64,000 nucleotides of DNA from positions 248,001 to 312,000 of the forward strand of contig JAVTLE010000003.1 in the NCBI GenBank assembly GCA_033439295.1, given 5' to 3'. Positions within the stretch are counted from its first letter, which is position 1. Every line of letters starts with the position of its first letter. A program made the translations under genes and the position numbers. Below are positions 1 to 64,000 of this stretch, piece by piece. This DNA comes from Deuterostichococcus epilithicus. Lineage: Eukaryota > Chlorophyta > Trebouxiophyceae > Prasiolales > Stichococcaceae. The notes below the pieces were generated by a model. It saw nothing but the letters and a program-made list of their open reading frames with translations, did not search any database and was not told the origin of the DNA.

Positions 1-1207
1 GCAGGTGCGATTGCTTCACACAATTGCTGTTCCTCCATGCTGTGCCTCTGAAACAGTCTGTCGGTCCTGCATCGTTGTCGGCCGGCGCCATCAGCTTGTC
101 CACCTGATGCCAGGCGCTCCCACAGGTGCACATGGTTCAGCACACCCAGGATTGAACAACCTGTTGCATGTCACTGCCTCCCCCTTGCTTGGTCCCTCAA
201 GCCAACCATTCATCTTGCAGTCCTGTTTTCAGCCTTTTGCCCCCCCCGATGCAGTTGGCATTATGTGTGGGGACTGCCGTCCCCGCCGTACCATGTTGCA
301 GTATGTCCGTTGCTGAGTTGCCGCACTGTGTTCCTGCCGCTGCAGCCGGTGCCGACGGCTGTCCAGGCGATGTCGGTGTTCGTCGGCCACGGCGAGTCCG
401 ACCCGCTGGTACCGGTGGCGCTGGCACGGCAGACGGCCGAGGGGCTGAAGAAGGCTGGTAAGGTCGCTTCTCTCTGACATTGCCGAGGTGTCGGTAGTCC
501 TGAACCCCATTTCCTAGGCCTGTGCTCGGCTGACGACTCTCGCTTTCGTGCCTCCCAGTTGCATTGAGAAGCACCTGGACTCCTTCCCTGGTCTCTGCAC
601 TTGCGAATAGTGACCAACGCCTCATAAGTACCTGGCAACAACCCGCAGCATTTGCGCGCCGTGGAGCTGCACACGTACCCCGGGTGTGGGGCCCTTCCCA
701 CCACTATCATATATGTTGCGAATATGGCCACAAACCTCGATACGTTACCATGCAGGACTGCGCGCCACGGAGCTGCACACGTACCCTGGAGTTGGCCATT
801 CTACCAGCCCGGGCGAGCTGCAGGACCTGCGGTCCTTCCTGCTGCGCGTGCTCCCAGAGGCACCACCCACTAGGTGCGATCGCGAGAAGGCGGCTGTGGC
901 TGTGGAATGGCTCTGATGAACCGGGGATGCCGCGCAAGGGGCTGCCGGGGCATGCGAGACTGAGGCGTGGCTAACAGCATGATTCTCATGGCGTTGATCG
1001 TTCGTCTTCTGCTGGACGTCGTTGCTGAAAAACGCTGCACAGAGCTGCCAGGACTAAAGCTGCCTGCCCCTATGCTGCAGCGAGGACGTTGACGCAATGT
1101 CGGTGAAGGAGCTGCGCTCATTCCTGGCCGGCCGCGGCGTCTCCACGACAGGCTTCCTGGAAAAGAGCGAGTTCGTGTCTGCTGCGAAACATGCGTTGCA
1201 TCGGTGA
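1..1207 (+). CDS. Acyl-protein thioesterase (3' part) with SAP-like C-terminal domain
   Basis: Serine hydrolase of the phospholipase/carboxylesterase family, which removes palmitate from proteins. Only the C-terminal half is in the window. Exons: probable end of an exon at 1-4 (GCAG followed by gtgcga), then 346-457, 756-873 and 1081-1207 (TGA). All joins are in phase (1, then 2). The first full exon carries the catalytic Asp in VGHGESDPLVP; the second carries the catalytic His in YPGVGHSTSPGELQDL, typical of acyl-protein thioesterases. The nucleophile motif must lie upstream. After LRVLPEAPP the last exon adds about 40 residues (MSVKELRSFLAGRGVS, then GFLEKSEFV) resembling SAP-like or MANF C-terminal helical modules, which ordinary thioesterases lack. 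The phase-2 join (AG plus C) supports one reading frame. An intronic copy of exon 756-873's start lies at 649-690. Family call is firm; the role of the tail is inference. Confidence 0.82.
649..690 (+). repeat. Intronic copy of thioesterase exon 5' edge
   Basis: A decayed direct copy of the start of exon 756-873. TGCGCGCC, then GGAGCTGCACACGTACCC, is shared with the parent 106 bp downstream. An AG acceptor-like CCGCAG precedes it. After the tyrosine-proline-glycine codons the copy diverges and loses the GHS catalytic segment, so it cannot replace the real exon. Confidence 0.8.
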
Positions 1208-1253
1208 CAGGGACACGGCGGGAATTGGCGGGGATCGGAAGAGCTCGGGCGCA

Positions 1254-1258
1254 TGTAA
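1254..1258 (+). terminator. TGTAA polyadenylation signal of thioesterase gene
   Basis: TGTAA, the usual green-algal polyadenylation signal, lies 47 bases after the thioesterase stop codon in the same orientation. The distance to the actual cleavage site cannot be seen. Confidence 0.45.
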
Positions 1259-1429
1259 GAACAGTGTCACTGCAGGGCTTTGTGCTGCGCTGACGGGATT
1301 GTGAGGGCAGTCGATATGCTGTGCCTGAACACAAGACGTTGCACTGGGACAAGGTGGATGGCATGCAGACTTAGATACTGGGTGTCAGGGTACAGGCGTT
1401 CACATTGAAATATCTGACGGCGAGGTCCA

Positions 1430-2940
1430 GCTTCAGAGAGCCATGCAGAAACTCGCAGAGTCGTGACCGAGTCTGCTGGTGCCTGCGCCCGCGAGCCGAT
1501 GTCCTTTGCCAGCTGTGTTGCCGCAGTAAACGCCAGTGTCGCCTGCTCTGCTGCTGCACTGGCACCGTCTCCCAGTGCCTGAGCCTCCATGACCAACCAC
1601 CGTTTGCAACCCTGAAAACAAAAGCTATTTGAATCGATTCGATTTGCCAGCGTGCGAGTTCAGTGCCGAGGTGTTAGTAGCCAGTGTCCTGCCGGCATGT
1701 GTTTTGCCACATCAACGTCCTGTGGCGCCGCTGTCGTACAGCGATTCTGCACAGACACCAATCACCACTGAGCCGCAAATGAGGACACACAACCGCCCAC
1801 CTGTCGGGCATGCCGCTTGCATACGCTGCCACCAGCGCTGCCACGATGACGGAGCACGTCATGCTGGGTCCTCCCAGCCGTGCCATCAGCCCATCAGTCG
1901 CATCCAGGGCGGGCAGTGCGGCGGCAGCCAGCTCGTTGGTGCAGCCAGCTTCGGGCTTGCCGGCCGCCAGGTTGCCGCCACCGCCAGCGGCGGCGTCAGT
2001 GCTGGCAGCATGGCCTTCAGCTGTGGCACATAGTCTGCTACGTCCTGCGAGGACACCAAGACACCAACAGATCTCAAATGGAAAGCCACCTGACCACGGG
2101 CGAAGGATCTCCATATTACCGCTGCAGGGCGCTGATGCTCGGGCATTCTGCACATCCTTCGACATGTAGCATCCTTTATGCAGGTAGGCTCTGCTTGCGA
2201 TGAAGGAGATTCGGCAATTGGACCAGCAAGCAGGAATTTGTGGCTGTACTCACATCCACACTCCAATAGACGAAAAAAGAGTACTTTATCAAGATTGGGG
2301 AGCTGTAGAAGAGCGCGTCACCTGCAGGTCGGCAAACCGCCGGGTCTGCCGGTCGTGCCGCAGCAGCCGGCCGACCACGCTGCCCTGCACAGCCTCCGCC
2401 GGCGGCTGCTCCCCAGCGGGCGAAGAGCAGCATCTGCCGCGCAGACCGCTCAAACTCGTCGACGCTTCCACCTGCGCACCTTTCACCTGCAAGGGGGGCG
2501 CACGCAAGCCCGGATGTTGGCTTGGGTCAACATTCAAGGCAAGGCATGCTACAGCGGCACTAAGCAGTAGCGCTTCTCCTGCGTCCTTGTGCTTGTGCCC
2601 CACGTCTTGGCGGCTACCCTTGATCTGCAGGTGTCTCTGCCAGTCAGCGGTGCAGCGCGTGCAATTCAACGCCTGATGAAGGAGCCTGCCTAGACACCGG
2701 CTGCCTGGCAGCGGCAGCACGAAAGGCTCTCGGGCAATGACTCGGGGTCGCGACATGGCACGCCCTGCTGCCGGGTGCCGCAGCGCACCAAGTGCTGCAC
2801 CCCACCTCGCGAGCGAGCAGGGCGATGTCCGACGGCCTCCGCCCGTCCAGCAGCGCGCGGAAAGCCCGCGGCACCAGCAGCGCGCTAGCCCGAGCGCCCA
2901 CGCCGCATGTCACAGCCCAGCCGCCGCCCCAGCCGCCTGC
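1430..2940 (-). CDS. Unidentified multi-exon gene, poorly resolved
   Basis: I do not recognise this gene and could not chain it. Four exon-like blocks on the minus strand have high third-position GC and splice-like edges: about 2940-2806 (contains RALLDGRRPSDIALLARE before gtgggg), 2486-2322 (contains GRLLRHDRQTRRFADLQ before gtgacg), 2044-1801 (contains CSVIVAALVAAYAS, a possible membrane segment) and about 1611-1430 (contains AATQLAKDIGSRAQAP, helical). Two frames are open across the 2486-2322 block and I could not choose between them, so no frameshift is claimed. The order would make one gene tail-to-tail with the thioesterase. Splicing and start are unknown. Confidence 0.3.
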
Positions 2941-3089
2941 ACACCTGCGCGGCGCACACGGCAAGCTGGTTGCAGGTACCAGTTGTGCAGAGCAGCATGT
3001 GGCAAGGTGCGTCCTCCTGTGCCCGGCAACACTGACTGCCGCACATGGTGCAAAGCTGGGTGCCGCCTGGGTCGCTCCCAAAGGTGAGA

Positions 3090-4216
3090 TTCGGGGCAGA
3101 CTGGCCGTGGCATGCTGCTTGTGCTCAGGTCAATGTGACAACATGCTCGTGGGGGTTCTCCTCTTGGCCGGCTTGCCTTGGGGGCTGTGCTACGGATTGT
3201 CAACGCAGTCCAGCAGCCGCTCGAGCTTGCTCGCAGTAGTGGCATCGACTGGCACCGTCAGGCGGCGGCTGCTATTTCGGGAATACGTCCGGCACCAGCA
3301 AGTTGCATCGCTCGATGGGCCGCGCGCTGCTGGCCGCTGTGCTGAAGCAGTTGCAGCCGCGGTTCATGGCCAGATTAGCGAGGAGCCGAGGTCGCCGTTG
3401 CGCTATCCAGGTGCTGCTGCACGGCACATATCTGAGCACACAGCTGGCGATCTGAGGCCGTGCGCTGCGTACGTAGAGCTGGCCCCAGGGGTCGCTACTG
3501 CACGCAGTAGCGACACAGCGGCGCCAAAGGTGAGATGTGCTGGCACCGCAGCCCTCGAGCACGAAAGAGCAAATGCCCGACCGATCTGCCGCCTTTCTCG
3601 GCGTACTGGGCTGTCCATGGTCCCCCCTGACCAAGTGGATGGCCTGCCCTTTGACCGTGGCAGACTGTATGCACTGCGCGCACAGACAGAAGCGGCGGGC
3701 GGTGCATCTGCGTGCATGATGCTTCTGGCCTCAAATCAGCGAGGCTCTGCCCAACACACTCTGTTGTGGCCATGCGAGGGGCTGGACGCCCGCATTCTCA
3801 GCGGAGTGTCAGACTTGTCTGTCAGCACCTTGGGATTTGGAATCCTAACGCGTTGCGATCCGCGCCCGACGCCCTTTCAAACCGCAAACGGCGTTGAACT
3901 TGCAACTTTTCAAGTGCAAGGTCAAAGTCGTATCTGCCATGCCAGGGCAGCACGGCGGATCCCAATGCTGACCCTATGAAACACAGGTGCTGCGTGAATG
4001 CGTGTACTCTCAACAGCAAACAGCACAACAACGCATGTAAGTGCAGACACGATCACTCACGTTCGAACACCTCGCCCATACGGTAGCTTGTAATGCTCAC
4101 CGTCCGCGAGTCTCACTGTCCTGTGCAGAAGCACCTGCCAGGCCCACGCTGAACCTCGTGCTTTAACAGTGGAGCAGGCAACCTGGTGATTGCAGCTTAC
4201 TGCTCTCATGTGTGCG
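3090..4216. other. Stretch without a supported gene
   Basis: Several overlapping open frames exist on both strands, including a 395-codon one on the plus strand spanning 2792-3979. None gives a recognisable domain. A plus-strand block at 3275-3420 (contains RSMGRALLAAVLKQLQPRF, ending before gtgctg) reads most like protein, but I found no partner exons. Left unassigned. Confidence 0.4.
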
Positions 4217-7200
4217 TCATGACCTGGCGCCTGTGTTAAGAGCCGCCAAAGCGTCCTGACCTTGCGCGTCGCGCCCCAGCGGCGCGGGCGCCGCCGCAGC
4301 TGCGGCCTTTCGCTTGCGCTTCGCTGAGCCATCCCGCGTCCCACTGCCGCCATGCTGCCTCTTGCCTCGGCTGCTGTTGCCGCCATTGACCGCCGCCTGC
4401 ACGCCCACACTGATACCCTCTGGGCTCTTGCGCATTATTGGTATACAATAACGGTTGCGAGAGGCAATCTGTACTGGGAGAGCAAATGGAGGATGGAGTG
4501 TGACGGTGGTGGCAAAACGGCAATGTGACGACACATGCCACACACCTGCTTTGGCTTGGCCTTGTCACGCTTGGTGCGGCGGGCGGCCGCAGCCTGCTTT
4601 GCAGCAACGCCGCTCGTGGCGGCGACGCGGCTGTTGTGCAGCTGCAACGCCGCGGCCACCACTGCAGACATGCCGCTCCCTTGCATCCACCGTGTAAGCA
4701 ATCCGCGTCAGCCACACAGCCAGTGCATAGCAGATGTAGCCCAAAGCCGTCATTTGCCTGCCGCGTACCTACTGACAGCGGTGGAAGCCTGCTGCATGCC
4801 AGAGTAACACAGTCGGAGGTAACATGCCGGACGGAGGATGTGCAGCCCAGCACAACATTCACCTGGCTGCTGCGCATCCGCTGCAGCGCCGCCGACCGCC
4901 CGCGGCGGCGCCTGCGGCACCGCCGGTAGCATGGCGGCGGCGCCCGAGGCGCCACCCGTGAAGTATTTTTGACTGAAGCCCGGCCGCAGCGGCTCAGACA
5001 GCAGCTGCGCCAGCTCCTGCGGAACCAGCAGACACTAAACTCAGCATAAAGCACGTATGGAAGATTTTATCTGCATGACTGCCTGGCAGCTGACGTTATG
5101 AAGACTCATGCTTCAGAGGACATCCTGAGAGGCTGCAGCGAGATCAGGGCGGACCGCCATGGTTGTGCATGTGCCAACGCCTGCCAGCCGCATGCCATGA
5201 CGACCCTCTTTGCGCGGCCTCAAGTCCCATACATTGCCCAAGAAACAGCCTCCTGCAAACCCTTTCCGTTCTTCATGTCCCCCCTTGCCCCATATTCTCC
5301 GCGCTTCCCCACCTGGCGCAGCGACGCCTCCTCCATGTTTTCGCCCTCCCGCCCGGCACGCTTCATCCGCCGCAGCAGCTCCCGCCGCTTGCGCCCCTTT
5401 GTGATCTCGCCGTCGGAGCCAACCTCGCCATCCTCCAGCTGGATGCCTGCACAGGGATGTACGGCTGTCAGTCATTGGTGGCGAAAGTTGTCTGAGGACG
5501 TTGGATGGGTCACTGGCTGACTGATGCAACATGAGGCAGTATCGTCTGAGCAGCGTGTCTAGGTGGCCCGACTCCGGCATAGCGCGGCGCCGGGAGCAGG
5601 TGACAGGCGCGGCGAGGGTGTTGACTGGATTGAGGATTTGTGCACAACACTCAAGCTACACAGGCGACCGCCACAGCGCCTGCCTTCCGACACTGCTGCG
5701 CCCATAGCCCTTCGTCGGGGCATAGGGGTTGGATTGGCAGCTCCCTCGTCGTACCGACTTGCCAGTAACTGCACAAGCTGCATCCGACTGATGACACCCC
5801 CCTCCCCCCCCGACCAGACGCCNTTNCCTGCAATGCCTCTCCCCCGGAGGCACAACAGCTTTGTCCGAGACGCACAAGAACGCACACAGGTCCTTGAAGT
5901 GCTGCTAAGTGGACAAGAAGTGGCAGAGCGGCCGACGTGCACTGAAGGCGCACCCAGGTCGGCGGCGGCAGCGGCCATCCACTTCTTGTCAGCGTGCTTC
6001 TTGGCGGCGGAGCGAGCCACGGAGTCCAGCCGCAGCGCAATGCCCACGCGCTCGTGGCACGCCGGCAGCAGCCCCTCGTCCTGTGCGATATAAATGAGCA
6101 GACATTTTGTGAGACGTCCTGAAGTGCATGCCAACCGTCAGTGATCCCCGCCGGCACATGCCCGGCGGGGCCCGCAAGGGCACGCATCAGCATCCGCCAG
6201 GCAGCTGGCCGTCAGCTTCCAGATGGCTCAGTCTTGGCCGCATGAATCAGGCCAGAATCAGACAGAAGCAGGCAGGAAGCAGAAAGCAGGAATCAGGAAG
6301 GGGAGGAGCTCTCACCACCGGGAACTCGGGCGGCGCGGGCCGCCCCAGCGCCTTGAGCAGCGCGTCGTAGCGCCGCGAGTCCGCGGGCGTGACCAGCGCA
6401 ACGGCGATGCCGTCCTCCGCGGCGCGGGCGGTGCGCCCCGAGCGGTGCACGTACAGGTCCGCCGACGCCGGCAGCTGGTAGTGCACCTGCGCGGGACAGG
6501 GCTTTGGGTCGCACGGCTTGAAAGGACGCAGGACGAGCGACTGTGGGGCGGGGTCGGCGCGCCCCGAGCGGTGCACGCACAGGTTTGCTGGCAGTTCAGA
6601 GTGCACCTCTCACGCGTATACCTTCAAAAGGTCAATCAAAAAAGGAAGAGAGAACTGCTATTCGATGACAATTCGAAGCAGGCTCAGCAGTGCTGCAGCA
6701 GCGCAGTGAAATGATGCGTGACCAAACTAGCTTGTGGGGCGCCCTGCCCTGTGGGGCGCCCTGACTAGAGCCCCCGCACGCAACACACAGGTCGCAAGGA
6801 GCTCAGGGCGACTGACAGCCCAGGTTCACGGAGCCGCACCACGCAGCGGATGCCAGGCACGTCCAGGCCACGGGCGGCGACGTCCGTCGCCACCAGCACG
6901 CCGTTTGGTTCCCGCTTGAAGCGGTCCAGCGCCTGCGCAGCACCAACAAACTCCATTGCCGTTACCTGCCATCGCCCGCATCCTTGCAGAGGTCCGAGGT
7001 GCAGCACCAGTCGCATGCTCCTGGCACAAGCGCTGGCCAGATGGAGTGCATGGCACAGCGACCAGTGGCCGCCGGCCAGCGGGCAGCGCCGCCCTCGGCT
7101 GGGCCTCAAAAGCCTCACCTTGAGCCGCTGCCGCTGCTGCTGCGAGGCGTGCAGCGCTATGGCCTTGAGCCCCAGGTGGCTCAGCAGCGCCGCCAGTCGC

Positions 7201-10200
7201 CGGGTGGCCGACACCGCGTTGACGAACACCAGCGTGCGCCCCGGGTGCTTCACCTGCCAGCAGTGCATGATCTACATCACAGCGGCCACTTGCTGCCACT
7301 TGCTGCCACTGGCTGCCTTGCTGCACACAACGCCTCAGCTGCAGCCAACCATCTGCAAACAGTGTCGCGAGCGCGCTCTTCTTTACGTCCGTCGCAAGGA
7401 AATGGCTACCGCCTCCAACACAGCTGGCAAGAGCGGTGCAGCGCCCGACCGGCAGCGACAGCGGCATGCAAAAGCAGGTTCTTGGAGAGCTCACCAGGAG
7501 GTAGTACAGCAGCTCGTCGCGCTGGCGCTCGTCACAGCGCAGGTGCGCCTCAGACAGCCGCGACGCCATGCGTGAGGTCTCGCTCGTCAGGTCCACCACC
7601 TGGGCGAATGCATGGGCGGATGTAGGGATTTGAATTTAGGATCAATCTGGGGCGAGGCTCGGCATGGGGCCAGCCTTCACGGCAGGGGTTCAGCCGCCAG
7701 GAATGTATTCAGCCTGGCAGCCTCAGGGTGAACGAGCGATAGAGCCCCGCTTGCTTCATCCCCAAGTGTGTGGGGCCGGCACCTTGGGGCGCTCGCCAAA
7801 GGGCACGGCGTCCATGAGCGCGTCCAGGCTGCCGCTACCGCTTGCGCCGCCGCCGCCTGTGCCCCAGGCGACGAGTTTCGACACGGGTCAGCCACAAGAC
7901 CGACAACACTCAGACGAACCAAACCGGACAGTGGCACAGGCTGACCCGCCGCCCAGGGGCCAAGGGGCGAGGCCCGTTAGGTCCTGTACGAACATGCACA
8001 GGCAACGAGCGAGGAAAACACACGGCTCTGTGCGCAATGGCCCACCCTTGCGTAGCCGCCGGCGCAGGCTCTGCGGCAGCGTCAGCGTGGCGGAGAAGAC
8101 GAACGTCTGCAGCGGCCGCGGCCCCTTCCGCAGCCGCTTCCCGTCACCGCCGCCACTCTGCGGCGCAAACCCTGCCGCCGCAGCCGCATCGGCCTCGGGC
8201 ATGCTCGTATCGCTGTCAGAGCCGCCGCTGGCCGTGTCCTTCTCCGCCGCCTCGCCATCGCTGCTCGCGTCGCTGTCCGACCCGCTCGCGTCAGCCTCCC
8301 TGTCCGAGCTGCTGCCTGCTTTGGCGCCGGTCCCGGCCGCCGCCGCAGCAGCGCCGCTGCCGTCGCCGCGGTTGGCGACCACATACGCGATGATGTCGCC
8401 CAACTCCTGTTGGGGCACAGAGGCAGCTTTTGTACCAGCCAGCGATGAGGGTACGTGGGACTGGTGGAAAGATGCGCAGCACAGCATCTAGAGTGGCACC
8501 AAGGACCGTGATGTATCGACCCAGATCAGGAACGGTCTCGCTGGACGTGCGCTATGTCGGCCGCCCAGCATGTGACCATCTCTCAGTCCGGAGGCGCTTG
8601 AAGCACCGACTGGACTCGCCTGGCATGGACCTGCTGCACCATGCGACCAGCCTCGTCCAGGACCAGGAGAGCCAGAGACGCCAGCTGGATGGCGGGTATG
8701 GGGGTGCATGCAGCTGGGATGCTTGCTGTCACACATCTGAGATGGCTTTCTGCACTCGCCTGGTAGTGGCCCTGCTGAACCATGCGGTCCGCCTCGTCCA
8801 GCACCAGGAAGTCGAGGGACGCCAGCTGCGTGAGGTGCGCCGATGCGCCGGTGCCATCCTGCATGAGGTCCCACAGCCGCCCGGGCGTCGCCGCCACCAG
8901 CGCCGGCTTGCGCGACAGCACCCGCTCCTGTGCCACAGCGCGGAGGCAGGTGCTCATCGAGGAGTCGGTTGGTGAGCGAGGAAGTCGGGGGCACATGGTT
9001 TGAACCAATTGCCTGTCGCCGCACGTTTGCCGGGTCTCCGCAGCGGCACACCTCCTGTCGGACATCCAGTCTGTTTCGAGCCCGACTACCCGTGTTGCAG
9101 AGGCGCACTGCGCAACAACAGCAGAATGGAGCGTGCAAAGCAGCCTAACTCAAGGAGAGTACCCACCTGCTTGACGGCAGACAGGCCGCCCACGATGGCG
9201 GCGCTGCCAATGCCGCACGGCCCTGCGATCGCCCGCAGGTGCTGCTCCACCTGTGGGAAGGATGAGAACGGCACAGATCAAAAGCGGCACACGCAAGTTG
9301 GTCAATCTGCGGCACCCATGCAGGCACAGAAGACGAAAAGGCACAGTGTGCAGAGTTCAGAAGTGTGCGGGTGCTGTCACTGCCAGCTCGTGTGTGTGCA
9401 GCAGCGTCTGGTTGCGTGGCGCGTCTCAGCATGCACAGCTGCACGTGCCCTGCTTTGACATGTTGTCTCCCTGACACGTGCGTCTCCCATTCGTCTGCGA
9501 TGTGTTGCCGCACAGCGACCGCCGCACCTGCAGCGCCAGCTCGCGAGTGGGCAGTAGGACGAGGCCACGCAGCGGCGAGGGCGGCATGCGGCTGCGTGGC
9601 GGCAGCCCTGGGCAGCCGGCGCCCTCCGCCAGCAGCTGCTGCAGCATCGGCAGCCCAAACGCCAGCGTCTTGCCGGAACCCTGTCGTGAGTCGTGAGACA
9701 AGCAGTGAGCAGGTTTCCTCAGTAACAGCACTTCCGTGCGCATCGCCCTGTGCGGCAGCACGGCACAGGTTGCGATACATGGCGTCCCCGCTCTGAGATG
9801 CCCTAACAAGATGCCCTAACAGCCAGCATTTGTGCACATTGGCAGCAGGTGTCACTGTTTGCATGTCGTGACCATTGGAGACGGCTGCGGGTGGGGTGTC
9901 GCCTGGGCAGCGGCCCGCAGCAGTACCATGGAATCACATCGCTGTTGGAGGCCGGCCCGCCGGGGGCGCCGAGAAAACCTCTTTGCACAGTAAAGCCATG
10001 CCGGGCAGGGCTGCCACAAAGGACAGCCCTGTCCGGTGCGCACAGGCGGCTCTACCCAGAGTGCAGGCCGGCCCCATAGTGCATGTCAGACCAACTGATC
10101 CACAGGCGGCCAGCAGCTGAAACATTTGGCGCATGAAGGTGCACACCGACTCGCGGCTCTGCATGAAGCTGCCCCTCACCGTCTGGGCGGCACCAATGAT

Positions 10201-12234
10201 GTCGCGTCGCCCCTGGATGGCGGGCATCAGGCAGGCCTCCTGAATGGGCGTTGGCGCCGAGAAGCCCTGCGAGGGAGTTGCTACAGCATCGAGTGGGACC
10301 TGACGGACCTGCTTCCACTCTGAGCTCCTCTCACAAATGCAAATCTGCAAGCGCATGGCCCCGCTGCATCGACGGATGCAACGGATGCAAACTGACATCG
10401 ACCGACAATCATCGACCGACAATCACATTGTCGACTCCTGCCGGGCCCACAGCCAAGGCAAAATTGCACTCTGCAGCAGGCAATGTGACTGCTTTTCAGA
10501 TAGACTCGCCTGCATCGCGAGGCCCTTCTCGATGGCCGCATGCAGGCCGAACGTCGACCATGCGCTGACGTCTGTGAGCGGCTCTGCCGCCGCGACCGCC
10601 GCTGGCTTCGTGCCGCGCTTGAGCGCCAATTCGCTGCCACCGTCGCTGCCGCTGCCGTCGCTGCCGCTGTCATCGCTGCCTGTGCAGATATATGGAGGGC
10701 GGGAACATCATATGGCGGTTGCTTCAACAAATACTTCTCTAGTAAAGGTCAGCGTCGATGTTGGATCTCCCTCTGATTTGTCTGTCATAAATTCTGACTA
10801 TGTGTCTATTGTAAATCCTGACCAGCACCAGCAACATGACTACAGAGCACTGCCTTCTGCGGCAGAGCTGGTGGCGGCGTCCGCCCAAGAACACAGGCTG
10901 CGGAATGCATACATCGCCTCGACTTCTTTTCCTCACTGCCGCAAGACCCCACCTGCTTCGCCGCCCCCGCGTGCCGCCACTTTGGCCTTGTACTTGCGCC
11001 GCCGCTCTGCAATCTTCGCCTTCTTGTGCCTCATGGCCACCTTGTGCTTCTCCCGCTTGTGCCGCGCCGCCAGCACCTTCTGCTCCTTGCGGCTGAGGCC
11101 CTCCGGCATCACAAACTCGCCCTTAGCGAGCGCCGCCTGCCGCGCCGCCTCCTTGGCCGCCTCCAGCTTCTGTTTCGAGGTAAAATTTTACACTAAATCA
11201 TTGAGAAATTCTTGAATATGCAGCGCCCACGAAGCCACTCTGTCGCACCCTCCTCCACACTTCCTGCCACGGCTGCGCCAGGTGACAATGTCAGTGCACC
11301 GCTGCCTGTGCTGCACCCAGCTTGTGCGGCGTGCAAAAGTCCGCCCACTGATCCGGAACTCTAATTGACATGGGCGGGCGGCGCCAGGAAACGAGACACG
11401 ACACTGTTAAGGCCTGAGATCCAAACAATCGAACCTGGGCGCGCACCAATGGTGCACCGTGACGCACTGCAAAGACTGGCTGCCTCGGGAATTACACGGC
11501 TTCAGCCGCGTAGCGTTGGTCATCCTGACACATCCGGAATGCTCGCCAAGTCAGGCCAGCAGGGTCTGCACCTCCTTCTTGCGCTTCTGAGCCTCTAGCG
11601 CGGTAGCCCTCCTCAGCGCCGCCCGGGCCCGCAGCGCCACCGCCACCTCCTCCTCGATGCCGCTGTCGCCGTCCGCCGGCCCGGTTCCGCCTGCGGCGCC
11701 GGGCCCTGTTGCGGACACCGCGCGTGCCGCTGCTGCCGCTGGTGCCTCCTCGCCGGATGGCTGCGCGGCGGCGCCGGCCGCCGCCGCCCTGCTGGCAGGC
11801 AGCTCTGGCTGCGGGGCGCCGGCTGCCGCTAGCTGCTCCTTGGCGCCCTTCTTCTGCTTCTTTTGTCTCTGTGACTGTCCGTTTGCTGCCGGGTCTGCTG
11901 CCTGCTTTGCGGGCTTGACTTTCGTGCCGGCCCGCTTGCCAGACGCCGCTGCCGGCTCGGCTGCCGCGCCATCAGCGGCATCGCCAGCTGGGGGCGGGGT
12001 GCCGGCTACTGGCTGTTTCGAGCCGCTGAACATCTTCGGGGCTTCCAACACCTCCAGACCCATGAAGCCGTCCTCGTCCAGGCCTGTGTGGAAGTCCTCG
12101 TCTGCGTGCACTGCCTGCCATTCGGCTGCCTCGGCTGAGCCCACGGCTGACTGCAGGCGGTGCTTCTTCGCCTTTGGCTTGGCCGTCGAGGATGGTGCTG
12201 CGGATCCAACGCTGTCGCGCGCGCGCTTGCCCAT
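4217..12234 (-). CDS. DDX24: DEAD-box RNA helicase DDX24/MAK5 (ribosome biogenesis)
   Basis: Nucleolar RNA helicase needed for 60S subunit assembly in other eukaryotes (yeast Mak5, plant RH13). Eighteen exons, 1079 aa: 12234-11572, 11169-10953, 10679-10510, 10266-10180, 9680-9528, 9250-9167, 8927-8760, 8406-8046, 7856-7783, 7599-7495, 7253-7119, 6932-6840, 6486-6316, 6080-5954, 5446-5313, 5016-4863, 4679-4546, 4426-4217. N-terminus has the family's [11 protein letters not shown] motif, then a Lys/Arg-rich region. Helicase motifs in order: Q motif GFSAPTPIQ (351), AQTGSGKT (motif I), [12 protein letters not shown] (472), DEAD (502), SAT (619), [10 protein letters not shown] (754), HRSGRTAR (784). 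A Ser/Asp acidic insert (about 545-590) between DEAD and SAT, VVDLTSE, and C-terminal FSQKYFTGG match Mak5/DDX24 rather than other DEAD proteins. Introns after exons 3 and 7 use GC donors. Two N bases near 5823-5826 lie in an intron. Confidence 0.93.
6556..6610 (-). repeat. Intronic copy of helicase exon 13 5' edge
   Basis: Direct copy of the start of exon 6486-6316 (the motif VI exon), 126 bp upstream of it in the transcript. It keeps GTGCACCGCTCGGGGCGC exactly and reads [10 protein letters not shown] against [10 protein letters not shown] in the real exon. The sequence before it resembles the parent's acceptor side. Confidence 0.85.
8612..8690 (-). repeat. Intronic copy of helicase exon 7 3' edge, with its GC donor
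   Basis: About 75 bp copy of the DEAD-motif exon end, 140 bp downstream in the transcript. It reads [14 protein letters not shown] against [14 protein letters not shown] and retains the CCAG|GCGAGT donor junction. The DEAD box has decayed to DEAG. Confidence 0.9.
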
Positions 12235-12619
12235 GTTGAACTTGCCCTTCGCTCAAAAGATGTTCGGTGTGGCTCTTCTCCAACGCCGATTGACAAACGG
12301 CCGTCACTGGACGACTCGCACATGGAACCTAAGTATTTCAGCGCGCTCGATCAAAGTACACTGTGGCTTGGAATGCTGTCTGTTCTTCTGCGTCGGCGCC
12401 CGTTCCGGAACAACGAGATCCAGGCTGCTGGATGCAGATGCATCGAGTTGCATGTCTTGGACCTAGGCGCACGGAGGTTGCTGCGCAAGGCACAATTTGC
12501 AGTTTGCACCGTTGTTCGAGGAAAATCTTCTTCAAATTTGTCACTAGAGCGAGCGCACGACAGGAACGGGCATACATAGCGAATTAGGGCGCACCACTAC
12601 CGCCTGCGCGGCAGTGGGC

Positions 12620-13460
12620 ATGTCAGCCGTGGGCGCTGCTGGGGAGACGGAAGAAGACAGGCTGCGCCGCGAGAACTTGAGCAGGTACGCCTGGAACGTG
12701 ATCGATTGAATGCATCCCTCTGGGCAGTAACCGGTCTCGGCTGCCGGCGCTGCCGATCTTGGTGCACACGTGGTGCCAACGGGTGCATGATTCCATCACA
12801 CTCATACACCATAATCATTTGGGTCAACTCCACCGCAGGAAGCCGCGGGAGTTGGACTACAACAAGCTTGTGCCGCTCGTCTGGATCCCTGTTATTTCGC
12901 TGCGTAAGTACACATGGTGGACTGCGCTCTTGCCCCTGCAAACTGTACGCAGACTGTAGCCCTGAGCCAGATCTACCCACCGATGCATTGCATCGAGCAT
13001 GCAGGTCATCACGGCGATGTGGCCGTCCTGCCGCCAGTGCTTGGCTTGCACCACTGCCAGCAGCTATATGTGTTCGGCGAACAAAATATGACGCTGAATG
13101 GCTGACACATGCGCAGTGCGCCTGGGGCTCCATGGACGTGTCGCACCGCAGACGAGGGACCTCATCTTTGGTGGCTCGGTGCTTGGCGCTCTTGCACACG
13201 CTGGATATGTAATGGGGAAGGACACAAGTGTAAGCAAACTCACTCAGTTTTCTAGCAACCTGCAGCAATGTGACGAAACCTGGAAGCAATCCGAACTTCG
13301 GAAGCAGTGTTGGTGTTTTGGGATCAGCTTTGGATGATGCCACGCTCTATGCATTGAGCCGCAGTCTATCGAGCGCTGCAGCGCCTTCTGGGGAAACCCT
13401 TGAGGGACTGCTGCGCCTTCAACATATACAGATCAGATTGATGGCCTGACTGACATCTCC
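12620..13460 (+). CDS. Unidentified small membrane protein-like gene, partly resolved
   Basis: Family not recognised. Three exons join in phase: 12620-12684 (ATG; MSAVGAAGETEEDRLRREN), 12839-12903 (RELDYNKLVPLVWIPVI) and 13117-13229 (RDLIFGGSVLGALAHAGYVM, a likely membrane segment; ends before gtaagc). A further block at about 13275-13450 (VGVLGSALDDATLYALSRSL, then a stop) reads like coding sequence but I could not find an in-phase acceptor. Another open block ending near 13722 may be a last exon. The gene starts about 385 bp from the divergent helicase start. Confidence 0.4.
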
Positions 13461-13810
13461 TCAATGCAGATGTGAGTTCCGATGGTCGTGGCTGATGCCA
13501 GCTGCGTGCTGTCCGAGGCCGAAAGGAGGTGCTGCCGCCCGCTTTGCGGCTGAAGACGATGGAAGTGAAGGGGAAGACGGCACTCCCTGTTTGCTCACCC
13601 TGTTGAGGTTGAAGTCCACCGCAACGACACGCCTCGCTCTCTGCTGGTGGATTCCGCCGCAGAGACGTCAGAGAGCACCGCTCCAGTCAGGCATCGCGTG
13701 CGGACATTTGATGTTGTAATATAACTGTCTGAGTGTGACCGACAACTTAATCAAAATATCACCGATTGCTGTGCGCGATAGCAGAGACACGGATTCGAAC
13801 TGTAATCGCC

Positions 13811-18646
<4,836 letters not shown>

Positions 18647-19351
18647 CCGCGCTGCCTGTCGTCACGCAAGGCAATGACATTGCGCGAGGCTGGCACAACT
18701 GGGAGGCCGCACCTCACCGCCGCAGCGCTATGGGGAATGCGCCGCTGGGGATGCCTGCCAGCGGTGGACACGGCGCAGCAGTTGCGTGTAAGAGTATTGA
18801 CTTGGCCCACCAATACGCTTGAAAATGAATAGAGTATAGTATGGTGTAATGGCAATGCAGCAAGTGCCGTTGAAGCGAGATATACAAGAATATCAGCATC
18901 CAAGCGGCCATGGACACATGTTAAGGACTTTGACTTCCTCCATTCTCATGTTGCATCGGCCTGGTCGCTTTTTGCTGCAACAGAACGTCAGCTTCACGAA
19001 CATAGCCGTTGAGAGTCAAGACAGCGCAATCTTCTGGAGTGCCACATACTCTCCCACATCCTCTCTCAGACCCACCCACTACCTACCGATCGACGTCAAT
19101 CAAGTGCAGACAACAGATGCAGAAGACGTTTGGCAAGATCAACCAATGATGACACGCCAGCAATTGCGCAGATGAAACAGGATGTGCTCATGTCCGAAGC
19201 AACGACAGCAGGCGGATGATTCTGCAAAATGTATCTTTGTAGTAGTTACCCAGGCCCACCGGTAATACCTGTGCGCAGCGCTGTGCGGCAGGTGGCCGCC
19301 ACAGCACCACAGCGCCCCAGACCTGCACTTCAGCGACCCCCGCTTGCCAGG
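18647..19351. other. Convergent intergenic region, DEG8 / choline kinase
   Basis: The 3' ends of DEG8 (+) and choline kinase (-) face each other here. TGTAA at 18845-18849 could end the DEG8 transcript. I see no other feature; it is less GC-rich than the flanking exons. Confidence 0.5.
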
Positions 19352-22300
19352 TCACGAATTGCCGGCGGCCCTGATGAGCCGCGCATACTCGTCCAGCCGC
19401 TGCTGTGCGTAGGCAACGTAGTCGAAGTCGATCTCGCTGCTCTTTGCCTGCAGGGACAGCATGACAGTCGATTCCATCACCCGAAACGGGTGTCTATTTG
19501 AACAACACTGCTGAACAACCCCAGATATGATATTCAGCGCTGCACACTCTGCCTCCTTGGCATGTGCACCTAGTGTGTGCCTGCCGTCGCCAACGGCGTA
19601 GCAACGTCGGCACCTGAGCAGCTGGAGTTGGCAGGTGCGAGACTTGCCTGGATGAGGCCCCAAAGGCCCCACACGAGGTGTGACACTGGGATGTAGTCTC
19701 GCGCCGCCGCCTACAGCAGCAGGAGAACACGGCAGTTTGTTACAGTGCACTCCAGAGGCCCCTGCTTGCCCCAGGTGCTTGCAACCTGTGACGATATGAG
19801 TCGAGCCCACACAACTCAGCATGAGCGGCAGTGGCTCAACATGCAGATTTGCTCGAGGCTGATTGAAAGCCGACAGCGGCGTGCTTGCAGCGACGACAGC
19901 CGCCTGAGTACGCAGCCCGGTGCGGCACAGCGGCAAAGTGCGATGCAGGCTGCTGCACACGTTCTAGGCCCAGCCAATATTGCATTGCGGAACTATTTAA
20001 TCTATCATTTCTGTGCTCGATCAACAGTGCACCTGCAGCTGCAGCGAGATGGACTCCAGGGCGCCGTGCCCAGTTGTCAGCGCCTTTGCCGCCGCCGCCG
20101 GCAGCGTCTGCGCCGCCTTCACGCCTGCTGACGCCTGCCGTGGCATGCGGGGCGCTTTACATCGGATCGAACGCGCTGCAGACGGCTGTGCGGAGTGCAG
20201 CGCGCAGCACTGATGCATGCTGCCAGCCGAACTGGGCTGTGACCGCCGAGGTTTACATCTGTATCCGGGGCCGCATGCAGTGCGGCAGGCCTTCCAAACA
20301 GCGGTGGTGTCGGGGTACATCCAAGCTGTTCCTGTTATTTCGTGTTGATGGCCCCGCACCTGCGCTGCCGCGACCTTGGCGTCAACGGTGTCCAGCGCGC
20401 CAGGCTTGGCTGCCAGGCTGCCGTGCACGCCCTGCAGCGATGCCACATAGGCGTCCACGAACTCCGCCTGCGCACATGCGGAACAGCTCTTGCAATGGTG
20501 GTAGTCCGACTGGAAGCGGTAGCCTGAAGAGCAGCCGCCGCAGGAGCCGCAGCCGCTGCGGCAACGTTGGACGAGCAGAGCGAACGGATGCAGGGTTCAG
20601 TCAGATGTGGGGCACACCACAGGTTTCCTCAGGCATCAAATTTGAGTTGATAACACAGAGCTCCCAATGTCCCAGGATGCAGCTCGTCCCCAATCTCTTG
20701 CCTGCCGCTCCCGCGATGGCATCTTCGAAAAGTCCAGCACGTGCGGCGTGGCGGTGTCGTAGTCGGCAGCATACTCGCACCTGCGGCACACCGGCGCGGC
20801 AGCGATGAGCTGGAGGCAACCTGACACCGCCTCGCAGGCATCCACGCAGCTGCAACGCAGTTCCCCGCAGGCTACTGGCTCGACTCTGTCGCGTGGTGAA
20901 CAGGAGCCCTATCGGGTGGAGCATCAAGCAGCACCGGTGAATCGGCGCACAACCAGTCCAGGCGCAGGCGCGGTCACAGGGCGCACCAGTGGTTGGCGAT
21001 GTCGTAGGCGACGGCGTTCATGCCCGAGTACTCGTAGTCGATGAGCTTGATAGCGGTGGTGGGCGCGCTCACCCACTCCGCGCTGCTGCTGCGCGGCAGC
21101 AGCGTCTGTGCGGCAACGGAAATCAGGTGAATGACCAAGTGAACGTCAGTCTGGCGGCCGCAACATGTGGGCTTGGTTGATGCTGACGGATTGGACTCGA
21201 CACTGTCTGCCCGTTGCATCGTCCGTATCGTCCCACCCGCCGATGCCACGCTCGCAGCGAGCCCCTGGTGCGCAGTGTGCTTCAGCGACATGCGGCCTGC
21301 GGCGCAGCACTGGCTGCGGGGCACCCATGGGCACCCAGCAAGTGTATTTCCCACACACACGCGCCCCCTGACCAGCGCTGGCGGCTGAGCACCAACGCCG
21401 GAGCCGAAGCTGGCACAGGCTTCACAGCACATGCTCAGTCGGCACCAATGTGGTGATCGCCGCAATGATCGCTGAGTCGCAGGCAGGAAAATCACCCGGC
21501 CCTTGGCGTCCCGGATGTCCGCCTCCTGCAGCGCGGCGGAGGCCGCGCGCCGGGGGCTGTCGACCGGCGAGAAGGGGCCCGGGGAGTGGCCGCGCCGCGG
21601 GGAGCCGCCCTCCAGCGCCGCCTGCCCCAGCGGCTCCCCCTCCTCGTCCTGCGACGCGGGAGCGTCATGGATTATGCACAACTCACAACCAATCGAAGCA
21701 GAAGAACTCACATGATTGTGCAGTGATGGTGCACTGACGTGGCACGCAGCACACGCTCTTGTGGGGATGGACGGTCCAGTCGTGACGCGCGGGCGGGCAG
21801 CAGCTGGGGCGGCAGCCTGTGCTGCTGTCGGAAACAAGGCGGAGCGCAAAGAACTGTATGCAGCCTGCTGACTGGCAACGATGCGTGAGCGGCAATGAGA
21901 CAGAAGCAGCTACGAGATGTGAGCAGCAACCGGCAGCGAGCTGTTTTCCAGGGTGACTTTCGAGGGGATTTGCACCACAGGGAAGGAGATGCCGCCGTCA
22001 ATGCCGCCGCCGTTGCTCAGGCGCGCCAGGCTGCTCGCGTCCAGCATCACGTTGCCGCACTGCAGGTCGTTGTGGCAGAAGGCCAGCCAGTTGGGGTGCT
22101 CGCCTATGAGCCGGGCCTCCAGGGCCTCGATCTGCGGGGGCGGGCCAACCACAATTCTGAGGGTTTAAGGTGGTCTGAGGCAAGGCTGAGCTGCTCCAGC
22201 ACAGGGTCACACAGCAGCTCGCGAGCTGCGTCCGCGACCTGTGAGTCATGCGCCCCTACTCGACCGAGTCCCGCGGCCGACCCCGCATCCGCATGCCCAG

Positions 22301-23773
22301 CTGGACGTGAAGGCCTCTCCCATGCATGGGCGCGCCCCCAGATGGTGCAGACTTCGAAGGGGGTTTGAGCCGGCGAAAGGCAGGCGTGCAGCCTTGTCTG
22401 TACAATGCGGCGCACCTCGGCGGCGGTGCCCTCCAGTCCATACTGATCCAGCCCGCCCGGGCCGTACAGCTCCCCCGCAAAGCGCAGCCACTGTTTCGCA
22501 CGCCGCCACACCTGCGGCACCACGCGACAAGGGCCGTCACCACCGCAGCCCGCCGCCTGATGCCCTCGTCGTCAGCGTGTCCGGCAGCGCCGCCCCCCCG
22601 CATTCACCCTGCCGGGCCCCAAAGCCCGGCCTTGCAGATTTCAGAGAGCCAAGATGCCGCTTCGCTGCACGTGCGGCTCGGTGGCCTCCCCAAGGGCGGC
22701 AGGTGCAGCATCGACAGGTAGTGGAAACACGCCATGGCCGCGTTTGCTTGTGTGCCCAGGTCCCGAATTCAGGCTGACGTTTGCAGCCACGAGTCGCATC
22801 TGCACCTGCGGCTCGGTGGCCTCTGAGGGCGGCAGGTGCAGCAGGGACTGGTAGTGGAAGGAGGCCATGGCGGCCGCCAGCGCGCGGGCGACGTCCGGCT
22901 CCGCCATCTGCTCCGCGCTGAGGCAGTTGCACGCCACGTAAAATTCCTCGATGCGCCCGTTGCCAAAGGACACCTGCATGTGGTCAGGGACCCGTACTGG
23001 ACCTCCAAGGAGGATGAAGGAATCTTGTCGAAAGCAACATGTCGTGTTCCAATGTTCGATTTGCCTTCCTTCTAGCGACATGCTGTGCCCGGCGCTCGAG
23101 CTCATCAGCGGGTCCTCACCAGGAGCTTGGGGCCCATGCCAGCGCGCGCGACCGTGCGGAAGATCATCTGCTCGTAGTCGCGACTGAACAGGTCGTCCGG
23201 AATGTTGCCGAAGACCCGCGCCAGCGCGAACAGTTTCTGCACACCCCGAAGTGCATTGCATGCTGGATTTCAGCCGGCCGCCGGAAGCGCAGCTATTCAA
23301 GCGCTGACACAGTCGCCGGATGCTCATCGACCATGACGAGCGGCTGCGTCGGGCCTCTCTGAGTCGGTCGCACCGGTGTCATGTACCTCAGGGCACAAGC
23401 GCCCCATGCAATGCAGACAGTGCCGCCACCTCACATGACCCACCTCAGGGCCGCGCTGGTAGCGGCAACGGTATATAAGGTTTGTCATGGCGCCCGAGAG
23501 CTGCGAGACTTTCAGGTCCGACTCCGTCGCCTGCGTGCGCGCATGAAGCCATTCAACACAGTGCCTGTTCACAGCCTGTGCGCATGCACAAAGGTGCTGC
23601 CAGCACTTCGGGGTGCCACGAGCGAGGCTGGGAGCTTCAATCGCTGCGCAGACATGACTCACCTCCTCCCAGCCGCGGACCTTCACCAGCATGGGCATCA
23701 GCGCCGGCAGCGGTTCCTTGAGCAGCACCGGCACATCCACCTCCTCATCCGTCTGGGTCTCCGTGACCGCCAT
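19352..23773 (-). CDS. Choline/ethanolamine kinase
   Basis: Phosphorylates choline (or ethanolamine) with ATP, the first step of the CDP-choline route to phosphatidylcholine; cytosolic. Twelve exons, 450 aa: 23773-23663, 23530-23444, 23236-23120, 22973-22806, 22511-22416, 22131-21976, 21648-21496, 21105-20987, 20780-20702, 20467-20360, 19710-19648, 19447-19352. Motifs: LSGAMTNLIYRC near the N-terminus, ARVFG, then the Brenner phosphotransferase motif FCHNDLQCGN (catalytic Asp215) and LIDYEYSGMN (Asp319), NHWCEYAADYD, and SHLVWGLWGLIQ followed by SSEIDFDYVAYAQQR near the end, all as in choline kinases. Exon 7 inserts 51 residues rich in Ser/Pro/Arg between the two catalytic motifs. Introns after exons 9 and 11 use GC donors. 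Whether it prefers choline or ethanolamine cannot be told by eye. Confidence 0.93.
22662..22732 (-). repeat. Intronic copy of choline kinase exon 4 3' edge
   Basis: Copy of the exon end 135 bp downstream in the transcript. It keeps GAGGCCACCGAGCCGCA and CTGCACCTGCCGCCC. The donor CAG|GTGCAG has become CACGTGCAG. Confidence 0.85.
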
Positions 23774-24275
23774 GCAGGCAGCAGACTGGGATGGTCAGCT
23801 GAGGGCGGCGCTGCGCAACTGCTGCAGCGGCCTCAGGGACCTGGCACTGGCGCAGGTCGCTCGACGCAGGGCAGGGAGGAAAACGCGGCGCAGTTAGCGG
23901 CCACCCTGCCAGCACCTGCTGCGTGCTACCCACTACTCAACGGATCTCGGCTGGAGGCCAGCAGCGAGCGCGAATAGGGTGATCGAGCGTGTGCGATGCG
24001 CACTGGGTACGACACACTCGACGAAGGGGCAGCCGCTGCAGGAGCGTGAGCCGACAACCTGGCGAGTTGACTTCACTGTGTGGTGCGGTCGATATTTGAA
24101 CTGTTACAGCAGCTGGCTGCCAAGCACATACAGTCACGCAGCTATGTTGTCCAGTCAGCACCACCTCAGCATCCACTTCCTAGGTTTCGACCGTTTGTCT
24201 GCGCCAGCCTGCCGGAATCACCAAGTCACCATCCCCTGCCGGAACAGCCCCGCCGGCGGATTGATCCGGTGCATC

Positions 24276-26247
24276 CTACGCCACGCCGCCGCCGGTTATG
24301 ACGACCGCTTTGAGGGGCCGGCCCCACTTAGCGCGCGCCTTTGCCGCGCGCTCATCGCCCAAAAATGATGCCACCGCATTCATCTGGCGTGCCTTCTCGT
24401 TGGGAGAAAACGTCGGCACCTGCGCGAGCGAGCACAGGAATGCGGCGTCATCACGAGCCGCAAGAGCCCGCGGCGGAGATCTAGAGAAGGTCAAAGCAAC
24501 GGCAAGGCAGGATGAACACATAAAGATACACACCGCAGAGATGGATCCGACAGTGCCGAGGCCTTCCACGACGCGACCGAACACCACATTCTCCCCATCG
24601 AGCGTCGGCACCGGACCTGCTTAGGACGCTATCACATCGTCAAAATCACGGCTGCAACAATGTGCATGCGCTGGCAATCAAGTCATGCAAAATATGGCGG
24701 GCATCAGATCGGTATCTGACCTCTCGGAGCATTTGTGCCAACATATAAACCGGTGAGGCTGCAAGCGGATCGGCCATCCAGGAAATAGACTAGGGAAACG
24801 ACTCAAGGAAGTGGACCTGGCCCAGTCGTAATCAGGAATTGCATGTTGCGGTACTCCCGTGCCTGCTTGATGTCCGGGTAGTCGTCGTTTTGCGACAGCA
24901 TCAGCGACACCGTGCCTGCGGCAGCACAATAAACAGCTGCGTTCCTCCTCCTCTGCGAAAGCATCAGCGCCACTGCGCATGTGGCGGCAACGAGCTCAAA
25001 TTGCTCCGTGTTCTGCAAAGGTGTCATCGACACTGTTTCTGCTGGCACCTGAGCAACACTTGTCTAGATGCCCGCACCCTGTGCTCACATGTCGACACCG
25101 GCCGCAACTGAACCTGTTCTGTATGATCTAGCCTGGCTTCCGCGACTGTTCCGCGCATGTGCGACAGGATGACGAAGCATCCAACATGTTGATGGAAATC
25201 AGCAGCTGCGCTTCTGGGACAAAGCACCCAATTAGCGCTGCTTTTGCAGCCTGCAGATCCCACCTGGGCGCATGTGCTGCAGCCGGTAGGAGGCGCCCGA
25301 CAGCAGCTCAGGGTTCGGCGCCTGGGAGTCCTTGGGCACGAAAACCTCTCCCTGCCGTTTGGAGCCCTGCCGCCCCGCCTGCAGGGTTCAGAATGGTGCG
25401 CGCCTGCAGTGTAACCTGCAGGCCCCTAGAGCTTGAGCATGAACGAACACCTGCTGCGGGCACCAGCAATTCACAGTCAGCAGGGCGATTGTACAGTAGC
25501 GGAATGTCCACATCGGTTCGAAGTGGTGCCAAACTCACCTGGACGAATGCGCCCGGCAGCACCTTGTGGAAGATGGTGCCCGTGAACAGCCCCTGCTCCA
25601 CTGCCCGCTTGAAGTTGGCTGTCGTGATCGGCAGATGCTTGCCGTACAGGCCTGCGCGGAACGGATCTGGTGTCACTCTTTGACACGGCAATGCATGGTG
25701 AGCGGAACTCAAGTCGAGGACGACTATCAGGCGGATCCAGTAGCTCGGAAATTATGGAAGATTGCTGTGCAGGCTCAGCCAGCAGAATCCATCAGCTCAT
25801 GGCTCACCAATAACTATCCTGCCAAGCGACTGGGGGTCGGTGCAGAGCGCCGTTTTGCTGCCGACAGTGCGATTCCTGTTCAACATCTCCGGACACAGGC
25901 CTGCAAAGCGGCGAGGTAACATGGGCGTCAAGACTCCAAGCGTCCCAGAACTGATGCCGCCACGCTCGAACAGTGCACGGCTGGTCATTCAGGAGATGGG
26001 GCTTTGAGTGCACGACAGCGGCACCTATGTCAAGGTAGACTCTGTCTGTAATGGTCGTGTCGACTTCCTGCCGCTGCTCCGCAGCCTGCTGTGGCTGTTC
26101 ATCTGTGAAGGCACACGCTGACGGCGGTGCAAGCGCCACTGCCGCCGCCGCCAGCGCCAGGAGACTGGACCGCCGAGACGCCGAGCCTGAGGCGGGCGCA
26201 GCTGCTGGCTGGCTGCTGGCGTCCCTGCAGCATATCGGGGCATCGGA
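24276..26247 (-). CDS. CYP28: Cyclophilin, CYP28-like, thylakoid lumen
   Basis: Divergent cyclophilin-type peptidyl-prolyl isomerase domain, predicted in the thylakoid lumen. Exons: about 26247-26025, 25900-25808, 25651-25539, 25378-25264, 24915-24817, 24616-24534, 24419-24276, all joins in phase. The first listed exon has a twin-arginine lumen signal (SRRSSLLALAAAAVALA) ending near PPSACAF. Then TTITDRVYLDIG, ALCTDPQSLGR, LYGKHLPITTANF, TIFHKVLPG, GRQGSKRQGE, LMLSQNDDYPD, FLITTGPGP, ENVVFGRVVEGL and a C-terminal GDERAAKARAKWGRPL, which is the arrangement of Arabidopsis CYP28. The canonical catalytic Arg of FHRV is absent (FHKV here), so enzymatic activity is doubtful. The 5' exon with the start codon and transit peptide was not found; the frame is closed by a stop just before 26247, where an AG acceptor fits. 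Confidence 0.88.
24955..25050 (-). repeat. Two intronic copies of CYP28 exon 5 5' edge
   Basis: Short copies of the acceptor region and first codons of exon 24915-24817. The real edge reads GTVSLMLSQ; the copies read AVALMLSQ and TVSMTPLQ. Spacing is about 62 and 61 bp, the shortest in the window. Confidence 0.75.
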
Positions 26248-26978
26248 CTAGCACGCATTGGAGATCTGGATGACGGCTGTGCGGTGACGAGGCCTATGCA
26301 TGCCGGCCTCCACTTTCATGCTAAAATACTTTAGATTGGTTGGGTCTAATGATGCACGGAAAATAGAATGCAACTGCGTGCCTTTCATGGCCGTCTGCTG
26401 CTTGGCAGCAACTTTGCGCGGTGCGGCAAGGCGCTCGCTGCCGGCAAGTCGATGCTGCTGCTGCTGTGAAAGGCTGCCTCGAGCGGTGCAGCGACGATGG
26501 TTCCAATACGCTGTGGCATCGAAGGCTGCCTATCTGAACGTTGATGCTTGCGACGCCCATCACGTCGTGGCCAGCTTCCCCAAACAGCTACAAAATTTTG
26601 GTTGAGTAAAAAGCAGCGCGAGCTCGCGGCCTCCGGCGCAATTTCGCCAGACACACCTCTACTTCGCACTGTACCGTCCACGTCCACCACAAACATAAGA
26701 ACGCCCAAGATGCGGTGCTGCACCTGCAGGATATCAAGCCAATGGCCTCTGGCTCTTGTTACGCCCCCTGATCGGAATTCTCCTGTGCTGCTGCATCGCC
26801 AGTTTATGCGTTTGCAATCATCTGCTGAGCGTCTGTCATTACGAACCCCACCAGCCTTGTGTGGCACTTTCCATATCAATCCGACACCAACTTCCGACAT
26901 CAAGTCGCACGAGTTCATCGTCGTTGGCGCAACCTTGTTTAGCTGAGAAGCCTCTCAGGAGGCTATACAACCAATAAC
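26248..26978. other. Divergent promoter region, CYP28 / methyltransferase
   Basis: Lies between the minus-strand cyclophilin and plus-strand methyltransferase. It must hold the missing first exon of the cyclophilin gene and both promoters. No TATA-like or other element could be assigned with confidence. Confidence 0.4.
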
Positions 26979-28993
26979 ATGGCTGACGAGGGCAATGATA
27001 CAAAGGCCCACCTCTTCAACAGCAACTCGCAAGCGGATGCGTACAAGAAATATAGGCCTCGATATCCGAAGGAGCTTTTCGAAGCCATATACGATTACGC
27101 TGGTTCTACAGCGGCGACAGATACGGCGCTGGATATTGCCACAGGTCGGTGCATGTGCACCCTGTCGCAGCGCACCGGCACGCTTCCCACACGCACTGCC
27201 TGCGCCAGGCGGCGTAATTGGCGAATCTTGCAGCGAACTTTGTATGCGGCTTATCTTCCGGTCTGCAGATCACAGAGAAACCACTTATCAACATGGTCCA
27301 CCCAGCCCGTCCAGTCGGTACGTTTGCTGCAAGAGTCGCCTGTGTTGAGCAGGCAGCGGCCAGGCGGCGACGGAGCTGGCCAATCGCTACAGCCGCGTCA
27401 TCGCGCAGGACGCCTCGGAGGCGCAGCTGGCGGAGGCGGACAGGCTCAATCCCCGGGTGCAGTACCAGCAGGCACGTGCAGAGGCCACAGGGCTGCCTGA
27501 TGCCAGCGTGGACCTGGTCACTGTGGCGCAGGCGCTGCACTGGTGAGCCTAGCATGAGCACTACAGCCGCCGGTGATTTGTTTGCAATCCAGTCGGTTGT
27601 GGCGTGGAGTTTCGTTGTGTTTGAAACGCACTTGAACCCGCATCTGATTTGTTGTGAAGGTGCATGCATGTAGCCAGGTGCATGCATGAAGCCAACCCAT
27701 ACCCGGATGCCCTGATGCGCCTGGGCAGCCAGTATCCTCATGCAATTTTCTTGCTCTGTTTACAGGTTCGACCTGCCCAAGTTCTACGCGGAGGCGCATC
27801 GAGTGCTTCGTCCTGGCGGGACTCTGGCTGCGTGGGGCTACGATCTGTGCCGGCTGAACGACGAAGATGCGGACCCGTGAGTCGCACTGTCGTCACAGGC
27901 ATGCACTGGTGCTTGGCATTAGCACCTGGTTGCGTGACCGCCTCAACATCTTCTTGCGTGCAATTGCTGCGGTCGTGTGTGATTGCCTGCTGACCACGCA
28001 AGCCGCACTCGCAGGGTGCTTCGGAAACTATATGAAGACACTCTCGGCCCCTACTGGGATGAGAGGCGGCGCCTCATAGAGAGCCAATATGAAGGTGACG
28101 GCTGAAGCCATACTGCTGTCAGCATGTCACAGAAAGGCAACCCTGTTTTGCCGCATTGCCTGCGCAGCGTGTGGTTGTCGTTGCCCTTTCACGTCCATCC
28201 TCCCCTGGCCGCATGCATGCCGCGACAAAGGCGGCAGTTGTCCAGCCTATGAGGTGCGCCACTGCCGCGCAGGCATGGAGCCGATGGCGACCGGCCTGTT
28301 TGAGGACGTGCGGCGGTGGTCGATTGACGCCAAGCACCCCATGACCGTCGGCCACTTGCTGGTGCGCGATGTCGTTGGCACTCAAGGGACGTGAGGGACG
28401 TGATGCAGGGCAGGTTCCGATTTCCTGTTTCACCCTCCTCCTGAAGCGCCATGCCCGCAAGCTGCAGCGTGGACGGTGTTGCGCGATTGGCGTTAGCGAA
28501 ATTACATGTTAACTCATCAGGGTCGCGCCAAATCTTCCTTGGCTTGCTCGCAGGGCGTCGTCTCCTCATGGTCATCGTACAACACATACCGTAAGCAAAA
28601 CCCGAACAAGCCGGACCCGCTCATGGTGTTTCATGGTGAGTTCGGCTGAGCACATCCTTGCGAGCCCTCGGCATTCCTCATGGAGCTCAGTCGCTGAGGG
28701 CGCCCACATGCATAGACAGCATTCGGTCCGTTCTGTCGACGAACCTGCTGGCACATGCATGCTCTTTCCATCATTGCAGGCGAGCTTAAGGATGCGCTCG
28801 AGTGGGAGGGGTCGGTCGGGCACACATTTGGGCTAGAAGATGCTGTCTACCCGGTAATGCAGCTTCAAGAAAAGTGTTTCATGCGTGTCTTTGCGCAGAC
28901 ATGTCAGATCATCAGGTGGCCATCATCACTTTATTACTGGTCGCCACCCCCCTGCAGGTGTTCATGATCCTGGCGAGGAAAGCGCCTCAATGA
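26979..28993 (+). CDS. SAM-dependent methyltransferase, class I
   Basis: Putative S-adenosylmethionine-dependent methyltransferase of the widespread eukaryotic family that opens with YRPxYPxxLF; substrate unknown, probably cytosolic. Eight exons, 275 aa: 26979-27144, 27353-27542, 27766-27876, 28015-28094, 28273-28361, 28554-28635, 28780-28853, 28958-28993. Seen: YKKYRPRYPKELFEAI at the N-terminus, motif I LDIATGSGQAA across the first intron, DASEAQL (motif II region), LPDASVDLVTVAQALHW (motif III/IV), FYAEAHRVLRPGGTLAAWGY (post-motif), then LGPYWDERRRLIESQYE and SWSSYNTYRKQ as in this family. ATG at 26979 is the first in frame. The last exon codes only 11 residues. Family call firm; function not assignable. 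Confidence 0.9.
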
Positions 28994-29066
28994 TGAATGC
29001 GCTAAGACATCCGGCGACGACGCCACCGCCCCGCAGCGCTTTTGCACGTTCATGCATGAGGACGGA

Positions 29067-29071
29067 TGTAA
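29067..29071 (+). terminator. TGTAA polyadenylation signal of methyltransferase gene
   Basis: TGTAA 74 bases after the stop codon, same orientation. A second TGTAA at 29126-29130 is an alternative. Confidence 0.4.
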
Positions 29072-29131
29072 TACTTCCATTCGCCACCTCAGCGGACCAG
29101 TGCAGTTCTATGCATAGCAGCTGAATGTAAT

Positions 29132-29621
29132 TTCGACGCTGAACATTTGAACGGACATCTGGAAAGGAATTGCGTGACCGGAACCGATTGAAATTCCAAA
29201 GGGGACAATGACAGGCAGCGCAGCGTCAGCAATTCAGCAAATCAATTTCTTGTTGCCTCGTTTTGGCATGTACAAGGACGCCTCCAGGCTAGCAGTTCCT
29301 TGAAGCACGCTGTGTCTTGTAGGATTGGCCCCTTCGGCAGACCGCGAAGTGACTCGCAACTGGAGCCTCGCAACGCGTCCGGAGACGTCTTGGAGTCGCA
29401 TTCTCATTCGAGCGGGCAGTAAGGACGGCGGGGTCTGCAAGTAGCATTGTGTATTTGGCAACGGACGCCTGTAAATGCGAATAGGGCATTGATCCCAGTT
29501 GTGAAAGTCCCGAGGATTTGGGCATCAAGCCTCGTCAGGAAATGGATAGGCGAGCACGCCGTTAACGCTGCAGGATGTGAGACAGAACTGGTCTTGCATC
29601 AAGCTTGTTATGTAGGTCGTG
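29132..29621. other. Intergenic region, methyltransferase to HNH-like gene
   Basis: Same-strand intergenic space holding the promoter of the next gene. Nothing else recognised. Confidence 0.4.
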
Positions 29622-32600
29622 ATGCTGCTGACGGAGTTCATCGCATTGCGCAGTGACCCCATCGCTGCGGTCATGAACTTTCTGCGGCCAGCGGCGCCGC
29701 TCGTGGCGCCTCCCGCTGCTTCGCTCCTGACGTTCGGACTGGGACTCAGCGCAGCACAGGTATTCCCGGGCACATCTGGACCTGGTTGCGACAACCTTAG
29801 CTCCGAGCGGCAGCCGCAACAGCATGGCGCCAGGCCGCGCACGCTTTCAGTCGCTCACAGAACACGGAACGTGCCATATATGATGGAACGAACAGAAGTG
29901 CTCGTCTGCTTGCATCAGCCGCTTGCATATGATCAAGTATGACCATTCGATGCCTTTCTCGGTAGGGCGCTGGCATGGTGCTGCGGGTGTCGTCGGCAAC
30001 GCCGGTGCTGGGCACTGCGCTCGGCATGCTGGGCATCGGCGCGGCATCGGCGGCTGCCGGTCAGGCGTTCCGGCGGGCCCGCTTGGGCTTCGAGCGCGAC
30101 GGCCCCAACCCGCTGGCATGGCCACCGTGGCAGGGCGTCCGGCGGCAGGACTTGCTGATCGATGCGGTCGGCGGCCTGCTCATCTGGAGGGTGGGCTTAA
30201 CAGCATTCGTTCTCAAATGCGCTCGAACACCTCGGGTGCTCAGCTGGGTAGCCGGACGGCAGGCTATTGGCAGCCTGCTAATGTGGCGGGTGCAACTGGC
30301 AGCTTCCCAGAAAATATGCCAAGAGGCCTTGGGGCCTAAACATGGCAGATCTCTCTGCGGCGGCAGTGGCAGTTGGCGGCTGTAAATGTCAGTGCAACTG
30401 ACAAGGTATTTAGGAATGTGCAATCGTTCTTTGAGTTGTAAGGGTGTGCGGGGCGGACAGCGTTCGAGGGTATAAGGTGCAGATGCTGCGGACTGCTGCG
30501 ATGCCTTCTACACAGAAATCGCAAGCTTTCAAGGGAACGCAGCAACAGGTACGGGCCTTGGAGTGATGCAAGGCGGGAAGGCGGATCTCAGCCTCGGTAC
30601 TCAAGCTCCTGCAGGCTCCCGGCGGCTGCTGGATCAGCGTAAAGCCTAGCGTTCTGTTCCGCTTTGATGCACACCAGTGGATGTGTTGTACGAACCTGCT
30701 GCATTCGAGTTGCAGCGTGCATTGTGCAGGCCGTGGGCGGCCGCTGGAGCGGTGTCATGCCCAGCGACCTGTTCCAGCCGGGAGCCATGGCGAGGAAGTC
30801 CATTGCAGCCAGCACGCGGGCCGCAGGGCGCGGTGGCAAGGGCTTTGCGCCATTGTATGCCAATCAGAAGGAGCTGGGCACCATCGGCAGGTGGTTCCGG
30901 AGGTGAATATGCTGCATGGCCATTCCCTGTCATGCGGTGTATTTCCAGCATACTCCTGACTGGTGGGCGCTCCGTGCGGCTGTGGACGCCCCCGTGCCAG
31001 ATCAATTGTTGCGCTAGGCGCTGCCGCGACGATGAGTCCTTGGGGGCGACATGCGACATTTCGAGAAACCATCGGCATCCTTCGGATGAACAGCCTTTCT
31101 GGTTTCAACGTGACTGCCAACGGCACACGATGGCAGCGTTTGTCCATCATAACATCTAGGTCCCACTTGTGGCGGGAATCGCTCTCAGGCCTCCAACTCT
31201 GGACCGATCGCTGCCATCTTCAATCTCTAACGTCACATCGGAGATCCTTGCCATGTTATTTCGTTTCCTCTACTCCCCCCTCCCCCAGAAGAAGACCGAT
31301 TATGTGATGCACCCACAACCTTGTCTCCTCACCCTGGAAAGCTGTCGACGAACGCAACAGGCGGCATACCTTTTGCATGTGCGCAGGGATGGATGCCACC
31401 ACTGCGGGCGGCGCAGCGGCCAGGCCATTGCCGATCACATACCGCCAAATGTCAAGGTGTGCGTCCGCGCTGGGCCGCCGCCGTCACACCTTGCAACCGC
31501 ATTCTGCGGCAATGACGGGTCACAGTGGTTGCCGCCTGAGCTGCAAGGGGGTGCAGGCATGTGCCCGGCGACATGTGAGTGCCATGGCGGAACCAGTTGC
31601 AACCCTGAGTGTATCATCCGCCAGGTGTATGGCCCAGGGTATAAGGAGGCGCTCCTCAGCAGAAAGGCCGGCAGCAGCGGCGCCATGGTGAAGGGCATCA
31701 TGAAGACGCTCGGTGCGCCTCCTGTGCCACACAGGATATCGGCTGCAGACTCCGAATGTGCAGCAGTCCTGAGGCCCACAGGCCAGACTCAATGCATGCC
31801 CGACGACACCATCCAGCGGAGTGCTGCCCACGCGCAGGCGTGCAGCGGCCGAACGAGCAGGTGCAGGAGCTGGTGTCGCTGTTTGACGGGGGCACGCGGC
31901 GCAAAGTCGCGGCAGCAAAGCGCGCTGCAGGGCAGCGCACGCAGCGCTTCGGCTTCCTTCAGCAGGTGAGACCATTCCTCTGCACCATCCTGTTCCAAAT
32001 GGGCCACGTCGGAGGCTCGCTAGGCTCACGGCACTGCGCACGTTTCGCACTTCCACTGGAATCCCGGGGAGGGTTCTTCGCCACGTCCTCTTCTGACTTG
32101 TGCTGCTCGCAGCTAGTCGGGCCATCAGCAGCCACTCTCAGCACAACTGTCACGCTCATGATATGCCACAACCCCACCCCACCAGCGGCCTGTCACCACG
32201 TGAACGCACCTCCCTCGCCCCTCGTGCACCGCAGGCTGTGCGGCGGATACGTAAGCTGCTGCGGATGCGGGTGGGACCGCCTGTGCAGCGGCTATACCCG
32301 CAGTGCAAGCCGTGCTCGGTGAAACAGGCGCGGGCGGCACGCACCGGCACCCGCACCCTGGTCTTCCACCATGGCGGCCTGCGGCAGCCCCGCCTGCACC
32401 ACCTCGCAGGTGGGTTGTTGCGTCTTAGATTGGGGATGGTGTGCTGACGGGCCTGGACCTTGGACCTTGCTTCTCGCCAAGTGCGTCACAGCTGCACAGC
32501 TGCAAACGCAGAAGCAGCCGGTTTTTGAATGTCCTGCGCTGCCCTGTGTTGCAGGCGTGGTCACGGGCTGGCGCTACATGCGCACAGACAGCGGCTGCAG

Positions 32601-32739
32601 CGGCAGCAGGGGCAGCAGGCGGAAGCCCAAGAAGGGCGGGGCCAGAAGCAGCGGCGGCAGCAGCCCTGAGTGGTGGAAGCTGTATGAGGCGCCAACATTG
32701 CCGCCGCCCATCCGCGGCGGCCGGGGCGCCTCTTGGTGA
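29622..32739 (+). CDS. Uncharacterised membrane protein with HNH-like Cys/His motif
   Basis: Function unknown; I recall related uncharacterised plant proteins but cannot name one. Eight exons, 394 aa, all in phase: 29622-29759, 29966-30190, 30730-30902, 31387-31456, 31625-31723, 31846-31965, 32235-32409, 32555-32739. N-terminal half has hydrophobic stretches (LLTFGLGLSAA, LGMLGIGAASAAA) and VMPSDLFQPGAMARKSI. The centre has CHHCG at 182-186 then ADHIPPN (His196), and later LYPQCKPCS (Cys299, Cys302). A CxxC, DHxxP, second CxxC order resembles the zinc-binding frame of HNH/treble-clef folds. The tail is basic and Gly/Ser-rich, ending GRGASW. The frame stop at 30904 is avoided because the exon ends at a donor (GAG|GTGAAT), which alone joins the Cys motif in phase. 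Activity is inference. Confidence 0.75.
30255..30297 (+). repeat. Intronic copy of HNH-like gene exon 2 3' edge
   Basis: GGCAGCCTGCTAATGTGGCG followed by GGTG copies GCGGCCTGCTCATCTGGAG plus GGTG, 99 bp upstream. Reads SLLMWR against GLLIWR, donor included. Confidence 0.8.
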
Positions 32740-33640
32740 CATGGATGGCCACGAGCGGGATGGCTCCACGTCTGCTGCGCCAGGGGGCACTGAGTGTACA
32801 TATTGATTGGGCAGTCGGTGGAATCGTGTAGAGATGCCTAGCTGAGGTTGTCAGCTGTGGCTTGCGCACTGCGTGGCGAACTGATGCGGTAGGAGGGAAG
32901 ACAGTGACAGGCGTTTGCTTGAGTGTTATCGCAGCTCATGATGCTTTGAGAGGTACAGGAGCCATTGCACAGAGTTTACATGCGACTCCAAGTAAATTGT
33001 TGCCTGCAGATGTGGGTTCTGCAAGCGTGTGTAAGGCGTGCGCAAGGTGTTGTCCGGTTTTTCCCAACTCGCAATCATTTGCAAGGCAAATTTGTCTCCG
33101 TGACATGACGGCCCCGTGGGTGACCACTGCTGGGCCATCTAAAGTCTCGAGCCTGAGATGCATCACACCAAATGACGCTTGCTGTAAGCAATTCTCTTTT
33201 CAGAGGGTAGCGCATCGATTGCAGATCTGAGAGCCTACTGCGGACATGCCAGTGCGCCGCTGTGGACGTGCTCAGCGCCGCTGTGATTGCAAACCTTCAC
33301 CGGCGTCGGAAGCTTGGGACGTAGGTGTGCCTGAATTCAATTCAAGGCACTGCAGATTCAGCCGCAAGCTGCTGACGATGTAATGCATCAGGTGGCATGC
33401 ATGTTGCTCCGAATGTCATATGCATGTTGAACATCCGAGCAATCGAGCCATTATTGCAATCTGCGCCGCGTGTTGATCACAGCTCGACACGATCGACAAG
33501 ACATTCGTGGGTCTCAGAATCGCCCCGTGTCTGCCTGCGGTTGTGATCAAAGCTCCAGTGCATGAGTGGAGCATCACACAACATTCAAACTTCTGGCAGC
33601 GCCCGATCTGCATCCGTCACGAACGGTTTGATGCAAATAT
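32740..33640. other. Intergenic region, HNH-like gene to PIG-Q
   Basis: Same-strand intergenic DNA of lower GC. TGTAA at 33183-33187 is a candidate polyadenylation signal for the upstream gene. No coding exon seen. Confidence 0.45.
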
Positions 33641-36600
33641 ATGGGAATGAGCGAATCAAGTGTACCAGACCGCGAAGCGGGAACGATCGTTCGACTGTTC
33701 TGGCCATGCCACCTGCGGCACACCCTGCACCCGCAGTGGCTGGTCGGCTGGGCCGCGCACAGCCAGTCGCGCACCCTGGACCGCCCACATCACCTCCTGA
33801 CTCTGGTCGTCGCGGGAGCCTTGCACCAGGCTGCTAGTGGGGACAAGGCAGGTGAGTCGTCGGGAAGGCGCATACCGTGGCTGCGCTTCAAGCCTTCACA
33901 TCAAAGCGCTTGCTCTCGCGACAAGATACGCACATCTGAAGTACGGGTAGCTGAATGAGGAGTCGATCTCGTGCTACCGGCCCCATATGCTGCCACAAGT
34001 TGCAGCCACCTGCCCGCACGTCGCGCTATGGCGCGCCTCACGACCACATTTTAACGGTTTGCGCGGCAGGGAGCACCCTCGCCGAGGTGCAGGCCGCGCT
34101 GGTGCGGCTGCAGGAAGACAGCTGCTCGACATCGCCCGCTACCAGCCCGCCGCCCAGCGTGCTGGGCGTTTGGCGGCCAGAGGTGGCGGCAGCGGATGCG
34201 GCAGACTGCGCAGACGGCCCCGTGCAGCAGCCGGAAGGCGACCTGAGCTTCGTACACAGGACGCCAGAGCGTGGGCGGGCACCCTCTGCCTGCGCCGTCC
34301 GCGCTGCGGCGCCTGACAGCATTGCCAGGCGGACGCGCAGCAGACTCGCCGCGGCAGAAGCTGCCGGCAGTGGCGGTGCATTGGCGCATGACACAAATGG
34401 CAGCCTGGGCCCCATTGCTCGCTGCAACGGCGGCGGCTTCCCAGCAGGCCAGACATCGGCAGGTCTGCAGCAAAGCCGGGCGATGGCTGGAAGGGCGAAG
34501 CCCGCCGTCCACATCGTGGTGGCGGCCTGCTGCGGTGCTGTCGCAGCCGGCAATGGCAGTGGCCAGCCGAGGGCAGGCGCAGGTTCTGGCACCCCTGAGG
34601 CGCCGCCAGTGCTGGAAGACGTGCAGCTGAACGGCTGCCGCGTCAGCCCTTCCGCCAGCCTCGTCATCCTCTACCAGCAGCCATTGCCCGGCATCAGCCA
34701 CCTGAGCATCGGCGCCCTGCCGGGCGGCGACGGACGCGATGACGCAGCAGAGCCGGCGCTGCGGCCGGGCAGCGGCGGCGCAATGGCCCTGCCCTCGGCG
34801 GTCTGCTGCATGAACCACGCGCACTGGCTGGCAGCAGCCGCTGCTGCGGCGGTGGCGGGGGACCCGCCGCCGGCAGTACCGTTGCTGTCGGGCGCAGCTG
34901 CGTGCCAACCGCTCGGTGCCGACGCCAGGATGAATGCGCCGCACACACCGGGGGGCAGCCTGACGGACCGCAGCGAGCTGTGGCAGGAGCTGCGGCGCCA
35001 CGGCAGCTTGCTGCTTCCAGATTCCAGCCTGCCGGCGAGCAGCGGCGCAACGAACAGAGATGGAAATGGAGCAGTGCCGGGTCCGCTGAAGGGGGAAGAC
35101 GCTGCGGCATCGAACGCGGCGCTGCTGCAGCAAGTGCAGCAGCGCAGCGCGGTCTTCATGTCTCATGCGGCTGGCGCCGCCGCTGGCCTGTCGCTACTGT
35201 GGCAGCGCCAGAGCGCAGCGGCGTGGCTAGCGGCGCAGGGGCGGCACCTGGCATGGGCGTTCATCGAACCCCAGGTGTGTGCCCGGTGACAGGTTGCCAG
35301 CCCAGTATTCGCTGGAGGCTGACTACCGCCTTTGTATTCCGTATGACCAAACTTGAGAGGTGTACTTTCAGAATGATTTGTCAGCCAGCTAGCAGATGCG
35401 GCAGTCGGTAGACAAGCTAGCTGGATCAAGCAACCCAGAGGGAAGCCTTATACCGTATTTGCAATTGTCCTCGTGTTTCGTGGGTCCACAGGTGCGGTGG
35501 CTGATGGGCGCGCCGGCAGGGCTGAAGCTGCACGCGGAGCTCGCATCGCTGCTGGGCGGCGCCATGCTGTGGGCGCTGCACGCGCTGACAATGCCCTACG
35601 CATGGCTGGCGGCCGGCCTGCCGCTGCTCGTTGGTGAGTCCGCAGGGCTCATGACGGCTCCTATAGCTGCATGCTCTGCGATTCGCCACTTTCATGTTTG
35701 ACTGTCTCTGATGCATGCCACGACTCTCAACCGGCGTGGAGGGCAGAGCAACAGGACTTCGAGAAGCCACGCTGCAGTACCCCAGCCTTCCCTGCTCGAG
35801 CAAACCCCTCGTCCTCAGTCGTCAGTCACAACATGAATCGTGCCTCCTTTCCGCTCGACAGGTGTCGTTGGGCTGCTGACAGCGGTTGGGGGCCTGGCAG
35901 CGGGTCTGGCGGCGGCCGCGGACTGCGTCGCAACGGCGGCGCTGCCTCTGCATGCGGCACACATGTTCATGTCCGCGATGACGCAAGCCCAGCTTCGGGT
36001 GAGCGCATGTGTATGACCTTCCTCGTTCTCATGTTCATTTCCTTTGCATCAGGTTTTGGCCTGCAATACGAACTTTGTGCCCAACGTTTACATCGAATTC
36101 TCTGTCTAAAACGGCAACCTCAGAGCTTTCATCGGACGGACTGTGATGCTCGCTATTGATGTGGTATGCAGTCCATGGTGGCCATGTGGCGGCTGCTGCG
36201 GGGGCACGGCAAGCCGCGCATGTTCGCGATGTTGGCGCGGCAGCGGGCGGCGCTGGCGGCGGTGCCACTCAGCCCGGACAGGGCGCCAGGCAAAGGGAAT
36301 AACAGCATGGCAGCCGTGGGGAGCCTCAGCGAGGGCGAGAGCCAGCAGCCTGGCGCGGCGCTGCGGCGGCTGTGGGCAGACGGCAGCAGCGCAGTTGGGG
36401 CTGGCGGCCCGGTCACGGAGGCGGCCTCCGTCGGCGGCGGCCAGGACGGTCATGTCGGCGCCAGGCGGTCACTGGGCGCGAGGCAAAATCTGGCAAACGG
36501 CAACAGCAGCAGCAGTGGCGGTGGCAGCAGCGGCGGCGGTGGTGTCAGCAGCGGCAGCTGCAGCGGTGGCGGCCGCGGCGGCATCCTCAAGGCCAGCGTC

Positions 36601-37125
36601 AGACCGGAGGTTGGCGACGCCGCAACCACTGCGTCTCCAGCGGATGCAGACGGCGACGGCGTCGAGATGGAGCAGCTCATCGTGGGTGTGCTGCTCGCGA
36701 CGCCGCTGCTGTTCCTGCTGCCGACGACGCTTGTGTTCCACTGCTTTGCGGTGCTGCTGGCGGCGGGCGCTGCAGCGGCACGGGCGGCGCTCGCGGCGGC
36801 CGCGGAGGGCATGGGGCGCAACCCTGCGGCGCTGCTCGCCGCACGGCTGCTCCGGCCTGGCGCTTTCGCCTGTGGGCTGACGTTCGAGGCGCTGCCGGGC
36901 GGGCTGCCGTACGCGGCCGCGGCTGCGGCGGGCCTGCAGCGCGCCCAAGGCAGCGGCGCCAAGCGGCGGCAGCCAGACCTGGGCGGCACGCTGCCGGCAC
37001 AAACGCATGTGCGACTAGTCAGCCAGCACTCTAGCGTGGCGCAGATCCTGGCGCCCTTCCTTGCGGGGGTTGCCAGCAGAGCACGCAGCAGCTGGTCGCG
37101 TTCCCGTGTCAAGCTGCCGTGCTGA
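33641..37125 (+). CDS. PIGQ: GPI-GlcNAc transferase subunit PIG-Q/GPI1
   Basis: Subunit of the ER-membrane complex that adds GlcNAc to phosphatidylinositol, the first step of GPI anchor synthesis; PIG-Q stabilises the complex. Five exons, 882 aa: 33641-33851, 34070-35274, 35492-35633, 35862-35998, 36172-37125. Evidence: N-terminal VRLFWPCHL and WLVGWAAHSQSRTLD, VSPSASLVILYQQP, then the family's core RWLMGAPAGLKLHAEL, a helix LLTAVGGLAAGL, MWRLLRGHGKPR, and MEQLIVGVLLATPLLFLLPT. These match the order in human and yeast GPI1. Exon 2 (401 codons) is mostly low-complexity Ala/Gly/Ser/Pro and makes the protein larger than usual; a second Gly/Ser-rich linker sits before the last membrane segment. 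Start chosen at the first ATG in frame; an ATG two codons later is equally possible. Confidence 0.9.
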
Positions 37126-37504
37126 TGTGCGCAGCAGCGACAGCCTTTTGTGTGCTGTTCACGGTAGGGCCGTGAGGGATTGTGCAAAAGTAGTTGCACG
37201 GATTTGGTGGCAATCGCGGCGGTTGGCACGACTTGAAAACGTGGGCACTGCTTACAAGTCCGCCTGCCGCGCGTGGAGCGCATCCGCACTGTGCACCATT
37301 GCACCTCGTGCCTGCTATTCAGACTGACAACTCCAGGTGAAGCCCCAGCTAGTCCTCGAAAATGTTTGTTTGAAACGTCCGGCTAGCTGTTCAGTGCAAG
37401 CACAGCCAGCTCATCATGTACTTGAAGATATCATGACGTCTGCTGGCACACCGTCATCCTAAAACATGCTGCGCTCCTCAGGGACGCCATAGACCGAAGC
37501 CCCG
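37126..37504. other. Convergent intergenic region, PIG-Q / CWF19L1
   Basis: Short tail-to-tail space of 379 bp. A minus-strand TGTAA (TTACA at 37252-37256) may end the CWF19L1-like transcript. Nothing else seen. Confidence 0.45.
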
Positions 37505-40500
37505 TCACTGCATGATGTCGTACGCCTTGAAGGCCGCCTTGAAGCGTTCCGTCCTCGCCTTCTCCTCCTCTGACGACACCGCGCACTTCTTCCAGTCCGC
37601 CCTGCGTGACACAAGTGGTATCGTTTGCCTTCGAAACCCAGAATCAAGCCAGTCCTGAGTGACACCCAGATTGTGTTCCTACAGCCAGGCACAGCCGCAG
37701 AAGTTCCTTGCCCCCGAGGGAACGTCAGCTGCCACCACATACCCGGACACGGACACCCAGCGCCCTGCTTGCTGTGCCGCACAATGCGATTGGCCCATGG
37801 TGAAGGCGCACCGGTCGGGCACGCCGGCGATGGCGGCCGCGACATCGCGCCCGAAGTTAATGGGGAAGCGCTCGCCGCGCGGGATGGGGTGCACCAGCTG
37901 CGTGCCACCCGGCAGCACCACCCGCAGGTACTCTGCCTCGCCCACCGCCTCCCGCAGCGCCTTCCTTGCCGCCTGCGAGAGGGTACGGGAGGGTCTGCGA
38001 CAGGGCCTCGAATCGAGGGCTGGTCGCAAGGCAGGTTGAGACGAGAGGGTGTACGTGGCGCCGCATGTTCGCAGGCGCGTGGCTGGCAGGTGCAGGCGGC
38101 GTTGCGCGCCAGTTGCGTGCCGGCTGCAGGGCAGCGCGACTGACCCCAAAAATCGTCCAGGGCGACATGCCACTCCGGTATGGGCAGCCAATTCATGACC
38201 TTGCGCAATGCTGCCAGGCAGGGAGCGAAGGATCTGCACCTCGCCGCTGCTTCTGGGGAGCTCTGTGAACACCGCCCCGATGGCCGATGCCGCCTTGTCA
38301 AACACCTGACGCAGGGGACATGGTTAGCCACATGACATGATGGCCAGCCCCATATTCTGCACCACAAGCAGCCGCTGTCCGGACGTGGCCGTCGTACCAA
38401 GCACGGATGCGGATGCTGTGTGCTGGGAGACGGCAAAGTCGGCGACGGTACTGCACACGTCCCAGCGGCGGCACTGGCAACAGCCACACACTCCCCACAG
38501 AGGCAGCAGCGCTGACATGCATGCACGCAGGCAGGCGGGCGGCGCTCAGGCGAGGCCTGTCGTCCAGGATCCAACTCACCGCCCTGGCTGTGGACGCGGC
38601 CGACGCGGGGGTCGGGACGACGTTGATGTGGCAGTGGTTGCCGCCGGACTTGCGGAACGCCATGAAGCGCTCGAAAGCCACTGCCTCCTTACCCTGCGGT
38701 TCAGGCATGGCAGAGCCTCCAGACTTGCCTTGATGGCGCACATGCTTTGCTGCGCACCAGAGCCACGTGGAGCGGCGGCCGCCTCCAGGTCTTTGCCAGC
38801 ACGCATGAAATGGGTTTGAAGGGTTTCATGGTGGCTGCTGTGGGCAGGTCGTGCGCAGTCCTGGAGATGCCTGCCGGGCGCAACATGTGTGTGTGTCATA
38901 CATACAGTGCAGTCCTGGAGAGCCCCAGCCATGCCACAGTGTTTGCAACAGAGGGACGGGGCTCGCCCGTGCAGCAGAGCAGCACCGCAGCGCGCATGGG
39001 TGGCGCTCCGTCTCCTCGTCGTCAGGGGAGACTTCACGATGTGACTCACAATGCAACGAAGCGAGGCAAGGCGGACTCGGGTGTCGAACTCGCCTGCGCA
39101 GCATAGCAGGACTGAAGGGCGGACAGGTAGCGCTCCATCTCCGCGTGCGCGCCCGGCGGCAGGCCCAGGCTGTTGGGGAAGTGTTCGATGGGCAGCACCA
39201 GCACGTGGCCGTCGGCGATGGCGCCCTTGTCGACCGCAATGTAGGACTCCTCGCCTGGAATCAGGGTTATGAGAAACACCTCGTGGCCGTCACTCATGCG
39301 GACGACAAGCAGGGAAGAGGACCGCGGAGGAACAGGACACCAGCACGCCCGCGGTGGCGCACGTATCCACTGCGACATGGCCCTTCTTGCCTGGCGACAC
39401 GAAGAAAGATGCTGCAACCATCAGCACTGCAGCAACGGAGGGAAGCCCCCCCTGATGTGAGCCCAAGCGAGGACAACAATTTGGGGTCAATAGCACACCA
39501 GGTTGTGGGAAGACACGTTGGCTTTTAGCGGTATGACAGACTGCAAGACAGAGACTTGAGTGCAGGGCACGGAATCGCAGGGCGTCCAGCTGCCCATGAC
39601 TCGCCGTGGTTGCGCTCAGCAGCGCAGAGACGGGCGAGCCACCAGATATGCACGTACTGACGCCGGTCACAAGCCTCGGTGTCGGCGCTGGGCGACACAT
39701 GCTCTAGACCGGCGAGTCTTACGTCTCCTAAAGGCAGCTCGATGCTCCAAAGCACTTGGCTCAAGCTTCACCGGAAGCAACACAAGGGTGGGGGAAAACC
39801 CGACAACCGACAACTCACACGGGCCGGCCAAGAGCTCCGTGGCGACGCCGGGGCGACAAGCCGGGTCGACATTTCCATGTCCTTGAGATGCCGCCATATC
39901 CCTGTGATGCCGCGATGTCCCTGTGGTGCACCGGGAGGCTCACAAGCACCACGAAGGCGCACCCACGCTGGCCACGAGCTCCACGTCGGCGCCAGGGTTG
40001 GACAGGCAGAACCAGCAACCGTCGACGGGCTTGCCCGCCGGCAGCGGCGGCGGCCCCGGCCGGTTCGCCGCAGCGTCCACGAAAATCTCCCGCCCCATAA
40101 GCTGCGAGCCGTGCAGCGCCAGCGCCCGCTGCACCGCCTCAGCGGAGTCGAACTGGATGTGGCCAAAGCCGTTCAGCTTGCCTGCGGAGCGGGGACGGCA
40201 CCAGCTTCGAGACGGTCCCGAGACTGCATGTCGACTGCATGTCGACAAGGTCGTTGAGACAGCCTGCTGCGCTTGCGCTTCAACTCCATGGCCCGTGAGC
40301 TGCGCAGCGCAAGATGTGTGAGGTTGATCCTTCGCAGTAGCCGTGCGGCCAGCTGGGCAAAGCCGGCGGATCACCCAAGCTGATGGAAAGAGGTCAGCAG
40401 TGTGCTGCTGCCGGCTGCCATGGCCTGTTTCGCGCCAGGTGCGCCCGAGACGATACGAGGACGGCCAAAGGGGCGTCCAGAAGGAACTGCACCCTTTGAA

Positions 40501-42844
40501 TGGCGCTGCACCAAATGCCGCCAACCTTTCAGGTGGGGAAACGAACAGAATTGGCAACAGACATCTGCGAAGCACCCTCCGCGTTGGCGCCCCGCCGAAT
40601 GTCGGCCACAGGCCCCGCCTGGCCGAAGTACCCTTCCAGGTCCGCCTCCGACGCGTGGAAAGGCAGGTTGCGGACGTACACCGACAGCGCATCGTCCTTG
40701 ACGACCCCGGGCCGGCCCAGGCTGGGCGCCGCATGCTGCCGCGCTCGCTTGCGGTCCTGCCACCGCCAGTCCTGCTCGCCTGCAGAAATGACCAGGGGTT
40801 CATGCTGTATTTGCGACGCGCTTCTGCTTTCTGAGACGGCTCTGACGAGGCGGCGGCCCCAACGGCGCTGACGCAGGATACTGGACATGTCGCCCCTGCA
40901 TTGTGAGCTTTCCCGCATGTTGTGCCTTCAAATGAGTCCGCGGGCAGGCACGTAAGGCATGCGTGCAACCAGTGTCTGGGAACAGCCCGTGAAAACGAGC
41001 CATCGCCATGTTTCCGCCTGTTGGCCGAATATTCGGTGCTCGTATCCCAGCAGCTTGGGTGACATCTGCAGTCTCAGCACTGAGACTCAAACTTTAAAGC
41101 CGCACCCAGCGTCTCGTCCGCCACGTCCAGTGCCGAGCGCTTGCGCCGCGCGGCGGCCGCCTCGAAGGGCGACGGCGTGGCGTCCGGCAGCGCCGCCGTC
41201 AACGCCGCGCGGTCCAGCATCGCGGCCGCCGGCACCAGGCCCAGTGCATGCAGGCTCTTTTGCTTCGCTGCGTTGCCTGCACGAGGTTGCAGGGCTCACG
41301 GCGGGTCGGCAGAAGAGGCGAGGCAGCGTCATCACCGGTGCTGTCCGGGAGCGGGCGCCTGGTCCTGCTCCTGTGCGGCCGTGCCCTGTGCCACTGGCTC
41401 AAGAGCACGTGCCTCAGCTGTCACAGAAAAGCTGACAATGCAGGCGGGCGGATCGGCTCACCCACTGCAGCCAGGCCGACGAAGCGGGTGGCATGCGCGC
41501 CGGCGCCCAGGTCCTTGTTCATGTAGGGCGCACGCGCCCAGTGCACGCCCTTGCCGCCGCTGAAGTGGTACCTGCTCGAGCCACGAGGCTGGTGTCTACA
41601 AGTGCGCTCCGGTCTCCTCTCACCCGGCATGCACCGCATCCGCACGACAAGCTCATGGTCCGGCGGTCCATGAAACCGTCATGGACGACAGGAGTATGCC
41701 CAGAGGGGCGGCAGTTCGTGAAAATCTCTGGCTGCAGCTCGGCCGCTGCCGCGGCCGCGATGCCACAATGCCACAGGGGTGTAAACTGGAACATGCTCCG
41801 GACGCAGCAGACCCAGGACTTTCTTCTTTTGTTTCTCTCGCGCCTGGGCCGCACGCTGACCACCAGCTTTGCCACCGCATTGCTGCCGCTCGCGTCAATG
41901 CCCGCCGCCGGCACGCCGGCTGTGACGTCCGCCGGCCACTCGCAAGTCAGGCAGATGTCGATGTCCCCCTCCGCATGCTCCACAGCCATGTTCAGCCGGT
42001 CCACATCTGCCTACAGCCACATGATCAGCTATTGAGCCAGAAACTTGCATCCGTGGTGTTGAGCAGGGGTGGAGCCGCTGCAGGGGGGTCGACCGGCCGA
42101 GGCTCGGAGGCTCGGCCAAGAAGCCGCCCAAGGCCGAGGGGCCAGGGGATTTGCGGCAGGGGGCGCCACCTGTGAGTGGAAGCGGCAGCCTGCGCCGGCG
42201 CCGGGCGCCACCGCCGCCCCCGCCGGCCGCTGCAGCCCGTCCAGGTAGGCCACATTCAAGCCCTTGAGCCGCGCGACGCCCGCAGCGCCCAGGTACTGCA
42301 GCCGCGAGTTGTCGGCGCCCTCCAGAGCCGCGAGCGCCGGTCCGCTGCCAGCGCCGTAGCCGCCGATAAAGAATGTCGGCACTGGCACTTCCCGCTTGCC
42401 AGTTATGTATTCCAGAAGCTCGGCGTCCGGCTCGGCTGCATCCTCCTCAGGGCCTGCATGAAAGCATCGGCGGAGTCTTACGGAGCCTTCGCTGGCACGT
42501 CACATCATCTGATGCTAGTGGATCGCATGTCCGCGGCGCCAGGCGTTGGAGCAGGCCAAAGCTGCTGGCGTTCCTGCAGCTGGACATGACGGGTGCATGT
42601 TCCTCCTCAAACGCATCACCACAGTTTCAGCTGCAGCGCTGATACCTAGTGGCAGAGAGATGAGACAAACAAGTGTCGAGAGGCTGTGCTGCATTGCCGC
42701 CGCACCTGCCGGAGGAAAGAACGAGCCAACGCAGAATAGATAGTCGAACGGCCCGTTGGACTTGTCCACAGCCGCCACTCGTTTGAACAACGCGCCCAGC
42801 TTGCCCTGGGGGTCGCCGCTGATGAGTACTTTGACTGTGCTCAT
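37505..42844 (-). CDS. CWF19L1: CWF19L1/Drn1-like protein with inserted RRM
   Basis: Member of the CwfJ family; yeast Drn1 helps the lariat debranching enzyme, so a nuclear role in lariat turnover is likely. Twelve exons, 630 aa: 42844-42706, 42453-42170, 42010-41844, 41571-41462, 41276-41106, 40779-40576, 40181-39963, 39254-39094, 38693-38580, 38305-38240, 37972-37812, 37601-37505. N-terminus is the metallophosphatase-like domain (KVLISGDPQGKLGALF, FFIGGYG, RYHFSGGKGVHW). Residues about 310-400 are an RRM (LSVYVRNLPFHASEADLEGY; RNP1-like NGFGHIQF). Then the CwfJ domains: CWFCLSNPGAD (414), GHVLVLPIEHFPN, NHCHINVVP, RFPINFGRDV and DWKKCAVSSEEE. The RRM is absent from human CWF19L1 and yeast Drn1 as I know them. 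Introns after exons 3 and 8 use GC donors. Confidence 0.92.
39300..39394 (-). repeat. Intronic copy of CWF19L1 exon 8 5' edge
   Basis: About 90 bp copy of acceptor and exon start, 136 bp upstream in the transcript. The minus strand shows GTGCTGGTGTCC against GTGCTGGTGCTG, and CCAGGC(A/G)A with GCAGTGGA against GCGGTCGA. Frame is lost in places. Confidence 0.75.
39815..39860 (-). repeat. Intronic copy of CWF19L1 exon 7 3' edge
   Basis: Copy of the CWFC exon end, 144 bp downstream in the transcript. GAGCTC(T/G)TGGCC is shared, followed by a GTGTGAGT donor-like end. Confidence 0.7.
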
Positions 42845-43315
42845 GATCTGTTGGCGCGGACGGCGCGCCGCCCGCTGTAAGCCGTTCCGTCACCCACCTT
42901 TGTGCTCGCGTCAGGCGCAGCCAGAGATAGAGGTTGGGATCAGCAGGTAGATTATATTGCACTGATGAAAAGATCGAGACGAACAGACGCTGCCCTAACG
43001 TCAGACCTACGCAGTGCTGATGGCTAGCGGTGGTACTGCTGGACGGAGCGGCAATTTGCAACAGCCCTCCTGAATCTGTCAAGACACGTGGTGTCTTGTC
43101 AATCCGCTGCAGATCGGAAACGTTAATCAACGGTGATTATGGACGAGGTGTGATGGGTGTCGGAGCCTCCAAATTCCCAGTAGGGGCGGCCAGCGCACTC
43201 TGAAGAATCACACTTGCAGTAATTTCGCACAGATCCAGCAGCTGATAGCAGTTCAACTGCAGGCCATCGCTGCTGCCAGCAAGGTTCAGCCGTCGCGCGC
43301 ACCCATTCCAGCACC
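42845..43315. other. Divergent promoter region, CWF19L1 / zinc-finger gene
   Basis: Head-to-head space of 471 bp that must contain both promoters. No element assigned. Confidence 0.45.
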
Positions 43316-44915
43316 ATGTACAAGCGGCGAGATTGGCTGCACCTGCATGGCGAGGATGGCGGAGACAGCTCGGACAGCAGTGACGACGACAGCAGCGCCG
43401 AGGGATCGGAAGGTTGGCCTTCCCCGCATCCACAGACGACCATGTGCAGCGGCACCAGCGGCACCGTAGGCGACATGCACAATGCATGTGTGCATGCATG
43501 AATGCAAGCGCTTCGTGGTGCATCTGGTACCTGCAACAATTTGGTGTCCTTTGTTTAGGCCGCGGCATGGCAGAGGGCAGCGGAAGTAGCGAAGACGACG
43601 CAGACAGCGGATCCGAGGCGGCGGACAGCGATGCTGCGGCAGACAGGCGGCAGCGTAGTGCAGGCGTGGCAGCCGTTGGCGAGGGCAGCGACGACGACAG
43701 CCTGGGCGAGGAAGACGGCAGCCTCGGGGGCTATGACTCCGACGGTGCGAGACCCTTGCGTGAATGGCAGCCGGCGACTCCACCATGCGTTGGCTGCATT
43801 GAGCGTCTTCATGTTATCTGCGCCATCGGCCGAGCTGCACACTAACCACGTGTTGCCCTCGGTTTGGGCATGTGACTCAGAGATAGATAACACTCGGAAA
43901 ACCAACATCGAGGCCATGTAACCCTGTTCGGTCAACGAGAGAGCGATATGAACTGCTTTTGTGCATGCGGCAGAGCCGGCAGCAAAGCGGCGGATACAGG
44001 ACTATTCGGAGGACGACTTCGAGAGCGACGGGGACGACGAGGATCTAGAAGAGGTCAAGAGGTGCGGGTTCGAGCCTTTTCGCCAGCAGGTCGAGTCCAT
44101 ACACACCGAGTCATGACCGTCTCATCTTCTGTCAATGTCCCCCTCAATGGTGGGCGACCATCGCAGCGTTCAAGTGTTCGACGCAGGGCGTGGCTGGACA
44201 CATCGGATGCAGACGGGCAGGACAAGTCGCTGGGCAGGGCGCTCAAGTGCCGCGCCTGCGATGGCAAGCTGATACTCAACGCCCTGGCGCTGCGGCAGCA
44301 CATAGCCTCCAAGCGGCACCTGCGGAAAATCAAAGGTGGGCCAAACAGAGGCCTTGGTGCGCTCGCTGCAGCCAAGACTCGTTATCGTATGTCGCCTTGC
44401 TGACACTCATCATGCAGCTAGAGGTCTTGCTTGTTTGCTCGCAGGTTCAGGGGACGAGCCCACAGACACCATCTGCTTTGCAGACCAGCTCGCAAACGAT
44501 GAGGTGAGGCAGTCTTTGATGGATGATGACTATGACGATGCCCTGCAGCTTTGGTGTTGCGTGAGACAAACTCAAACCGCAGCTATTCGTCCTGACCGCG
44601 CACTTTTGTACGACACAGAATGTGGAGACGCACCAGGAGCGCATGCAGCGGCTGCAGCAGGAGAAGCAGAAGGTACAGCAGGCAGCGGCGGCGGCAGCAG
44701 CGGCAGCGCCAAACAGCAAGAGCAGCGGCGCGGCGAAGCGCCGCCGCATGAAGCAGCGCGAATCTGCGGCTGGTGCGGCAGCCAACGGTGCGGCAGCCAA
44801 GCCAAAGCAGAAGCGGCCAGGCAAGCGGCAGCGGGAAGCGCTCAAGGGGGTGGGCGCCGTCAAAGCCACATCAGCGGCCGGCTCCATAGCAAAAAAGCAG
44901 AAGAAGAAAGATTGA
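43316..44915 (+). CDS. Acidic/basic nuclear protein with U1-type C2H2 zinc finger
   Basis: Exact family not recognised; likely nuclear or nucleolar RNA-binding. Six exons, 291 aa: 43316-43412, 43559-43744, 43974-44061, 44187-44335, 44445-44503, 44619-44915. The first third is very acidic and Ser-rich (for example SDDDSLGEEDGSLGG and EDDFESDGDDEDLEE). A single zinc finger follows: CRACDGKLILNALALRQH, SKRH, giving Cys145, Cys148, His162, His168, the C-x2-C-x13-H-x5-H spacing of U1/matrin-type fingers. A short Cys-Phe motif (DTICFADQL) follows. The last exon is a coiled, Ala/Gln/Lys-rich tail (HQERMQRLQQEKQKVQQ) ending in a lysine run. It is divergent from CWF19L1 and convergent with adenosine kinase. 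Confidence 0.8.
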
Positions 44916-45181
44916 AAGCAGAAGGCGGCCACCGCTGCATAAGGGAATCCGCTATGCCGCGTGGTTCAGACTGTCATCTATCGAAGTGCTTTCGAAAGTC
45001 GTCCGGCGGCATCAAGTCCAGAAAGTCAGCACTTATCTGCCAGACGGCCAAACAATGGGTTCCAACTTCAGTTTCAGTGTTACGGCTCCAGAATGATGTC
45101 GTGAAACATCAGCGTTGTTTCCTGAAACAGAGGCTGCCCGCCGCTCCCAGCTAGCTGCATGCGACCCCCCGAAGAATGCTC
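44916..45181. other. Convergent intergenic region, zinc finger / adenosine kinase
   Basis: Tail-to-tail space of 266 bp; no signal recognised. Confidence 0.4.
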
Positions 45182-47668
<2,487 letters not shown>

Positions 47669-50600
47669 ATGGTGAAGGTCACGTTCAAAACGGTGCAGGG
47701 CAGCAACTTCCAGCTCGACCTGGATGCGTCGACCAAGGTGGCTGTCCCTGCCTCGATGCTGACGCTACGCGGATCGTATAGCTGACACTTGATGCTGCTG
47801 ATTCCAGTGACAGTAGACCGGCTGCGCCAGCATGTATGGACTTCCTAGGAACTTTCGATGACTTGCCAAGGTGCTTGCCTCCCACAAACGACGGACGCAT
47901 GTTCGTCAAACACACAGCGCTGTTGCTGACAGGTCTCGGACGTCAAGGCGGCCATCGAGTCGTCTCAGGGCTCGGGCTTCCCTGCTGCCAACCAAGTTAT
48001 CATTTTCTCGGGCAAGGTGGGCCGGCAGCTAGCCCCGCAGTCTTGCAGTTCCGGCCAGTGCTGCGGCGTCTGCGATTCAGGCTGCAGTTCTCCATCACTG
48101 AGTTCTTCCCTCGCGGCTGTGCATGCAGCATGGCACACTTGACGCATGGTGCGGGTTCCGCTCTTGCAGGTGTTGAAGGATGACACCACGCTGGCAGACA
48201 ACAAGGTGTCGGAGAACGGCTTCATGGTCGTCATGATCACGAAGGTGTGCGCATCAGCTTGGCGGTTATGGGAGGCCCCGCATTTGCTTTTGCGCTGGAT
48301 AGCTGCGGGTATCGAAAGCCCGTGCAAGGGACAGCACCTTCTTCCGCTGACGCTTCGCACGCCTGTAGGCCAAGCAGGCTGTACCTGCGGCCGCTACGGC
48401 CCCAACTGCGCCGGCGCGGGGGCCTTTGTACCCAGAGGTGTGGCCTGAGCGAAGCCCTTTTCGACGCTGTCGCAATGCAAGGTGCCTGCAGCATCGAAGT
48501 CACGACTGCGAAGTTCAACCCTCGTCATGCAGTCTGCCTGCTTGGTCGCTAGATGCCGGCGGCTGCGCCAGCGGCGGGCGCGTCGGCGCCCGCGGCTGCT
48601 GAGGCACCGGCCAGGTGAGCCCAAACAGACGAACACATGGCAGGCTGGAGACCACCGACTGCTGGCTGCCGCCCTTGTTACGCCGTCCTTCTGGTGCGTT
48701 CAAGGGACAATTTGCGAAGCATGCAGTGCGTGGCGTCCCTGCGAGATCGCACCATAGATCAGCTCCGTTGTTGCAGCTTACATGAGTCCTGCTGAGGGTT
48801 CTGGCGCTGCTGCACCAGCGCGGTGCCACCAGCAGCCACAGGCGTGCCGCCCTCGTCGGCGCACATCGCCTCGGAGTCTCCTGCGGCGGCGGCCGCGCCC
48901 GACGTCACGACAGGCGCCACGGGCACCGCAGCTGACCCGTACTCCGCATCAGCCTCCAGCCTGTCCACTGGCGCGGCGTTGGAGGGCCACATTAACCAGG
49001 TCGGAGAGGCTCATGCTCACCTGAATGGCACCCCGCAGTAGGATCGTACATCCACATGTTCACGTAGCTTTGCGTTGGCCTCCTGCCATTGCACCGGCAT
49101 TCAGGCCCTGTGCAGCTAGGACCCTTGGCCTCAGATGCTGACTGGCGTCATCCTGACGTGTGCTTCTGCTATGAAAACGCTTCGAGGTTCCAAACTCAGC
49201 TGGCATCACGCCGCCTGCCCCTCTCGCTGTTCGCAGATGGTGGAGATGGGCTTCGAGAGGGAGCAGGTGCAGCGGGCGATGCGGGCGGCGTTCAACAACC
49301 CAGACCGCGCCGTCGAGTACTTGATGACTGGCATCCCCGCCTCGGCTGAGCAGCCGCCGCCGGTGGCCGCCTCTGCCGCTGGCGGCGCTGGCGGGGGCGG
49401 CGGCGGCCAGGCCGCGAGNTCTGGTGCGGCGGCTGAGGTNGGCAGTGGCAGCGGCGAGGGCGGCGGCGAGCAGCCGGCGGCCTCGCAGCCCGCCGGCAGT
49501 GGCGGCCCCAATGCGCAGCCGCTGGACATGTTTCCTCAGGTGGGGCTGGGACCCGAGTCGGCAGTGCAGGCATTCCGCGGCACGTCTGCATGTCAGCCGA
49601 GCTGGCCATGGCGATATGTTTGCTGGCCCCTTAGGCAGTGGCTGGCCTGCTGTAATGCGCCTGAATGTCCGTTGTCGTCGGTTTTGCCTCACTCCTGATC
49701 CCTGCATGGCGCCATGCCCACCACCCAAAGTTGAAAGCTCAGCAACAGTTGCAACATGAATAGCGTTCGCAGTCACGGCAGCATGGCGCCGCTGAACTGT
49801 GCTCTCCACGCACCCGTGCAGGGGATGCCCAACTTCGGCGGCGGCGGCGGCGCGGCTCAGCGGGCGGGCGCGCTGGCCTTCCTGCGCGACAACCAACAGT
49901 TCCAGGGCCTGCGCCACGTGGTGCAGGCCAACCCGCAGATTCTGCAGCCCATGCTGCAGGAGCTGGGCAAGCAGAACCCGCAGCTGCTGCAGCTCATCAA
50001 CGCCAACCAGGTGGGGCGCCCTGCGCCCAGCTCTGAAGCCTCTCGCCTGTGCTTGGCGTCGTCCGGACTGCCTTGTGTTGTTGTCGTCGGGAGATGCCTT
50101 CCAAATGCAGGCTGGCTTTGTTTGGTGTCCGGTTCGCACTCCCAAAGCACAGACACTCATGTCCTCAGAAAGCCGCACCCCTCCCCCTGCCCCTCTGGTC
50201 GTGCATGTGCAGCAGCCTGCACGAGGTGGCCGCTTGATGTGGTCGTTTTCGGATGCGGCAGGAGGAGTTCCTGAGCATGATCAACGAGCCAGGTGGTGGC
50301 GAAATGGACCCGGAAGCAATGGCGGCGCTCGGCGGCCTCGGCGAGGACATGGACATTGGCGAGGGCGGTGGCGCACGTGCGCCTTACTTTCCCTTGAGAC
50401 TATCTCCCTGCCCCTCTCGTGACGCCCTGCATAACATGCACTCTCGGCGAGGACATGAACCTGGGCGAGGGCGGCGTTACATGTGCGCTGTCAGTCACCG
50501 AAGTAAGAGGAACAACAGCTTCTGCCAACCTTGCTGTACATATGCATTTGCATGTTGGTATGACGCCTCGAACCGTGCCGAAGCTTGTGAGGGTTGCTTG

Positions 50601-51030
50601 CATCTGCGGATTGTCTGCGCGCACATTGCTGCCCCACTTGGCCCTAGAATGGGCCCTGGCTGCGCGGCAACCAGGGCATAGCCTGCAGGGCCAAAAGCAT
50701 TGAATGCTGCAAAGTCCAGACCGTCACCTGCCCTGCGAACACCCAGCACATGCCCCGCCTCGCGCACCGCTGCTGGGTGCCACTCTGGGCTTCCGTCCCT
50801 GTGTAAACGACAGGTTCAAAGCACGCTGCACTGCAATTGCACTGCACGCTGACTGTTCTTGTTTGGGCGTCATTGCAGAGATAGCGGTGACAGAGGAGGA
50901 AGCGGCGGCCATCGATCGGCTACAGGGCATGGGCTTTGAGCGCGCGGCGTGCATCGAGGCCTTCATTGCCTGCGATCGCAACGAGGAGGCCGCCGCCAAC
51001 TTCCTGCTGGAAAACATGAACGACGACTGA
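47669..51030 (+). CDS. RAD23: UV excision repair protein RAD23
   Basis: Shuttles ubiquitinated proteins to the proteasome and stabilises XPC/Rad4 in nucleotide excision repair. Ten exons, 429 aa: 47669-47737, 47933-48016, 48170-48244, 48369-48437, 48553-48614, 48819-48999, 49237-49539, 49822-50010, 50262-50367, 50879-51030. N-terminal ubiquitin-like domain ([38 protein letters not shown], about 1-76), an Ala/Pro/Ser linker, UBA1 ([15 protein letters not shown], about 181-216), the XPC-binding domain ([20 protein letters not shown], within 282-344) and a C-terminal UBA2 ([19 protein letters not shown]). This is the full canonical order. Two ambiguous bases (near 49419 and 49440) fall in the linker after UBA1 and leave two residues unknown. 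Upstream it is divergent from adenosine kinase. Confidence 0.95.
50440..50485 (+). repeat. Intronic copy of RAD23 exon 9 3' edge
   Basis: CTCGGCGAGGACATGAACCT then GGGCGAGGGCGG copies CTCGGCGAGGACATGGACAT then TGGCGAGGGCGG of the exon end, 106 bp upstream. Reads [11 protein letters not shown] against [11 protein letters not shown], donor region included. Confidence 0.9.
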
Positions 51031-51317
51031 AGTGGTTGCAGCCGATCTTGGGTCAGGATGGGTCTGGCGTGAGGGGTAGTGCTTGTGTGGGGGCACATGC
51101 TGGGCCGTCCTCGCCGCAGCTCGGGCTGCTGTTGTCGTGGGTTGCGGGCGCCGGCAGTGTGGGGTCCGTAGGCCGGACCTCTAGCAGGTGGGAACTCTGC
51201 TCTCGAGGCGGGAGTGCTGTGGCTGGATCCTTGCGCAAGCGGTCATACCTATCTAGCTAGTGTCAGAATGTCAGACTGCGGCAGCGTCAGTCTGTCCAGA
51301 CATTCGAGCCTCTTATC

Positions 51318-52121
51318 TCACTGCCGACCAACCAAGAGAACCAGCACACCAATCAGCACGATGACTGCTGCGCCTGCTGCAAAGCCTGTGGAAGGCGTGT
51401 CAAAATACTCAGCTGGCAACCCACCAGGCTGAGCGGTGGGAACAGCCTCGAGCTGTTTCACGTAGGCCTCCGACAAACCGCAGGATTTCGCACCGCTGAC
51501 GATCAGATCGATGTACCTCTGCGTAGGCGGCACAGGCAGCCGCAGCTGCAGCGCACGATGTGACACAAACACCTTTGCATCGATGGCATCTGAGCCATCA
51601 TATGGCGCCACCTCCAGACACGTCAGTACGTATCCTGTCTCGTTGCGCGCCAGCGACGCCAGCTGCGCTTGCGTCAGCAGGTACAGCACGCCGTGCGGCT
51701 GCTTGATGCGGTAAGCATCGGCTGTGATGGCGGTGTCGATGGCGCTCGCTCGCAGCCGCCCACCGGCTGCACCTCGCGCCGCGCCCGGAAGCTCTGGATA
51801 GTGTTCAGCAGCCTCGGCCGTCTGAATGGTCGCGAACCCACCGCGGTGCTGGAAGCTCAGCTGGGCGTCAGGTGGCGCCACCGACGGCACCGCGGCCACT
51901 GGCTCAACACCACGCTTGTGGCGCAGCACCTCCGCGCTCAGATTGGCGCCATAGGCCCAGTACCAGACGTAGGCCGGCGGTGTCTGCGACTGCTCGTGTT
52001 TCTGCTGGAGACTGCGCACCGCTGCGACCCTTCTGCGTGCGTCTGCAGAGTGCGTTGCTGCAGCAACCCAGGAGGGCTGCGGCGGGCGGGCGGACTGTGG
52101 GGCATGCACCTCGAAGCAGTG
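51318..52121 (-). CDS. Gamma-glutamylcyclotransferase-like protein with C-terminal anchor
   Basis: GGCT/AIG2-like fold: VWYWAYGANLS at the N-terminal side is the family's YGSNL-type substrate loop, followed by LSFQHRGGFA, HGVLYLLTQAQLASLARNE, YVLTCLEV and RYIDLIVSGAKSCGLSEAYV. Related enzymes cleave gamma-glutamyl amines or dipeptides to 5-oxoproline. The C-terminus is a single hydrophobic helix (FAAGAAVIVLIGVLVLLVGR) with only one residue after it, so it is probably tail-anchored. One exon. The same frame stays open to an ATG at 52721, but codons upstream of 52121 lose the strong third-position GC preference, so I take the ATG at 52121; this is uncertain. Substrate is not assignable. Confidence 0.7.
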   Translation of the reverse strand, partial: HCFEVHAPQSARPPQPSWVAAATHSADARRRVAAVRSLQQKHEQSQTPPAYVWYWAYGANLSAEVLRHKRGVEPVAAVPSVAPPDAQLSFQHRGGFATIQTAEAAEHYPELPGAARGAAGGRLRASAIDTAITADAYRIKQPHGVLYLLTQAQLASLARNETGYVLTCLEVAPYDGSDAIDAKVFVSHRALQLRLPVPPTQRYIDLIVSGAKSCGLSEAYVKQLEAVPTAQPGGLPAEYFDTPSTGFAAGAAVIVLIGVLVLLVGRQ

Positions 52122-52867
52122 CATGGCAATAGGGCAGCTTGTTTCGGTTGGCGAGCGTGTGGATGAGACGAGGTTGGAGCGCTGGGCTCCTAAATCGGGT
52201 CGTAGTCGGTAGGTCTGCCACAAAACCCCTTGCAAACGATCACGTAAATTATTGTCAGCACTTCTTTCGAAGCGTGTGCGCATGCGTGTATCAGGTGCCC
52301 CTGAGTGCCAGCTCGGGCTCACTTGGCCTTCAACGCCTGTCAGTTCTCTAACAGGCTTTGAGATCTGATTCCTGTGGCGATCTCGCGTCACGGCACTATA
52401 CGTCACCCGTGCCGAAGTTCTCGTGTTGCAGTACGCACGCAGCGCAGCACTGGTTGGATATTCCGGATCAGCAATCGCAGTATAGAAGCTCTGATTCGCG
52501 GGTTCCTTGCCTGGAACACTTGCGTACGAAGTTGCGGCCGGTCGGTCCTTTTTGTCACATCGTTCAGCGGTGCTGTGCAGTTGCAACAGCTCGGCACTGC
52601 AGCACGGCTGCCTGCAGACTATTGCTTGCTGGCCCGCGCGACTTGACGCAGCTGCTGTGTGCGGCCGATCGGCAGCACTCCACGCGTGACGGATCGTTGC
52701 GTCAGCAGTTGCCATCAGCACGACGCACAGCCGTCTCGCCTGTGTCTGTGCCGTTATCGCTTGTCGGTGACGTGCCTTCGTCCGTCGAGATCATTCACTA
52801 CGATAGAGGCGTGACTACCCGCCAACATTAAACATCAGGGAATCGGGCGCGCCTGGTGGTTAACAGC
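52122..52867. other. Divergent region, GGCT-like / protein kinase
   Basis: Head-to-head space. An open minus-strand frame continues through much of it from the GGCT-like gene, without coding-type codon use. It must hold both promoters or a 5' UTR. Confidence 0.35.
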
Positions 52868-55800
52868 ATGGGGTCGTGCCTCAGCAAGACTGACGCTCAA
52901 GCCGGCGCTCGGTCCGGCACAACGGACAAGCCTGTGGGCAAGACAGCGCCCGATGGCCAGACGCAGGCCAGGGCAAGCCTCGGAAGACTCTCGGTATCCG
53001 CGCCGAGAGCGGGTGGCGCCGGTGGCGCCGCGCCTGCTGCGGCGCCCGCCGCCGCGCCCACCCCCAAAGGAGACGCGGCGGAGCATGCGGCACCCGCCGC
53101 GACTGCCACTGCAGTACCCGACGCCCCCAATGCGCTGGGGCATGCCGTGCCAAGTGCCGTGCCGGACGGCATGCCGCTCATCGAGGCCGTGGAGCCGGTG
53201 CAGAATGAGGCACAAAAGGCGGTGCTGGCGGGCCAGCCCTACTTGTCCAGCAAGGTTCGCACTGAGCTGCCTACCTTGCCTCGTTACCGGTCCAGCAGTG
53301 ACATGATGCCCCACCCGCGTCTCTGCCAGCCCTGCCGTCGCCTGCCTGCAGTGCACTCTGGGTGTGTCCAGACCTGGCGAGCCCCATAACCCTTTGCCTG
53401 CACCAGAGCGTCGAGTCCGTCGTGGTGGACGCTCCGTTTCACGGCTGTTGTTGCTGCTGATGGCTGGAGCAATGACTGGCATCGCTGCACCTGCAGTTTG
53501 GGCCGCCGAAGCCGCCGTTTCAGGAGGAGCGGCTGCTGACGGTCAACGCCATCAAGGCCACGCGCGACGGGCGGGCGACGGACCCTAACATCTGTGCGTC
53601 CCTGCTGGCAGGCTGTGTCCATCACCCCACATCGCCCCATTGGCACTGCAGTCGGCCGCCCCATCAATTGGCATGCCCCCCCATCTGTGCCTCCTGTCCT
53701 ACGTGCGCCCCCAGGTGTGGCCGGGGTGCCGCCGGGGTGGCGCAGTGTGAGCTGGTCATCTGCCCTGTTCACAAAGCATCATGCAGCTCCGGGCGGATGA
53801 TGATTCTGCCACGCTCCCCCATGTGCCTGCAGCCAACATCCTGGACCTGGCGGTGTCGGTCTTCAGCGTCGACTCGGCGGTGGTCACGCTGGTGGGGGAC
53901 GAGACCTTCACGGTGCACGCGGCGGCCGGCAAGCTGGGCCCCTACGCCGGGGCCGACCTCCCGTGGCTCATCGGCATGTGCGCCTACAGCATGACGCCGG
54001 CGCACCACGAGGTGCTGGTCGTGGAGGACATGGCCGCCGACGCGCGCTTCAACTTCGAGTGAGTTACGGGATTCGAAGTGTACAGCTCCTCCATGTCCTG
54101 ACGCCTGAGGTTGGGGTCCTGCAGGGGCTGGGCGGCCGGAGCGCGCTTGAATCTCGAGCCAGCCCCAGATGGTTATTATTTCAGAATTTGTGTTCCATGG
54201 CTCCCAGCGCCTTGCATGGCTGGTCCCCTCCAGAGGGCTACTCACATTGAAAAAAAATCAGCATGATGCCAACACACCACGATTTGTGTGGATGACATGG
54301 CCGCCAACGCGCTTTAACTTCCTAGAGGACTTTACCATTTTCAGTCCTGAATGCATTTTCTCCAGGCCTTGCGCTTTGCATTGTCAGTCTCCACTGGAAG
54401 GGCCTTTTAGTTTTGTGAACACACTGGCGGGTATCCTCACCCTCACCATCCGTCGTTGAGCCGTGCATGGTGCATTTGGCGCCCTGGCGCATGGCGCGTG
54501 CCAATGACACATATATTTCGACACACAGAACTGATGAGCGCTCCGCTCCACAGTCGCTTGTGCAGAGGAAGACGCTCCGGGATCCCGGCGCCCAGCACTT
54601 CGAGTTGCAGCCCTTAGAAACCCTTCGTGCCGGAGCTGCTGCCTTTGCCGACGGTCGCCAACAACGTGTGTCGCTCCTGTGCAGCTCGCGCGGCGGCTTC
54701 GAGAGGTTCTACTGCGGCGCGCCGCTCGTAGCGGCCAATGGGCACCGGCTGGGCACCATGTGCCTCGGCGGCTCGCAGCCCAAGACCATGAATGCGCAGC
54801 AGGTGCGTCCGGCTGCTTTGCTGGCGCTCAGCACCCAGCGCTTCGTGGGGCGTATTGGGGGGAGGCGGGCCGGAAGCCAGCTTGTCGCGGGTAGTGCAGC
54901 AGCCGGCGCGCACCCTGACGAGCGTGCGGCAAAGCGACTTTGCTGGCGTTTGCTTGGGTGTGCCAGGCGCCACTGACAAGACACATGAAAGCACATTGTC
55001 GTGTGCAAAATATGGGTGGAGTCTGGCGGGCAATCAGGGAACCGTGCGCGATGCACCAAACGTCCAAACCTGTGTGGTCAAGAGGCTCCGGAGCAAGGTT
55101 CCTGAACCCTGAACCCTGTACCCCAAATGCCAGATCGGCGTGCCATGTGACATGGCGGGGATGATGGTGCACTCGGCGGGGCGGCTGTCAGGGCGCAACC
55201 TTTTCAGACCCGAAACGTTAGACGCCCTGAAACTCTGGCGATGTTCCAGGTCGGCGTGCTGTGCAACATGGCGGAAATTGTGGTGCGCTCGCTGGAGAAG
55301 CAGTGGGCTCAGGACCAGTGGCAGCGGCACCAGGCCGAGGTGAGCAGACGATTGTTTTGTACGTGAGACCTACCGTCGAGCCCATGCATACGAGGCCCTG
55401 TTGCAGCCTGGCCCACATGCCACATGCCCACATACTGCACTGAGCCGCGCCACATGCATGTCCTTCTGTGCGGTGCTCAGTCTGCACGGTCCCTGCAACT
55501 CTGCACACGCTCTGGGTCGCCATGCAGATGTCCAGTACATCTGCTCCGTACTGCTTTGTGTTGCTCCGAGCCTGCGACTGCCCACTCTCATGCCTGGGGA
55601 ATGGCCTGAAGCCGGCTGCCTAGGTTCTGTAGCTGCGCGGCAGCATGCGCGATGCAGTGCCCTGCCGCACGAGCCTGCCAGGATCAAAGTGCAAGCCTCC
55701 AGTAGCCCGCGACCTGGTGCATTGCGGTGATGAGCCGCTGGGTTGCTGTAGGAGGCTCGCCTGGCACGGCGCCTGGAAGCATACCAGACGCCCTTCCTGT

Positions 55801-58800
55801 TTGTGGAAGTGGACAACGAGAAGCCGGGGTCCTGGGACATCGTCTTTGCCAACGACCGCGCCGCGGAAGTGGCAGGTGGGAAGCAGCGACTGCCACACCT
55901 GTCCGGGGGCAGCTCAATTGAGCCTGGGGTCTGCAATTTGCTCTGCCTAGAATCGTAAAGCCTGCGGGCCGGCTGCATTTTGCAGCTCGACATGGGCAGA
56001 AGACCCACAGGGCAACGGCATGGGCTTGCCATGTTCGCCAGGTTCAAGTGCCGCTTGCATTCCTGCGCTTCGCCTGACAGCTCGGAGTGCTGCAGGCTGC
56101 GTCGTGGACGCTGGAGCTCGCAAGCCTTTCTGGGAGCTCGTCAAGTCGGCCGTCGGCTCAGCGGTGAGTGCGGCTTTGGCGCCTCTCAGCTCAGCTGTGT
56201 TGTGTTGTGTTGTGCCGCCGCGCCCACAGCCGCTGTGCAGCATTTCTGGTGGCAGCACACCCTGCAGCGCACTGGCTGCGCATGTGCCTTCGCCCTGCTG
56301 CATGCCACCGCCGGGTGAGCCCCGCCAGCGTCCCGCTCGCAAAATATGCGGTGGCGGAGGGTTGCTGCCGCTCCCAAGGCGTCACATCCAAAGGACGTGG
56401 TATGCGCAAGTAACAATTGGGCCCAATGGCGCCGCAGGCGCCCTGGACGCCATTTGAGAGCGCGGTGCAGCGCGGGGTGCGCTTCACTGTCACAGGCATG
56501 CTGAAGGATTCTGCCGGCGGCCACGACGAGAACGAGCTGTGGCACCTGCACTTCCGGTGCGCTGAAGTGCGCAGGCACCGCTGTTGGGCGTGCCGGCGCG
56601 TGGTGACAGTCTCCATGCAACCCTCTAGCCTCTGTCTGAAACCCTCTCCCGACGCAGACCTGCGGCGAAGGATGCGCTCGACGCCCAGGCGACGCTGCTG
56701 GGAGTGCCGGCCCATGTGCCGAGCGGCAATGCCGTCAGCGGCGGCCGCTTCTACGCCGTCGAGATGTCGCTGGTGCCACCGCCCTCGCCGCACGGCGGCA
56801 GCAGTTCAAACGTCTGCAGGCGCGTTGTTCTGGCCGTCGCCCTAAGAGGCCACACCGCTGCAGATTCACAGTTTTTGCATCACAAAGAGCAACAACGGAA
56901 ATGTCATGCCACCCTGGCTGCCTGTCCCCAAACGCCGGCCCCGCCCATCACGTTGCACAAGACTCCTATCGCTGTAGGCCTCACACCCCCTTGACTGCCT
57001 GTCCCCAAGCGCCGGCCCTGCCCATCCCTTTGCACAAGCCACCGATCGTCTCAGGGCCTCACTCCCTCGCTACTCTCATTGCACTGACCTGCTGCCGCGC
57101 AGTGTGCTGATGGATAGCGGAGGCTCGCTGACGTCGCTGGCCCCCGCGGTCGTCCCCGCCTGCTTTGAGGGCCTGGAGCTGGGGCCACTGCTGGGCAAGG
57201 GCTCCTTCGGACGGGTGTACCGGGGTGTCTACCACGGCGAGGCGGTGGCCATCAAGGTGCGGAAAGACTTTTTGGAAATTTAATATTGGCCGGCCCCTCG
57301 CCTGATGATTCCGCTCTGCACCTCCCCCGACAGCTGCGGGCGCACCAACACAGAACGCCACTGCAGGGAAACAAATCCTCGGACCGCGGCTGCAGCCGCG
57401 GGCTGCATGCCGATGCCGCCTCAGAGCGCCTCCTGCTCGGCATACATGCCGGTGTATGCATAACGGTCGCATGTCCAGCTGCCACAAGCCTGATGGCGTT
57501 GACAGCTTGCCGGCTGGCAGGGCTGGTCTGCGGCTTGTGCCCTTTAAACCCTGACAAAACCCTGCCCGCAGATCATGGAGACCGACCGGGTGGAGATGAA
57601 CGAGGAGGGGGAGCCGCTGGAGGCGGTGCTGACCGGCAGCAAGCGCCACCCCAACCTGGTGTCCACCATCGGCTGGTGGGCCTCCTCTGCTATGCTTTTG
57701 CTGTGGCAAGCAACACACACATCGCACAACGAAAGTCGTGTTTTAAGCGCTTGCCGCACAGCGCCTCGTGGAGGCGGTGCTCACAGGCAGCAGCCAGTCC
57801 CAACCTGGTGTCCACCATCGGCTGGTGCGGCCCCACTTGCACAGCACCACCTGTAGCAGCAGGCCTTCCCAGTGCAAGCCGGCCCCTGTGCGCAACCGCC
57901 TAGCAAGCGCAACCCAGACCTGGTGTCCACCATCAGCTGGTGCGGCCCCACTGTCGGGTTATGTCCCGAGGCACTTTTCAACACCCCCGCCGTGTCCTGT
58001 GCTATGCACAGCCACATGATTCCAGACCCGCAGTGCCTCGCGGCAGCAGTGCGCACGGTTGTGGTGTTGGAAACCGAAACCTCACAGACTGACTCCTCTG
58101 CTGCGTGCGCCGCCGCAGGACGGTGACGTCGCCGCCGCTGCCATACCCGGGGGAGGACCCCGACAGCGAGGCGGCGCGCCTCGCCGAGCTGTCGCAGGAC
58201 GAGTCGCAGACCTGGCTGCTGCTGGAGTTTTGCGACCGGCCCTGCCTCCAGGTGCGGGGACGCCCGGGGTCGGGTCCGGGTCGCTGGGCGTGTGCATGTT
58301 TCGTGTGTGTGCCAGGCATGGTGGGGAGGGGGCGGTGGGTCTGGCGGCTGTCGGAGCTGCCTATTCTTGCCAGAAGCAGCAGCCACTGTGACGGCTTGCT
58401 GCCGCTGGTGACATTTCACTCGCTTGCAGGCATGCCGCAAGGTGGTTCTGCTGTTTGCCACTGCGGATTTCCAAGTCTACTCGTTGAAACACTGGCCTGC
58501 CAGAAGCTGATCAGTGTGTGCCGGCCAGGTGCGCTTGCGCAACGAACCCAGCAATGCGGACAATCCAGCCCTCCTGGCTGGACCATTGAACACACTGCTG
58601 AATGCTGCAACAGGATGCCCTGGAGCGGGGCGCCTTCAGGGTGCCGGACGCCGAGAGCGGCGTAGCGAAGCAGACCAGCCCGCCGAACATGGGCACCATC
58701 TGCGCCACCGCGCACGAGGTCGCCTGCGGCATGGCCTTCCTGCACAGCCAGAACGTCGTGCACGGCGGTGCGGCTCCTGGCTTGAAGGACATCATTCCCC

Positions 58801-61123
58801 GTCAAGTTCCGCTGAGACAAGGGGGAGGGTGCTGCACCTTTGCGTGCATTTGTGTGGTGAGGGGGATTGTCTGCTGCAGTCTCTCAGCCGTTGGCAAGGC
58901 AGCCGCAGGCCAGCGTCGGGGCCGGCTGCAGCGGCTCAGCAGGCGTCGTGACCAACCGTGGCCTCCTCTGGCCGTGTGCAGACCCTAACGCCCCCTGTTC
59001 AGTTCCTGGCCTACCCGGTGCCGACCCCTGCTGAACTCAGCGTCCTTCTCGCTCCCGGCCGCAGACCTGAAGGGCGGCAACGTGCTGCTCAAGAGCACGG
59101 ACAACGCCCGCGGCTTCGGCGCCAAGGTGGCAGACTTTGGGCTGGCGCGGCACATGGGCATCGAGGAGCGCATCCAGTCCAACCGCTATGGCACCATCAC
59201 CCACTGCCCGCCCGAGCTGCTGCTCGAGGGCTCCTTCAGCAAGGTCGGGCCGCCGAAGCCTGCAACCCCAGAATTTGACTCGGATGAGGCAGCCGCCGCG
59301 CATTGCAGTGCCGAGTCGGATGTGGAAATGCAAAGATTGGCCGGAGAAGGCAACCGGGGGTGTTGGGCCGCGGCGCGGCGCGAGAGAGCCCACCGCTTGG
59401 CGACAAGGGCAGTGGCTGGGCCCTGTGTGACCCCCTACTAGGTGCTCATGCTTTGCTGAGCCTGGGATGCAGTGCCAGGGAAAGCAAAGCAGTGGCTGGG
59501 CCGCTCCCCAGCGGCATGCTAGCGAGCGGCTTCTACCTGCCTCGAGCAGGACTGGGCGCAGCGGCGGGCACTATCGCAAGCGAACGAGGCCTGCGTGTGG
59601 TGTGGTGTCGGTGTGCACGCTGACCTTTCCCACCCTTGGGTTTCTCTTCGCAGGCGGTGAACGGCCGGCCTCCTGGCGTGCTGCTGGCGAGCCCTGAAGC
59701 CCTAAACCCTAAAACCAAGCACGCTGACCATCCGTCATCCGTGTTTCGTCAACCCGGGGGCGGACGGCTGGGCCGCTGGCGGTGCTTCAGTGGGAGCGGC
59801 TGCTGGCTGCTCCCCCCTGTCCTGCCTCCCTTCACTCTCGCCTGTTCCTCCTGTTCAGGCGGTGGATGTCTGGGCCTTTGGCGTGCTGCTGTGGGAGCTG
59901 TACCATGGCGCCCGCGCATGGGCGGGCCTCACCCACCCCCAGGTGCACCCTCCCTGTGCCCTCAGAGGCCCTCAGATACCCTCCAGGCGCCTCAGCGCAG
60001 CAGTGCTCCGTGCCTCCTGCATCCTCCCTGCATTCCCGGACGGTGCGGGCAGCTGGTGGACAGGCGTGCTGCCCCAGCTCCCGCGTTGTGGCAGGAGCCG
60101 CAGTCCCCAGTCTTGCGCAGCGTCTGCCCTCTCTTGTTGCGCTTTCTCTCGCTCTCATGCCCGAGCCGTCAACGCTTAGTACCCTGCTTCTTCCTGCTTC
60201 TCTCTGCGCGAATCATGCACCTCGCCGGCATCGCCAGCAAGCTTGGATCTTCGACCGGTGCGCGACTTTTGTTCCGCTTTTGGATCTTCCCCCTCCACCC
60301 CATCTTGTTCCCTAAATTCTACACTTCCCCAGGCGCATGCGCGCCGATCATGCACGCAGTGGGCACGCCGGCACGCACTGGCCTCTTGACCGTTCCGAGG
60401 CTCTGCCGGCGCACGACCTCCTCTCTGTTTTTCAATGGTAGATCTCTCCTCAATGATACATACCGTTATGCTTGACTGGTGCCGGTTCCCTGCTCCGCAG
60501 ATCATGCACGCCGTCGGAATTGCCGGCAAGAGGCTGGCCTTTGACCGCTCGGAGGCGCTGCCGGCGCACGAGACTTACTTTGCGCTGGCGGAGGCGTGTA
60601 TGGCGGTCAACCCTGCCGACCGCCCCTCCTTCGAGGCCATGCACCTGGTGGGAGCTCCCACCACCGTCAGATTTCAGTGTTTTGAGGCCTCGTTTGATGC
60701 GACCGTTCCTCCTTTGAGGCTCTGCAGCTGGTGGTAGCCCTTTCACCTTGTTGCGTGGGGATTCGAGGCCTCAACCTTGCATTTTGGGGCACAAGGCCGC
60801 CACCCTCGCTGGGACTGAAGGGAATTCGCACCGGAAGCATGGCCAGGGCAAGGATGGATTGCGCGCAACCAATCTGACATATCTGCAGTGTCTGCGAGGG
60901 ACCGTACGAGCAGGCTGCCGAGCTCTGACCAGCGCTCGCACCAGGAAGTTGTAACGAATGCTTGGCAGCGCCTTTGTGAGTACACCCGCCGATCAGTTGA
61001 CGGGCAATGGCGCAGGTGCTCAAGACGTCCGCAGATGCGTGGGAGAAGCTGAAGAAGGGACCCAATGGCGGGGCGCCGCCAAAGGACCTGAAAGACACCG
61101 ACTGCACACGCTGCGTCGGCTGA
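52868..61123 (+). CDS. Myristoylated GAF/PAS-like protein kinase
   Basis: Signalling kinase, probably membrane-attached: it opens MGSCLSK, a myristoylation/palmitoylation signal. Seventeen exons, 817 aa: 52868-53254, 53497-53593, 53833-54058, 54685-54802, 55250-55339, 55752-55875, 56096-56163, 56438-56556, 56658-56819, 57103-57256, 57572-57675, 58119-58251, 58614-58767, 59065-59243, 59859-59942, 60501-60647, 61016-61123. A GAF domain (about 160-276; NILDLAVSVFSVDSAVVTLV, FYCGAPLVAANGHRLGTMCL) follows an Ala/Pro-rich tail, then a helix and PAS-like segment (FLFVEVDNEKPG, IVFANDRAAEVAG). Kinase: GKGSFGRVYRG (495), VAIK (Lys515), HGDLKGGN (Asp646), ADFGLAR (Asp669), CPPELL, DVWAFGVLLWEL. HGD replaces the usual HRD. 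Fold resembles plant Raf-like/tyrosine-kinase-like kinases. Intron 9 has a GC donor. Many introns carry junction copies. Confidence 0.88.
54120..54335 (+). repeat. Two intronic copies of kinase exon 3 3' edge
   Basis: Copies at about 54126-54160 and 54287-54335 of the GAF exon end (54021-54065). The second keeps GACATGGCCGCC(A/G)ACGCGC and TTTAACTTC. They start about 98 and 265 bp after the parent. Confidence 0.8.
55124..55200 (+). repeat. Intronic copy of kinase exon 5 5' edge
   Basis: ATCGGCGTGCCATGTGACATGG against GTCGGCGTGCTGTGCAACATGG, 116 bp upstream of the exon, kept for about 70 bp. Preceded by a CCCTGAA-type short repeat. Confidence 0.85.
57755..57955 (+). repeat. Two intronic copies of kinase exon 11 3' edge
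   Basis: CCTGGTGTCCACCATC then (G/A)GCTGGTG recurs at about 57805 and 57919 after the real exon end; spacings about 150 and 114 bp. The first copy also keeps GGAGGCGGTGCT. Both keep the GCTG|GTG donor. Confidence 0.92.
59650..59716 (+). repeat. Intronic copy of kinase exon 15 5' edge with telomere-like tail
   Basis: CAGGCGGTGAACGGCCGG then TGGCGTGCTGCTGG copies the acceptor and exon start at 59856, 205 bp downstream. It is followed directly by CCCTAAACCCTAAA at 59700-59713, two units of the plant/Chlorella-type telomere repeat. Confidence 0.75.
60205..60435 (+). repeat. Two intronic copies of kinase exon 16 5' edge
   Basis: ATCATGCAC starts copies at about 60210 and 60348; the real exon starts at 60501 (spacings 138 and 153 bp). 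The second keeps CTGCCGGCGCACGA from further inside the exon. They read IMHLAGIASK and IMHAVGTPAR against IMHAVGIAGK. Confidence 0.92.
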
Positions 61124-62157
61124 CGGGGCTGAGCTCGGAGTCCCACAGCTGCCGGGGTGTCCACCCGGTGCACCACCCGGTGCGGCCTGGGCGAGAGTCG
61201 AGACAGTTCTAACACGAAGGCTGCTGCTGCGCGCCATGTGACGTCAATTTGATGGCGGGTCAGCATTGCAAATGCCCATGACCTACAGCGGGAGGGCGGC
61301 CGTAGATGGCGTGGCCAGCCACTTGGGCGCGAGATCCGTGGATCTCGTCTACCCTTAAATAGATCGTAAGCAGCACCTCTAGCCAGCTGAAGTAGCTGTT
61401 ACCGGGCGGGTGCGCTCTTGAACCGAGGAGCGCTGCCGTGACATTGGCGCGCTGCCGCAGGCTGCCTGCAACACTGGCTATCGGCGGACCTCTTGTAAAC
61501 TGCATGTACACTATCAGTCTATCAAGCCAGTGCTGAGACCCACATGTCGGCACAGCTGGCTCTGCAGGTGCAGAGCCAAGATCCAACTCTCGCATAAGAT
61601 CGCCACGTGAGCGCAAGTCCCACGTCACACATGCTATTGTGTTACCAGTTTTCATTGGCTGCGTGCATCTTTTCGCAGCGTTGGTTGCCAGCATCTCGCG
61701 TGCCAGATTCGAATGCAGCCGAGGCCAGTCATAGGATCGCGGATCACCGTCAGAACGCCACAGCCCTCGAGAAACAGTCAGACGGATTCGTTGCAGTTGA
61801 GCACCAACAGACACCATGATCTGCGTGTAGCTGCTAGCCCACGCCTGCTTACCTCAGCCAGCGCCCCCGAAGCCTGCAAACCTGGCGCGCGCCGCACAGC
61901 CCAATACTTCCGCGCTATGCGGGCGGCGGGCGATGGTCGCGAGGCCGTCGTAGATGATGCAGACGGGACCCCGGCGTCGTCTGCGGGGAACTACCGGAGC
62001 CTAGGTCAGCCTGGCACCCGCGAACGCCAGGAGGCTGATGACATGGGCGCGCCAAGGACGCCGGTGCAGAGGGGCGCCAATACTTCGCAAGTATGGAAGG
62101 CACCTTGCAGCAGTAGTGTGCCAGCTCCAGGATTCCAGCTCCCCAGTTGGATGAACA
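61124..62157. other. Intergenic region, kinase to EamA transporter
   Basis: About 1 kb. A block at 61918-62002 (ATG; AGDGREAVVDDADGT) has coding-like codons and a GTCAGC donor and may be a 5' exon of the transporter gene, but its phase does not fit the next exon. A 185-codon minus-strand frame at 61260-61817 has poor codon use and is not supported. Confidence 0.4.
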
Positions 62158-63803
62158 ATGCAGCTTTCTGTGCTGCAGAACTTTGGTGTCCCGGGCCAAC
62201 TCATCATACTGGGGGTGGCGCTGCTCTGGGGCAGCAACCCCATTGCGGTTCGGTACCTCTACGCCTCAGATGGTGCGCATGCAGACTTTGGGAATCTTAT
62301 CGCAGCAGAAAATCCGCCGCTGAAGTGTCCACTGGCGCTGCTTCAAGTGAGCACATACATACCAGCGGTGCCTGCTCTTTGGAGGGTACAGCTCCTTGAC
62401 CAAGCAGCCACCTCGGAACAGCCGCTCGCACCCGCTGTGCGCAGGCCCGCCGTCGCCGGCAGCGCTTGCAGGCGTGCAGGCGACCGCCGCTGCGGCCTTC
62501 CTGCTGGCCATGAACACAGCGATGCAGCAGTGGCGGCGGCGGAGCGGGCAGCGGGCTGGCGGCATGACGCTGCCCCGGCACCGGCACGATTCGGACGCTG
62601 AGGATGAGGCAGAGGCCCTCGAGTCGCAGCCACTCACAGGCAGTGGATCACGCTCCGGTGGCGGCCGCCCCGGCAGTGCGCCGTCTCTGAAGGCAGCCCT
62701 CAACACCACGACGGACAACCTGTGGCTGGCGGGCGCTGAGGTCGGCACCTGGGCGTTCCTGGCCAACACAGGTTGGTGATACGAACCTGTAACTGCCCGG
62801 AAATGCCTCCCAGAGAACTGTGCACCACGCCACTGTCGTATGGCTTGTTACCAGTCATTCCCTGCTCATGCCTCGCTCGAAGAGCTGTGCACCACAGGCA
62901 AGGTGACGTGCTTCGCCTGCCGTGCCGTGCAGCGACAGTGATAGGCTTCCAGAGCACCGCGGCTGCGCGCGGCGCGTTCCTCATCCGGCTATCAGCCATC
63001 CTCACACCACTCGTCGCCAGTCTGGCAGGTAAGACCGATGCTGCAGGTGCCATCCTTGCAGCGCGCCACAATAGCAACGCCTCCCCGCATGGCCTGTGTT
63101 TTCGAGTATCTGTAGGTGCACCAGAGCGCAATGACCCCCCGCAGCCCACGAACATGCGCCACGTGCCGCCGCAGCATCTAATGGCTCCCGGTCATGCTGC
63201 TCGCAGGCGAAGCTGTGGCGGTGCAGGTCTGGCTGGGCTGCACCTGCGCGCTGTGCGGCAGCGTGCTGATGAGCCTGTTGCGTTCGGGCTCGGACGTTGG
63301 CGCCGCCACCAGCGGCATCGCGGTGGGCGACATGCTGCTCGTCGGCGCTGCGCTGCTGTGGTCTGTCCAGGCGAGCAAACCCCTGCGCCGCCGTACTGAA
63401 CTTCCTCAGAATTTATGCTGAATGCAGAGCTCTCTCCCCGTGTGTGGTTGATCCAGGCGAGGAGAGCTGCTGGACTGTCGCAAGATCTGCACTTCTGGCG
63501 GCAGTGGCATGCTCGTTGCACGGAGCTTCCAGTTGACACACAACTCCAGTCTTGAGCACATCAAAGACCACGACGCAACTACCGCTCAGCACAGTCCCTG
63601 ACGTCTTCATGTCACCTTACCTTTGCACTTTCTAAAGCGCAGACGGTGCGGCTGGGGAAGCATGCACGGCGATTTCAGCCGCTGGAGCTGGCCGGCGTGT
63701 CAATGGCGGCCATGGCGGTACTGTCGGACGTGTGGCTGGCAGCGGACGTCGCAGGCGCGGTGGCAGCTGGGGCTGCCGCCGACAGTGTATGGGCGGGCGC
63801 CAG
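62158..63803 (+). CDS. EamA/DMT-family transporter, 5' part
   Basis: Drug/metabolite transporter superfamily (EamA) membrane protein, cut by the window edge; substrate unknown. Exons: 62158-62272 (start or acceptor uncertain), 62445-62771, 62933-63028, 63207-63370, 63643-63803, then a donor (CCAG|GTGAGG) leading off the window. Seen: LIILGVALLWGSNPIAVRYL (first membrane helix, with the family's WGSNP), VQATAAAAFLLAMNT, an inserted charged loop, WLAGAEVGTWAFLANT, RGAFLIRLSAILTPLVASLA (the R-x-AFL motif that begins EamA helix 4), VQVWLGCTCALCGSVLMSLL, GDMLLVGAALLWSVQ. The intron after exon 4 uses a GC donor (CAG|GCGAGC), the only way to reach the next in-phase exon. Plant relatives are often plastid proteins, but no transit peptide was identified. 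Confidence 0.8.
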
Positions 63804-64000
63804 GTGAGGCGCTCTCTGGTGTTTCATGTGAAATGTCTGACGCCTTCTGCAACACCAGTGCCCTTTGACGTCCACTGCACATCTGCAAGATGAGTCTGCC
63901 TACCGCTTGGTTGGGCAGTGAGAAGTGAAAAGTGCAGATTCAGTTGGTAAGCTTTGCAATCTCTTCACTGTCATGTAAGTCACCATGGCTTCAAACTGCT

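Follow-up and report, generated by a model that had tools for sequence, protein, structure and literature searches.

The window analysed, 64,000 nucleotides of contig JAVTLE010000003.1 of the green alga Deuterostichococcus epilithicus, is GC-rich (58-65%) nuclear eukaryotic DNA that contains four Ns and no tRNA or Rfam match, and scans of viral_contigs found no relative. A custom gene finder (GHMM) with a minimum exon length, a strong intron penalty and GC donors permitted returned 11 models with 152 exons and 141 introns, 12 of the introns having GC donors; laxer settings, dropped in favour of these, gave 530 exons and over-split the genes. Ten of the 152 predicted exons were taken out by hand before copies were counted: five resembled the intronic copies described below, mistaken for exons (8631-8684, 15856-15912, 15983-16048, 17621-17710 and 57904-57939), and five were doubtful terminal exons (1886-2044, 2322-2405, 2806-2936, 12595-12621 and 13464-13471). 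A Pfam search of nine models (all but g6 and g9; some in part, one as two proteins) identified Abhydrolase_2 and SAP, DEAD helicase, Trypsin_2/PDZ, cyclophilin, choline kinase, methyltransferase, CwfJ/RRM, PfkB, UBA/XPC-binding/ubiquitin and protein kinase domains. The spliced DEG8 protein aligns lengthwise (E=2e-108) to 4ic6, which we take to be Arabidopsis chloroplast Deg8, and the DEAD-helicase model is similar to 4kbf; these protein homologies support both models in the form that leaves the copies out. The motif TGTAA lies within 400 bp of the 3' ends of three of eight genes (0.13 expected per gene), a weak indication of green-algal origin.

Local direct repeats are far above chance in the window: self-BLASTN (E<=0.01) returned 20 direct pairs, 19 of them spaced 70-272 bp, and a single inverted pair, its members separated by 2 kb or more. 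The initial annotation had reported that introns of nine genes hold direct copies of the adjacent exon edge, and had proposed comparing introns with their flanking exons against mismatched pairs. This comparison was run within the window on 128 of 131 introns (those of 60-1100 bp), with 100 mismatched intron-exon pairs per intron as the null and a cut-off score of at least 100 that was set after the null table was seen; rows scoring 72-99 were listed and excluded from the counts. One alignment printed elsewhere, 15852/15979, is a self-overlap artefact and was set aside. The excess is clear: 10 donor-side and 10 acceptor-side matches were found, against 0.21 and 0.25 expected, so that 20 intron sides bear copies where mismatched pairs predict about 0.46, and the two sides are equally represented. 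These sides carry 28 copies, in 18 of the 128 introns (14%) and eight of the 11 models (Table 1). An earlier scoring of 127 introns (score at least 30) gave 10 and 10 matches against 0.12 and 0.08 expected, and no reverse complement matches. No counted copy occurs in g6, g7 (adenosine kinase) or g9, which have five, seven and four introns. The figure of nine genes holds, two of the copy-bearing models being fusions of several genes; Pfam found no HNH domain in the submitted piece of model g4, though one of the nine had been called HNH-like.

Table 1. Introns containing copies of an adjacent exon edge, with the spacing of each copy (bp) in brackets
Feature	Position	Strand	Copies and remarks
Thioesterase-like gene intron	458..755	+	One acceptor-side copy of the next exon's start, 645-703 (107); intron half also recognisable
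DEAD-helicase intron	6487..6839	-	Acceptor-side copy 6547-6608 (120)
DEAD-helicase intron, GC donor	8407..8759	-	Donor-side copy 8610-8707 (147), GC donor retained; GHMM called the copy an exon
DEG8 intron, donor side	15420..16103	+	Copies 15457-15485 and 15491-15559
DEG8 intron, acceptor side	15420..16103	+	Array 15734-15802, 15853-15927, 15968-16052 (steps 121, 127, 119); clearest whole-unit tandem array
DEG8 intron	16264..16914	+	Three donor-side copies 16324-16409, 16487-16542, 16590-16635 (steps 135, 132, 98)
DEG8 intron	17362..17817	+	Donor-side copy 17420-17467 (86); acceptor-side copy 17699-17773 (122)
Choline-kinase intron	22512..22805	-	Donor-side copy 22648-22741 (133)
Cyclophilin (CYP28) intron	24916..25263	-	Acceptor-side copy 24954-24989 (63)
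Model g4 intron	30549..30729	+	Acceptor-side copy 30610-30660 (115); left exon 30516-30548 weakly predicted
CWF19L1-like intron, GC donor	38694..39093	-	Donor-side copy 38962-39019 (127), GC retained
RAD23 intron	50377..50878	+	Donor-side copy 50443-50488 (106)
Kinase-gene intron	54059..54684	+	Donor-side copies 54107-54158 (98) and 54259-54321 (272); the farther is more similar
Kinase-gene intron	54803..55249	+	Acceptor-side copy 55130-55197 (116)
101-bp intron	56557..56657	+	First part 56558-56618 matches next exon +15 to +75; only candidate for gain as opposed to growth
Kinase intron	57676..58118	+	Donor-side copies 57763-57837 (150) and 57895-57953 (263), GT present and bases beyond the donor shared in both
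Kinase intron	59687..59858	+	Acceptor-side copy 59756-59828 (102)
Kinase intron	59943..60500	+	Acceptor-side copies 60342-60416 (154) and 60198-60257 (288)
Kinase intron	60648..61015	+	Donor-side copy 60700-60747 (83)

When the two introns flanking the same exon were compared, copies were present in 17 of 170 on the own side and none of 170 on the far side (p=1e-5), a placement that contiguous duplication requires. The junction is crossed by 24 of the 28 alignments, 27 of which reach to within 4 bp of it or closer, and they extend into the intron by up to 20 bp at donors and 15 bp at acceptors. The true splice dinucleotide is retained in only 16 of 27 copies, so that the assertion that each copy carries a splice site is too strong; the proportion is similar to that expected from general decay and gives no sign of selection for or against redundant sites. 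Copies reach one splice junction only, never comprising a whole exon with two splice sites. Among the 19 nearest copies (the 101-bp intron left out), the exon part measures 25-95 bp, the spacer between it and the true junction 30-87 bp, and the spacing 63-154 bp (mean 113, sd 25), with remainders modulo 3 evenly distributed (6, 7, 6). Arrays of two or three copies occupy six intron sides, with steps similar in size in most of them. Where protein homology can be consulted, in DEG8 and the DEAD helicase, it is the outer splice sites that fit the homologues. A DNA-level origin is supported by the crossing of the junction and by whole-unit tandem homology in DEG8 and the thioesterase gene.

Copies differ from their exons at 7-28% of aligned exon bases, and 19 of the 28 also have indels. 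Although the four Ns mark the assembly as a draft, this divergence, together with the small number of matches predicted by mismatched pairs, makes assembly error or chance similarity scarcely credible as the source of the copies. The highest identity among the 28 is 0.90 over the alignment and 0.93 over exon bases only, which does not support the description of the process as ongoing: either it has paused, or near-identical copies have been collapsed in the assembly. Differences at codon positions 1, 2 and 3 number 72, 86 and 128 (494, 494 and 486 sites aligned), and codons with a single difference include 86 synonymous and 96 nonsynonymous changes, where random change predicts about 26% synonymous; this pattern fits copies decaying freely beside an exon drifting at silent sites. 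Among the 13 copies closest in sequence to their exons, a subset picked post hoc, third positions take a larger share of the differences (18, 20 and 48 at positions 1, 2 and 3), which hints at something more; the idea that synonymous sites change faster in the exon than in the copies is no more than suggestive and plays no part in the argument. The third-position excess, strongest in these 13, and the 16 retained dinucleotides could also be expected of alternative or mutually exclusive exons under selection. This reading is nevertheless improbable: the copies reach a single junction and mostly contain indels, the spread of nearest spacings over all remainders modulo 3 is contrary to in-frame inclusion, and the preponderance of nonsynonymous single-base codon differences is unlike a constrained exon.

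Introns with copies are long, with a median of 400 bp (n=17) against 217 bp for the rest (n=111, p=2e-5), a test biased by the larger target that long introns offer, the length-weighted background median being 272 bp. Subtraction of whole units lowers the median of the copy-bearing introns to 248 bp, indistinguishable from the rest (p=0.58), whereas subtraction of the exon parts alone leaves 320 bp (p=0.006). Across 17 introns, the 101-bp intron at 56557 again left out, copies make up 1,715 and whole units 3,106 of the window's 35,266 intron bp. The claim that introns are built from copies thus applies to these 17, in which units sum to 3,106 of 7,134 bp, and not to introns in general. The length accounting supports the proposal that existing introns gain length. 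The companion proposal, that introns commonly arise by duplication, finds a single candidate (56557-56657), which does not fit the AGGT scheme. In that scheme, reportedly due to Hellsten in 2011 and to Gao and Lynch in 2009, an exonic segment bearing AGGT is tandemly duplicated and the new intron equals one unit. Local duplication supplies splice sites there as it does here, but here existing introns grow: 17 of 18 exceed the nearest spacing plus remainder, so intron length is not the duplicated unit, and in the 17 introns other than the 101-bp candidate the copies sit inside longer introns beside the edge that was copied. As a general explanation of the copies, gain of introns by the classic route is very improbable.

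The best account of these data, which we hold to be probable by a modest measure, is that recurrent tandem duplications straddling exon-intron junctions have lengthened introns. Stretches of about 60-155 bp, each straddling one junction, would have undergone tandem duplication in many independent events. Splicing would continue at the site adjoining the body of the exon and leave the protein unchanged, while the inner duplicate of the exon's edge and its redundant splice site would be absorbed by the intron, which grows by one unit that then decays. Such events may owe their visibility to the exon, in which one side of every duplication is preserved. The observed elements of the account are the copies, their crossing of junctions, own-side geometry, spacing, length excess and decay at all codon positions, as well as the use of outer splice sites in DEG8 and the DEAD helicase, as judged by protein homology. 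Two further elements are conditional: the unit would have been duplicated as one piece of DNA even in copies that show no recognisable intron half today, and the exon-derived half would decay at about half the rate of the intron-derived one, or be occasionally refreshed from the exon. Candidate DNA lesions are paired nicks with fill-in, slippage and template switching.

Several results resist duplication followed by plain neutral decay. Of the 19 nearest copies, only three have an intron half that can still be recognised, clearly so in the DEG8 15968 copy and in the thioesterase gene, so the observation of intron bases in the unit does not extend to the copies in general. Simulation conditioned on each copy's observed divergence, which is fairer than another that included very young copies absent from the real sample, predicts 15.1 recognisable intron halves of 19, or 11.9 of 19 with larger indels. 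A separate estimate over 27 copies expects 18.3 against three seen, and a wider search for displaced intron halves in the outer 220 bp still found three of 27. The standard model therefore needs an exon-derived half that decays twofold more slowly; with the intron-half rate doubled and larger indels, 3.3 of 19 are expected. Candidate causes are winner's-curse selection of slow copies, base composition, constraint and refreshment from the exon. Repeats confined to introns are also scarce: a scan of lags 50-169 found 10 exon-to-intron, eight intron-to-exon and one intron-intron match (11, 12 and two at a looser threshold), and in simulations of unbiased duplication junction-spanning detections outnumber intron-only ones by about 2-2.6 to one, against 18 to one observed. 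The bias towards exon edges noted in the initial annotation is thus upheld, and it exceeds what unequal decay should give. Plain neutral tandem duplication as a sufficient cause is ruled out in simulation by the missing intron halves and the scarce intron-only repeats; the exon edge behaves specially, by slower decay, exon-to-copy homogenisation or edge-specific copying.

The arrays bear on how copies are related. In 10 non-independent copy pairs with 435 shared sites, 61 differences are private to the near copy and 55 to the far copy, against 12 that are shared, seven of these in one DEG8 pair; greatest similarity coincides with nearest position in only three of six arrays. Array copies descend separately from the exon, in no age order, and chain copying from copy to copy is not supported except for DEG8 15853/15968. 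This star pattern, the lack of age order, the end of similarity within about 20 bp of the junction in counted copies, the intron half missing from 16 of the 19 nearest copies and the scarcity of intron-only repeats all favour an alternative in which edges are specially copied or refreshed, whether by a repair process that pastes the end of the exon and its splice site with little intron, or by exon-to-copy gene conversion while intron halves drift. A search for patchy conversion through clustering of mismatches found none (combined p=0.78; two of 28 copies under 0.05), whole units fit the length accounting better, steps are fairly even in most arrays, no known repair mechanism yields ends that coincide with exon edges, and direct descent of every copy from the conserved exon would also produce a star. 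Special copying or refreshing of edges is accordingly a serious but lesser possibility. More tentatively still, exon edges may be lasting donors to their own introns: a directional process specific to edges, by templated insertion of the exon end and its splice site or by repeated conversion of copies from the exon, would create and preserve decoy exon edges at intervals of about 120 bp, adding to intron length across much of the genome.

Recurrent junction-straddling duplication, the preferred reading, resembles several known systems in part. Introners, which are dispersed families of similar introns, likewise act on many genes; they are dispersed, whereas the copies here are private to their own exons (within the window, 19 of 20 direct pairs are local, and one direct and one inverted pair are distant). 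In plants, repair of paired nicks or patch-mediated breaks gives direct tandem duplications of roughly this size, which to our knowledge have not been reported as exon-edge specific, the feature that distinguishes the present copies. Tandem duplication as a route of intron gain has been reviewed (PMC3443670). A single tandem genomic duplication in the potato RdRp gene crosses an intron-exon boundary, inherits its splice signals from the parent junction, and created a new intron and inserted exon sequence, with ten nucleotide differences; the same gene has an intron-only tandem duplication of 83 bp (Ma, Lan and Niu 2016, PMC4974935). The present copies share with that case the crossing of the junction and the origin of the splice signals. 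They differ in being recurrent (eight of 11 models, several per intron), in having produced no new intron in 17 of 18 introns, and in that most intron halves are not recognisable. In the open-access literature searched, no description of exon-edge copies recurring inside introns was found, nor, beyond the single potato case, any of many junction-crossing duplications in one region.

The growth of introns in length, as distinct from their increase in number, can be traced in few cases. Because the exons here act as conserved references, individual events can be dated and their geometry reconstructed. Should the pattern extend to the whole genome, it would provide hundreds of instances of splicing that withstood duplicate splice sites spaced 60-155 bp, and whether tandem duplication supplies both intron sequence and cryptic splice sites would become testable. 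The loss of intron halves, if confirmed, would point to an edge-specific process outside the usual list of intron-gain mechanisms.

GC donors are predicted for 12 of the 141 introns in the gene models, among them those at 8760 and 39094, and in these two the copies of the exon edge carry the GC as well. The isolated N bases at 5823 and 5826 of the window indicate that the assembly is a draft, in which young, nearly identical tandem copies may therefore have been collapsed.

Only one clear tandem duplication in the window is confined to an intron. Elsewhere, an esterase-like C-terminal part and a SAP domain are joined in a single model, and a simple repeat lies in the adenosine kinase gene. The 101-bp intron of the kinase gene is possibly a newly gained one.

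Coordinates and properties of individual features
Feature	Position	Length	Properties
Kinase-gene intron	56557-56657	101 bp	Start similar to next exon, +15 to +75
Intron-only tandem duplication	56909-57066		About 81% identity, 77 bp spacing
Esterase-like model	346-1207		Abhydrolase_2 C-terminal part, then SAP domain
Adenosine kinase gene repeat	46003-46089		A/T-rich, bordering an exon
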